A DNA stretch of 64,000 nt, taken from Rugalucina vietnamica (taxonomy: Eukaryota; Mollusca; Bivalvia; Lucinida; Lucinidae). Every line of letters begins with the position of its first letter. Position 1 is the first letter of the stretch. Under the pieces are notes generated by a model. It was given only the letters and a program-made list of their open reading frames with translations, was not told where the DNA came from and searched no databases. A program made the translations under genes and the position numbers. Shown piece after piece: positions 1 through 64,000 of this stretch. The stretch is from positions 32,449,621 to 32,513,620 of the forward strand of contig OZ024870.1 of NCBI GenBank assembly GCA_964017185.1, read 5' to 3'.

Positions 1-191
1 TCCGACACAAACCGGCCTGTACAAGCACAGAAAAGAGCTAGAAGCTTGGAATTTCGGATTTAAGTAGAAGAGGAATTGTACTATCCGAGTAGCGAAAACA
101 AAGGCGCTGATCAGCTTCGCGGTTACCGCGAAGCTGATCTGCGCCTTTGTTTTCGCCTATGCAGATTGTTGGTTTTCCCATGGGGCGGCTC
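1..191 (+). mobile_element. MITE family A, copy A1 (left end cut by window edge)
   Basis: Reference description of family A. An intact copy is about 235 bp. Its ends are ~27 bp inverted repeats beginning GAGCCGCCTCATGAGAAAA and ending in the mirror form GGCGGCTC. A conserved body follows (TCCGACACAAACCGGCCTGTAC, a run like AGAAGAGGAATTGTACTATCC), and near one end there is a hairpin with arms GCGAAAACAAAGGCGC..GCTTCGCGG around a TTAC-like loop. Where both ends are clear it is flanked by 4 bp A/T duplications (ATTT, ATAT, AATT, AAAT). No copy codes for protein, so it is a non-autonomous DNA transposon; the superfamily is not identified. I call copies with the hairpin near the right end plus. 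This copy lacks its left terminus and has an intact hairpin at about 99-163. Confidence 0.85.
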
Positions 192-341
192 ATTTGTTGA
201 GTAACTCGCCATTCGGAGGTCAGTTGTAAAAAAAAAATCAAATCACGAGCATGTAGTGTGAGTGATTAATATTCTTACAGCTGACTCACACTGAAAACTC
301 CATCACAGCCAAACTGTCAATGTGCCAATAGAAATTGATAT

Positions 342-576
342 GAGCCTGTGCGTGACAAAACCAACAATTTGGGTTTCTGACCAGGTCCGACACAAACCGG
401 CCTGTACTGTCACAGAAGCAGGCTAGAAACGTGAAATTTCGGATTTAAGAAGAAGAGGGATTGTACTATCCATGTAGCGAAAACAAAGGCGCTGATCAGC
501 TTCGCGGTTACCGCGAAGCTGGTCTGCGCCTTTGTTTTCGCATAGGCAAATTGTTGGTTTTCTCATGCACAGGCTC
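342..576 (+). mobile_element. MITE A, copy A2
   Basis: Both termini are present (GAGCCTGTG.. and ..CACAGGCTC); note that the two ends share the same departure from consensus (GTG/CAC). The hairpin at about 478-541 is intact with a TTAC loop. It lies in a protrudin intron. Confidence 0.85.
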
Positions 577-673
577 AATTTATGTTTTCTTTTCCTCTGT
601 CTCTGGGTAATTGTCTAACATTGCTATGTTTTGTATTCGATGAGCCACAAGGGGAAAAAAGCAGCCTTAGGAG

Positions 674-817
674 GTTCCGACCATGTCCTACACAGACCGG
701 TCTGTACAAGCTTGTGATTTCGGATATATGAAGAAGAGGGATTGTACTGTACATGTAGAGAAAACAAAGGCGCATTTATTTTTGCATATGCTTAAACTCG
801 GTTTTCTCATGACAGGG
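674..817 (+). mobile_element. MITE A, copy A3, hairpin deleted, left end lost
   Basis: Starts within the conserved body (GGTTCCGACCATGTCC) and runs to the degraded right terminus. The sequence reads AAAACAAAGGCGC and then directly ATTTATTTTTGCATATGC, so almost the entire inner stem and loop is missing. It ends about 30 nt before the splice acceptor of the first protrudin exon in the window. Confidence 0.75.
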
Positions 818-847
818 CTTCAGTGATATGTGTCAATATTTTTTCAG

Positions 848-897
848 AATGCTGTTTTGAATGTAATGTGTCCTTTTCCTCCATTTTAAAAAGAAGG
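848..897 (+). CDS. ZFYVE27: Protrudin-like FYVE gene, exon n-2
   Basis: The acceptor is TTTTTTCAG at 839-847 and the donor GTAAGT starts at 898. Frame: two leading bases complete a codon from the previous exon, then the exon reads CCFECNVSFSSILKRR and ends in phase 0. This is the start of a FYVE-type zinc finger (first CxxC, then a basic KRR patch) and matches the arrangement in vertebrate protrudin, where CxxC is followed by LKKRR and then CSNCGNSFC. Protrudin is an ER membrane protein that promotes endosome-ER contact and neurite outgrowth; its C-terminal FYVE domain binds membrane phosphoinositides. The upstream exons (membrane hairpins, FFAT motif) would lie left of the window. The identification rests on the joined exons, which fit in phase. 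Confidence 0.82.
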
Positions 898-1027
898 GTA
901 AGTCAGTTCATTTACCTTATTATTTCCCACAATTTCTTATTACAGTATTTGTTGTTCTATACAGATTAGATTATGCTAACTAATGGTGGATACATAGAGA
1001 AAATTGTTCTCTATTTTAACAATATAT

Positions 1028-1260
1028 GAGCTGTGAAGGGAGAAAACCTCTTCAGGGTTTCCGACCAGGTCCGACACAAACCGGCCTGTACAGTCTCAGA
1101 AAAAGGCTTGAAGCTTGAAATTTTGGATTTACGAAGTAGAGGCATTGCACTATCCATGTAGTGAAAACAAAGGCGCTGATCAAATTCACAGTTACTGCGA
1201 AGCTGATTTGCGCCTTTGTTTTCGCAAAGGCAAAAATTCGGTTTTCTCATGAAGCGGCTC
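1028..1260 (+). mobile_element. MITE A, copy A4
   Basis: Both ends are present (GAGCTGTGAAGGGAGAAAACC and CATGAAGCGGCTC). The inner stem is imperfect: the left arm reads AATTCACAG and the right arm CTGCGAAG, so only part of it pairs. It is in the intron between protrudin exons n-2 and n-1. Confidence 0.85.
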
Positions 1261-1428
1261 ATCTTTATAGCAAAAAATTGGTTATGGTTTGATCTCCAGT
1301 TAAGATGCTGCAAGTAAGATTCTTTATCGTCAGAATGTATCAGAAGAAGACTTCGTCTAATGCAAGATAGATTACTGAAATCCAATTTGGCTTTCAGAAA
1401 ATTTAGAACTTAAACTATTACATAATTT

Positions 1429-1663
1429 GAGCCGCGTCGCAAGAAAACCGGTCTTCGGGGTTTCCGACCAGGTGCGACACAAATCGGTCTGTACAGTCAC
1501 AGGAGCAGGCTAGATACTTGAAATTTGGGCTATGAGTAGAAGAGGAATTATACTATCAGAGTAGCGAAAACAAAAGCGCTGATCAGCTTCGCGGTCACCG
1601 CGAAGCTGATCTGCGCCTTTGTTTTCGCCTAGGCAAAAATCCGGTTTTCTCACGATGCGGCTC
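1429..1663 (+). mobile_element. MITE A, copy A5, against a splice acceptor
   Basis: Intact termini (GAGCCGCGTCGC and GATGCGGCTC) flanked by ATTT on both sides (1425-1428 and 1664-1667). The hairpin is intact. The right end is 15 nt before the first base of protrudin exon n-1, so the right ATTT duplication forms part of that exon's polypyrimidine tract. Confidence 0.9.
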
Positions 1664-1678
1664 ATTTTATTCTTTCAG

Positions 1679-1760
1679 TATTACTGCCGTCATTGTGGGA
1701 ACCACTTCTGTTCGAAATGTTGTAACCAGAAAGTACCAAAGTCATTGTTTGGTGCCACTG
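1679..1760 (+). CDS. ZFYVE27: Protrudin-like FYVE gene, exon n-1
   Basis: The acceptor is TTCTTTCAG ending at 1678 and the donor GTGAGT starts at 1761. The exon is 82 nt (27 codons plus one base) and reads YYCRHCGNHFCSKCCNQKVP followed by KSLFGAT. It supplies the second and third CxxC pairs of the FYVE-type finger (CRHC, CSKC). The tract FCSKCCNQKVPKSLFGAT corresponds closely to the FCSRCC..KVPKSSMGAT tract of vertebrate protrudin, which is the main reason for choosing protrudin over other FYVE proteins; the usual R(R/K)HHCR core of classical FYVE domains is here YYCRHC. Confidence 0.88.
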
Positions 1761-1895
1761 GTGAGTAGCAAAAGTGTTGTTTCATTCATTTGCATGACTT
1801 TGGTCTGACCTGTTTGCTCATTTTGTGCTTATAATATTACACAAACATGGCACAAGTGATATTTATTACCATATGAAATACACTTTATTCAAATT

Positions 1896-2124
1896 GAGCC
1901 ACTGCATAAGAAAACCAGCAACATGCATAGGCGAAAACAAAGGCATTGATCAGCTGTGACGTATCTGCACAGCTGATCTGTACCTTTGTTTTCGCTACAC
2001 ATATAGTACAATCCCTCTTCTTCTTAAATTGAAATTTCAAGTTTCTAGCCTTCTTCTGTAACTGTACAGGCCGGTTTGTGTCTAACCTGGTCGGAAACCC
2101 ATATTGTTGGTTTTCTCAAGCTTA
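1896..2124 (-). mobile_element. MITE A, copy A6
   Basis: Minus orientation. The left terminus is GAGCCACTGCATAAGAAAACC and the right terminus is degraded (GTTTTCTCAAGCTTAGAG). The inner stem is of the second type, GCTGTGxxG..CTGCACAGC, instead of GCTTCGCGG..CCGCGAAGC. Located in the last protrudin intron. Confidence 0.82.
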
Positions 2125-2296
2125 GAGTAAATTAGTTTTCATCAAAGACTCAAATGTAGTGGAGCATCAAAATGATTGTCACACGGTAGATTCAATATCT
2201 AATGTAGCAAGCCTGTATTGATGGGCAGGCTGGTTTGTGTCTGAGAAAGGACAATGCTCTTGTGGATTTGCAGCTTTGTTGTAATGCTACAAGCAG

Positions 2297-2529
2297 GGGC
2301 CAGTTGTTCAAAACTAACGACGTCGTTAGTTAACGTTTCGTTAAAATTTCAAACATTAATATTACAAATACACTGTTATTTTTTGTTGAAAAAATGTGAG
2401 AATCCTTTGCACTGCAAAGGATTCTCACATTTTTTCAACAAAAAATAACAGTGTCTTTGTTACTTTTGCTTAACAAATTTATGTCTTAACAATATCGTTT
2501 AGCTAACGATGCTTTGAACAACTGGGTCC
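2297..2529. mobile_element. MITE family B, copy B1
   Basis: The termini are inverted repeats GGGCCAGTTGTTCAAA and TTTGAACAACTGGGTCC. The centre is a perfect palindrome at 2371-2453: 41 bp arms (starting CACTGTTATTTTTTGTTG and meeting at CTTTGCA/TGCAAAG) around a single base. Smaller inverted words (AACGACGTCGTTAGTT; CGTTTAGCTAACG) lie between centre and ends. No coding capacity. A second copy, split by another element, is at 21044-22630. Confidence 0.85.
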
Positions 2530-2754
2530 AGGCCTTTATGGAAAGTCTCGAGCAGAATTTGTATATGTAAAATGTGAAATTATGTAAGTCTTTGACCGGG
2601 AACTATTGATTTTAATGTTGGCATCTTTCTGAACAATTTGTTCAAGTTTTATTGTAAAGAGAACTATCCAAAACAATACCTTGATTATTGTTATCGTACT
2701 TGCTTATAGCAGGGTGTGATATAGGAGTCCAAATTTTTGTCCGTCCGTTTGTCC

Positions 2755-3170
2755 ATCCGTCAACATTTACGTCCAAGTTTGGTTTTCTCTGCATCAGTGA
2801 TAACTGCACATAGTAATTGTTCTTGACATACCCTTCAAGCACGCACCTTGACCCGGTGCCCTTGACCTATATTTCACGGTCCATTGACTTTTGTTAATTT
2901 TTGCGTCGAAGTTTGGTTTTCTCTGCATCAGTGATAGCAGCTGCGAGTGTGAAACTTTGCATAATAATTGTCCTTGACATGCCCTTCAAGCACAAACATT
3001 GACCCAGTGCCCTTGACCTATATTTCACGGCCCATTGACTTTGTTAATTTTTACATCAAAGTTTGGTGCTCTCTGCACCTGTGATAGCAGCTGCGAGTGT
3101 GAAACCTTGCCCTTGACATACCCTTTCAGAATACACCTTGACCTAGCTGGTGCCCTTTCACGTTTTTGTT
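2755..3170. repeat. Three diverged tandem units of ~135-150 bp
   Basis: The words GTTTGGTTTTCTCTGCATCA (or variants) recur near 2771, 2905 and 3055, each followed by a stretch like GCAGCTGCGAGTGTGAAAC and CTTGACATGCCCTTCAAGCA, then CCCTTGACCTATATTTCACG. Units have diverged by indels. A short GTCCGTCCGTTTGTCC microsatellite precedes the array (about 2738-2762). The array is intronic, directly upstream of the last protrudin exon. The layout recalls elements made of a tetranucleotide run plus tandem units, like 9929-13603. Confidence 0.7.
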
Positions 3171-3221
3171 ATTTTGCCCGATGCAGGTGCCATAACGACC
3201 TCCGCTGCATTATTGTTTCAG

Positions 3222-3310
3222 CCCCAGCTGCCCAGACAGAGACTGTCCTAGTGTGTGGTAAATGTTATAAGACTCTCATGTGTGAAGGGGGGAGAGATAA
3301 ACCTGTCTGA
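3222..3310 (+). CDS. ZFYVE27: Protrudin-like FYVE gene, terminal exon
   Basis: The acceptor is TATTGTTTCAG ending at 3221. Two bases complete the codon begun in exon n-1 (ACT G|CC), giving AT|APAAQTETVLVCGKCYKTLM, then CEGGRDKPV and TGA at 3308-3310. This provides the fourth CxxC (CGKC), completing eight zinc ligands across the three exons. The tract corresponds to vertebrate protrudin APEAQRETVFVCASC, and the protein ends soon after, as it does in protrudin. Phase continuity of all three exons supports a functional transcript. A polyadenylation signal was not assigned; the nearest candidates are beyond 4 kb. Confidence 0.85.
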
Positions 3311-3314
3311 CACT

Positions 3315-3495
3315 AACAGTCTACATGAGGAAGAGGCTAACTTTTTTCCTACAGACTTTAAGAAGAGAAAAACTTTTTCCTACAGTCTACTTGAGGAAGA
3401 GAAAAAGTTATGCCAATAGTCTACTTGAAAAATTTATACCTACAGTCTACTTGAGGAAAAGCAAAACTTATACCAACAGTCTGGACAGGATAAAT
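3315..3495. repeat. Tandem repeat, ~33 bp unit
   Basis: About five to six units built around ACAGTCTACTTGAGGAAGAG followed by an AAAACTT(T/A) stretch, with small indels. It begins just after the protrudin stop codon, so it probably lies in the 3' untranslated region. Confidence 0.7.
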
Positions 3496-3526
3496 GTATA
3501 CTAACACACTACATATGGAGAGATAT

Positions 3527-3760
3527 GAGCCACCTCGTGGAACAATCAACAATGTGGTTTCCGAACAGGTCTGACACAAACCGGCCTGTACAGCTACAGA
3601 AGCTGGCCAGAAACTTGAAATTTTGGAGTTAAGTAGAGGAGGAATTGTACTATCCGAGTAGCGAAAACAAAGGCGCTGATCAGCTTCGCGGTTACCGCGA
3701 AGCTGATCTGCGCCTTTGTTTTCGCCTATGCAGATTGTTGGTTTTCCCATGGGGCGGCTC
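3527..3760 (+). mobile_element. MITE A, copy A7, with 14 bp flanking direct repeat
   Basis: Complete copy with intact hairpin at about 3658-3725. It is flanked by the same 14 bases on each side, ATATGGAGAGATAT (3513-3526 and 3761-3774). Other copies show only 4 bp duplications. Confidence 0.88.
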
Positions 3761-4220
3761 ATATGGAGAGATATTATATACTGCTTTTATAGCAGTCTAC
3801 GTGGGAAACAGATATTCTAATATACTTACAGACTACTAAAATTATGGAGATATAGCTGTCATATACTAACTCACGGCTGAGGAAACATATAAACCTGTCT
3901 CATACTAAACAGAAATCACTGTAGAAGGAAATAACACAACTACTATAGCTAACAGACTGTTTGGGGATACATGAATTTCTGAAATATTTACAGAAGATAG
4001 AAAGAGGTTGATCATTTAGTCTTAGATAGGTGTCTACACTTCAATGCTGATTTATTGTTTTGGCTGTTTTGAAATGATCTTGCCTATACAGACACAGTTA
4101 TTATCTCAGGTTGAATCCTGGTTGAAGTATTGTAAGCAGATATAATTGCATGTAGATGCGGGTCAGATCATTAGAAAATAGTTTAAGAATCACAATCATT
4201 AAGGCACAGATCAGCCATAT

Positions 4221-4454
4221 AAGCCGTGTCATGAGGAAACCAACAATATGGTTTCTGAACAGGTCCGACACAAATTGAGCTGTACAATCACAGAAGATAG
4301 CTAGAGGGTGGAAATTTTGGATTTAGAAAGTAGATCAATTGTAACATCTGTGTAGCGAAAACAAAGGTGCTGATCAGCTTCACAGTTACTGCGCAGCTGG
4401 TCTGCGCCTTTGTTTTCGAAAATGCAAAATGTTGGTTTTCTCATAATGCAGCTC
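4221..4454 (+). mobile_element. MITE A, copy A8
   Basis: Complete but aged. The left end reads AGCCGTGTCATGAGG and the right end CATAATGCAGCTC. The hairpin arms are mixed (CTTCACAG left, CTGCGCAG right). Confidence 0.82.
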
Positions 4455-4740
4455 ATTTATTATTGATTATGTTCTGTGTTTTTTCTTACAATATCATCTT
4501 TCTAATAAAATATGTTTTTATATCATATGAACTGTGTCAAGAGAAATATTGTCATTGGGGTTTCTAACCAGCTTATACATGAGAACTTAGAGAAAATGGA
4601 AATAAAATGAGAGCTTGCCCTGTAACCAAGGCCCACATCAGCTGCCAGATAACTGCACAATTGATCTCTTGATGTTTTGCATAAGTCAAGAAATGTTTAG
4701 AGCAGTCTCCTGAGATAGTCCATTTCTGTGTATGTCAGTC

Positions 4741-4964
4741 CTGGCCCGGAAATTCTTAAACATTTTTCATGCTCAACTCAGCTGAGCGTGAAATTTAAAG
4801 TACAAATAAATTATGAAATAGCCCAAATTAAAATTTCAGGTTTAGATCACAAAAACCTGTAACTTATCCTGCTCATAAATGTCAAAATGCCAATTTTAAC
4901 ATTTTTGAGCAGGATAAGTCTCAGCTCAGCTGAGCATCAAAAACATTTAATAAACTCAGGGCCA
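4741..4964. mobile_element. MITE family J
   Basis: A 224 bp element with long inverted ends: left CTGGCCCGGAAATTCTTAAA then CATTTTTCATGCTCAACTCAG; right the mirror of TTGGCCCTGAGTTTATTAAA. AGTC duplications flank it (4737-4740 and 4965-4968). An inner stem pairs ACTTATCCTGCTCA with TGAGCAGGATAAGT. No coding potential. A half copy (right end only) is seen near 8495-8545. Confidence 0.8.
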
Positions 4965-5028
4965 AGTCTGCAATCCCTAATACATGTTTATCATGACACA
5001 AGTCAAAAATGAAACATTTAAACCATTT

Positions 5029-5424
5029 GAGCTGCGGCATGAGAAAATCGGATTTGTGCCTATTTAAAAAACAAAGGCGCCGATCTGCTGTGCAGTAACT
5101 GCACAGCTGAGTATCATCTTTGTTTTCGCTACATGGATAGTACAATCCTTCTTCCTCCTAAATCCAAAATTTCAAGCTTATAGCCTTTTTCTGTGACTGT
5201 ACAGGCTGGTTTATGTCGGACCTGGTCGGAAAAGAAAGGCGCAGACCAGCTTCGTAGTAATCGCGAAGCTGATCAGCGCCTTTGTTTTCGCCACATGGAT
5301 AGTACTATTCCTCTTCTGCTTATATCCAAAGTTTCAAGCTTCTAGCTTTATGCTGTGACTGTACAGCCAGGTTTGTGTTGGACCTGGTCAGAACCCAAAT
5401 TGTTGGTTTTCTAACGCACAGCTC
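5029..5424 (-). mobile_element. MITE A, head-to-tail dimer (A9 + A10)
   Basis: Two minus-orientation copies are fused: A9 (5029-5232) has the left terminus and lacks the right one; A10 (5233-5424) lacks the left terminus and ends in the right one. The junction reads CCTGGTCGGAAAAGAAAGGC, joining the body of A9 to the hairpin region of A10. Stem types differ: A9 carries GTGCAG..CTGCAC, A10 carries TTCGTAG..CGCGAA. A single pair of termini bounds the dimer. Confidence 0.8.
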
Positions 5425-5501
5425 GTATGTTTTAATTGACATTGACTGGAAGTCCAGAAAGTCTGTTGTAGAAAGTGATATACCATAAAATCAATGCATA
5501 T

Positions 5502-5722
5502 CCGCCACAGCATAAGAAAACTAACAACACACATTGGCAAAAACAAAGGTACATATCAGCTGTGCAGTACTGCACAGCTGATCAGCACCTTTGTTTTGGC
5601 TCCACAGATAGTATGAATGTATGATGCCTCTTCTTTCTAAATCTGTAATTTCAAGCTTCTATTTTTCTGTGGCTGAACAGCCATATTGAAACCCATATTG
5701 TTGGTTTTCTCATGTGAAGCTC
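5502..5722 (-). mobile_element. MITE A, copy A11
   Basis: Minus orientation, termini worn (CCGCCACAGCATAAG and CATGTGAAGCTC), ATAT on both sides. The inner hairpin CAGCTGTGCAGTACTGCACAG is nearly perfect with almost no loop. The body has lost part of the GGCCTGTACAG segment. Confidence 0.8.
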
Positions 5723-5823
5723 ATATTCCTTTTTCATTTTCATATCATACTATGAAGTACTGTAGCTTATGTGTTTATGTTATTAATTTAGTGTTTGTTT
5801 GAAAACTCATTTTATAAACATTT

Positions 5824-6046
5824 GAGCCACATCATGAGAAATCCAACAATCTGCATATGGGAAAACAAAGGCTTCACGGTAACTGCAAAGCTGATTGGCG
5901 CCTTTGTTTTTGCTAAATGGGTAGTACAATTCCTCTACTTTCTAAATCCAAAATTTCCACCCTCTATCCATCTTCTTTTTCTGAATAGCCTGGTTTATGT
6001 CAAACCTGGTCGGAAACCACACTGTTGGTTTTCTTAGGGAGGGCTC
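5824..6046 (-). mobile_element. MITE A, copy A12, partial hairpin loss
   Basis: Minus orientation, flanked by ATTT on both sides. The left hairpin arm reads AAAACAAAGGCTTCACGG, missing the GCGCTGATCAG segment, whereas the right arm is full. Confidence 0.82.
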
Positions 6047-6250
6047 ATTTGTTAGTGGTCACAGTATTTCAGTTTTTGCAACAGATATATCCTGTGCTCT
6101 TTGTACTCATCAATTCTCATATATTATTGGTTATACATCATGGATGGTCCTCTTCACAAGATTAAGTTCTGTCCTGACATGACTTAAACATTGTTGACTT
6201 GGACTTTAAGCAGTAACAAGAAAAACATGTTTTAGATGATGGGAGTTATT

Positions 6251-6764
6251 GTCTACGCGCCAGCGCGTAGACTACTCTAATGTTTGAGACTGACCTACTT
6301 AAAAGACAACTCATGCACCTCTCTACAACTGCAACTGCACGTTTGAGTCTAGTGGCTTGACCATCGTGTTAGTAGGATTCCGGGTCGTTTCGCCAAGGAC
6401 CGTGTAAACAGCCAAAAACACCCATGCCAACCTCCCTTTGGTTGGTAATATTTGTACCAATGGTGCAGTAGGTACCAAAAATTGGACAAATTGTTAAACG
6501 GAATGAAATGAACCGACGGTATTGTGACGCTATATGGTCAGGAATGAAAGCTTTGACCGCGCCCCACCTGCCGTGTAGCCAATTACATTCTATCCAAGCC
6601 ACAACGGAATGAAATGAACCGTCAGTATTGTGACGGTCGATTGTCAGGTATGAATGCTTTGACCGCGCAGCGTTTTATTTCTGTTAAGTCACATAAACCA
6701 CGATGAAATGGGAGTACGGTCAGATTCTTTGACATTGTAGTTTATATATGCGAAGCGTAGACCA
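6251..6764. mobile_element. Probable TIR element with internal duplication
   Basis: The left end carries GTCTACGCGCCAGCGCGTAG, a 10 bp arm palindrome (6251-6272); the right end carries GCGAAGCGTAGAC (mirror of GTCTACGCTTCGC). Inside, a 106 bp unit beginning AACGGAATGAAATGAACCG is tandemly duplicated (6497 and 6603). No coding capacity seen. End points are approximate. Confidence 0.5.
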
Positions 6765-7170
6765 AGCTTTTTGTTAAAGCTTATACTTGTTATTAATTAT
6801 AGGTATTGACAGAATGGTCCACAGTATAAAAAGTGGCATATCTCATTTTGTTACATGAACTTTTAAAACTCCCACATGTGGCTGTATAAAGATTGAAGGC
6901 TTTGCCGTTTTGTTGTGCTGAATTTCTTGTGAAGATGACAGTTTGTACTTTTATGTTTATGATAAGTGTTAATTGATAATCAAAGTTTAATTAATCCTGT
7001 TTGCCATAGTCAGAGAATAATACTAGTCAATGTAATTTACCATATCATGCCTTTGAAATGGGACCTTACTGTTTTACGTGTCACTTTTTGTATTTGGTTG
7101 ATGCAAGCTGGATGGCTACCTTTTTGGGAAAGAGTTAGTTATTTTGCTCTTCATGCTTGTTAAAATATTT

Positions 7171-7373
7171 GAGCCGCCTCATGGGAAAACAAACAATATG
7201 CGTAGACGAAAACAAAGATGCAGATCAGCTTCGCGGTCACCGCGAAGCTGATCAGCGCCTTTGTTTTCGCTACTCGGATAGTACAATTCCTCTCCTCCTA
7301 AAATCCGAGTACAGGTCGGTTTGTGTGGGACCTGTTCGGAAACCACATTGTTGGTTTTCCCACGAGGCGACTC
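7171..7373 (-). mobile_element. MITE A, copy A13
   Basis: Minus orientation, ATTT duplicated on both sides. The inner stem is perfect, AGCTTCGCGGTCACCGCGAAGC. A ~30 bp deletion removes the body segment normally found before the GTACAGG word. Confidence 0.87.
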
Positions 7374-7543
7374 ATTTTTGTGATGATTTATGCTGTTCTT
7401 TCTTTCTTACCGGGTCTCTGGGGTGGGCTTCTCTCTGAGCTTTCCAATATACAACATTAACAGAGTTAATTCTGATTGGATATTGCTTCAGGAAGAAAAG
7501 TTACTTGTGGAATTTTGATGGTTCTGATCAGCAGATTAGATAT

Positions 7544-7777
7544 GAGCCGCCTCGTGGGAAAACCAACAATGTGGTTTCCGAACTGGTGTGACACAAACCG
7601 ACCTGTACAACCACAGAAAAGAGCTAGAAGCTTGAAATTTCGGATTTAAGTAGAAGAGGAATTGTACTATCCGAGTAGCGAAAACAAAGGCGCTGATCAG
7701 CTTCGCGGTTACCGCGAAGCTGATCTGGGTCTTTGTTTTCGCCTATGCAAATTGTTGGTTTTCCCATGAGGCGGCTC
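7544..7777 (+). mobile_element. MITE A, copy A14 (best-preserved)
   Basis: Complete, with 27 bp termini (GAGCCGCCTCGTGGGAAAAC; GTTTTCCCATGAGGCGGCTC) and ATAT on both sides. The hairpin is intact with a TTAC loop. Confidence 0.9.
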
Positions 7778-8016
7778 ATATGATAAGTATTCCATTTGGC
7801 TTATAACTCCCTGGGCCGGTAGTTAAGACATGCCCACTAAAATCTCAACAGGTAAACCCGTAATAAAACTCTGGCCGGTTGGCAACAAAGTCGGCTGTTT
7901 CCACCATAACTCTACCAACTGTTCATCACAAAGTCAAGCGTGGGCATGAGTCATTCAAATAAAAGTATGCTTATAAAATTGAAAATTACGCCACATCAGA
8001 CATATGATTGGTATTC

Positions 8017-8046
8017 CATATTTGATATACCGGTATATCAAATATG
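8017..8046. repeat. Perfect 30 bp palindrome
   Basis: CATATTTGATATACC followed immediately by its reverse complement, with no loop. The surrounding sequence (7780-9110) holds no recognised gene; it includes a half copy of MITE J (8495-8545) and a worn element-like stretch at 8705-8855 (CAGTGGCGGATTTAGAGGGG.. ..GGGTTTGAACCCCTC). Confidence 0.75.
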
Positions 8047-9117
8047 ATTGTTTTTTCCTTTCCATTTTTTCCCCTCTTTTTTTTATAACATTTAATGGTA
8101 GAGGTCCAATTATAAAGGGTGATTTATGGTGTTCTGTTAAGATTTTTTTATCCTTCCTTGTTATTTAGTTACATTATTTTACCCGTTTTTGTACAGCTTT
8201 GTTGCATGCTTTTGTAAGATTTTCTTTTATATTTGTAATCTGGTATAACATTGTATTATAGCATTGCATGACATGAAGGATGATTTAAATAGAAATTATT
8301 GTAGATGACACATGTACTTGTATAGTTATTTGTCCATATTTTCATTGACATAGATTTTGTACAGATAAGAAACCATTTTTGAAAATACTACAAATCATTT
8401 TCTCATATCAGTTTTTCTAACATTGTAAATCATAAATAATGAATAAGATAATAAAAAAAGTTAGCTGTTACAATATTTTAGAGCATTTGGATGTCATGCT
8501 CAGCTGAGTTGAGCACGAAAATATTTTATAATCTCAGGGCCAGATCTGATCAGACCAGACTATACAATATGGCCCATACCACCTCCCTTTGAATGTTTTC
8601 ACTACTTCCAAAGGATTTTACATTTATATTTTATCAAAAAAAACAGCTAGAGTCTTAATTTTAGATTTAGAAAGAAGAAAGATAATAGTTTGATGCAAAA
8701 TTACAGTGGCGGATTTAGAGGGGTTTTAACCCCCCTCTGGGACCAAATTATTTCAATTTCGTAGGTAAATTTAAGAGAAGTCATGTAAAATGTAGAAAAC
8801 AAACACCCATTGATGGGTTTGAACCCCTCTTCCAGAATTCCTGGACACAGCCCTGAATTAAAGTACTTGTTAGCTACATTTTCTTTATACAGCTAATCTG
8901 CATCTTTGTTTCCGCATACAAAAAGCAGTTGTTTTGTCATGATGCTCATGACATAACAAATGTATATCTCATAGAAACAGAATCTCAGTAAAGTCTGTCT
9001 CTGAAAATGTACTCAATCTATAGGTAGCATGGTGTTAAGTTTCACAGTTAAGAATTTCGAAAGGAATCTGTTAAGTGGTACAAAACTCTTCATATCTAGA
9101 TTTATTGTTTATTTTCA

Positions 9118-9308
9118 GGTTTCACATCCCAGTCAACAATTTTTCAGTAAAACTGGGATGGAGCCACTGCTTCTTGGGTATTAACCATTACTCTGGGGAC
9201 CGAATGTGTAAGTGGTTAAGGACACAATACAGCACCTGGTGTGGGGATCAAACCCAGGGCCTCTCAATTCATTGTCCGATGCTCTACCACCCGGCCACCA
9301 TGCTCCCC
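9118..9308 (-). mobile_element. tRNA-derived SINE (family S1), copy 1
   Basis: Read on the minus strand: a tRNA-like head (GGGGAGCATGGTGGCCGGG, A box region; box B as GGGTTTGATCCCC), then a body with GTGTCCTTAACCACTTACACA and a tail TGACTGGGATGTGAAACC. It matches the two better-preserved copies at 36813 and 41323 along its length. Confidence 0.75.
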
Positions 9309-9553
9309 TATGTCAACACATTCTGCTCAAGGAACTTTTCTATAAAACCATTGACCAAACACATTCACCAGTACTTATTATACATTTTTTCACCACTAAC
9401 TGTCACAGTTTCTTGGTTTATGTAAAATAATATGCATTTAGAACTTTTTAGGGGCTCATCCAAAACACAACTATACAAATACTTTCTTGAATTTAGACCT
9501 TAAAAAGTATTGTTAGTGTGAATGTCTTCAAAGCTTTTAATGTTTCTACATAT

Positions 9554-9778
9554 GAGCCGCCTCATGAGAAAACCAACAATGTGGTTTCGGAACAAGTTTG
9601 GCATACACAGGTCTGTACAGTGACAGAAAATCGCTAGAGGCTTGAAATTTCAGATTTAGAAAGTCAAAGAATTGTACTATTTCTGTAGTGAAAAACAAAG
9701 GTCTGATCAGCTTTGCAGAGCTGATCTGCATCTATATTTTTGCATTTGCAAAATGCTGGCTTTCTCATGATACGGCTC
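9554..9778 (+). mobile_element. MITE A, copy A15
   Basis: ATAT on both sides. The hairpin is shortened to AGCTTTGCAGAGCTGATC, with loss of the loop and part of the right arm. Last of the dense left-hand cluster. Confidence 0.85.
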
Positions 9779-9928
9779 ATATAATGTGTCCATATACCAC
9801 ATGATGTAAGCTTCTTTGTCTGATAATGTCAATTTGTGCTCTTATATGTTGTTTTGTAATGCTTGAACAAAACTACAAAATTACTGAAATCCCATGTACA
9901 AACTGAGAACAGTATTATAGATTTTTAT

Positions 9929-10563
9929 ACCCCGCCACTTAAAAAAGTGCGGGGTATTATGTTATACCCTCCAAAGAAAAATTGTGTTCGAGTGTCCGTC
10001 CGTCCGTCCGTCTGTCCGTCCGTCCGTCTGTCCGTCCGTCCATCCGTCAGCATTTCATTTCCGGGCTCTATCTTGAGCATTTATTGACCGATTTTCTTCA
10101 AACTTTGTATAGGAGTTCATATCAGGAAGGAGTGGTTTTGGATTGAAGATGGGTAAATTTCGTCAAATAAGTACAGAGTTATGGCCCTTGATTTACGTTA
10201 AAATTTTGTTTCTGGGCTCTATCTTGAGTATTTATTGACCGATTTTCTTCAAACTTTGTATAGGAGTTCATATCAGGAAGGAGTGGTTTGGGATTGAAGA
10301 TGGGTAAATTTTGTCAAATAAGTACAGAGTTATGGCTCTTGATTTACGTTAAAATTTTGTTTCCGGACTCTTATCTTGATTATTTATTGACCGATTTTCT
10401 TCAAACTTTGTATAGGAGTTCATATCAGGAAGGAGTGGTTTGGGATTGAAAATGAATAAAATTCGTTAAATAAGTACTACAGAGTTATGGCCCATGATTT
10501 ACATTAAAATTTCGTTTCCTGCCTCTGTTTTGTGCATTTATTAACCAATCAATTTTCTTCAAA
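9929..10563. mobile_element. Tandem-repeat element K, left part
   Basis: Starts with ATACCCCGCCACTT and the small inverted word GTGCGGGGTAT, then a (GTCC)n microsatellite (9995-10046), then three-plus units of ~150 bp, each containing TTTATTGACCGATTTTCTTC, TATAGGAGTTCATATCAGGA, and ATAAGTACAGAGTTATGGC. The array stops abruptly at 10563 in the middle of a unit (TTCTTCAAA) and resumes at 13451. The combination of tetranucleotide run plus tandem core resembles the pearl-type elements described in bivalves; that parallel is from general knowledge and was not tested. Confidence 0.75.
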
Positions 10564-13450
10564 GGGGGGGTCTCATATGCGCCCACGCACCAATTTTGTT
10601 CTTGCTTTGGATGGTGAATGCCTTCATTCTGACACCTATAAAAATGCACTTATTTTTTTTGAAAAACATTTTTAGGTCTCAGGATAGCACCCTGACGTAC
10701 TCCATCTTTGTGACCATACCTGCCTTATACTTTGTCTATATGTTATCACTTAAATAACTTTAATTAGCCCAATTAAAACTGGAATTAAAAAAGGACTCCA
10801 TACGGTTTACTTTGATACCATTTTGGCTTAAAAATATAAACAGACAGATTTTCTATGGAAACTTAAACGTGAAATTGTCAAATTTTATCAAATTTATTTT
10901 CGAGAATGACAAATTGTGTCTCATATTTTGATATGTTCTAGTGCTTGTCAACCTATGATACTGTCTATAAAGTTGGCCAGCGGTACCCTTTCCATGCTGG
11001 TAAAGTTTTTTTAAATTTTCAAAACCGGTAACAGTGTTGAAATGTACATGATATACATGTTGGTCAATTTTTGACAAAAATGGAATTTAATGTTTTTTGC
11101 TGTTTTTTCATCTAAAATCATATTATTCCACAATTTTATCATTAGAAATGATAAAATGCATAAGTAATATGAATTCTTAGTATAAAATGCTTATTTGATT
11201 TGGCAAATTCACATATTTAATACTGGCCTACCTCACAGCTATTATTAATATATTATACATATGATCAGCAAAGATTTTCAGGTCTCAACAAAAATTTCAA
11301 ATATATTAATGAAAGGTTCTATAATTTCATCACTAAATATTTCTTTACGTTTAGATGTATTTGGATAATTTTATTGGATTAACATTAATTTAATTGTGAT
11401 TGACCACCGTAATGGTAATAGACATTTGATTGATTCCTCGATTTGTTTTACCATCTTGTATTGTCGTTTATAAGATTGTACATAACTTTATTTATCTGAC
11501 TGTTGTTGATGCCAACTTTAGTTAAAAGATTGACAAGGATATCAAATACAGTGTACTTTTCTAATGTTTCTATCACCGTTATCTTTATACTTATCCAGTA
11601 AGTACATAATTCAGCTATGTGACAGGCTTTTCTCTTTGTAAGTGTTCAGATGTGATGCTCGGGTATAGCTTTCACTTTAAATATCAGATTGTTTTAATAC
11701 ATCCATTATTGACATTATTGTGAATATTGTCTACCATTTAAATGTGGATCTTTTTTTATTTTTTTTGAAATGAATAATGCAACTGAAGTTACTGAGCACT
11801 CAGACAAATATTTAAACCTGATGTTTAAAAATCTCAACATTTATGACTCGTGTTCATGCGTTTAGTAGTCCATTATACACACAGCGAAATGTTTGTAATT
11901 TCATGTTGATAGTTGTCTAGATACTCTTCTTTAATACCATCCTTGGTTAGAAATTATGGCTGTTTTGTCAATTATCTGTCAGCTAGGTAAAAGAACTCTC
12001 AGCTACATGTAAGTTTATAAGTTCAAAAGCTCCATTGTGGGCTAGGGTTTCCAATTATGAAGTTATGGAAGTATCTTTGCCTACTTGTACCTTTTTTTGA
12101 AACTTCCAGCAAAAGGTTTGCCTGCTGTAACAGGTGATTAAATGCATGCATAAGATTAATAACTTTCATCTGAGATTTGATATATGGTATAACCTGTTTC
12201 AAACATGCTATTATGTATTGTTAAAATGCTGTCAAGTACATGCATATTATGCACCGAATGAAGGAGAAAAGAACAACACACAAAAGTAGTTAACCGGTTC
12301 CTGTTGTTAGTACTTTATCATAATTTTATCTATTGAGATTTCGTTATCTCTCTTCATCCTATTGGTTTTGCTTCATAATATACTTGGGTGGGTGGGTTGT
12401 TTTCTCAGATCATGATATAATCAGCAGGGAAAAACTGTCCTTAGTCTCATCTGTTTATTTTATGCAAAATGCTAAATCCTTTAGGTTTTCCATATAGCAT
12501 GAGTTACACGATGTGGAAATCAGCAATATAGCTGTATAAGTTCATAAATATAATTAATACATAATTAACAACTTATTTTTTGAAAAAAAGAAGAAAGAAA
12601 TTAAACAAAACAGTAAAAACTATGTAATTGCAACATAAACACGAATACATGATAGAGAATGGCTTACTAATAGATAGAATCATGTTCTAAAATCTAATTA
12701 TGAAAACAATGATGGGCAGATATGCTTTTTAAGGTCCAAGACAGGGTGCAATTTTCTTACTTAAATCAGTATTCAAAATATGTATAATAGCATTGATGGT
12801 AATGCAAGACACAAAATTGCTTATCTGGAGCATTTTTCACAAAAAGTTTGCTTTGTAACATGTTAATAACACGAAATACTTATAATTTAATAAAATCATT
12901 AATAATTTTACGTTTTTCAGAATTCCGACTTGTATCATTCAATGTTCTAGAAAAAGATGTTACCGGTCTTCAAATTTTACGAAATGTTCAGCATATAATC
13001 TGTATATGTGTAGCCTAATTTAAGGTTAAAATTATAGGTTGACAAAACCGGGAACATGATAAAATTGAAAATCAAACTTGTGATTACACCATTATGGAGC
13101 TAAAATTTGGGGCCATATGTGAAACAAATGATAATCAGCTGAATTTAATATTATAGCTATCAACAATTATGCAATACAAATATGATCAGTGATCATTCTA
13201 GATTATTTTACAAACAAACAGAACCAGGAACTTGCTATTATAATGGTTATTGGCGACTTTAATTACACCTACCCCTATATTCAGACCCCCTCTAATACAA
13301 AATGCTGTATTTAAAATTTTTATGTGGTTAAGAGAAAATCTATATCACTAATAAAGTGGTCATGCACCAAGCAAGCAATATGCATAATATTATAAAAATC
13401 GGTGCGTGGGCAGAACCCTATGTAAATTTCATATACCGTGAGACCACCCC
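10564..13450. mobile_element. 2.9 kb TIR element inserted in element K, non-coding
   Basis: The left end is GGGGGGGTCTCATATGCGCC then CACGCACCAATTTT; the right end is the mirror, AAAATCGGTGCGTGGGC ... CGTGAGACCACCCC. Outer words GGTCTCA and inner words GCCCACGCACCRATTTT are both inverted, with extra bases between them on the right. It interrupts a tandem unit of element K, whose sequence continues on either side, which fixes the boundaries to within a few bases. The interior is AT-rich and I see no reading frame beyond about 75 codons, so it is non-autonomous or decayed. No clear target duplication. The superfamily is unassigned. Confidence 0.78.
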
Positions 13451-13603
13451 TTCGTCTAAAAGTTCAAATCAGGAAGTAATGGTTTGGAATTGAAGATGGG
13501 TAAATTTTATCAATGTATACAGAGTTATGGTCCTTCATTTATGACAAAACTTTGTTCTGCTCTCTATCTTGAGAATTTATTGACAAAATTTGCGTGGCGG
13601 GGT
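13451..13603. mobile_element. Tandem-repeat element K, right part
   Basis: Continues the K unit (AGTTCAAATCAGGAAGTAAT.. ACAGAGTTATGG.. TTGAGAATTTATTGAC) and closes with GCGTGGCGGGGTAT, the mirror of the left end ATACCCCGCCAC. Confidence 0.72.
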
Positions 13604-13730
13604 ATCATGCATGCCTACAGCGCTTTTATTAGTCTGTTTGAAAAATATGTGAACATGGGGATAAAGTACATGTATTATGCATTAGGGGCAATAAAAAGCA
13701 ACCAGCCTAGATGTGATACCAAAGGCCAAG

Positions 13731-14299
13731 GGGATTTAAGGCCTGATTTTGGCCTCATGTGTTGGTAAAAAATTGAATTTCGGAATTTTTAGGAGAAATG
13801 TATTGCAAATAGCAGGTAAAGGTCCCTGATTATAAAATCTAGCACAACTATCACATTCAAATTACACATGTTGCCATGGCAACGCTCCGAAAAGCATAGA
13901 AATACCACTTTTTGCAATTTTGGGTCTATTTTTCACCATTCAACATCATTTTCAACTACCGGCCCACACGACGAACAATTTCTTATTATGAAATAATTAT
14001 GAAGTATCATACAGAGATATTATATGCTAAGTATCATTTTGTTTGTCGTGTGTGCTGGCACTTGAAAATTAAAGAATGTGTTAAGAAATGGTCAAAAATA
14101 GACCAAAAAGTGCAGAATTTGCTCTGTCTATGGTTCTTCTGGGCTTTGCCATGGCAATGCTTGTAGGATAAATGAAGTACTTGTTCTTGTTTTTAATAGA
14201 GGAGACATATGGCTGTTTTGAGGAATAGTTTTCTCACCTTAAGTCCAAAATTTATTTTTTAGCAAAATCTGAGGCCAAAATCGGGCGTTAAATGCCCCA
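13731..14299. mobile_element. Foldback element, ~570 bp
   Basis: The left arm contains CTGATTTTGGCCTCA, then TTGCCATGGCAACGCT and TTTTTGCAATTTTGGGTC; the right arm carries the mirrored words GACCAAAAAGTGC, TTGCCATGGCAATGCT and TGAGGCCAAAATCGGGCG in reverse order. Arms are roughly 200 bp with many mismatches. No coding capacity. Confidence 0.62.
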
Positions 14300-14324
14300 G
14301 TCCTTTCAGTCATAATCAAGGTGA

Positions 14325-14590
14325 ATGGGCAGCCCCTGTGACCGAGAGGTTGAGCACTGATTTCATTACCATGCTTAATCATTCAGTCTAATTCTTCCCA
14401 CCACTGTTCCTGGTGTGGGTTCGAGCTCTAGATCTGCATACTCTGCACAAGGTACATGTGAGACAAGCCACGTTCTTACTGCACGTATACCTAGTAGTTT
14501 TTCTTGGGGGTAATCCAGTTTTCACCCCAATTACTGATTGGCCTGTCTCAAAAGAGCTGAAATAATCTTGAAAGTAAATCTGTTTGTCCA
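14325..14590 (+). mobile_element. SINE-like element, family S3
   Basis: The head resembles a tRNA (GCCCCTGTGACCGAGAGGTTGAGC; box B-like GTGGGTTCGAGCTC), followed by a body ending TTGAAAGTAAATCTG. A single copy in the window, so identity as a SINE is tentative. Confidence 0.45.
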
Positions 14591-14865
14591 TTTCTTCAGG
14601 TCATTTTGCTGAAAAATAATTATTGATCCAAACTACATTGTTCTCTATTATAATTGAACTGATAATCATTTATACTAACTTTTATGTTTATTTATATTTG
14701 CTAATAATATGTATGATTCTAATACTTTCTAATAATACAAATAAGCACAAATTCAGTTTAAAGAAGCATAACCTCTGATGCTATTGATACTAAGTTTTGA
14801 AAGTTATAACCTATACATGTACTTTGCTTATTGGGCTTTAGCTTTACTTTTTACAATACTGTAAA

Positions 14866-16816
14866 CAAGTAGCCCAAGGGCAACGATTGTTCACTTGACA
14901 GTCAACATCAGTCACTGGACAAATGAATAGTTTGGGCTTTTACCATATATGGGCATGGCAGCCATCTTGGTCATGTGACCTTGATATCCTACTTACATCA
15001 ACAGAAAAGCTCTTGTATGAATTGTTTATCCTCTTGTACCCCATTTTCGTTTGCTTGAAAAAATTGTCTTATAAGATCAGGGTCCTATAATAACCCCCAT
15101 GGCGGGGCCATTTTTGACTGCAGGGGCATGAATGGCAGGATTTATGTAGAGCTCCACATGACATTGCTGCATACTAAATACATGTATACAAGCTTTGGGT
15201 CTTGCGAGTTCAGAGAAGAAGATTTTTTCATGTATTTCCATTATATGGCAGATACTGAAGTCCCTGGGGTGTGGCCTGTATATGAATGGGAACTAATGAT
15301 GCCCCCGAGCTTGTATGGACCCCAGGGACACGGTTGGCAGGATTTATGTAGAGCTCCACATGTCATTGCTGCATACCAAATATAGAAGCTTTGGGTCTTG
15401 TGCTTTCAGAGAAGAAGATTTTTTCATGTGTTTCCCATTATAAACCTATGGCAGATTATGACGCCTCCGGGGCGGGGCTTGTATGGATCCCAGGGGCATA
15501 GTTTGCAGGATTTATAAAAAAGTACTATACATTGCTACACACAAAATTTGAAAGCTCTGGACCTTGTGGTTTCGGTATGTTTTTCCCATTGTAAGGCTAT
15601 GGGAGCTAATGACCTCCGGGGTGGGGCTATTTTGGACACAGGGTCTTGATTGGAAGGATTTATGTAGAGCTCCACATATCATAGCTGCATACCAAATATG
15701 GAAGCTTTGGGCCTTGTGGTTTCAGAGATGAAGAAAAGCTTTGGGTCTTGTGGTTTCAGAGAAAAAGATTTTTTCATGTATTTTTCCAATTATAAACCTA
15801 TGCCAGATAATGATGCCCCTGGGGCAGGGCTTGTATGGAACCCAGGGGCATGGTTTGCAGGATGTATAAAAAGAAGTACTGTATAATACATTGCTGCTCA
15901 GTGGCCTTAGAGTTATTTAGGTTTGAAAGTGTGAGCGCACGTATTGACGCACACACGGACGACGGCTCGACTACCACCGTATAAACTCACCTTGTGAGCC
16001 TTCAGCTCAGGTGAGCTAAAAATGAATGTGAATATCTTTATTTTTACGCTTAAGTTTCAATGTTGTATTTTCACTTCTTAAAGCTGTAACTTCTTGTACA
16101 TGTACGAGTGTACCTCTAATACCACTTAGTTGAATCCTATTCTTGTGAGAGTTATTTGCACTTTATGCCCAGCTTTGTAGCTCAACAGAGCCGAAGGCTC
16201 ATGGGTAGCTTATAGTGTGGTATCGAACTGGTGTCGGTCTGTCCATGCATGCATCCATTTTCAAAGATCTTCCTCTCTGAAACCACTTGGCCAATAAAAG
16301 CCAAATTTTATATGAAGCATCTAATGTATATATAAGTAATCCAGGTCACATGACCAAGATGGCCGCCATGACAATATATAGTAAAAACCATTCAGTTCAA
16401 AAATCTTCTTCTCCAGAACCTTTGGACCGATTTCAATGAAACTTGGAATAAAGCATTGATGACTAAAGTATTCCAATGTGTATATAACTCATGAGACCCT
16501 GTGATGACCTTGACCTATTTTACAGCAAGGTCAACTTAGGTCACCCATGCATTTCAATGGGGAAAACTGTTATAATGTCATTAAAGGAAAAATGCTGCAG
16601 GAAATCGCTCAGGAATATATAACCATAATATTCAAACATCTTTTCCTCAGAAACCACTCAGCCAGGAAGGGGAACCGATATGTATGTAAAAAATCTAGTT
16701 CACATGTTTAAGATGGCCACCATGCTCATTTAATGTAAAAATCCCAACTTTTCTTTTGTCCAGTGACTATTCTTCCTGTTTCTCAGGTGAGCGATTGTTG
16801 CCCTTTGGGCTACTTG
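14866..16816. mobile_element. ~1.95 kb TIR element with tandem core
   Basis: The left end is CAAGTAGCCCAAGGGCAACG then ATTGTTCACTTGA; the right end is its mirror, TCAGGTGAGCGATTGTTGCC then CTTTGGGCTACTTG, at 16783-16816. Between about 15100 and 15900 there are four or five variable units of 150-200 bp with GGATTTATGTAGAGCTCCAC, ATTGCTGCATACCAAATA and GCTTTGGGTCTTGTGGTTTC. A further boundary-like stretch (15940-16215: CACACACGGACGACGGC, TCACCTTGTGAGCCTTCAGC, AGAGCCGAAGGCTCATGGG) suggests a second element nested inside. No ORF of interest. Confidence 0.72.
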
Positions 16817-17138
16817 TTTGATGGTTTTGTGTTATTTCTTATAAGTTGTGATGCAGAAACTTTACAATCAATCATTTTAAGTTTTACAACAAAGTTCTAT
16901 TCAAGTAATTATGAACATGTTTTGGACTTTACAGCAAGAATTTGATAGCTTTGATGTCTAGTCCAACATAAATGTTTTTATACTGATTCATCCTAAACCT
17001 TGAGCATTTGATACCATTAAGGTGTACATCAAATATTTTTAACACCAGATAGGTCAAGAGTTAGCGTCTTCATTACAAAATAACCTTGAAGTTATTATAC
17101 AGATTACTTCACAACATTGAGACATGTTATTGCTGTCT

Positions 17139-17669
17139 TACTCATTTACACCTGGCGTCCCTTTTATGAGACATAGGCAAACAGAATAGCCCCAGTTGTG
17201 ATGCCGCAGAACGCTGCGTCCCATCTGGGGCTATTCTGTTTGCTTAGAGATTTTTTATATCGAAAAATTGAATGAAATTGAAAAATCACTCCTGATGCCC
17301 CTAAAAATGAAAGTGGACTGACCCAAATGATAATGATGGGAAAATCCATTCATCAAATATGGGTTAATACTAGTGTTACCCCTGAAATTGCCTTTAAATG
17401 CATCACTACAATGGCCCGAGCTGGAATCCAAAGATGTCTTAACCCATATTTGACGAATGGATTTTCCCATCATTATCATTTGGGTCAGTCCACTTTCATT
17501 ATTAGGGACATCAGGAGTGATTTTGAATTTTTATTCCATTTTTCGATAAAAAAAATCTCTAAGCAAACCGAATAGCCCCAGACGGGACGCCACGTTCTGC
17601 GGTGTCACATCTGGGGCTATACTGTTTGCCCATGTCCCATGAAAAGGACGCCAGGCTTAAATGAGTTAA
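17139..17669. mobile_element. Long foldback element, ~530 bp
   Basis: Nearly the entire element is an inverted repeat. The left arm opens TACTCATTTACACCTGGCG, the right arm closes CGCCAGGCTTAAATGAGTTA. Each arm holds its own sub-stem (AACAGAATAGCCCCAG paired with CTGGGGCTATTCTGTT), then ATCTCTAAGCAAA and the inner words GTGGACTGACCCAAATGATA and GATGGGAAAATCCATTC. The central ~50 bp around 17400 is unpaired. The arm-arm similarity is high, implying recent origin or arm conversion. Confidence 0.85.
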
Positions 17670-19194
17670 TGCCAACATCATGCCAATTTTACTGCAAAAC
17701 AGCATTTCTTTTCTAGTCACAGAATAAATAGTGTCAGCATGTTGCCAGTTTTGATCTACATGTATACTATGCAAAATAAATTTAGCAATTTTTTATGTTA
17801 CATATATTTTTGATCACCTTAGAGCAATTTTGGACATTTCTATTATTTAAACATGATGACAAAAACAATGTCTTAGGCACCTGATACGATGAATTTAAAA
17901 ACGCCATCCATTAGAGAGGCTTCTGGAATAACCAAGAAATACAGAAAGGGTGTGAATGCAAAACTCTCAACCATTGAACACAATGAAAACAGCTGACTTT
18001 TGTTAACTTCATTAGGCTCATCCTTTTCACCCCTTTTTATGAACGTTGTCGATTATGTGACAAGTGATTTTTTTTTCCGGTACAAACTTTACCTGCCAAA
18101 AACGACGTCAACGCGCCGTCAAGTGGTCGAAATTGCTTTAATTTCGGGTGGCTTGGTCTTCATGGATTTTCATGAAAGCAAAACAAGACAAATAAAGCAC
18201 AATGAAGCCAATACCCTGGTTAGTAACACTTGAAAGTTTCTGAACCATAACGCGTCACGCTAGTGAGATAACGCTGACGTTAAACAGTTCATTATTTAAG
18301 CTCACGTTATGAAGCCAAGATAGGGAATTTTGCCAACTCTCTTAATTTTAACATATCGATATGCATCAGACATTAAAACTCATCGCCGATTTTTGGGAAA
18401 TTCCAATTAGAAACGTAACTGTAAGGCGATAATGTAGGAGCAAAAGAAAAAACGTCGAATTCAAAAACATACGATCTTTATTTCTCGGCGATAAGATTTT
18501 GTTTCCAAATGTTTAAATGTTTTTCTTTGTTTTGATGTCTAAACAGTTGCTTAAGCATGATTTTGGTTTCCCACTTTATGCAGACCTACAAGTTTTGATC
18601 ATGTGTCTTAAATTGTAACGTCACGTCAGTATCGCTGTAAGGTTTGATTTTTTCGAAATTTTTCGCTTGCAAGTTCTTGCAGAAAGGTTACCACTTACGC
18701 CCATAGTCCAAAATATGACTTTTATTCATTATGTGAAGAGCCTGGCGAATGTTATGAAAATTGCTAAATTTAATTTGCCTAGTATGTATTCAATACCACA
18801 ATTGATCTAAGTGGAGCTTGGATGAAACACCCTGCAATTTGAAGTAGGGGATTTGTATCATTGAGTAAGACACATTAACCCCACATAGTACTGGTTATGC
18901 ATCTCGTGTTTGGTCCATCCCGACATGACTGAAAAATATATTTTGGTATATTCCATGTAGTGTGAAATTCTGTTTTATAGATTTAGCTTAAACTTTGTTT
19001 GCTAAGTACATGTATACATGTACCAATATTTCTTTGTAACATTGTGTTTGGAATATTTTATATACTCTTTGTGAATTTTATGAATATTGTGCAATAAAGA
19101 ACAAGTACTGGAATTATTGCCTTTAGTTTGTCTTATCCATATAGCCATTCATATAGTTTGAATGGTGAATGCCACAATCAAGACATTTTATTTA
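17670..19194. other. Stretch without recognisable genes
   Basis: AT-rich sequence. Apart from the tail of an S1-type SINE at 18873-18955 (ACACATTAACCCCACATAGT .. CATCCCGACATGACTG), I see no element ends or splice-bounded reading frames here. Confidence 0.4.
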
Positions 19195-19525
19195 TTTGTA
19201 TGATTTGTTGCTTAACATCCATTCAACAGCCATGGTCATGTTGAATATTACCTCAAGTTTATGGGACTTTTACCCAAGATTGGGACCATGACATCAGAAA
19301 TGCGCTTCAAATATAACCACCCATGTAAACAGCTAAAGCTTATATGTATGGATTGTTTGCCATAACCACTTTTCCTGTGCAGGCTCAGACCTTCTAAGCA
19401 GTTAATGGTCAGTAAGTGAGTGATATGCTTCATCTGGTGGTACTGCACAAGCAGCCTACTTCTCACATCTTCACGGCACAGGTGGCCTAGACTTCTTTCA
19501 TTATACCTATGTGGGTTCAAGCCTT
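19195..19525 (-). mobile_element. SINE family S2, copy 1
   Basis: On the minus strand the tail reads GGCTGTTGAATGGATGTTAAGCAACAAATCA and the body includes CTGACCATTAACTGCTTAG and GTGGTTATATTTGAAGCGC. Same arrangement as copies at 32605-32880 (minus) and 48955-49200 (plus). Confidence 0.65.
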
Positions 19526-19585
19526 GTCTAGGTCACTAGGGACTAGTAAGTTCTGCTTGGTTACTCCAGTGTTTCGCTCTACTTA

Positions 19586-20867
19586 TGCTACGTTTACAAG
19601 TACGTTCGGGGCGGCCACCGCAGCCCCGTTTGCTCGAAACATTGCGTGCCGTGGAATTTTTGGTCATATATTTTTCTGTTTTCACTTACGTCTTGTTAAG
19701 TTTCCCTACGTTGTATTACGTTATCCGTAACAAGCCGTGGTAGTGATCATCAGTAAGCCGGTGGCGCTTAGGCACTTCACGATCTATCCATTTTTTAGCA
19801 CGTTCTATTACGGTCTGTTACGTTCTAATCGTTCTGCTAATGTAGCGGTCACGGCAGCCACGTTTCAGACAACCGTGATCAAAACGGGATAAACGTGAGG
19901 CAACGCAGGGGAACGGGATAGGCAAACGTAGCAGGCCGTGATAATCGTGGACACCGTGGCAAATTTTTGACAGTTTTAAAATCTGCCACGGCAGTCACGG
20001 CGGAAATGAGAAACGTAATGGGTCGTGATAAAATGGGCTGAACGTAACACACCATGACAGTACGTAACAGTACGTAGCGAAACTTGGAGGCGGTCCGTAG
20101 TGCAACGGGAAGCTAGTGAATAGCCCGGCAAGCTACGGATCTTCCACGTTCAGCTGCGTTTGATCACGGTCATCTCACGTCTCGTCCCGTTTCCTACAGA
20201 ATATTCAACACGTTTTGTTGCGTTCAGTTACGGTGCGTTACGGTCTTTGACGGTGTTGACCCCGTTCTACTGCGTATGACACGTTATGTTACGGTTATCA
20301 CGGTGCGTGGAGTTTAAAGATATAAAATGACATATCATTGGGACAAGTTCCTTCATATTGGAGCATTCACTATAGTGAACAATAGAGACAATGCGCTGCA
20401 CTGTCCCATTAAAGAAGAAATACAATCCCGAACTTTCTTAATCAACTCTGCAGTCGGTTGTAGATGAGCGCGGTTGTTATTATTTCAAATGTCTTATGTT
20501 ATATAAAGGCACATAAAACGCTTTTTAAAAATTGCATGGTGTCTACGTTTCGTCCGTAGCTGACCTTGACGGAACGAAAAAACGTGTTACGCCTTGGTCA
20601 AAACGCAACTGACCGCAAAAGAACGTAAAAGGCCGTAATAGATATTATTCGATCGTGGACCACCGTAACGTACCTTGGCGCCTCCGTGACACACCGGCTT
20701 ATTACTAACACGGCTTGTTACGGATATCGTAATGCAACGTAAGAAAACTTAAGACGTATTTATAGATCTTGAAAACAGAGAAATATTTGACCAAAATTCC
20801 ACGGCACGCTACGTTTCGAGCAAACGGGGCTGCCGGGGCCGCCGGGAACATAACTTGTAACGCAGTA
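19586..20867. mobile_element. Foldback element D built of CGTAACG-type words
   Basis: The termini are long inverted repeats: left TGCTACGTTTACAAGTACGT, GGGGCGGCCACCGCAGCCCC and GTTTGCTCGAAAC; right the mirror ending GGGAACATAACTTGTAACGC. The arms extend at least 150 bp, to AACAAGCCGTGGTAGTGATC opposite TTACTAACACGGCTTGTTA. The interior is filled with variants of ACGTAACG, CGTTACG, CCGTGATC on both strands. No coding capacity. Confidence 0.8.
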
Positions 20868-21043
20868 TTATCACGTGTATATGCAAAGACTAAAGACTAT
20901 TCCACTACTGTAATGCAAGAGGAGTAAATGTGCCATTTATTTGTACGCCTCGATTACAGCAGCAAAAACATGTAAAATAAGAACAGAGAATAGAAAGTCC
21001 AGGAATTTGGTACAAATAAATATAAAATTCCAACCCAAACACC

Positions 21044-22630
21044 AGGGCCCATTTGTTCAATTCACGACATCGTTAGCGAACAGTTCGCTCAAATTTCAAA
21101 CATATATTAAGCCTAGGTTACATTTGCCCCGATCATCGTACGATTTTTCGGTCTGCGATTTTCTCTACGATTTTTAGACATCGTAGGAGATCGTGGGCTA
21201 CGACGTATAAGTTGACAATTCATACGGGCATCGTACGATTTTTTGATCTGCCATTTGTCGACGTTCTCATACAAAAACGCAAGGCGATCGTACGGCAGTC
21301 GTATGTCTCCGCAGATAGTACGTAGATATCGTACGCATCCCGTGCGTTGTCCGTACGGAGTCCCTATACGTTTTGATACAAAACGCAAGGAGGCCGCACG
21401 GTAGTCGTAGGGTCTCCGCAGACTGTTAGTGGGTATCGTACGGAGTCCCTTGGACTTCTGACTGATGCCTTGGTTACATTTGGCCTACGATTAGCTTGCG
21501 ATGATCGTACGATGCCATTTTTTTGCATTTTCGTGCGGCCTCCGCAGGGTGACCTTACGATGTCCCTACGATTCTACGACTTCCTACGATCTCCGTAGCC
21601 TCTACGATCTTGTAATAGTCTGCACTATTACAAATTTTAAAATCGTAAGACCGTAGACCGTAGACACGTCGTAGGGCATCATACGGGCACCGTACGGATA
21701 CCCTGCGATAATCGAGCGGTCACCGCACGATTTTTTTATGATAATTTGGGAACAAAAATCGTACAGTGATCGTAGGGAGGCCGCAAGGGGTCATGCCTAG
21801 TAGGTTACATTTGCCCCGATCATTGTACGAATTTTCAGTCCGCGATTTCCCTACGATTTTTTACGACGTAGGTGTTTACAGTTCATACGACCATCGTTCG
21901 ATTTCTTGTTCTAGCTTTCTTCAATGTCCTGAGTCGGAACTGTTTGGAGATCGTAGGGAAATCAAAGGGTCTCCGCACACTTTAAGTTGAAATCGTACGG
22001 AGCCCATAAGATGGCCGTGAGGAGTCCTTACGATTTCTTGCGGTCTCCCTACGATGTTAGGTGTCCGTACGATTTTAATAAACTTGTGATATAACCGTAC
22101 GGATGCCGCACGATCACCCTAAAGGTCTACGATTATCTTATTATTTTAGTCCCCAAATTATCATAAAACCGTGCGGTGACCGCACGATCATCGCAGGGTT
22201 TCCGTAAGGCGCCCATACGATGATGCTACCTACGACGTGTCTACGGGCTACGGTCTTACGATTTTTAAAATTTGTAAAAGTGCAGACTACTACAAAATCG
22301 TAGAGGCTACGGAGATCGTAGGAAGCCGTAGGAAGTCGTAGGAAGCCGTAGAATCGTAGGGGCATCGTAGGGTCACCCTGCGGAGACCGCACGAAAATGC
22401 AAAAAATGGCATCGTACGATCATCGCAAGTTAATCGTAGGGCAAATGTAACCTAGGCTTTACAAATAAACTGTTATTTTTTGTTGATAATGCAATGCAAA
22501 GGATTCTCACATTTTATCAACAAAAATAACAGTAACGTTATATTTGTTTATAAATATAGTCGGCATTTACTTAACGAGTTGAGGTCTTAACGATGGCGTT
22601 AATCTAACGAAGTTTTAAACAACTGGCCCT
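21044..22630. mobile_element. MITE B, copy B2, split by element C
   Basis: The left fragment (21044-21109) has GGGCCCATTTGTTCAA, ACGACATCGTTAGCGAACAG and AAATTTCAAACAT; the right fragment (22459-22630) has TTTACAAATAAACTGTTATT, a central stem TTGATAATGCAATGC..ATTCTCACATTTTATCAAC and the terminus TTTTAAACAACTGGCCC. Together they correspond to all of B1, confirming that the sequence between them is an insertion. The central palindrome has decayed relative to B1. Confidence 0.82.
21110..22458. mobile_element. Foldback element C built of ATCGTACGAT-type words, nested in B2
   Basis: The termini are AAGCCTAGGTTACATTTGCC and its mirror. The end word GGTTACATTTG recurs inside at 21478 and 21800, dividing the element into blocks: blocks at 21112 and 21799 are direct repeats of each other, while the block 21473-21785 is the inverted partner of 22135-22456. 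The whole is saturated with CGTACGAT, TCGTAGGG, CCGCACGA words. No coding capacity. Confidence 0.82.
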
Positions 22631-22778
22631 AGGCGGGAAAGAAATGATGCTAGATATCAAAAAGTATAAGAATGCGTAAGATGACTAAGATGGCTCTTTC
22701 TCAGAAAGGTGACCACCCTGCTAGCATCAACTAAAATAAAGGGGGCTAGTACAATAGAGAAGTAGACAGACCATGACG

Positions 22779-23044
22779 AAAACATGTCCGTGTAATATAC
22801 AGAGATTTTTAAAGTTGTAAAAAATGAATTTTTCAGAAGAAAAAGTTCAAGATATTTTTCTTATTTTTGCTCCAAACATAGATTGTGGGTACATGTTAGA
22901 ACCGCCTCGGCGAGGCGGTTCTAACGAGTACCCACAATCTATGGTTTGGAGCAAAAATAAGAAAAATAGGTATACCCCTGCATACCCCAATTTTACTATA
23001 TAAAAGTGGGGTATAAGTGGGTATACATTTCACGGACATGTTTT
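22779..23044. mobile_element. MITE family E, copy E1
   Basis: The ends are inverted AAAACATGTCCGTG. A ~44 bp-arm stem in the middle runs CTCCAAACATAGATTGTGGG inward to GTTAGAACCGCCTCG and back out through GCGAGGCGGTTCTAAC. A second inverted word TATACCCC..GGGGTATA lies to the right of it. Non-coding. Confidence 0.8.
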
Positions 23045-23109
23045 CCTGGTGCCATATAGGCAACAAAATCACACAGAACAACCAGAAGTAAAATAGTGTT
23101 ATAGCACAA

Positions 23110-25450
23110 TACAAATAATTTATTCAGCATTAAACATTAATTACAATGTTTATAGCCACATAGAACATATATAAATAAATTTTGCTACATTGCAAATGAC
23201 CTTTCTTGATGTAGAGGATAGCAGGCTTTCAAACTTTCTTAGACTCGGCCAATGACAATAATACAATTTAAAATATTTCATTCTTAATTCTCTGTATCGA
23301 GGGCAGACTAATAAAAATGATATTCGTCTTCAATTTTATTCATTGAGCATGATCTACAGAGCCTAGTTTGCCTATTCATGTCGTCATATCTACCGGTTTC
23401 AATTTTCAAGTCATGTGATGAAGTTCTAAATCTAGTCAAAGCGATTTTGTATTTCTTCTCAGGAATAACGTCTAGGTATTTTTCTATTTCAAAAGAATGC
23501 TTAAAGATACAGTAAGATTCCAGTCGTGAGGAGTTATTAATTTCTGAATACCAAGACTGTTTATAAGTATCAAAAATTCTAAGCTTGATTGTTTCAAAGG
23601 GGATTTCAATTTCGGACTGGAGTTGCCAAATATATTCTAAACCGTGTGTTTGCAGGATGTGTTTAATTTGCCAGGCCCAATTATATCCGCGATAGTTAAG
23701 ATCATTGTCAGCATCTTTCTTTAACATATCATAAATCTGCTTGACGAGCGACGTGTCGCTTAGTAGCAATATTTTCTTCCAATACTTTATCATATTGAGT
23801 TTACGAATAATTATAAGGGGTACCCTGCCTAATTCTCCGTAAAGGGCAGACAAGTTTGTTGATTTTTTCACTCCCAGTATACGTCTAAGAAATTTCGTGT
23901 GTACTAATTCGATATCTGTGGCATTGTGCATTCCCCATATTTCCGATCCGAAATTTAAGATTGATGCGACTAACGTATCGAACAATTTACATTTCTGTAT
24001 TGTTGGCAATTCTATTTTATCAAATATCATGAAAAGATTGTGTAGCGCGAATGCAGCGTGTTTAGCAATGCATTTCTGGCTTCGATACCAATTTCCGTTT
24101 TTAAACAGTGTAATGCCTAGATATTTGAACGACTCGACAACTTGAATGACAGTGTTATAAATATAGAAATCATAATATGTTGAATATCGTCCTTTCTCGA
24201 ATATCATTACTTTAGTCTTTTCTATATTTATTTTAAGTCCCCAAAGGCGGCAGTAAGTTTCTATATCTGTTAAAATTGATTGCAGAGATTCGGGTGACGT
24301 CGCGAATGCTACTTGGTCGTCAGCGTATAAAATGAGAAATAATTTTAGCTCGTTCAGAGTAAATATGTTTTCAAGGTCCGAATTTATGTTTGCAACTATA
24401 TCGTTCACAAATAGCATAAATAGGAGCGGCGAACTCGGGTCCCCTTGTTTTAAACCGATGTCGGATTCAAAAAAGTTCGAATAGGATCCCCTATATCTTA
24501 TACATGATTTAACTGTATTATACATTGATTTAATAGCGTTTACTAATTTACTATTTATGTTCTGAGATAACAGTTTTTGCCAGAGAAAAGTTCGGTCAAT
24601 TTTATCAAAACATTTCTCATAATCTATGAAAACACAATATAGTTTTTGTCCAGAATTTAAAACCTTAGATATAATGGAATGAAAGATGAATATACAATCA
24701 GTGATCGACTTGCCTTTTTGAAATCCGAATTGGTTTTTACTTATTTTTTCATAAGTTTCTGCCCAAGTTGTCAATCTGTTTAGAAGAAGTTGGGAGTAGG
24801 TCTTTGCTAAAATATTTATAAGTGTGATTCCGCGGTAGTTTGAGCTGTTACTGACATCACCTTTTTTGAAAATCGGTGTTATAATACCTTCGCCCCAAGA
24901 GCTTGGATATTCTCCTGTGTTAAACATTCTATTGTATAGCCTGAGTAGAAAAGAGGAAATAAAGTCATACGCTGTTTTAATTATTTCGCTGGAGATGGAA
25001 TCTAAACCCGGTGATTTGTTATCTTTTTGAGAAAACACTGCTCGACGCAGTTCTGGTTCTGTAAATGCATAGTCGAGTTCTTCAAATGTTGTTTCGTTAC
25101 CTAAGTCAAAGTTTGTTGTATCAGACTCAGGGTTTATGTCATGCGTTTCTCCAAACCTTTGAAATGATCGTGTAACTGTTCGATTGTAAGTGTGTCCGCT
25201 TTTTCCGGTGTTTTATTGTACGATGCTTTAATGTTTTTCCAAAACTTTTTAGGATTCGATTTTGCCAATCTGTTTACGCGTAATCCTTCGTTAATTTTAT
25301 ATTTTTGTTTCGCTTTTTTCTTAATTCGATTAAACCGCGTCCGCGCTCGCGTAAATGTTTTACGGGATTCTTCCGTTTGTGATTTCTTAAAATTATTTCT
25401 TATAGAAATGCACCTACTGTATATCTGCAGTTTGACAACGGCACATTACT
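23110..25450 (-). pseudogene. Non-LTR retrotransposon (LINE) reverse transcriptase, 5'-truncated and frameshifted
   Basis: The main open stretch (25038-23308) is a LINE reverse transcriptase: palm/fingers motifs NKSPGLDSISSEIIK, YRGITLINILAKTYSQLLLNR, CVFIDYEKCFDKIDR, GLKQGDPSSPLLFMLFVNDI and the catalytic LILYADDQ, with the thumb after it. Two single-base shifts can be read around it. Upstream, a lysine/arginine-rich pre-RT stretch (25425-25165, with RLAKSNPKKFWKNIKASYNK) is in another frame. Downstream, past the apparent stop at 23308, the frame continues LVCPRYRELRMKYF.. to TAA at 23150-23152, completing a C-terminal CxxC..H..C motif (LCRSC...HFYLVC). The endonuclease domain is absent. The clade is not assigned. 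Frameshifts could be decay or assembly error. Confidence 0.85.
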
Positions 25451-25715
25451 ATAACATGCCCATGCAATATACAGAGATTTTTGCAAGAAGCAAAATTGAC
25501 CATTTTTATTGGAAAAGTTTTATTTTTATCTTTTTATTATTATTTTTTTATTTTCGCTAAAACATACATTGTGGGTACACGTTAGAACCGCCTAGGCGAG
25601 TACCCACAATGCATGTTTTGGATAAAAATAATAAAATTAGGTGTACCCCTGCAAACTCCAGTTTTTCTACATAAAAGTGGGGTTTAAGGGGATATATATT
25701 ACACGGACATGTTTT
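25451..25715. mobile_element. MITE E, copy E2
   Basis: Same orientation and layout as E1: AACATGCCCATG at left, ACACGGACATGTTTT at right, central stem TTGTGGGTACACGTTAGAACC..GCGAGTACCCACAATG with the innermost GGCGGTTCTAAC arm deleted. It abuts the 5' break of the LINE at 23110-25450. Confidence 0.75.
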
Positions 25716-26336
25716 CCTAATGAGTTTGTAAAATGGTTACGTCTGGTATGGTTTGAAAATGTATGTGAATTGGTCTGAATAATTTTAAAGTTCAATTAGG
25801 AAACAAAATCGAGTACTGATGAATAATTAATGTCTTAATTTAATAAGTTCTATGCATTCAATTATTTCTTGAAATTATTTTGTTTGCTTTAGATCGAAAG
25901 TTGTTTCTCTCCTTTGTCCAAATTTTCAATAAAACGGCCTAGTTCTATCTAATCACACACTAAATACAACTTCTAGTGACGTGCTTGAAGACGGAATAAT
26001 ATACAAAATGGTATAGTTTTGCGTTTGGATTTCTTGCATTTTTTGCACGCTGTCTTTTACCAAGTAAAAACGTTTTATAAACTGCATTCCGACAATATTA
26101 AAAAAGCTGAGTTGTATAAGTTAGGCATAGTCCGAGAAAAAAATGTAACATTTGATTGAAACTCAGTTTCACAAAGAACTTACAGGAAATGAAAGCATCA
26201 AAGACTTTTCAGTTGCTTGGGTAAAGAACAGTCTACTCATTGTACCAGTATGGTGACAAAAAGCCGCGTCTACATATAAGATTGGAGCTATTTTCTACAT
26301 AGAAAAGTGGGGTGGTAAAATAATACTGAAACATTT

Positions 26337-26496
26337 GAGCCGCCTCATCAGAAAACAAACAATATGCGTATGCGAAAATAGTTTTCGCTTTAGTACAATC
26401 CCTCTTTTTCTTAAATCCAAAATCCATTTCAAGCCTCTAGCGGTTTGTGTCGGACCTGGTCGGAAACTAAATTGTTGTTTCTCTCAGTGAAGGCTC
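26337..26496 (-). mobile_element. MITE A, copy A16, hairpin removed
   Basis: Minus orientation. The hairpin is reduced to GCGAAAATAGTTTTCGC, i.e. only the outermost 7 bp of each arm remain around TAG. The right end is worn (AGTGAAGGCTC) and lies 24 nt before the next exon. Confidence 0.8.
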
Positions 26497-26520
26497 TTTT
26501 TTTGTTTTGTTTTGTTTTAG

Positions 26521-26605
26521 CTTAGCTTCGTATTTACCAGCCTCTCGCTCCTACTGCTGTTCCAACCGGTCGTCTCAAGTGCCACAACAACTGTGCCCCA
26601 ACCAG
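26521..26605 (+). CDS. Candidate signal-peptide exon, possibly of the downstream lectin gene
   Basis: The acceptor is a long T/G tract ending GTTTTAG at 26520; the donor GTAGTT starts at 26606. In phase 0 the 85 nt exon reads LSFVFTSLSLLLLFQPVVSS then ATTTVPQP, plus one base. This has the hydrophobic core and small-residue cleavage region (VVSSA) of a secretory signal, followed by a Thr/Pro-rich stretch; a start codon would be in an earlier exon. The one-base overhang fits the lectin exon at 58742, and joining them gives TTTVPQPATTPTISQR, a continuous Thr/Pro linker. The link over 32 kb is inference; the exon may belong to another gene or be fortuitous. Confidence 0.45.
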
Positions 26606-26619
26606 GTAGTTTGATATTT

Positions 26620-26858
26620 GAGCCGTCTCGAGGGAAAACCAACAATGTGGTTTTCGAACAGATCTGACACAAACCGGCCTGTACAGCTACAGAAGCAGGC
26701 TAGACGCTTGAAATTTTGGAGTTAAGTAGAGAAGGAATTGTACTATCCGAGTAGCGAAAACAAAGGCGCTGATCAGCTTCGCGGTTACCGCGAAGCTGAT
26801 CTGCGCCTTCAGTTTGTTTTCGCCTATGCAGATTGTTGGTTTTCCCACGGTGCGGCTC
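26620..26858 (+). mobile_element. MITE A, copy A17, against a splice donor
   Basis: Complete, ATTT on both sides (26616-26619 and 26859-26862). It starts 14 nt after the donor of the candidate exon. The right hairpin arm carries a four-base insertion (GCGCCTTCAGTTTGTTTTCGC). A small extra body fragment (ATGGTCCGACACAAACCGGTC) lies at about 26903-26923. Confidence 0.88.
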
Positions 26859-27130
26859 ATTTGTGCCTTCACAGGAGAAAAAAAAACGTTTGGGATTCGG
26901 ACATGGTCCGACACAAACCGGTCATGAAACTATGCGGACGAACCACAAAACAAAGAAACAAAAAATGCAACTACGTACAGCGGGACTGAAGACACGCGAA
27001 AATCATAGATTTACCCTTCTATATATTCAATTCTATACCGTTTATTTCAAGTCATTTACAAATTTTCAAGCAGAAAACTTGTCATTTTTATGAATGGCTT
27101 CTGATGCTGCTATGCGGACCCAACACATAA

Positions 27131-27132
27131 TA

Positions 27133-27196
<64 letters not shown>
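27131..27196. repeat. (TAT)n microsatellite
   Basis: About 22 uninterrupted trinucleotides. A second array of the same motif is at 37700-37768. Confidence 0.95.
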
Positions 27197-27197
<1 letters not shown>

Positions 27198-28192
27198 TGT
27201 GCTTAACCCACAGAGCATGAAATCTTCCCGCCATGAGAAGTTATCAAAATGTTTACAAATGGTATACACGTGGCAAAAATGCCAACGTATCAGTTTAAGA
27301 AATTGAGTGACGAACTACGCACAATATTGGTGACCCCTAACGTTACAAAGCGTAAAAGACGTTAGGAAGTTTAATTAATTGGAATAATACCGTTGTCTTC
27401 ATTCCTACGGCAAACTAGACTGGCTCCAGTCCTATGTTCATTATTTTCCCATAACACTATAGTACATTGAACTACATTCATCAGGTTCTATAACCTCCAC
27501 AAAATTTCTTGCATAAAGATTTACCTCTCTTCACAGCCTCAGAACATAGTCAAAACTGAGACATCAGAAGATTTTGAGCCATGTATTGAGTATGCATGTT
27601 TTATTGATAAACAATCATTTTGACGACGGGAGCCAGTCTAACGGCAAACATGCCAAACCTTAACATGAACAGTACGATGCTCTAAAATAATTTGAATGTG
27701 CAGTTCCCCATGATCTGAAATAGAGAACCTGGGCAGAATAATGTGTAATTGACATACACGTGTCTTTATTTGTCAAAAAGTTTTAAAGTATTATATTTCT
27801 GCTGACTTCTCAAAGGTATGTGAGGCCAAGATGTAGACCATTGCAAATGTATACTGTTTCAACTGCACAAATATTTCGTCAGTCAAAAATGGCAATGAGG
27901 CATTCCCTTACAGTCCCTCATATGATATCATCATGACTATAACAAACGTGACTGAACTTGAAAATCGAAACCAACGTGAACGCGATCTAGTACAGATACA
28001 TGTATTAAAATAAAAAAATATCATTTTATTTTTTTAAAGGGAAATGTTAGAAAAGAACTATTAAAAACTTTAAACGACAATAGCCCAACATTAGTGACAA
28101 ATATAATTAAGTAATCTCGAATAATCTGGTCAAGGCTAATGTTTTAATGGGCAAGGTTGAAATTAGTGTAAATTGTATGTCTTGATAGTTGG

Positions 28193-28320
28193 TAAATTTA
28201 CTATTGCAAGGCGTCTGCCTGTAGCTAATTTACCGACATTCTTCTATTGCCAGACGCCTGTCAAAAGCACATTTACTGAATATTTGCTATTGACAGACGT
28301 CTGTAAATTGACACCCTGAT
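28193..28320. repeat. Short tandem repeat, ~50 bp unit
   Basis: Three units each with TTTACT, ATTGC(A/C)A and AGACGCCTGT(A/C)AA-like words (AGGCGTCTGCCTGTAGC; CAGACGCCTGTCAAAAGC; CAGACGTCTGTAAATTGAC). The surrounding 27200-30100 is otherwise without recognised genes or elements. Confidence 0.55.
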
Positions 28321-30109
28321 TAGATATGACGTCACGATGGTAAAAAATGTGACTGTGACATTTTGGAAGACAATTGCAGTTCTAAACATTAACCGATAAC
28401 AAAACTTACATCGCCGTGTTCAGCAAAGAAATCGTATTTTATATGATTTTTTCATCGCCACTTGATTGATATAACATGTTCATATTACGTTTTGTTATAA
28501 TACAACGTCAATTATCGGCACTGGGACATTCTGGGGGACAATTGCTTTTTCACTTTTCTTTTTTACTTGAAACCAAACCCTAAAAATAATTAAATCTATC
28601 GAATCTACGAAGAAAACGTATTTTTTCAGCAGCAAAACTTTTGCGATGGCTTGACTAACGAAGATACTGCTTTTACAATAAAGCGCTTTTCTACTTGTTT
28701 TGGCACTCAGATGGGACATCGCTTATGGCTTTAGTCAAACACCCGTCATTTCTTCATTGGAATAATTTCACCAACATGACAGAAAACAATGTCGCTTTCC
28801 TTTTATCAAACTCTTTTTCGATTTTTACCGTCAGGTAAACCTTACCACCGATGCAACTACCTCGACAAACAATTAAATGAAACACGGCACACGCTGTGGT
28901 TTTCGAAAATTATGAATAAAATGTTCTTAAACGGATCAGAAATATGACGACAATTTCTAAACCATCTTTTCGAAAAAAAAGTCACTGAAAATTTTAGTAT
29001 AAACGGATTTCTACGTCAACAAATAATAACATTTTCTCAGTTTTACAAGCAAGCAAAGCACGCGTTTTCACTTGAAAGTGTCGCCAGTATCTTGCGTAAC
29101 GTCAATAACTGTCTTTCCATTAAATATTTTGCTTTCAAATTTTGCATACTATTCCTTGACGAACATTTGCGCATGATGACTAGACAATTTTGAATAAATT
29201 TAATCACGTGACCACGTCATAAAAGAATCATGCAAAAACAATTTTTCTGCACCTGCTGATCATGGAGACTGTATTTTGGTAATCTTTGAATGGAATTATA
29301 CAGCTTGATGTTTGTCGAATGGAAGGCACAAGAAAGAATTCGCCTCTCTGTCCAAAAATTCGCTAGGGCGGCCGGCAAAGTAGAGAGGGTAGATCGTTTA
29401 GCGTAGATACGTTTAAAATACGTTTACAATCAATTTAACAGTGGCGTTTTATTTTCACCTTTTTTTCAGGCTAGCAAGTCGCATAATATCATGGCACCTA
29501 TAGTTTGGACGTCGACCGCCTCTTCTTATGTTGACATTTTCAGTCACCTTTACCTCTGTCTATCGTCCCAACACGTTGTCGCACTTAACAATAATTCACA
29601 TGCAAGTGGTAAACGTTTGGTTTCAAATTGCACTGCTCAGTGGCAGTAATAAAATTGTGACCGGGTCACATTTTTTCAATGCGAAATCGTAATTAGTGCT
29701 AGTTAGAGCGAATGGGGTTCGAATATCCACCAGGTACTGGCTGTGTAAGATAAAACGACATGGATCCTCAAGAAATCAAATTTTTAATTACAAGTCTTTT
29801 TGCGACGCTTTTTTCGGTACAAAACTGACTTTTATGTCAATGGGTGTAACATTTATTTTATTAAACAGATCATGAAATTGGACTTATTTTGCGATTTTCA
29901 CCGGCGTATCGATTCTGTTGTATTTATTTAAGCAGCTTTGGATTTTTCGAATGAGGGGTACGGTTTCAAAAAGTTCGATTATTTTGGACAGAAATCACCA
30001 ATTGCGATAAAATTTCAGCATTCTGTTTGAAAATGGTTATTTTCACGATGTAGAGAAATTGAAGACTAACAGTCTTTTCGTTTTTTAGCTATTCAACAAA
30101 ATATTGCTA

Positions 30110-30540
30110 GGTGCGTTGGGAATTTTGTTAAAGACCTATTTCCATGTAATAAGGGACAGGACACTAGAAAACCTAGTGGTCTGACATTGACTCAGAATAC
30201 AGGTAGGGACCAGAACAGGAAAAATCACATTGATTGCAGAGGGAGGCAGTTTTATTGTACAGGTTATCAGGGACCATAAAACCAATAAACAGTGGAATTA
30301 CAGGTATTATCCTATAGGGGCCTCTTTATTACTCCCTGCAGAGATGTGATAATCACCTCATTATGACAGTCCTTTGATCTATGGACCGTATTGCACCATT
30401 AGGGTTCACTGGTTACGGGACGTTTCGCGCAAAAACCAGTTCCTTCGACCGGGACGATTCGAGCAAAAAACCGAACGGGACGGTTCGCGCAAAAAAAACT
30501 GGGACGATTCGCTCAAAATCAAATTTAGAGGTCGATTCAC
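30110..30540. mobile_element. Family H repeat, fragment H3
   Basis: Words such as GATGTGATAATCACCTCATT, ATGACAGTCCTTTGATCTA and ATTGACTCAGAATACAGGTA recur inverted at 57440-57680. The right edge carries a cluster of CGGGACG(A/G)TTCGCGCAAAAA words, which also mark the edges of H1 and H2. Confidence 0.7.
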
Positions 30541-31451
30541 CCATTTTTTGTAATAAATAAATTGATTGATACAATAAGTGTTTTGCTTTGCAAATGAGCA
30601 TGATTCCAATCTCTCTCTAAGCTTGTGAATGTGGGAAGCGATTTCAACACTCTGCCACATTTTTCATAAACTTGTTATGAAAGGTCGTTGTTTTCGATGC
30701 GTGAGCGAAAAACATGCATGTACACGGGTAAATCCGTTTTTATAGCCTCAACCCTTCAATGTACTTTTCTATAGCTATTACTGTAATGGAAAAGGTTCAT
30801 ATAGATATTCATCCGAGAAAAAAAGAAGTCTGGTTTTAAAAGATTGTTTATTCGTCAATATGATTATTTTAGAATGTAAAGCTGTAGACATACAAAAAGT
30901 AAATCGATTGTTTTGTCAACTGGGACACTTAAAAGTTTGAAAGTTACTAACGTGTCAAATTAAAAAGAATGCTTAGAGGCCATGGGTAGTGATTCGGTCG
31001 GCGGTCATCAGTCTGCGGTCTTTGCAAGCCTTAGGCATATTCGTCCCCAATTATTTCGATACAAATTGTTATTTCGGTTTCTAATCTATAAACGACATGC
31101 TTAAGACATGATTTCTATCATTGATTATGCCTGTAGTGCCTGTCTGTTCTTCATAATAATAATAGTTCATCGCGGTTTGTATTTAGCGCCACTTCAATAG
31201 TTTTTTTATGATAACCTCGAAGGTACGAATGAAGCCGAGATAGCCTGATTCTCTTTCCTTTTCTATTAATCAAGGGCGGGAAAATGATTCGGTATCAATT
31301 ATGCATGGCACTGGTTCCTATTCCGAATATATTTACATATAACATAAACCTGATAACGGGAAACCAGCCGATAATGGCAACTATTTTTAGATTATTATTT
31401 ATAGATCATAAATGTTAATAATAACATGAGTAATGCCGTTAAAAGTCTGTC

Positions 31452-31520
31452 GGCCCCATTAGCTCAGTGTCTTAAGCATCGGTCTTCTAATCAGACTCTT
31501 ACAGGTTCGAATCTCGCCGC
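31452..31520 (+). pseudogene. tRNA-like sequence, anticodon-position TCT, probably not functional
   Basis: Has a recognisable A box (TTAGCTCAGTGTCTTAAGC), an anticodon-loop-like CTTCTAA (TCT, arginine) and box B (GGTTCGAATCT), followed by T-runs that could stop RNA polymerase III. The acceptor ends (GGCCCCA and the bases after CTCGCCG) do not pair over seven positions, and the T stem is poor, so it is either a tRNA pseudogene or a lone SINE head. Confidence 0.5.
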
Positions 31521-31709
31521 ATATCCGCTATAATTCATTTTTTTTATTTTATTATTCTTTTTTTTTTTATCATAATAAGTTTCTTTTCTTTCTTCATTCG
31601 TTTTTATTCCTCCTTTTTATATGGAGTCTATTTAGCAGTACGTTGAAAAAGTTGTTCAGTACTGGCGATAACTGGTAGGCCCAGACAGATGAATGTTGCA
31701 TTATCAAAT

Positions 31710-31918
31710 GAGCCGCGTCACAAGAAAACCGGATTTTTGCCTATGCGAAAACAAGCGAAGCTGATCAGCGCCTTTGTTTTCGCTACACGGATAGTACACT
31801 TTCTCTTCTTATTAAATCCGAAATTTCAGGTTTCTATGCTGCTTCTGGGACTGTACATGTCGGTTTGTGTCATACTTGGTCGGAAACCCCGAAGACCGGT
31901 TTTCTCGCGTCGCGGCTC
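31710..31918 (-). mobile_element. MITE A, copy A18, one hairpin arm lost
   Basis: Termini GAGCCGCGTCACAAG and CGCGTCGCGGCTC. The left arm is cut to GCGAAAACAAGCGAAGCTGA, so it runs straight into the right arm. The CCGAAGACCGGTTTTC right end matches the subtype of A5. Confidence 0.83.
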
Positions 31919-32604
31919 ATTAATATTGAATTTTGAAATGATGTGTAACCGTATCTTCAATGGCAAAAAAGATAAATGTATTACATAGGTGTAAATTATG
32001 TAAAGTGTATGTTGAGATATCTGATGATTTTCACAAGTGATTGATGTCAGCCGATATTTTAACTGTAAATTTCTGATAACTACTGACGTTTCCATTCACT
32101 TGACGTCATTAAAAAGTGGTTCACGTCAGAAATTCTAACGCCTTTAACTCAGTTATTTAAAAAATAACATAAAGTATTGGTGTTTAATTTCTTAAATTTT
32201 TATTTAGAACGTAAGGAAGAGTGTACCAAAAATATTTGTGTTTTCAATATATTTTTTTTTCATTTTCACCGCCTGCCTCTTCAATGGGAAAATTTACAAA
32301 ATCAACACACTAGATTAAATATATTTGGTATTCAATTCAAAAAAGTAGAATATCCTCTAAGTATATACCCATACCCATACATACATGTACACGCCAATCT
32401 TGAAAAGTCAGTCGCACATTAACATACAAGACAAACGCGACCCTGGCGTATGAAAAAATCTCAACACGCTGAATAAGAAAATTTGCTTCTTAAACTTTAA
32501 TTACCTATAGTATAGGACTTACGGCTTATCAATTACTAGAATCTAGTAAAACCACAACATGGAAGTATGGAGAAACTTCCGACCACTTTTGCAGCCTCTT
32601 GGCG

Positions 32605-32880
32605 TGATTTGTATGTTTGAATTGATGCTTTACGTTCCAGTCAACAGCTAAGGTCATGTTGGGATGTTGCCTCCATTTTACAGGACTTTTACCCAAAATG
32701 AGGATGTCATCACATCCAACAAGTGCTTGAAATATAACTATCCAACTAAGACCCAAAAGGCTTATACGTATGGATGGTTTGACTTGAAATGTTTCCTCGG
32801 CAGGCTCAGACAAGCGCGATTAACCAGTAATCAGACGGTCAGTCAGCAGTGTATTTAGCTTTAAATGGAGGCACAAGTAG
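32605..32880 (-). mobile_element. SINE S2, copy 2
   Basis: On the minus strand it reads GTAAAATGGAGGCAACATCC then CAACATGACCTTAGCTGTTG and ACTGGAACGTAAAGCATC, the same order as in the other S2 copies. Flanks 31920-32600 and 32890-34500 contain no recognised elements or splice-bounded frames. Confidence 0.62.
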
Positions 32881-35030
32881 CCTATATCTATTTCTTTAGG
32901 CCCCAATGGGAGGGGGCCCCACAGTCTCTATGGTGTAATTAGCAGTCACAAATGATTAGCGTGTGTCTAAGGTGTGTACAGGTCGTATAATAATCTCAGC
33001 ATGCTGAAAATTTTGGATTGCATGTACTTTTATACAGTTATGTTAAGCACACAATACAGTATAGGCGCGTATCAAACGTTTAATGTAACGCGTGTTGAAC
33101 TTATTCGTATAAGACACATACCCGAGACACGTCGAGCTTTAAGCATGCTGCATGCTTAAAATACTTTAACGTACACCAAGCGTACAGAACGCACATGTAC
33201 GAGGTTTGTGGACACCTTGGCTAGCAGGAAAAGTAAAGTGCTGTTGTTTAAGTTTATTTGTTTTTGTATAAATATAAGCAGCAATATCTTATGAGCATAT
33301 TTGAGGAATTTCTTTCAGTTTGAAGTATCAACACGTTAAATATGACATATTTTCTACTTAAGCGTACGTAGGGCCACACGGGACAGGTGCCAAAACGTCA
33401 ACAAAATGTGACGATTTTCATATTGTGTTTTTCCCTGTCAAACGGCACTTAAATATGTTATAACATTAAAATATTTCGTCCTAAAACCATATAACACTGA
33501 CTTCAGTTTCAGAAAGATTCCGACTTGGCGGCAGTGTAGTTTGATTTATGTGAAAAAAAAAAATCAGAAGCAGACCGAAAAATCTGTTTGAAATAATGGC
33601 GTAATTTGACGTCGGAGAACAGCCGACGCCGATTGTATGTTTCGTTAAGGAAATCACCCACAGATACGATGAAAATGTTACAAACAACAGAAACGTCTTC
33701 GGTCTGTCAGTTACTATTTAGTTCACAGTAGTTGTGGCACAGTCGATTTTCAGCTGCTCAGAAGTCCACCTATGAGGATAAACGAAATATCACCTGTCTG
33801 GCATGCTCGCCGCAAGAAATTGTTACACATGTTCAACAGATGGACGAACAATTTTGCGGGAATTGGTACGGCGTATCTGCATTTGACAGCTGGATACAAA
33901 GACATAAAAATGTTGATAGCCAAGGATCTTTTGTGAATATAAAACACCCTGAAACAAATGTATAACGCGCTGGCGGCTTAAAATGTCAAGTAACGTCATA
34001 TAGAGACGTTGACCTTTGCCCCGCACTCGGGTCGGCGGAAGTGCAGGGAAAAGGCTGTAGATGACGTGTTTTTGTCTGATTTCAATAAAATTTCTTGTAT
34101 ATTTGCTTATAAAATACTTTTGCAAAAGCAGATATATTCATTTTTTCTGTTGAAAATATAAATGGTGTACACGAACTTTTCTGACAAAGCACGTATGTAT
34201 TAAACGCATTTGTTACGTGTCTCCGACGTGCTTCTGATGTTTGTTGAATCAAGGTAACTCTATGTCTATGGAAATACATTGGTTGAATTTGCGGCATATT
34301 TTCCCACACGCTCGGTGCGCGGTTTGTCTTATACGTTATTGACTGCGATAGAAAATTGAGGCTATTGATATGACACTTGTGTCATATCTTTTCTTGTTAC
34401 TGTTACATCCTGCAAAATAAATAGTATAGGCTATTTTTATACATGTAGTTGCTAGTTTCTGTCGCATTGGGAGTTAAATTTTTAAGATTTATCTTTAAGT
34501 ATATATTTTAATTTTATTATATACTGTCTGCATGTCGACATTAAATTCATGTGAAGATGCAAAAGACCACAGCAGGTCCTGAGTTGTGATTCGTGTGGGT
34601 GGTGGGGTGGTGGGTGGGGCGGGGGGAGGCTGGGTAAGCAACACCGTGGATGCGGGAATACGGGTGTGCTCACGAACCCGCTGGGTAGCCGTGTTGTGTC
34701 TTTGAACAAGCAAATAACGTTTGAAATGCTGACTGGGATGTGACGTAAACAAAAAATTAGTCGCCGTGATTATTGATTACTTTAATTTGACGCTAAATGT
34801 CATAATGTGAGCTTTAAGTCATTGATAATTAAATCATTGGCATCATTAAAAACAAATATTTCAGATGTTTGATGAACCCTTGGTTAAATTAGATTGTTTG
34901 GCTCATTATGCTGATATGCATTATCATCTTATTTTGTTTACCCGTTTGATCACAAACAACTTTAGTGGCCAATTCAAAATTAACGACGTTATAATTACAG
35001 CAATTGTTGTCATAACACCCATTTTAACAA

Positions 35031-35034
35031 ATAT

Positions 35035-35073
<39 letters not shown>

Positions 35074-35074
35074 T
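35031..35074. repeat. (TTTA)n microsatellite
   Basis: Eleven uninterrupted tetranucleotides. A shorter, imperfect array is at 55258-55293. Confidence 0.95.
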
Positions 35075-35539
35075 CCAGGCCCTGGATTGAATTTGTGATT
35101 GAATCACAAATTACAGATATGAAAAAATGAAAATAAGAAGAAAACAAAAACAGTTTGTGTATGATTGATGCAATACGTTGGCTGAGAATAAGTGCCGTCC
35201 CGCAGACCTCACTGCAAATTCCAGAATCATATGGGATAGATACAATGTAACGCCGACAACGAGCAAGTATATACAGAGGACAATGAAGATACAAACACTC
35301 CATTTTATTTCTAATTGTAAATTTCGTATTTATTACCTATTTTCAAATTTCAAAACAGCAAAGCAACGACTTGTTATTTTTTATTCAGGTGCTATATTTT
35401 GTTCAATGTTTCATGGCTAGCCTTGATAAATTAACCCACATGTGGAATATCATTTAAATATTGAATAAAAGATATTTCTTTAATAATATGGACTTTTTAT
35501 TCCTTCCTTTTTAAGAAAACGTTTGCATTATCACTGAAA

Positions 35540-36600
35540 AATACATTTGCGCGAACAGTCCCGTGGGTGAATCGTCCCCTTAATTTAAGAAAAAATAAGA
35601 ACAAAACATTTTTCTCAGAAAAATCAAAGATAAAAAATACATTTCCATTAAGTCCATAATTAGTTTAACATACACATTGCATTTACTTGATTAATTTTGA
35701 TAACCAAAACCTTGAAATCATTTTTTGAAAAATGCGCGAACCGTCCCGGGAGGAAACGTCTGTAGGGGACCGGAATGTCCGCGGACCGAAATGTCCGCAA
35801 AAAAATTAAGTTGTTGTAAATATGTATAAAACATAAATACTCATTAAATAAGTCTATTAAATGCAAAAATTCAGGGAAATAATTTTCAAAAAAATGAAAA
35901 AAGAACTTAGAAAAAAAAAATTGCGGACATTCCGGGACGCCCCAAAGGGACAGAAATGTCCGCAGACCCGAAATGTCCGTAAATGATTTTTCTAATACCC
36001 ATCAATTATGCTTTATTAATGCGATAAAACAAGTAAATTATAAAAATAATGATCATATGACCCACAAACCACGAATGTCTGTTTATAATAAAACATGTTT
36101 GACCGTTTGGTCACAATTTCTTTATATGTTTACACAGTTGTAATTCTATCGTTCAAATTATTGCATTTCAGCGGTAAATTTTAACTCTTAAGTGAGTTTA
36201 CATGACATTATTTATAGTAATTAACAGTTTTAATAGTTATTTCAATAAAAAATCTTGCGGACATACCAGACCATTTAGACCGTCCCGCAATGTCCGAACA
36301 TTTAAATTTATAATAACTGATAGGAACGGTTAATGATTAAAAAACATGTCATATTATTGCGAAAGTTGAAGCAACTAATCATAAACTTATTGTAATTATG
36401 GTCCACAATCCCTATTATACAACAGATTCGATCACTTTATTCCCACTGATGATTACTATTATTAATAACAAATACATTATCTTTAAGATATGCTTTGCTT
36501 GTGTTTCAACGGACAGTAAGAAAACAGCCACCAATCACGAGTCGATACGTCAAAGTCATTGTCAACAGTACGTCTTAAGGCAAAGATGAAAACAAAATAG
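35540..36600. mobile_element. Family H repeat, copy H1
   Basis: The left edge contains GCGCGAACAGTCCCGTGGG and GCGCGAACCGTCCCGGGAGG; next come GGGGACCGGAATGTCCGCGG and multiple ATGTCCGCA words at 35775-35990 and 36255-36300. The interior (ATCATAAACTTATTGTAATT, GATCACTTTATTCCCACTGA, ATTATCTTTAAGATATGCTTTGC) is repeated inverted at 57730-57920. No coding frames of note. Confidence 0.75.
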
Positions 36601-36812
36601 ATGTGGTGATTTAATGGGCTATTTTCGGGTTTCGCAAGCTATAGGAAACTGGATATTAGAGATATAGGAGCCCCGACACATGAACAGTACATTGTGCATA
36701 TATATTCTAGATATGATTGGAGTAAGGGCTTACCAACAAGGCGGAAAAAAGAATCAAACGGACACATATTTTCATATACATTATAAGCTCTACAATCTTA
36801 TTTATTCACAAA

Positions 36813-37023
36813 GTAGGGAGCGCAGTGGCGTAGTGTAAGAGCATCGGACTCCTAATCGAGAGGTCCTGGGTTCGATCCCCATTGGCGGCACTGTGTTGTG
36901 TCTTTGAGCAAGACACATTAACTCCCTATAGTACTGGTTAAACCCAGGAAGCGTTGGCTCTGTCCCTGACTGAAATAAAATATTGACATGCACGTTAAGC
37001 CTCAACACAAACAAATTAACAAA
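36813..37023 (+). mobile_element. tRNA-derived SINE S1, copy 2
   Basis: The head GGGAGCGCAGTGGCGTAGTG (A box) and GGGTTCGATCCCC (B box) form a tRNA-like arm set with CTCCTAA in the anticodon loop. The body has TGTCTTTGAGCAAGACACAT, and the tail TTGACATGCACGTTAAGCC. TATTCACAA repeats flank it (36803-36811 and 37024-37032), consistent with target duplication. Confidence 0.82.
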
Positions 37024-37699
37024 TATTCACAATGTCTGTTTTCGCAGTTGCACTTTTAGTTACTGGTTTTGATAGTGATGAGTTACCTTACTATCAATAT
37101 AACATTGGTACAATAGTTCTCATAAAATTGAAATAACCATGGTGCAGACATGTACAACCCGACTTTGATGTATTAGTGTAATACGACACTACGGCAAACT
37201 AATACAGACCCTGTCATGTTTCGACATTATAATCATATGTAGGTTCTCATTTTCCAATAACTGATTATGCTTTGAGTATATACATTGTATGTACAAGGCA
37301 TATGCAAACTGTGGTACAAAAAGAACTGCCAATCCTCTTTACAGAGCATTAAAAGTGAAAAGCAAAACACTAGTGGGTACAGACAGAAATAAGAAATGAT
37401 TAGTACACCATCATCTACAAAGTATTTCGAATGGAAGAATAATTGCTTTATTTGTGCAATTACAGACCTGGGTTAATCTTAATCGTTAATCATGATTACT
37501 TTTATTCGATTGAAATATTTTTCAATACAAATTATTTTGTAATCGTAGATTTTTACGATTAAAATTAATATTTTACTTATTTGAATACTTTTCAAAAATG
37601 CCTGTAATCGTGATTAATTTCACGATTAAGTTTAGATTTAATTTGAAAATATGCTGAACATTCTTTACCTCAGACAGCAAGAAAGCGAAGAAATTTATA

Positions 37700-37701
37700 T
37701 C

Positions 37702-37768
<67 letters not shown>
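37700..37768. repeat. (TAT)n microsatellite
   Basis: About 23 trinucleotides. It is preceded at 37470-37630 by several weak inverted AATCGTGATTA-type words of unknown origin. Confidence 0.95.
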
Positions 37769-38393
37769 GAAATAAAGAGATACACAATATTTAAAACAAA
37801 TAAACAGCATTTATTGAAGCAATAAATTTGCCATTAATTGCCAATTATGGACAGATTTAATGACAAAGGCACATTTTGAAAGCAAACTGGTAAACAAATC
37901 ACTGTTGTTTTATCTTTTCTAGTCCTATTTGCTTTTCACCAAAGTTCTCCCCTCAGACATTTTCCATATCATTTCAGGATTCTTCTTAGAAAACTCATTT
38001 TTGCTTACATTACTTACATAGTGATCTCACCATGCTTATAAATTTTTTTTTAATTTTAATTTTTTTTAAACTGCAAATAATTAAAGCTATACATATGTTA
38101 CCAGGTTGTAACACCTTTACAGTTTAAGTACTCAATAGGTGTCATTTGATTTGTGTTTTGAGTATTTAAGTTGTGTTGTTAAAACACTCTATAGAAGTGA
38201 CAATAAACAAAGGATTAAAGCAGCCATCAACTGTGAGAGTCATATTGAAAAATTTGATATTTGTTACTGCAATATCTTGAAACTTCTTTTTTAAAATTTT
38301 TGTCTGAATTTGACAAACTTTCACCAAATTATAGGACACGAGGAAATGCAAAATAATGTTTATAATTTACTTTAAATAAACAAAGAGGCCTTC

Positions 38394-38805
38394 CGAATGG
38401 TGACTTAGATTCACCACGAGGACCGAAGAACTAACTAAATATTATAAACCACTGCAAAAGCTGAGGTTGAGGTTATGGCCTGATAAAACCGGTTTAAGCC
38501 CGCCAGTAATTTTGTGTTACTATTCGTTCCAAGGCAATACCTCTGTGGTGGTTCTTTTTGATTTATGTCTTGGTGTTTAAAATTTGTGTGCTGTTGGTGC
38601 CTTATGTATGTTTTCATATTTTTCGTTAAGTTTAGGTAACTGAGTGGCCACCTATTGGGCAAATAGCTTCTCACTCGGCTTACGATATGTTTTCATTGTA
38701 TAACCTACCTCATTGTTAATTAAGTTTTTTCCCACCTCGATATTTGGAGTGGGAATCTTTTTCTGATTGCGCCTTTTCCTGGTCTTTGCCTACTTGTACC
38801 TTTTG
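38394..38805 (-). mobile_element. Family I repeat, copy I1
   Basis: About 85-90% similar by eye to 59862-60274 in the opposite orientation. On the minus strand it reads KVQVGKDQEKAQSEKDSHSK in one frame near its start, and later CCACTCAGTTACCTAAACTT and ACTGGCGGGCTTAAACCGGT. No terminal repeats recognised. Confidence 0.65.
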
Positions 38806-39014
38806 AGTTGCTGCTGAAGCAATATGCATTGCTGTAAAAAGAGTCATTTGCTTAATTTTGCATTCAATTTTGGACACAAAGGATGATTTGTTTCATGCAG
38901 ATACAGATTCATAGCTAAAAGTTGAGCATGAAAAGGTAAATGTAGGCAATTATTGACAGTTGCAATGACAGAAAGCTCAATAATGAATGAAAATCAAGTC
39001 GTAGTGTTTACACT

Positions 39015-40600
39015 AACAACCAGAGGACCAATGGTCCTGTAAACGCTCACCTGAGACCTGAGATATATACATGTACCAATAAACTTGTTAGACTAGAATG
39101 GTACAATGCATGTATATAACCCTAGGGCAGGGTCAGAATAACTCTTGGAGTCAATGTCTTTTTGAAATCATAAAAATTCAGTCCATTTGCCAATAAACTG
39201 CAAGTTTTGTCCTTCAAATGACATTTTAACAATTTTTTCCATTCAAATGCATGGTCGATCTAAGTTGACCTTGCCGTGAAATAGGTCAAGGTCATCCCAG
39301 TGTCATGATTTATACAAATTTTGTAGACCTCCTTTCCTTAATGCTTCATGCCAAGTTTCAAAATCATAGGCCTTCTGGTTCTGAAGAAGAAGATTTTTAA
39401 AAATTTTTGCTATTTATAGCCATGGCGGCCATCTTGGTCATGTGACCTTGACCATTTATATAAACTTTCATTTCCTCTTCATAAGGATGCTCCACATAAA
39501 GTTTGGCTTTGATTGGCTAAGCAGTTTCTGAGAAAAAGCTGTTTGAATATTATGGTCATCTACATGTATATAGCTCCTGGGCAATGACAGACAACCCCTG
39601 GGCCTTAAATATTTTCATAAGCATAAATCTTCTGTCCATTTGCTCATTCCTAGCAAGTTTTCTGCCATTACATGACATTTTCCTATTTTTTCCCATTCAA
39701 ATGCATGGGCGACCTAAGTTGGCCTTGCCGTAAAATAAGTCAAGGTCATCCCAGGGTCATGATTTATATCAACTTTGTAGAGCTACATTCCCAGATGCTT
39801 CATACCAAGTTTCAAAATCATAGGCCTTCTGGTTCTGAAGAAGAAGATTTTTAAACGTTTTTGCTATTTATAGCCATGGCGGCCATCTTGGTCATGTGAC
39901 CTTGACCATTTATACAAACTTTCATTCCCCCTTCCTAAGAATGCTCCACAAAATGTTTGGCTTTGATTGGCCTAGCGGTTTCAGAGAAGAAGATGTTTCA
40001 ATATTATGGTCATATACATGTATATAGCCCCGGGGCAGGGGCAGACAACCCCCTGGGCCCAAAATATTTTCTTAAACATAAATCTTCTGTCCATTTGCTC
40101 ATTTCTAGCAAGTTTTCTGCCATTTAATTACATTTTCCTATTTTTTCCCATTCCAATGCATGGGAGACCTAAGTTGACCTTGCCGTAAAATAGGTCAAGG
40201 TCATCCCAGGGTCATGATTTATACAAACTTTGTAGAGCTCTATTCCCAGATGCTTCACACCAAGTTTCAAAATCATAGGCCTTCTGGTTCTGAAGAAGAA
40301 GATTTTTAAAAGTTTTCGCTATTTATAGCCATGGCGACCATCTTGGTCATGTGACCTTGACCATTTATATAAACTTTCATTCTCCCTTCCATGCTCCACA
40401 TGAAGTTTGGCTTTGATTGGCCTAGCGGTTTCAGAGAAGAAGATGTTTGAATATTATGGTTATATACATGTATATAGCCCCGGGGCAGGGGAGCAGACAA
40501 CCCCCCAGGGGCTAAAATTTTCCATTAACATTAATCTTCTGTCCATTTGCCTATTCCCAACAATACTTTACTCTCGTTATAACACAAATTGAATATAGCT
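39015..40600. repeat. Tandem array, ~452 bp unit, about 3.2 copies
   Basis: Unit starts marked by GCCCCGGGGCAGGGGCAGAC or variants fall at 39120, 39573, 40026 and 40477, giving periods near 452. Each unit contains CATGGCGGCCATCTTGGTCA, GTGACCTTGACCATTTATA and AAGAAGATTTTTAAA. The array is introduced by GGTCCTGTAAACGCTCACCTGAG, related to the ends of the element at 14866-16816, so it is probably the core of such an element. Confidence 0.78.
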
Positions 40601-40794
40601 AACACAGAGATTTGAACCCTAACAATAGTGTTATAAAAAGGTTATGGTGTCTGAATAATTTGGTTTTAACAAGGAAAAACACACATGAAGATAACATTAA
40701 GAAAACGTTCTAAGTGTTTTACAACTTGATTTTAGCTTTTTATTACTTAATGAAAGTCAAGGGACATATTTGGCTCATTTTTTCAAAATTCTAT

Positions 40795-40920
40795 ATTTTG
40801 ACGGCCTTCTTGGGTGCCATCTTCAATACTGGAGCTATTCTGTGCTTTGCTGAGGTGGCAAACACTGGATTTTATTCTACAAACTAAGACTGAGACAAAC
40901 ACTATGGTATATAGAATAAA
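40795..40920. repeat. Dispersed repeat, first copy (partner 41565-41690)
   Basis: Shares GCCATCTTCAATACTGGAGC, AGGTGGCAAACACTGGATTT and TATGGTATATAGAA with 41565-41690, in the same orientation, with scattered substitutions. Confidence 0.6.
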
Positions 40921-41322
40921 AAACAATTAAGATTGAAAAGCATATTTTATATAAGAAAATATGTACCTTTTGGCGTTTTTTCCGTGTTGGGTTGGATGTC
41001 TAAAACCTGTTTTTAAGCATGAAGCTGATACATAGAAACAATTTCTGTTTCTCTAAAATCTTCACAGATATTATATTTGATAGGAAAGAAGTAAACAAGC
41101 ACTCGTAACTATCTGATCATAAATAATGAGCCATTAAACAAACATTCCTAGGTGAAAAACCTTGGGCACGTGCATTTGTGAATTTAAACATGATTTTTAC
41201 AACTGTTTTACCTAAATTGTCAGGTTGTTTTACTTGAACTATACAAATATATCATTCTGACATGAAATGGGGCATTAAAATACCATAACAATGCAAACAC
41301 ATGAAAACTATGATGCATTTTT

Positions 41323-41525
41323 GTTTGTTTGTGTTGAGGCTTAACGTCCCAGTCAACAATTTTTCAGTCATGTCGGGACGGAGCCAACGCTTCCTGGGTT
41401 TAACCAGTACTGTAGGGAGTAGATGTGCCTTGCTCAAGGACACAACACGGTGACGCTTGTGGGGTTCGAACCCAGGACTTCAAGATTCGGAGTCCGACGC
41501 TCTACCACTACGCCACCGCGCTCCC
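41323..41525 (-). mobile_element. tRNA-derived SINE S1, copy 3, with 14 bp target duplication
   Basis: Full-length on the minus strand: head GGGAGCGCGGTGGCGTAGTG, box B GGGTTCGAACCCC, body GTGTCCTTGAGCAAGGCACA, tail GACGTTAAGCCTCAACACAA. Flanked by TATGATGCATTTTT at 41309-41322 and 41526-41539, a clean target-site duplication that proves retrotransposition. Confidence 0.9.
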
Positions 41526-42245
41526 TATGATGCATTTTTTGGAGTAGGGGTTGGTTTTTGGGAAACGGCAGCCATCTTGGACGCCATCTTGAATACTGGA
41601 GTTATGCAAGGTTTGCCAAGGTGGCAAACGCTGGATTTCAAAACTACAGACCAAGACGAACATTTTGGTATATAGAAACAAATGTGGTACTCCGTAGACC
41701 ACCTACTCCTATTTCTAAGCTACTTTTTGAACCATATTTGCTCCAGTATTGTCGGAACAATTATTTGCAGTTTTTCTCGAGGCGCGTGAATTTGGTCTTT
41801 ATTCCTTACAACAGCCACATGCCCTCAGGTAAATGTTTGCTTATTTCATTGTTTCATATACCTGGCACGCTGTGTTAAAAATGAAAGATGGCGCACCACC
41901 ATGGCGGAACTTTTGACCGCGGTTAAAATTTCTGGAAATAACAATGAAAAAACTACCCAGTATTATCCAAGCTGTCTTAATTCACAACATCAACACGTTG
42001 GAAAGTGATAGCGAGCATCGGTACCAGTGGAAACATTCCCGGAATCTGGAAAATGTCTCATTATTAATAAAACGCGAATTTCGCGCAAGAAGGTGATCGG
42101 CCACCATTTCCTGTGAGACGGAAGCCAGGAAATAGGAAACACTTAAGCTGAGACGCCAAAGAGCCAGAAAACAACGCTTTCGAGGAAAGAAGCCAGATGA
42201 GAAGCTGGCTCACATAAAAGCCCTTCCTAAGAAGTGAACACAACC

Positions 42246-42620
42246 GTTCTTCAAGAACAGGAACCTACTACCGTTCTTCAAGAACAGGAACCTACTGCCG
42301 TTCTTCAAGAATAGGAACGTACTGCCGTTCTTCAAGAACAGGAACCTACTGCCGTTCTTCAAGAACAGGAACCTACTGCCGCTCTTCAAGAACAGGAACG
42401 TACTGCTGTTCTTCAAGAACAGGAACCTACTGCCGTTCTTCAAGAACAGGAACCTACTGCCGTTCTTCAAGAACAAGAACCTACTGCCGTTCTTCAAGAG
42501 CAGGAACCTACTACCGTTCTTCAAGAACAGGAACCTACTGCCGTTCTTTAAGAACAGGAACCTACTGCCGTTCTTTAAGAACAGGAACCTACTGCCGTTC
42601 TTCAAGAACAGAAACCTAGA
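42246..42620. repeat. 27 bp minisatellite, about 14 units
   Basis: Unit GTTCTTCAAGAACAGGAACC then TACTGCC, tandem with few substitutions. Because 27 is divisible by three, a frame stays open: on the minus strand it reads KNGSRFLFL repeated; the plus frame VLQEQEPTA is broken by TAG and TAA in two kinds of unit. Each unit also contains the palindrome TTCTTCAAGAA. Whether any of it is translated is unknown; the sequence just upstream (41890-42240) is GC-richer than its surroundings but shows no supported gene. Confidence 0.88.
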
Positions 42621-43433
42621 GCAGTTCTACCAGAGCCTACTTGTATAACTTCTATCAAGGACAGTTGTGACCTGGATCATACCTGTCAAATTCAGGATTT
42701 AACCTGTAGCAGTGATATGCGCTCTGAGAGCACTTAATTACTATAATATGCCCATGTAGGGTTTGAGGTTATTTTTGTTAGAAATGTATTATAGACGACC
42801 TACTATAACTCCATTGGTTGTTAGCATGTCTTGTTGATTAAACACGGATACAAAGTATTTAAGATACAAATTATACACTAATACAACGTAATCACCAACA
42901 ACAAACGACCCCTTCACAACTGACAGAGGAGAGCAACTGTTTTCATAGCCTGGTTCCCGTCGTCAAACCGGAAACCGTTCTTGACGCCTCCGAGAATGAT
43001 AATGAAGGAGTCGGGTACCAGACTACTGTTTTCATATTTAAAGTCCACGATTTCTACGAAAATGCTATGATAAATAGTTAAAAAGGAAGGTTTTGTAATA
43101 TTGTCAATATGGTTGGTTGTGCTTGTGAAAAAAATCAAAACCTAATTTGCATTGAGGAAGACATTAAATTGCTTGTGCAATGACACATCTGCAATCTTAG
43201 GTCGCATGATTAAAGGCAGTTATTTGCACTGCACCTATTTAGAGATCCATTCCCTTACAAAAAATTCTATCACGTTTACTCTGTTTTGACAGGGGATTTT
43301 TTGGTGATTTCATAGGCTTGACAGGGCTGATGTAATTAAATTTGAACAAAAAATTGTACTGGTTTGTTTCGAAACTTTGAGAACGATGACATGGTTATCG
43401 ATACCATGCAAAAAGAAATTTAACACATGAAAT

Positions 43434-43691
43434 GAGCCCCTGCAAAAGAAAAAAAAACAACAACAAATAATCTGCATATGCAAAAGGAAATGCGCAGATC
43501 AGCTTCGCAGCAACTGCGAAGCTGATCAGCGCCTTTGTTTTCGCAATAGGGATAGTGCTATTCCTCTTCTATTTAAATCAAAACTCTCTAACTTCTAGCT
43601 ATTTTCTGTGATTGTAGACTGTTTGTGTACAGGTCGGTTTGTATCGGATCTATTCTGAAACCACATTGTTGGTGTTTGTTATGACGTGGCT
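43434..43691 (-). mobile_element. MITE A, copy A19
   Basis: Termini GAGCCCCTGCAAAAG and GACGTGGCT, AAAT-like duplications. The stem is a third variety, CTTCGCAG..CTGCGAAG. A ~25 bp insertion sits in the body. Confidence 0.82.
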
Positions 43692-43889
43692 AAAATGATT
43701 GTAACTGACTCTGATTCTTTTCTTCCATCCATGCAATTACTATGATAATAAACGCAGTTTGAATGAAAAAGGTACAGGCAGTGAAGTAGTTAAACCCACC
43801 TGCCCATGCATTTTACATGGATTTTTATTGCATAAATTAAAAATTTCGTTAAAAAATACTTCAGTATCTATGCTCAAAACAATTAATTG

Positions 43890-44030
43890 AGGATATTGTG
43901 GTCGAGGCGGTTCTAACGAGTACCCAAAATCTATGTTTTACATTGTATATTAGGCAAAATAGTATATCTCTGTATACCCCAGTTTTTCTATATGAAATTG
44001 GGGTATATGGCGGTATAAATCGCAAGGCCA
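43890..44030. mobile_element. MITE E, fragment E3
   Basis: Right-hand part only: CGAGGCGGTTCTAACGAGTA, CCCAAAATCTATGTTT, TATACCCCAGTTTTTCTATA and GGGGTATATGGCGGTATA, in the same order as E1. The right end beyond 44030 has lost the CACGGACATG word. Confidence 0.65.
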
Positions 44031-44310
44031 AGTTATCTCGATGCTATCCAGACATAAGTGGGAATAGAGTACAGCACAAAACACGACAAGTGCGTGCACG
44101 TATGCTAGTACACGCACGAAAAACAATACCTCTATCGCTAACAAGGTAGAGGTCTGTCTTTCATCAACCAAATACAGAAGTAGACAAAATAAACAAAGAT
44201 AAATCACAACATAACCGTCACGGAACCGTCAGTAAAGGAGTAACTTGATTGCTTAACTCTCTAGTGCCCAAATATAGAATGCGCTGACAGCAAGCGTTCA
44301 TATTCCCAAC

Positions 44311-44362
44311 AGTCTGTCTGTCTGTCTGTCTGTCTGTCTGCCTGTCTGTCTGTTTGTCTGTC
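44311..44362. repeat. (CTGT)n microsatellite
   Basis: About 13 tetranucleotides with two substitutions. Confidence 0.95.
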
Positions 44363-44932
44363 GAATACCTGTTGAACTGTTGTTTTTGTACTAATAAAAA
44401 CATTTTGTATTACTTCAAATGGCAGCATTTGAAGTCAGCTTATACAATTCTTCCTGTTCTTAATGTTGAATTGTTTCTATTTTTGGCTGTTATAAGTATT
44501 ATGCGTACTTATGTGAAGACAATATCACGCAATCAATCTATTTATTGTTATATCGTATTCTTGTTCAAATGTCTTAAATATATATAAACACGCAACTTCA
44601 GAAACTTTATGTCTACCGCCTTTTGTTATTTTGAGGATGATACCAAACCCGTCAGCGAAATTGCACAACAGTATCTATTTTCCTTTGAAGTAATAATTGC
44701 TAACACTGACTAAGCTAAAAACAAAATAAAAATATCAATTCTAACTGAGAAGGGAATTTCCATTTGTCCTTCACCGACCCCCCTCACACACAGACACACA
44801 CACCCACCCAGCCAGCCCCCTTCCCACCCCCCCCCCCCCCACACACACTGTGCGGTATTGTTTCACTGGTAAACCTGGTAAACTATTCTGATTCCGATTC
44901 TGTTTCTGAGCCATTATGTCGAGTGATCATTT

Positions 44933-44992
<60 letters not shown>

Positions 44993-44994
44993 AA
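44933..44994. repeat. (GAAA)n microsatellite
   Basis: About 15 units. The sequence before it (44780-44850) is a C-rich, CACACA-containing tract with a run of thirteen or more C. Confidence 0.95.
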
Positions 44995-45431
44995 CACACA
45001 TTATAAGGTTGTCATAGAATTTAATTTCTTGGAAAAAGGTAGCGTTTATGTCCCCCAAGGTAGTTGCTTATCGCAATTAGGTAGCTGTTTAGTGCAATCA
45101 GTTATGACACACTTTTGTTTTATGGTTTACAGTAGTCGCTGATGGTAATTTCACACATTGCAGTTTGCGCCACCCTTTATTCTCTCAACCAATCCAATTA
45201 CAGATGTTTTATACCCTAACCCACCTTATATAAACAATCACTGAATTGTGGGCGGGGCGTATACCTGTATATCTGCATATGCAAATAAATCAATTTCACA
45301 CCGGTACCACACCGGCATCCCCCCTTACACCATGCAAAGGGGAACATACCCCTTTCTTCCCCCCTGGATCACCACAGGCGCACTCATCACCGACCAGATC
45401 ACTCCGCAGGACACTATTTACCACCCCTTCA

Positions 45432-46651
45432 ATGAGCGGGAAGAAGCGTCCAGCTTCACCCGACTCCTCCCCGGACCTCACAGAGCAGGTCAACAACACC
45501 CCATCCAAAAAGGTGTGCCGGGAAAGCAAGGTCAAGACGACCAAAGCTAGGAACCGGCTTCCTTATGACCAAAACACACCAGGTCAAACTTCCACCCCAG
45601 CCTTTGAGGAACCCATGGAAGAGACCTCAGCCCCCCACCCACCACATCTTTCACTGACACCCCTGTTACTGCAACATTCTCTTTGATCACTGGTAAAATG
45701 ACAAATCACATAGGGGAGAGGATCACCAAGGCGTTTAGAGGGTATATTGGTAGTGATGGGACCCAAGCAGCACCGAGGCTTGGGAACTGGTCCGTCTCAT
45801 TTATCATACGAAGTGCCTTGCTCACAAAGGCAAGCCAGTTCGTAAATCAAAGCCTTGGCCTTCCTGACCTCCGATTCACCACTTCTAAGAAACAGCAAAC
45901 AGGCGAGTCACGCAACGCACAGAACACCCCGAAGCACACAAGCAAGGGCATTATCGACACACATCTCACTGCAACAGAATTCGCTAAAAAATTCAACATG
46001 AATAGGAACAACATTATAGAATTTAAACCTACCACTAGCAAATCAGGCACCAAACAAGCTATCCTTACATTCAACACAAGCATAGCACCACTACATATCG
46101 TATCCGACAACCAAACACTTGAAGTATCACCACTACTCCTAGCAGTACATAGATGCTACAAATGCCAGCACTTCGGTCACACGCATGCACGATGCAGAAA
46201 TCAGTACACGAGGTGTATGTTCTGTAGCCGGGACCACGCAAGCGGGATTTGTAAGGAGGTTAGAGCACCCCGACCGAACCTCATCTGTCCGAATTGCAAT
46301 TTCCAAGGCCACGCCGCGGGAAACCAGTTTTGCCCAGCACTCCGTGACTACAAGGCAAAAATTGATACCATGAACAGACAAATCATGACCAATTGGGAGG
46401 CCCGAAAAACGGCTGCAAAACATATTCCTAACAACACACAAGCACCTCCACCCAAATCCATGCAAGCATCATATGCACAAGTAACTGAAGCAACCACCAG
46501 ACCCAAACAAGCACCTGCAGAGCCACCACAAAACACCATAACACCACTCATGTTGCCACCTGTAAACAAGGACCGTAGCGGGTCCCTTGTTAGCAAGGAA
46601 AACCTTGCCACTATCGTCAACCAGACACACTCTCACAATTACAAACCATGA
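45432..46651 (+). pseudogene. I-type LINE, ORF1 (zinc-knuckle RNA-binding protein), one frameshift
   Basis: Start chosen at ATG 45432 (MSGKKRPASPDSSPDLTEQV), a basic, Ser/Pro-rich N terminus. A one-base shift in a C-rich run near 45631-45640 joins it to the second frame (TSFTDTPVTATFSLITGKMT). The middle contains a folded region, and 46153-46335 holds three CCHC-type knuckles: CYKCQHFGHTHARC, CMFCSRDHASGIC, CPNCNFQGHAAGNQFC. This arrangement is standard for ORF1 proteins of I/Jockey-group LINEs, which coat the element RNA. The stop codon TGA (46649-46651) overlaps the next start as ATGA. Upstream 45040-45431 may be the element's 5' UTR. Confidence 0.82.
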
Positions 46652-47125
46652 CGGAGACACAGAGGGAGGACGCTATCGACGCTGTAGTTTACAGTACCGA
46701 TGCGTTCGTCCACAAGAACCAGAAACAGACAGACCAAGTCATCACCATTGAAGATGAACCAGAGACCACCACCCAGCAATCACCAGTACAAACATCAACC
46801 TTCGACACACTTATCAAACTCACAGGGCTAGACAAACAGCCACCATGCCCCTCACCCACTCCGACACCTGCATCCACTCCGACAATAAGCAATTCAGTAC
46901 ACGCATTCTGGCACGATCGAATAGAACGCACTGCAAATGCAAAGCCACACGCACGCACACTCTCACCCCTGAGACACAACGCAAGAAGGGGGAAAACAGG
47001 GAACAAGCGACTCGGCAACCTGATTACTCCAGACGCGCCACACAGAGGACCAACACCCCATGGTTGGTCACATCCGCAGAAGCTGTGTTCTCAGAGGGTG
47101 AACGAACTCAAAAAACATAGCTTCT

Positions 47126-47127
<2 letters not shown>
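46648..47127 (+). CDS. I-type LINE, 159-codon frame between ORF1 and ORF2
   Basis: Starts at the ATG overlapping the ORF1 stop (ATGA) and runs in the -1 frame relative to ORF1. Composition is acidic then Pro/Thr/Ser-rich and finally basic (TRLGNL, RVNELKKHSF); no domain recognised. Two readings are possible: a true downstream cistron translated by termination-reinitiation, or the C-terminal part of ORF1 detached by a frameshift. It ends just before a (CA)n run that separates it from ORF2. Confidence 0.55.

Positions 47128-47173
<46 letters not shown>
47128..47173. repeat. (CA)n microsatellite between LINE ORFs
   Basis: About 23 dinucleotides lying exactly in the ORF1/ORF2 spacer of the LINE. 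Confidence 0.95.
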
Positions 47174-47176
<3 letters not shown>

Positions 47177-47487
47177 GCTGCATTAATGGGTTCAGTTAGC
47201 AACAACTCAGAATTCACTGTGGTGCAATGGAATGCTCGCAGTCTCCGCGGGCATGAAATGCACCACAAGAAAGCTGAGTTTTACGATTATTTAAAGACAT
47301 TTATATTAAGGAACTCCCAGAGGTTGTATGTATTTAGGAAACGTGGGACAAAAAATCATATCAACCAATTAGATTAATGGGGTATAAGGAACCAGTTTCG
47401 TACAGGAGAAATGACGACACTAAGGGTGGTGGGGTAGCAACTTTTATTAAAATGGGGCTAGATTCGGAAGAAATTAAGTATTCACCT

Positions 47488-47633
47488 TTTTTGCATTATC
47501 CGCTGGTTCCCAGCTTTAAAAAAATCAATATTGGAAATGCAGGTAACCAGAACCCCCCCTGAGGGGGGTTTCTGGTTACCTGTTTTTCCAATATTGATTT
47601 TTGTAAGCAGGTAACCAGCCGATAATGCAAAAA
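47488..47633. mobile_element. Small foldback MITE in the LINE endonuclease region
   Basis: The ends are TTTTTGCATTATCCGCTGG and its mirror; an inner stem pairs AAAATCAATATTGG with CCAATATTGATTTT, and the innermost GCAGGTAACCAGAA..CCCCCCTGAGGGGGG..TTCTGGTTACCTG closes in a GC-rich tip. It interrupts the LINE reading between SEEIKYS and RQNNPNLEVS. Confidence 0.8.
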
Positions 47634-47976
47634 TGGCGAATAGGCAAAACAATCCGAATCTAGAGGTTTCCATAGTTCGAATCTTTGGGGAATCTAAAAA
47701 CATCGACATAGTCAATTTATACACCAATGGAGCAAACTTAATTACTGAAAATGACTATGATCACATTTTTTCTCATGTGGGCAATCATCATATAATTGTT
47801 GGGGATTTCAATGTAAGAGACAACCTCTGGGACGATCAGTTTACAGGCAATGAAACACCAGACGCACGAGAACTTTATTCTTTCATAGAACATCGCAATC
47901 TAGTAGTACTAAATAACGGTAATGGCACCCGCTACAACATAGAAACAGGCAACACCACAGCAATAGATCTCACTCT

Positions 47977-48483
47977 TGCCGTGTGCGATTTGTAGCTTCC
48001 GGAAGTGAAAGTGAGTTAATTCTGTTCGATTTACGTCTTCTGAAACCAGAAGAGGCCTCTTCCGTCAAATCGAACAGGGGTCTTCTGGTTCTAGAAGCTC
48101 TTCCGCCTCTTCCGAATTTTGAGTGGAAGACGGAAGAGGTCACGTGACAGCGTTCTTGTCAACAACAATGACTGCCTCTGCAGCTGGGCCGACTTTCAAC
48201 GACTTTCACTAGCTCTGGCGAAATGTATGCTCCATATACATTTTACTAAAAGGATTAAGTGAAAAAAAGACATGTTTTCATCCTTAATTTCTTTCATAGC
48301 TTGTTTACAGAATCGATTGTTTTGATTTAAGAATTATCATGGAGGCCGCCATTGCGATTTCCTCCTTTTTGAAGAGCTACTCTATCGTTTACTGTTCGAT
48401 TTGTTTTTGGTCTTCTGTCTTCTTTGGTATCTTCCGTCACGTGATATTCTGCTTCCAGAAGTGTCTAAATCGCACCCGGCATC
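47977..48483. mobile_element. Foldback element with TCTTCCG words, left part of a nested insertion
   Basis: The left end TGCCGTGTGCGATTTGTAGC and right end AAATCGCACCCGGCA are mirrored. Arms carry TTCTGTTCGATTT and its complement, and the sub-stem CTTCTGAAACCAGAAG. It starts immediately after the first CTCACTCT of the target duplication (47969-47976). Confidence 0.72.
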
Positions 48484-49617
48484 TGAATAATGACAATTCG
48501 GACCTTGGCTAATTCGGCCCTAGTCAATTCGGACCCTAAAAAATTCGGCCCTAGTCAATTCGGACCTCGACCACTGGTCAGTTCGGACCCCGACCACTGG
48601 TCAATTCGGACCCTTTTTAATTGGTCAATTCGGACCTCAATTAGAAAAAATCTTTGGTCAATTCGGACCTTTTCCATTGGTCAATTCGGACCTTTTCCGT
48701 TTGTCAATTCGGACCTTTTCCATTGGTCAATTCGGACCTTTTCCTTTGGGCAATTCGGACTTTTTCATTATCTATTTTCCACAAAGAAAACTTCGATCAG
48801 ATTAAAACGAGCCAACCTAGCATCTAGAATGAGACTTCAATTCCTATATTGGCCGAAAAATCTGATGCATCGTTTCAATAGACTAATTTTGATATTGCTT
48901 TCATGTTACAAAACATAAAGTACTCGTATGAAACAGATGGGCTGCTTGAGCCTAAAGGCAGAGCTTCGACACTACTGAATGACCGTCTGATCACTGGTTA
49001 ACCGCTCAGAAGGTTTGATCGTGCCCAGGAAAAGTGGTTAAAGTGAAACCATCTAGTGTTTACTTGAATGGTTTTCAAGTACATTTTGGTGTCATGACAT
49101 CGTAATATTAGTTAAAAGTCCTACAAAATGGAGGCATCGTTCCGACATAACCATAGCTGTTGACTGGGACGCTTAACAACAAATCAATCAATCAACAAAA
49201 CAAAGTACTTTACTCGCGAATACTTCATGAAATAATAGCATGATTACTAGAATGCATTTCTATTTTAATGATTTGAAGACACAGGCAATCCCTTCCATCT
49301 TGAATCGATTCAAGCACTGGCTGATTCGGACCTTATTTCTGTTTCACATGTGGTCAATTCGGACCTTAAACATATTGTGACATTGGCTAATTCGGACCCT
49401 AATCTGATTCGGACCTTGGCTAATTCGGACCCTATTTCAAAAAAATCATTGGCTAATTCGGACCTCGATTTTGCGGGGTCCGAATTGACCAATGGTCGAG
49501 GTCCGAATTAGCCAAGGTCCGAATTAGCCAAGGTCCGAATTGTCCACAGCTGAGGTCCGAATCAGGTCCGAATTAGCCAAGGTCCGAATTAGCCAAGGTC
49601 CGAATTGTCCACGTACC
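48484..49617. mobile_element. Element G: inverted minisatellite ends (CAATTCGGACC), right part of the nested insertion
   Basis: The left end is an array of ~15-28 bp units containing CAATTCGGACC (48490-48770); another forward array at 49318-49470 flips orientation at about 49480 and continues as GGTCCGAATT(A/G) units to 49612. Outermost sequences GACAATTCGGACCTTGGCTA and its mirror make it a foldback element with tandemly repeated ends. The right border is followed by the second CTCACTCT (49618-49625), after which the LINE resumes in frame (LTLTSRNLSRNTHW). Confidence 0.78.
48955..49200 (+). mobile_element. SINE S2, copy 3, inside element G
   Basis: Plus orientation: CTGATCACTGGTTAACCGCT, CAAAATGGAGGCATCGTTCC, ATAGCTGTTGACTGGGACG and a tail ending AACAAATCAATCAATCAAC. 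It occupies the middle of element G, between its forward arrays. Confidence 0.68.
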
Positions 49618-52600
49618 CTCACTCTCACCTCACGCAACCTAAGCAGAAACACACACTGGTATGTTCATCAAAACTGTCTTGGCAGTGATCACTTCCCTAT
49701 TGTATCTAAATATAACTGTTTCTTTAAAACTGTACTTCAGAACCCCCTACCTAAATGGAAGATAAGTAAGGCTAACTGGACCCTTTTTGGCAGCTTCGAT
49801 GAATGCGATGCGCAGCTCGTCGAAGAAATTGTCAATGCATGCAATAAGTCAATTCCCAAAACTAAACCCATTAACAATAAGGGCAGACACTTACCTTGGT
49901 GAGACAGCATGTATGGAGGCCGTTAAAGCAAAGCGACGTGCATACAAGCTCTGGACTAGACACAAAACAGATCACTATAAGGAACTTTATAAGACAGCAA
50001 GGGCAAAAAGTAAGGTTGTTTTAGATAATGCAAAGAAGACCAAGTTTAGAGAATTCATCTCTAAACTCAACCATAACACCAACAGTAAGGAAGTTTGCCA
50101 GATCATATCTAAATTTAATGGCAAACCTTTTAAACCAGTAGAGGTCATTAAGCAAGATAATGTAAGGTACCATGAAAATAAGGATAAGGCAAATGTTTTG
50201 GCAAACCACTATCAGAAGATCAGTAGCAATGACCTCCTGCAACCTGAATTTAAGGATAAGAAAAGGGAAGTAGAACCTGCCATAGATGAAACAGTAAACG
50301 AGAGCATATCCACAGGCAATGGCGAACCATATAACGCACTCTTCAAAATAAACGAACTCAACACAGCACAATACACTATGACATGTTAAAAAACCTAACT
50401 GCCACAGGCAAATCACAACTTCTAAAATTAATCAACAAATCATGGACAGAAGGTAAACTACCAGACCAGTGGAAACTAGGCACAATCATACCACTACTTA
50501 AACCAAACAAACCAGTACATGAGCCAGGATCTTATAGACCAATATCACTTACATCAGCTGTTTGTAAAATAATGGAAAACATGATAGCTAACAGACTGAC
50601 AAGTCACATAGAAAATAATAACCTTCTTGCACCCACTCAATCAGGCTTAAGGAAAAACAGATCTACCCTTGATCAGATCATTCGGTTACAATCAGCCATA
50701 CTTAAGGCTAAAATGGAAAATAGGGAACTTCTATGTATATTTCTTGATCTTGAAAAAGCTTTTGATCTCATGTGGACTAAGGTGGTACAAGCACAGCTAG
50801 TAAAGTTTAACATCAAGGGTAGAATTTTAGGCTGGGTGCAAGATTTTCTAAAAGACAGGAAAATTCAAGTAAGAGTAGGAAGTGACTTGTCAGATGTTAG
50901 ACTCCTAGACAACGGTTCACCACAGGGTAGCGTATTGAGCCCAATACTTTTTTAACATACTTGCCAATACGCAATAATAATATGAGGTACTTAAGGAACT
51001 CTTTGCAGAGCTGTCCCAGTACGCGGATGACTCAGCGGTCTGGAAAACGGCCAAGAGTGTGAAGCGACTGGTCCAACTTCTGCAAAGAATTTTAAACATT
51101 ATTAAAGAATGGGCAGAAGCACTAGGCATCAAGATATCAGCGGGTAAAACAGAGGTGGTACTTTACAACAGCAATCTAAGGGATGACATACCCAAACTTA
51201 AGATAGGGAACCAGGAACTAGAGTACAAAACCCAGGGCAAATTCCTAGGTCTCACATTTGATAACAGGCTTCATTGGGTTAAACACATTGACCAGTTAGT
51301 CCTCCGATGCAAGAAAGATCTCAATCTAATGAGGTATCTATCAGGAACTAAGTTCGGGGCAGATAAGTTAACTCTTATGACAATCTATAAAACAATTATT
51401 AGAAGTAAGTTAGACTATGGGTGTCAGGCGTATGCGTCAGCATCCAAATCCCAACTAGCACGATTAGATCGTATTCAGTCAGCAGCACTTAGGATAGTCA
51501 CAGGGCAACAGGTCAACTCCCATTACCGACCTACAAGTAGAATGTTGCGTTCCTCCTCTTGAATTAAGGAGAGCGGAACTCATTCTCAAATACTGGGCTA
51601 GGTCATCAACCAACGGTCCAAACCTACCCTTGAATGACCTATACGGGCATTCAGTATACGAGACAGCAAGGCATAAGTTGGGGGGGGGGGGGCAAAATAC
51701 CATTTGTAATGCAGGTACAGGATCTTAAAACTAAGTATCACCTAGAAGACATTGAGGTTCAAGAACCAGTGTACGCACAAAACTGTGCTCTGGAGGGTAT
51801 TGACCCTAGAGAAACTGTCAAACCAACAATAAACAAAAAACTGATACTATCGCATCTATTGAAGGCAAGGTAACCAATCTTATTAGTAGCAGTTATCATG
51901 ACCATCTCCACACATTCACTGACGGCAGTAAAGACACTGATAAGAGAATAGTAGGGTGCGCATTTGTAATCCCAGAACTTAAGATTACCAGGAGCTTTAA
52001 GTAAGGGGGGGGGACCTCTCCATCTTTTCGGCAGAACTCGTAGCTATCATTGAAGGTTTAAAATGGGTTAAGGAAAACAAACCAGATAAGGTTGTAATAC
52101 TGACAGATTCTCTCAGTTCGATTAGGACATTAAAATCGGGGAACAACTCTAGGCCTGACCTAATTCTTCAGGTCAACACACTTGTCGATGCAATAGTCAG
52201 GGAGAATGTAATCTTAAATATGGACTGGTGTCCATCCCACTGTAACATAGTAGGGAACGACCTAGCCGATGAAGCAGCGAAAACTGGGTCAACACACGGG
52301 AGGGAAGTCAACATTAAAATGAGCAAAACTGAGGCATATAGTCGTATTAAGAGGGTTATCAAGGATCAATGGGCAAAGAAATGGAGGGAGCATAAGCATG
52401 GGTTCAGATGGGATCTAGACAATAATTTACCTACCAAATTAATCCAATATAGTGATGAAAGACTATTAGACAGGGTATACGCTAGACTCAGATTAGGGCG
52501 TAATGGCTTAAGATTTAATAACCAGACACATAGCAAAATGGACCTCATGTGCCCACACTGTGATGAAATAGAGGATACAGACCACTATTTCCTTAGATGT

Positions 52601-52774
52601 CACATGCATATAGACCATAGGATAGTCATGTTCAACAGTATTAAGGATAACATTTCAGATATAGGGGAGATAACAGTTAAAACACTTCTTAATCCCAGTC
52701 ATGCACACTCAGAAATTATCAGAGGTGCCGTTTTCCAGTGCATTAGGGACACAGAATACATGTCGCGCATCTAA

Positions 52775-53870
52775 GGTTATATAGGATACAGAGATACAGA
52801 TGTATGAATGTAGAAGAGGGCAATCTTTGCAGGCCAATCCTTCTCTTTCATGTTTGGTTTTCACATTAACAGTCTTCTGCTTTAGTCGTGCGTGATACGA
52901 TTATTTTGTATAAGCAGACGCCCAGGGCCATTTTTTACCATTTCACTTAAGGTATTAGGTCATCATCATTTATTTTTCTTTACTTACACACTTAGCCCGC
53001 TCTATTATGCTGTACCACCTGCCATTATGTATTGTATTTTAACACTCCGAGTTAGTGGTATTAACCGCTCTCTCAACCTAAACCGTGAGGATCTGGCTAG
53101 GATAGAAATGGGTTCGCAAAGAGACCGATTAGAGACCCATATCGCCAAGTACAGATGATATACCATTGCACCACGGTATAGCTCCGGTTTATACATGAAT
53201 CTCACTCCGTAAGTGGAGGAGGGAACACCAGTGCACGTTGCATCGATAACGCGGGGCTGGGGGCGGCTTCTCTTAAATGAGTCTGGTGTCACCTCGGAGC
53301 GCGGGATTGACGATACGTGCACCCCCCTTCGCTGCGGAAGTGTTATTCCTTTTTTTTTTCTTTTTTTTTCACAAGTTACATAGTTACATGTACAAAGATG
53401 CAACACTTATATAGCAATTCTGGGGAGTAGGAGGTGTCTACGGACCGACTTCAGTGACACTGGCTGCAATGTGGTATGCACTGTCAGTACCAGGATATTC
53501 GCTCCCCGGTACCACAGAGTACGTGTGTTTGTTTGTTTTAGTTTTTACTCTTTTCTGTTCATTTTTTAAAAACAGGGCAATCCCAGAGTAAAGGGCGGTA
53601 ATGCCCTGGGCTGTATATATAAAGGGTTATGGACTCTGGGAGTGGAGAAAGGGAGTGCGGTGCACCGGCGGGAAGAGCTCGGCAGTCGTACGGACACAAC
53701 CTACCTTCGTTTGTTGTTTTTTGCGTACTGCGGTACGTCGATTGGATACTGGCTGCCTTTTACTAGCGCACTGGCCCCGCGGTGTTCGTACGAAGGCTGG
53801 GCTGTTCTCTCTGGTGGGCACTTCCGAACTCCATTTTAAGGACATTAAGGCTGTACGATAGTATGCATGT
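52775..53870 (+). other. LINE 3' flank / presumed 3' UTR, and a promoter-like stretch
   Basis: After the ORF2 stop there is no further coding motif. At 53604-53690 the sequence TGTATATATAAAGGGTTATG (TATA-like) followed by a GC-rich stretch with GCGGTGCACCGGCGGGAAG resembles a promoter or a solo LTR fragment, but I found no matching LTR ends. The exact LINE 3' end is not defined; no terminal A-run or repeat tail was identified. Confidence 0.35.
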
Positions 53871-55924
53871 ATGTGAGTATATAGATATGTATGATAGAGA
53901 ACGTATGGGAGATATTTTGTTACCTATGTAAACCATGTGAGTGTATTAGAAACCTTATCATCATTTTTTTTTTTTTTTAAAAATCATACCCACAAAAAAA
54001 AAACTAATAAAAATTCAAAAATATCACGTCACCTGGATGTAAGAAGAAGGAGAAGATATTAAGGGCACACCACTTTACTTCATCCTTTCAACCTTACTCT
54101 CTTCATCTGACTATGTATATATTGGCCCACACAAACCATATACCATGTACTCACCTTAATCTTGTACTTTCTTCCCATGCCAACGGCCGGGGATAGTAAT
54201 TCCGCCTGATTAAGCATGCAAAGGAGTGGCTGTTACTGAACTGGGACCCTTGCTATCTCCGACCAATGGTTATGGGGTAGATATATTGTATATTTCTTTC
54301 GTAATATGTTTTCAGCTCTTTGCTTTTCAGATAGGCCCACCCAAACCATGGTCAATGTCAATATATAAAAATGACATTAGTAACTTACTTCTTTTTTTTT
54401 ACACACGATTGGTTACGAACTACGACTCAGATTGGATTACGATAACTCACAATGCCCCCTGATTGGAACTACCCTATGGAATGTTGCGACCCACCCAATC
54501 CACAACCAAAAATACCCTTTCACAAACCAAAAACATATACATGGTACAGCAACTTCATAAAACTATTTTGGTAACTCCACTCTGTACCATGACATACTTC
54601 TGAACTCTTTAGGCCGCGGGTATCAAAATTCAAAATAAAGATGATATGGATGCTCAGCCCCTATAATATATAATAACAGATACCACTCCTCCTGCTCCTC
54701 CTCACAGAAACTCATCGCTCAGCCGCAAGCACACGTCCGATACCACCAGTGACCTGTCCACATGAATTGCAGCAGTGTCCGTAGCTGTTTAATCATGTGC
54801 AGTTTCAAACTAGGTCATTTCACCGATCTAGCATAGCCATTAAGCGCGGCCCTAATAGAGAGCAACATGATTGAATATCCCATTTGACCTACATTTGCTC
54901 TTGAGCAAGATAGCGAAATCATCGATTTGCAGCCGAATTGGCACCGATTTCCTATCTACTTTTATGCTCACTTTTCGACCATGGCGTTCAAAATTCTAAA
55001 AAGAAGTGCTCCTTCCATTTTACCGGTTTGACTTGCATTATCAGTACACCATGGGCATCGGCGAACAGCGCGATCACCGCGCCACGATTTGCAGCCCAGG
55101 AGCACTTAACCTTCGTCCTTGTGGTGGAATCTTGGATTAAGTCCGTTCAGCCCGGCATGACGAAAAACTGCCACTTTCTACTAATACTACTACTACTACT
55201 AAATCAATTTCACCTGTCATGCCATTATAGAAAGGTTTCTTTGCATACTTGTACCTTTTTATTTATTTATTTATTTGTTTATTTATTTATTTATTATTTT
55301 ACTCAACAACAGCAAACTGCAACATGGTATATTTTAAAAATAGTTAAAGACAAAAGTACTTTTACGCTTTTCTTGTAGATAGGTTTTTCAGGTATAGGTG
55401 TGAATTATTAAGGAATGCTGCCACACGTCCTTTTAAAAATTTAAGGGGTCAAAAAAAAACGTTTTCTACAAATCACATTATTTTTGATGCCTTACTGAAG
55501 TTTTATGAATTAACAATTTTAAAGTGTGAAGACCAAGTCTTTAGATATATTATTGTATTGCTGATTGCTTAATTACGTTCAAATTAATTCAAATTTTCCT
55601 GCTCGAACGACACACTGGAGTGATGTTTTCAGGTCCAACATTAACAAATTGGTTACAATGGAAAATCACATTACAAATTGTTTGCCATTTTTCTTTCGAA
55701 TCTATGAGATTTTTAGCAGCAAATGTTGCCACACATTTCAGTCGAAGCCCCAAATGATTCGCAATTTAAAAACGTTCGATACGGAATGGTTAAAGTTTAC
55801 TATTAGTTTATTTCAAAGGGAGGTAATGTCAATGCGAAGCAACTTTGCAAAAACCTAACCGAATGTCGGAGCGAGATAGTATTTTTGACGGACAATAAGT
55901 GGTCTTTGGCACAGCCTGTTCAAA
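53871..55924. other. Stretch without recognisable genes
   Basis: Holds only short simple repeats ((TTTA)n at 55258-55293; T- and A-runs at 53965-54005). Several short open frames lack splice context or known motifs. Confidence 0.4.
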
Positions 55925-56108
55925 TCTTCTGTCTAACTTGGTGCGAAAAGGCAATTTTGTACTTAATGAAGTTTCATAAGTGAATTAATTTACATCGACC
56001 GCTTTACATGCATTATTATGTCAATGTTCCGTATTGCACAGACTTCAATTGTAAATTTAGCCCCGGGTCGTTTGAACCATATAAGCTCATAATCACCTAG
56101 ATAAGAAT
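55925..56108. repeat. Segmental duplication, first copy
   Basis: About 184 bp, TCTGTCTAACTTGGTGCGAA through GGGTCGTTTGAACCATATAA to CTCATAATCACCTAGATAAG, repeated in direct orientation at 56608-56792 with a few substitutions and small indels. The two copies bracket a (GT)n array. Confidence 0.85.
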
Positions 56109-56395
56109 GTATAATCGCGCAAACGTAGAGTGAAAGTGGTAAAAGATTCGCTCAAACGTATGCATAAAAAGTCGCGCAAAAAGCCTTCGCGCAAACGTAT
56201 TTGTCGCGTATGTTTAGTGGTTACTTGACATATGTATGTCTTATGCCTTTCATGAAATATATAAAATAAACTTAACTTATTGGATAACGTCCAAGGCAAC
56301 TATTTTCAGTCATGCCGTGATGATGATAATGCGTCGCTATAACGTTGCAATGCCCATGTTTAATGATTCCTCGACATAATGGTTCAGAATCAGAA

Positions 56396-56526
<131 letters not shown>

Positions 56527-56607
56527 TGGTTCGACAAAACTTTAAACTAATAATAACTTATTGTGTAGCACCTTATCTTCAATTTTAACCATGCCGTAAT
56601 GGAGCTA

Positions 56608-56792
56608 CAAATCCTCTGTCTAACTTGGTGCGAAAATGCCAATTTTGTGCTTTTAATGAAATTTCACAAGTGAATTAATTTACATCGCAAATACATGCAT
56701 TATGTCCATGTTCCGTATTGCACAGACTTCAATTGTAAATTTAGCCCCGGGTCGTTTGAACCATATGAGCTCATAATCACATAGATAAGATA
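56608..56792. repeat. Segmental duplication, second copy
   Basis: Direct partner of 55925-56108; shares AATTTAGCCCCGGGTCGTTT and flanks. Confidence 0.85.
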
Positions 56793-57099
56793 CGCATTTG
56801 ATATGGGATATTGTACCTGGATTGTTTATAAGGGGTGATAATGACAGGTATTCCCCTGTTACGAATACACATAGTCGGATATTGCACCGACTAAGAACTA
56901 TTCCGCGTACCTTTTCAATACACAAATACACACACGGAGGTGGTACTGGTTTTGCAGCCACGCAGCATTAAATTTCCCTTATTTCCCATCTAACGTTTTC
57001 GATACCCAAAGTCCATGTATGTGAATATGGGACATTGTCAGTTAACTGTTTATGATATAGTTTAAACGCTTAAAAATGTATCAAACAGTCTTCACGCAA

Positions 57100-58575
57100 T
57101 GCTACCGGTTTTTTAACGGGACATTAAAGTGATCAGATCTGTGATAGACTTTAAATGTTGAGGACATTGGTGGGTGGCCAAAATGGCCCGGAATGTCCGC
57201 AACATTTTTATTGAAACTATCCCTATTATATCTGTTAAAAACTATAAATATTGTCATGTAAACTCATTGAAGATGTTCCGTTGAAATGCATTTGTTACGT
57301 AAGAATTACAAGGGTGTAGACTATAAAGGGTTCCGACTGTCCGTTGAAACAGAAGCAAAGCATATCTTTGTTATTAAAGACCTACTTCTGAAGAAGCTAA
57401 AAGTGGTACCACTGTTTATTTGGTTAATGACCCCTAATGAAGCAATATGGTCCTTAGATCAAAGGACTGTCATAATGAGGTGATTATCACATCTCTGCAG
57501 GGGGTCATAAAGAGGTCCCTAAAGGATAATATGTAGTTCCACTGATTATTGATTTTATGGTCCCTGATAACCTGTGCAATAAAACTGCCTCCCACTGCAA
57601 TCAATATTGATTTTTCCTTTTTTTGCCCCTACCTGTATTCTGAGTCATTGTCAGGGCACTAGGTTTTCTAATGCCCTGTCCCTTATCTAATGACCCTCAA
57701 TAGACATGGAAATATGTCTTCAATAATAGAATTGAAACACAAGCAAAGCATATCTTAAAGATAATGTATTTGTTATTAATAATAGAAATATCAGTGGGAA
57801 TAAAGTGATCGGATCTGTTGTATAATAGGCATTGTGGACCATAATTACAATAAGTTTATGATTAGTTGCTTCAACTTTCGCAATAATATGACATGCTTTT
57901 TAATCATTAACCGTTCTCATCAGTTATTATAAATTTAAATGTTGCGGACATTGCGGGGCGGTCTAAATGGTCCGGGATGTCCGCAAGATTTTTGATTGAA
58001 AATATAGCTATTAAAACTGTTAATTACTATGAATAATGTCAAATAAACTCACTTAAGAGTTAAAATTTACCGCTGAAGTGCAATAATTTGAACGATAGAA
58101 TTACATTTGTGTAAACATGGAAGAAATTGTGACCAAACGGTCAAACATGCTTTATTATATACCGACCTTTGTGGTTTGTGGGTCATATGGTCATTATGTT
58201 TATAATTTACTTGTTTTATCGCATTAATAAAGCATAATTGATTGGTATTTTATCGGTTTAAACAGAAAAATCAATTACGGACATTTCGGGTCTGCGGACA
58301 TTTTGGTCCCTTTGGGGCGTCCCGGAATGTCCGCAAGGATTTTTTTCTAAGTTCTTTTTTCGTTTTTATGAAAATTATTTCCCCGAATTTTTGCATTTAA
58401 TAGACTTATTTGATGATTATTTTTGTTTTTATACATATTTAAAACAACTTAATTTTTTGCGGACATTTCGGTCCGCGGACATTCCGGTCCCCTACAAACG
58501 TCCCGTTCGAAAAATATTTTTTGCGCGAACCGTCCCGGGAGGAACTGGTTTTTGCGCGAAACGTCCCGGAGCCGG
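57100..58575. mobile_element. Family H repeat, copy H2 (longest)
   Basis: Contains, inverted, the segments seen separately as H3 (57440-57690) and H1 (57730-58570). ATGTCCGC words cluster at 57190, 57960 and 58270-58490, and the right edge carries GCGCGAACCGTCCCGGGAGG and GCGCGAAACGTCCCGG. The stretch 57180-57300 is itself an internal direct repeat of 57960-58110. This copy shows that H1 and H3 are parts of one larger element. Confidence 0.75.
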
Positions 58576-58741
58576 GTTCACTAACCGAATAAACATTGAT
58601 ACCAATTATATATAGCTCCTTCAGAAGTAAGCCTTTAAGTATTCATATATTCAATTAAGGCATATTACAACGAGCAAGCAAATAACAATCGTTGAGCTGC
58701 CTATTATAAGATTGAATACAACTGAGTCCGTTTAATTTCAG

Positions 58742-58916
58742 CCACCACCCCCACCATATCACAGCGGATCATTTACGAGTTTCACCCTGTAGCGAAGACA
58801 TGGAACGTGGCCCGGGACATCTGCGAAAGCAGACAGGGACAACTTGTCAAGTTCGAATCCTTGACACAAGAGCACGAGATTTACTACTTGGTCAGTCAGA
58901 AATATGCAACCTACAT
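58742..58916 (+). CDS. C-type lectin/PAN membrane protein, lectin exon 1
   Basis: The acceptor TTTAATTTCAG ends at 58741; the donor GTAAGT starts at 58917. After two bases completing an earlier codon it reads TTPTISQRIIYEFHPVAKTW, NVARDICESRQGQLVKFES and LTQEHEIYYLVSQKYATY, plus two bases. The A-x-x-x-C-x-x-x-x-G-x-L-V pattern is the first half of a C-type lectin-like domain, containing its first conserved cysteine. The N-terminal Thr/Pro stretch implies a linker from a preceding exon (a candidate at 26521-26605 fits in phase). The product would be secreted or on the cell surface; a role in recognition is inferred from the fold only. Confidence 0.85.
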
Positions 58917-59360
58917 GTAAGTTAGTACATTTAAGCTGAATAGACTAAGCCTGAAGTACCAACCTTAGATGACTGTTTAGTTGGTTACCGGACACCGGTC
59001 CTGGCTGAACAATATGAAAGTTTAAATCATACCGATCTCATACAACAGGCTAATCGATATTTGGTGCTTTAATAACGACATGTTCACTAAACATGCTAAA
59101 GCACGCAAGTAAAAAAACAGGTTCGATCCCAGGGAGGAAACAATAATTACATTTGGCAGCCGACGTGGTGTCATTCACGCAAAACCCGTTTTACTTCACT
59201 CGATCAAATTGTGTGATATTAACGAGAACCAAAAATCTGCAAAAACAAAGACATACAAGTTACAAGGTGAACGAAGTACATGCGCTTATTAGTACAATGA
59301 GTGTCATCTATACATATGGTATACATAAAAGCTTATAGCAAATCAGTCCAACATTTATAG

Positions 59361-59578
59361 GCAAAACAGCCCAACTATCTGGACAGGAGGCCATGTAAAC
59401 GACTCGTCAGAGTTGGTCTATCAAGACTGCCTTCCAGCGACGGCCAACACGATACCTGTCGCTATACCGGGGCCTGACGTCGCATGTGTCGCTGTCGAGT
59501 TGACAGCAGCCAACACTTTCTTCTACGACTATGATCATTGTAGTAACACAAGAAAGTTCGTTTGTCAGAGAATTATCG
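59361..59578 (+). CDS. C-type lectin/PAN membrane protein, lectin exon 2
   Basis: The acceptor ATTTATAG ends at 59360; the donor GTATGT starts at 59579; 218 nt continuing the phase. It reads QNSPTIWTGGHVNDSSELVY, QDCLPATANTIPVAIPGPDV, ACVAVELTAANTFFYDYDHC and SNTRKFVCQRIIG. WTGG replaces the usual WIGL; ACV, DHC and FVCQ provide the conserved cysteines, so the fold should form. The sugar/calcium motifs EPN or QPD and WND are not recognisable (GPD and FYDYD stand in those regions), so canonical calcium-dependent sugar binding is doubtful. One potential N-glycosylation site (NDSS). Confidence 0.87.
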
Positions 59579-59861
59579 GTATGTATGAAATACTGGGTCA
59601 CGTTGTTTGACGTCTAAGTGTCAGACGCTGTACATAGCCGTTCAGGGTTGTTTTGAACTCCTCTAGTATTAATTTCATGAATCCGGTGCAAGGTTTACTC
59701 TCAATTGAAAAAGTACCCGATTGTCGCACCTTACAACCGAATACGCCATTTGAAACTTTATATATATAGCTTTGCTTTTCTCACCCACCAGACAAGCATA
59801 TCCCATTGTGTGCCTGTCCTAGATTTTTCTGTCTCAGTACTAGAAGATTTCAGCTGTCTGA

Positions 59862-60274
59862 AAATGCCAATTAAAAAGGTACAAGTAGGCAAAGATCAGG
59901 AAAAGACGCAATCAGAAAAAGATTCCCACTCCAAAAACCGAGGTGGGAAAAAACCAAAGTAACAATCAGGTACTTTATACCATAAAACATATCGTAAGCC
60001 GAATGAGCAGCTATTTTCCCAATAGGTGGCCACTCAGTTACCTTAACTTAACTAAAAATATGAAAACATACATAAGGCGCCAACAGCACAAAAAAATTAA
60101 ACACCAAGACATAAAACAAAAAGAACCACTACAGAAGTATCGACTTGGAACGATCAGTAACACAAAGTTACTGGCGGGCTTAAACCGGTTTTACAGGTAC
60201 CTAACCTCACCCTCAGCTTCTGCAGTGGTTCATAACATTTAGTTAGTTATTTGGTCCTTGTGGTGAATCTCTAA
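59862..60274 (+). mobile_element. Family I repeat, copy I2, intronic
   Basis: Opposite-strand partner of 38394-38805. From ATG 59874 it reads MPIKKVQVGKDQEKTQSEKD then SHSKNRGGKKPK and stops; after the stop NNQVLY occurs in another frame. It continues with CCACTCAGTTACCTTAACTT, ACTGGCGGGCTTAAACCGGT and ends GGTCCTTGTGGTGAATCTC. Located in the intron between lectin exon 2 and the PAN exon. Confidence 0.65.
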
Positions 60275-60679
60275 CTAGTCAATGAATCATCAAGAACAAA
60301 CAAATAAATCATGATAAACATCCTGATGAATCAAAACCCAGGACTCACAGATTGAGTAAGCTGCCCGACGATGGAGATCCCTGGGCGCCGAATAACCTAC
60401 TAACTCCGGAGCAAAAGAAAAACACCAGTTGGACCCCGGTGGGGTCTGTAATACTGTATCTGGCCAATAGAAATGTGCATCTTTATGTGTACCTCCAAAT
60501 AAGGAAGTGATAAGCTGGATGTCAACTGTCAGTGACAAATGTTAATTTCAGGAAGTTTAAAGGGGTAATTGAAGTCTGCTGCTTTGATAAAAATCTCAAA
60601 ATTTAATTTTGCTGAGCATTTTATGCCAAAACAAAATGCTGATTAAATATGTTTGTAAGGTTAGTGCATATACAAAATT

Positions 60680-60913
60680 GAGCCGCCGCATGAGAAAACC
60701 AACGATTTGGGTTCCGACCAGGTCCAACACAAACAGGCCTGTACAGTTACAGAAGACGGTTAGAGGCTGGAAATTTTAGATTTAGAAAGTAGAAGAATTG
60801 TACTATCCGTGTAGCGAAAACAAAGGTGCTGATCAGCTGTGCAATTACTGCACAGCTGATCTGCGCCTTTGGTTTCGCATATGCATATTGTTGGTTTTCT
60901 CATGCACTGGCTC
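60680..60913 (+). mobile_element. MITE A, copy A20, intronic
   Basis: Complete with AATT on both sides; ends GAGCCGCCGCATGAG and CATGCACTGGCTC. The stem is of the TGTGCA..TGCACA type with an ATTAC loop. Confidence 0.88.
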
Positions 60914-61280
60914 AATTATATATTTTTTCACAGGTTAATTTGCATATTGTTCATGTAAAAACAAAATGGTTGCCTGAACAGCACTTGAAGCCTTTCAGAG
61001 TCAAAATGGTTTAAGTTATGGGTGAGAAAAATAATCAACGATGGTGTTGAGGTCTCAACAAGGAAATCCCAGGCTCGTTTTCAGATTATTCGAGTCTCGT
61101 CCTCGGCAGAGATTTCCTTGCCTGAGATTTCCTTGTCTCGGCGTCAACCCCATCATAGATTCTTTTATTTTTATCCAAATGGAATGACCAAAATAGGATC
61201 CAACTCAACTTCACGAATCCAAATTTTAAGTCACTAGCCATCTTCCGTGGCTACACCCCGGGGGGGCTACACATTCTCCG

Positions 61281-61294
61281 TTTTTTTTTTTTTT

Positions 61295-61334
<40 letters not shown>
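61281..61334. repeat. Poly-T tract
   Basis: About 54 nearly pure T (one A) ending TTTAG, about 50 nt upstream of the PAN exon acceptor. It may contribute to splicing or be the A-tail of an inserted retroelement on the other strand. Confidence 0.9.
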
Positions 61335-61336
<2 letters not shown>

Positions 61337-61383
61337 GTTTCGTATCGTTTACGAGTCTCATTTACGTGTAATCTTTATTTTAG

Positions 61384-61677
61384 GTGACTGTTGGTTCATG
61401 CCACATGAGGAATACACGGTGCTCGGTGACTCCTCCAATCTCACCCTTAACACCACGGAAACAACTTACTGCGCCCTCGCATGTCGAAACCAACTAGATA
61501 GCGACGGGTTCCAGTGCTGGGCTTTCACATTCTACAAGAACTTAAACAAGTGTGTTCTCCACTTCCTGGGGCCATTGCGATTTAACAAGGCGCCCTCTGT
61601 GACATACTTACTTGGGGACAATGACTATCTTCTACCGATGCCCTATGTAATTTTGTACTTGAGGATTTGTTTTGAAG
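61384..61677 (+). CDS. C-type lectin/PAN membrane protein, PAN/apple-like exon
   Basis: The acceptor TTTATTTTAG ends at 61383. The donor was chosen as GTATTT at 61678 rather than GTAATT at 61647, because only the former (one-base overhang) keeps the next exon in phase. It reads DCWFMPHEEYTVLGDSSNLT, LNTTETTYCALACRNQLDSD, GFQCWAFTFYKNLNKCVLHF and on to VILYLRICFEG. The spacing of cysteines (YCALACRN.., FQCWAFTFY..., KCVLHF) is that of a PAN/apple module. Two to three N-glycosylation sites (NLT, NTT). Known role of such modules: protein or carbohydrate contacts; partner unknown. Confidence 0.8.
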
Positions 61678-62348
61678 GTATTTTTCCTTCATATGAATAA
61701 TCACATCACTGAGCCTTTCGCGTCGATTGGCGTACCTGCTAAAAAGACCCATTTACAGATGTCTCATAGATTGCATGGTTATTTCGTATGAAAATAGATT
61801 CCCCTTGGCCGAGTTGTTGTCGCTAACATTCTTCGACCCCCGCAAGCTATCAATAATCTCATTTTCTAACCAACGTGTAATGTATTTGACTCCATTTGGA
61901 TAATAATACTAAATAAGTCTTTGTATCGACTATCCTGCTGAAAGTTACAAAATTACAGTACTTCTCTTTGGCTCCATTTGCCAACTCTAAAGGGTCACTG
62001 ACGAGACTTTATTAGCCGAAACCGCGATATGACCCTAATACCCTTTCTTATAAATATACTCGCTGCTCTCAAAAGATTTCAATTCTAGTTTTATTATCCA
62101 GTGTGCTAGTCACCCACGGGGTACATGTAATACAAGCTAAGTTCTGCTTGCGGGTGTGTTATGTTGTTTTTTTCTCGGAACACTACCATTTTCGTCTCAC
62201 ATACTTGTTGATCTATTGCAAATTAGCAAAATTCTCCTGAACGGGACATAACAGAATAAAAATACCAAATTAGGCGTTGGCTTACTTGAAGACACAAAAG
62301 ACGTTAATGCGATCGTTCCGTTTTTAATGATTATATTTGTCGTTTCAG

Positions 62349-62438
62349 GAGATGTGGACTATGGGCAATATGAAAGTTTCACAGACACAAGTTCCGACCC
62401 TGACATTCCCAAGCAGGATTGCTCTAGGACGGATCCAG
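62349..62438 (+). CDS. C-type lectin/PAN membrane protein, acidic stalk exon
   Basis: The acceptor CGTTTCAG ends at 62348; the donor GTAATT starts at 62439; 90 nt. It reads DVDYGQYESFTDTSSDPDIP then KQDCSRTDP. It is acidic and Ser/Thr-rich, probably an extended stalk. A second frame is also open across the exon, but the phases of both neighbours select this one. Confidence 0.75.
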
Positions 62439-62918
62439 GTAATTACAAACTATGTCTGCAACATTCAGTAACAAAGTAACAATTGATAGAAAAATCTTAA
62501 CATCTTGTTTTTTTTTTTTTTTTTTTGTTGTTGTTGTTTTTTTTTTCGAATCTTTGCCCATGATTCTGCCCAAGTGTACGAGGCCTTATGTAAAGCTATA
62601 TTATTTTGACCTCATCCACAGTCTCATAGCGCAGAACTGGGATCTTCAGACATTTGCTCATTCTTGTTTAGCCAATGCTTTAGAGCAGAAATGAGAATAA
62701 ATCTGTCATCCGAAAAATGTCATCGAGGCGCTGCAATAAACGAATGGTTTTATTTGCCACGTACATACGTTTACTTGAAGACACAGCAACCCATTTGCAT
62801 TTTCCCGCCAGCATTTCCTTTCGGCGTTTGGAAAGCGAATACTTTTAGCTACATATAAATCACACAGTGATCACAGCAGCAACCTATAGTTGGATGCTCA
62901 TAAGAATTCTGTTTTCAG

Positions 62919-63217
62919 ATCCGGCTGATCAGCTGTGTTTCTGCGAGTCTACGGAAGACCCTCCGATCCCCGAACCGATCCCTGTGGCGGATAAAATTGA
63001 GGAACTCGTGAAGGAACTCACGATAGACACTGGCAACACCTCGGCTGCTCTAAGGAAGAAGACCAGCGCCGAGGACAACCGCCCGAGTGCCCAGGGGGTC
63101 GGGTATATGGGTGCCGGGATGATGGGCACGGTATTCGGGGGATTGTTCCTGCTGGATGTTCAAGGGATGATTCAAGGGGTTGTCAAGATTATTAAAGCTA
63201 TCAAAGGGACTGCGTAA
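62919..63217 (+). CDS. C-type lectin/PAN membrane protein, terminal exon with membrane segment
   Basis: The acceptor CTGTTTTCAG ends at 62918; stop TAA at 63215-63217. It reads DPADQLCFCESTEDPPIPEP, IPVADKIEELVKELTIDTGN, TSAALRKKTSAEDNRPSAQG, then the hydrophobic VGYMGAGMMGTVFGGLFLLD, and VQGMIQGVVKIIKAIKGTA at the end. The hydrophobic stretch is a likely single transmembrane helix with a short basic tail, which would make the product a type I surface protein. Base composition is GC-richer than the flanking introns, as expected for exons. Confidence 0.85.
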
Positions 63218-63233
63218 CTGACCCTCCTTTAAA

Positions 63234-63239
63234 AATAAA
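63234..63239 (+). promoter_or_regulatory. Polyadenylation signal AATAAA
   Basis: AATAAA 16 nt after the lectin stop codon. If used, the 3' UTR is unusually short (about 35-45 nt). Confidence 0.6.
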
Positions 63240-63382
63240 CATTGACTCTGGTTTCCTTAAGGCTATGCTGTACCAGGGGCTTCTAGTATTTAAATTCGCT
63301 TTAAGGAGCGGACTTTTGAAGCATACAACCCTCGTATATTATCATGATGACTAATGTATTCATGAATAGACCCTTACCAGGG

Positions 63383-63545
63383 TAAAGGTGTGCTGTAAAT
63401 AGATATGCAAATTTCAAACTCAGTAGTTTGTGATATTAGTAAATGCTCCACATACAGCGCAGTAAACCGCCCTTGGTGGACGAGCATGCTTTTCCGCCGA
63501 CAGTGTTTAGCTGTTGCTTGGGTTCGGCTGTTCGTTACATTTGGT
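63383..63545. repeat. Direct duplication downstream of lectin gene, first copy
   Basis: GTGTGCTGTAAATAGATATG, AACTCAGTAGTTTGTGAT and TTTAGCTGTTGCTTGGGTTC recur with changes at 63625-63800. The first copy carries an extra ~15 bp (GGTGGACGAGCATGC) absent from the second. Confidence 0.75.
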
Positions 63546-63624
63546 GTCAGAAGTGGGATAATGACATCTTTTACTCGTAGACCGGAGTTGCCTTGCCCAT
63601 GCAGTTCTATATCGATGGGGGAGT

Positions 63625-63800
63625 AGTGTAAGGATGTGCTGTAAAAAGATAATATACAATGTCATGTATTATGCAAACTTCCAACTCAGTAGTTTGTAAT
63701 AATAGTATAAGTGCTGCATATACAGCGAAGTAAACCACCTTTTCCGCTGACGGCCCGTTTAGCTGTTGCTTAGGATTCGGCTGTTCGTTACACCAGATTC
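63625..63800. repeat. Direct duplication downstream of lectin gene, second copy
   Basis: Partner of 63383-63545, with an extra ~20 bp near its start (AATATACAATGTCATGTATT). Confidence 0.75.
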
Positions 63801-64000
63801 GCACCAACCGATTAGTAACGCCAAAGAATATTGCTGGTGTTTTGGGGGGAAAAAATGATTAAAACAATAGATATACACTCTACTCCTCCTCAAAAAAATC
63901 CGGTCACCCATTGAAAATCGTTTTCGCATTCTGTATAATTTGTTATAAACTTGTTTTGTGTGCTCATATCCTTTGCTATCCTATTCCCAACCCAAAACTG

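Follow-up and report, generated by a model that had tools for sequence, protein, structure and literature searches.

Matched changes near the loop of a subterminal hairpin in a MITE family of Rugalucina vietnamica

In the window, meaning the whole 64-kb stretch of DNA that was analysed from the bivalve Rugalucina vietnamica (contig OZ024870.1, positions 32,449,621 to 32,513,620), the two arms of a hairpin carried by a MITE family show more matched changes near the loop than chance would give. We consider it probable, at roughly 0.6, that these changes were made by short arm-to-arm copying in source elements and spread by transposition, and that the arms have since decayed mainly on one side at a time.

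The MITE family, its copies and its hairpin

A profile search of the window found 20 copies or fragments of the MITE on both strands, 15 of which lie within the first 10 kb. The element is about 234 bp long, with ends GAGCC...GGCTC, and is laid out as a left TIR, a body of about 105 bp, the hairpin, a spacer of about 9 bp and a right TIR. The TIRs are 27 nt long, and their left/right identity is 0.767 in the 17 copies with both ends. The TSD is 4 bp (AWWT), and exact duplicates were counted in 10 of the 16 copies (out of 20) whose ends are readable, as compared to a shuffle mean of 3.2, with none of 20,000 shuffles reaching 10. Of the scanned ORFs with a length of 110 aa or more, only the one at 3421-3786 (minus strand) overlies a MITE copy, and it had no Pfam match. 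TIRs, a fixed-length TSD and a short length without a transposase were all found, and the element is a new MITE family of a kind already known. It resembles other MITEs in being short, in having no recognised coding capacity, in its TIRs and fixed-length TSDs, and in its subfamilies and many diverged copies, 20 of them in these 64 kb. In addition to the TIRs it carries a subterminal near-palindrome of 65 nt, which sits close to the right end and may set it apart from most MITEs.

The copies at 3524-3763 (hairpin 3661-3725, unpaired only at pair 17, which is T.T) and 7541-7780 (hairpin 7678-7742) are full length, lie on the plus strand and are flanked by the TSD ATAT. Also on the plus strand are the copies at 1-194, with its left end outside the window (hairpin 92-156), 339-579 (hairpin 477-541; TIR positions 9-12 are TGTG at both ends), 1025-1263 (hairpin 1161-1225; five pairs unmatched between the arms), 1426-1666 (hairpin 1564-1628), 4218-4457 (hairpin 4355-4419; pair 26 mixed T/G), 26617-26861 (TSD ATTT; hairpin 26754-26823, its right arm with a short insertion) and 60677-60917 (TSD AATT; hairpin 60814-60878 of the GT form, its 9-mer carrying one mismatch). 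The minus strand carries the copies at 1893-2135 (hairpin 1931-1995, GT form), 5499-5725 (hairpin 5537-5600, both arms in the GT form), 5821-6049 (hairpin 5859-5913, right arm partly lost), 7168-7376 (hairpin 7206-7270) and 43431-43695 (hairpin 43480-43544). At 5026-5427, two minus-strand copies are joined head to tail, each missing one TIR: the copy at 5026-5234 is without the left TIR (hairpin 5064-5129, both arms in the GT form), and the copy at 5229-5427 is without the right one (hairpin 5229-5291). Moreover, the hairpin is partly or mostly lost in four copies, namely 639-822 (plus strand, mostly deleted), 9551-9781 (plus strand; hairpin 9688-9743, loop region lost), 26334-26499 (minus strand, mostly deleted) and 31707-31921 (minus strand, right stem arm mostly deleted), a loss that is as expected if palindromes are deletion-prone.

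The preliminary description had treated the inner stem as a unit of 9 bp; the hairpin actually has arms of 32 nt, a loop of 1 nt and a mismatch at pair 17, and the 9-mer corresponds to pairs 23 to 31, at the loop end. Pair 17 is T.T in 14 of the 17 copies, A.A in one (copy 1893), T.G in one and unreadable in one; none of the 16 readable copies has a Watson-Crick pair there. The three self-complementary inner-stem forms described earlier all exist, but the second of them is fully self-complementary in two copies, not three. The sequence GCTTCGCGG is present on both arms in seven copies (14 matches, with 0.07 expected). The second form, GCTGTGCAG, occupies both arms in two copies (5087/5099 and 5559/5570) and just one arm at 1965 and 60848; the 9-mers of copy 60677-60917 are identical at 8/9 positions (GCTGTGCAA versus GCTGTGCAG). 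The third, GCTTCGCAG, is on both arms in one copy (43502/43514, in copy 43431) and on a single arm at 1195. The inner stems of copies 1025, 4218, 5229 and 5821 are unmatched.

Matched and one-sided changes along the stem

Changes in the stem were counted in 17 of the 20 copies, with pair 17 excluded; copies 639, 26334 and 31707 were omitted, as much of their stem is missing. The 508 readable pair cells comprised 431 consensus cells, 57 with a one-sided change, 16 with a matched change and 4 in which both arms had changed without matching, and these counts were identical across three alignments. A few of the one-sided cells stem from a one-base shift in the left arm of copy 9551, which has nine mismatches. 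Matched change, presented earlier as the rule in the stem, is thus the exception, with 16 of the 77 changed pair cells. Moreover, 14 of these 16 cells fall at three of the 31 pairs, as the matched changes are found at pairs 26 (four copies), 27 (four) and 30 (six), besides pairs 14 and 15 (one copy each). Pairs 26 and 27 change jointly in the same four copies (1893, 5026, 5499 and 60677), and pair 30 divides the GCTTCGCGG group from six other copies; within the GCTTCGCGG group itself (7 copies, 217 cells) there were seven one-sided changes and no matched one. Overall, the matched cells amount to about two shared steps near the loop.

When the right arms were permuted among copies, a procedure that ignores the relatedness of the copies, the left/right identity of the whole stem fell from 0.880 to 0.842 (3/20,000), and that of the inner 15 pairs from 0.900 to 0.831 (1/20,000). 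For the outer 16 pairs, the values were 0.862 observed and 0.853 permuted (3824/20,000). In addition, the arms were simulated to evolve independently on a tree built from the columns of the body and the TIRs, with the scale set by the mismatches observed, and also with CpG transitions made six times faster. The 16 matched cells of the whole stem compare with simulated means of 0.8 to 1.8, and the 14 of the inner half with 0.24 (0.77 with the faster CpG transitions); none of 1000 simulations reached either count. No excess was found in the outer half, where the two matched cells compare with 0.63 or 1.47 and were reached in 125 and 411 of 1000 simulations. The earlier statement that changes on one arm are matched on the other therefore holds beyond chance for the inner 15 pairs, but not for the outer 16. 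Both partners had changed in 9 cells in the true register, as compared to 1 to 7 in slid registers; since the true register is barely above the others, co-occurrence alone is largely a matter of shared ancestry, and it is the complementarity of the changes that shared ancestry does not explain.

Subfamily inheritance combined with CpG decay, in which the arms would have changed separately and would match by luck, is another reading. In its favour, the arm has eight CpG positions, which hold 24 of the 57 one-sided changes, CpG sites include pairs 27 and 30, and the matched forms are all shared or few. However, the simulation with six-fold CpG rates gave a mean of 1.75 and a maximum of 11 matched cells against the 16 observed (0/1000), and pair 26 carries a T-to-G transversion that is matched on both arms; we regard this explanation as very unlikely.

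Selection of the stem on a transcript, as an RNA hairpin (a small-RNA precursor or similar), appears extremely improbable. Folded as RNA, the intact hairpin of copy 3524 reaches -54.7 kcal/mol, as compared to a shuffle mean of -18.65 (z -12.35), but any perfect palindrome folds equally well. Mismatches showed no bias of G-T over A-C (12 kinds and 22 cells versus 13 kinds and 16 cells), and a search of the window against Rfam at the gathering threshold gave no matches. Paired changes along the whole stem together with tolerance of G-U, as an RNA stem would show, were not found, and an RNA function was rejected.

The TIRs served as a control. Their 455 cells, from the 17 copies with both ends, comprised 321 consensus, 94 one-sided, 28 matched and 12 doubly changed cells, the matched count ranging from 24 to 28 between three alignments. 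Permutation lowered their left/right identity to 0.696, and none of 20,000 permutations reached the observed value. Matched blocks included TGTG at positions 9-12 (one copy), TT at 28-29 (four copies) and GG at 25-26 (two copies). In the simulation, 20 matched cells were observed in 14 copies against 2 to 3 expected, a comparison that is partly circular as the tree includes TIR columns. As the TIRs also covary, concerted change is not peculiar to the hairpin; the inverted repeats of this MITE generally change in concert.

Probable arm-to-arm copying and its alternatives

Template switching, or quasi-palindrome correction by another name, offers a mechanism for arm-to-arm copying. Within source elements, the part of one arm nearest the loop would have been re-copied from the other arm, probably by a nascent DNA strand that folded back on itself, in about two steps, one affecting pairs 26 and 27 jointly and the other pair 30. 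Each paired form would then have been carried to several copies by transposition, and after insertion the arms would drift mainly one side at a time. Each paired step is inferred to have been one copying event; the alternative is a pair of substitutions that followed one another and were retained by selection in the source. Since T.T persists at pair 17 in most copies, copying tracts, if any, must have been short. In agreement with this mechanism, a published study (PMC8794818) shows that hairpins can be both created and maintained by template switching, which can also produce compensatory changes of several bases. The hairpins described there resemble the one studied here in their multi-base paired stem changes, small loop and multicopy mosaic signals; they belong to microRNA and rRNA genes, whereas here the stem is part of a transposon and, once inserted, mostly decays.

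Several observations speak against copying. Pairs 27 and 30 belong to CpGs, where separate matched transitions can arise, no copying was seen in the outer half of the stem, and divergence is somewhat lower in the stem than in the body (0.162 versus 0.228; Mann-Whitney p 0.043), leaving room for some constraint. Moreover, the G at pair 26 in copy 4218, found on one arm only, could be a stepwise intermediate. Loop inversion is a hallmark of template switching, and no clear case was seen among the MITE hairpins. A possible inversion of the hairpin was considered for copy 1893, which has A.A at pair 17 and whose left arm carries TACA at 14-17, as does the right arm of copy 5499, but the loop base disagrees.

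The lower divergence of the stem would also fit a different explanation, namely that in source elements the hairpin is under selection because transposition needs it, either as a structure in the DNA or as a binding site for a protein, so that only paired forms amplify. The forms common to several copies are indeed the paired ones, and the TIRs, which need recognition by a transposase, show the same matched pattern. However, the outer half is without paired change, the mismatch at pair 17 stayed open wherever it is readable, and one-sided variants are also common to several copies: a T at pair 14 of the left arm, opposite an unchanged C on the right, is common to four copies and is a mismatch tolerated in a source, and a right-arm variant at pair 20 is common to three. 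Selection of this kind is in our view rather unlikely, even though, with only about two events, it and copying are not statistically separable. The preliminary description had offered selection or arm-to-arm conversion as alternatives; our results point more towards copying or conversion within a small number of source elements than towards selection of every hairpin, as the matched changes are concentrated and shared, the GCTTCGCGG group has one-sided changes only, the outer half shows no excess, and the mismatches give no sign of a G-T bias that an RNA stem would suggest.

It is also possible that stem forms were exchanged between copies. In the fullest version of this idea, the hairpin would be a module that MITE lineages exchange and that is copied anew, with the inverted repeats evolving in concert as a unit; fold-back copying at gap repair or replication would homogenise the arms, and entire stem forms would be transferred among copies whose bodies and ends differ. 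A single clade of the four GCTGTGCAG copies was rejected on body columns (AU p 0.016) but not once the TIRs were added (p 0.068), so that mosaic exchange is only suggested, and a single clade of the GCTTCGCGG group was not rejected in either case (p 0.276 and 0.069). We consider the module version distinctly unlikely.

Altogether, the family is a small, clean case in which paired changes inherited within a mobile element can mimic selection on a stem, and any claim of function should first distinguish subfamily-level paired substitutions from changes that arose after insertion. If arm-to-arm copying does account for the pattern, MITEs that bear palindromes and have many dated insertions could serve to gauge template switching in animals.

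Possible relatives and the surrounding sequence

Sola-type DNA transposons have a 4-bp TSD, and some of them have GAG...CTC ends. The MITE resembles them in its 4-bp TSD and its GAG...CTC-like ends. According to PMC4455052, superfamily is decided by TSD length together with terminal alignment. No transposase or autonomous partner of the MITE was found, and phages gave no match to it. Several searches of viral contigs returned no matches, others returned 16 unconfirmed stretches and 2 stretches, and the search of genome contigs returned 23 stretches. As candidate homologues, 25 outside loci yielded 12 weak matches in the profile search (best 17.3 bits), which is as expected because the loci had been chosen by a pattern taken from the element, and none was accepted. 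In the portions of the literature available, searches on palindromic or subterminal MITEs and on internal stems with covariation gave no description of the element, and those on template switching with MITEs, concerted TIR evolution and bivalve MITEs did not find it either; a search with the element's own sequence strings gave only an unrelated paper.

A second long near-palindrome, seen by eye at 2341-2520, is unrelated in sequence to the MITE. Tandem arrays are found at 10058-10546 (151 bp x 3.2), 39200-40557 (454 bp x 3.0), 42244-42618 (27 bp x 13.9) and 48494-49606 (repeats of 16 to 33 bp with AATTCGGACC). The stretches 23308-25212 and 50335-52774 have RVT_1 and RNase H matches and are LINE-type elements, whose reverse transcriptase ORFs fit a eukaryote. 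Lastly, an ORF at 61230-61700 has a PAN_1 domain match and is possibly an exon of a host gene.
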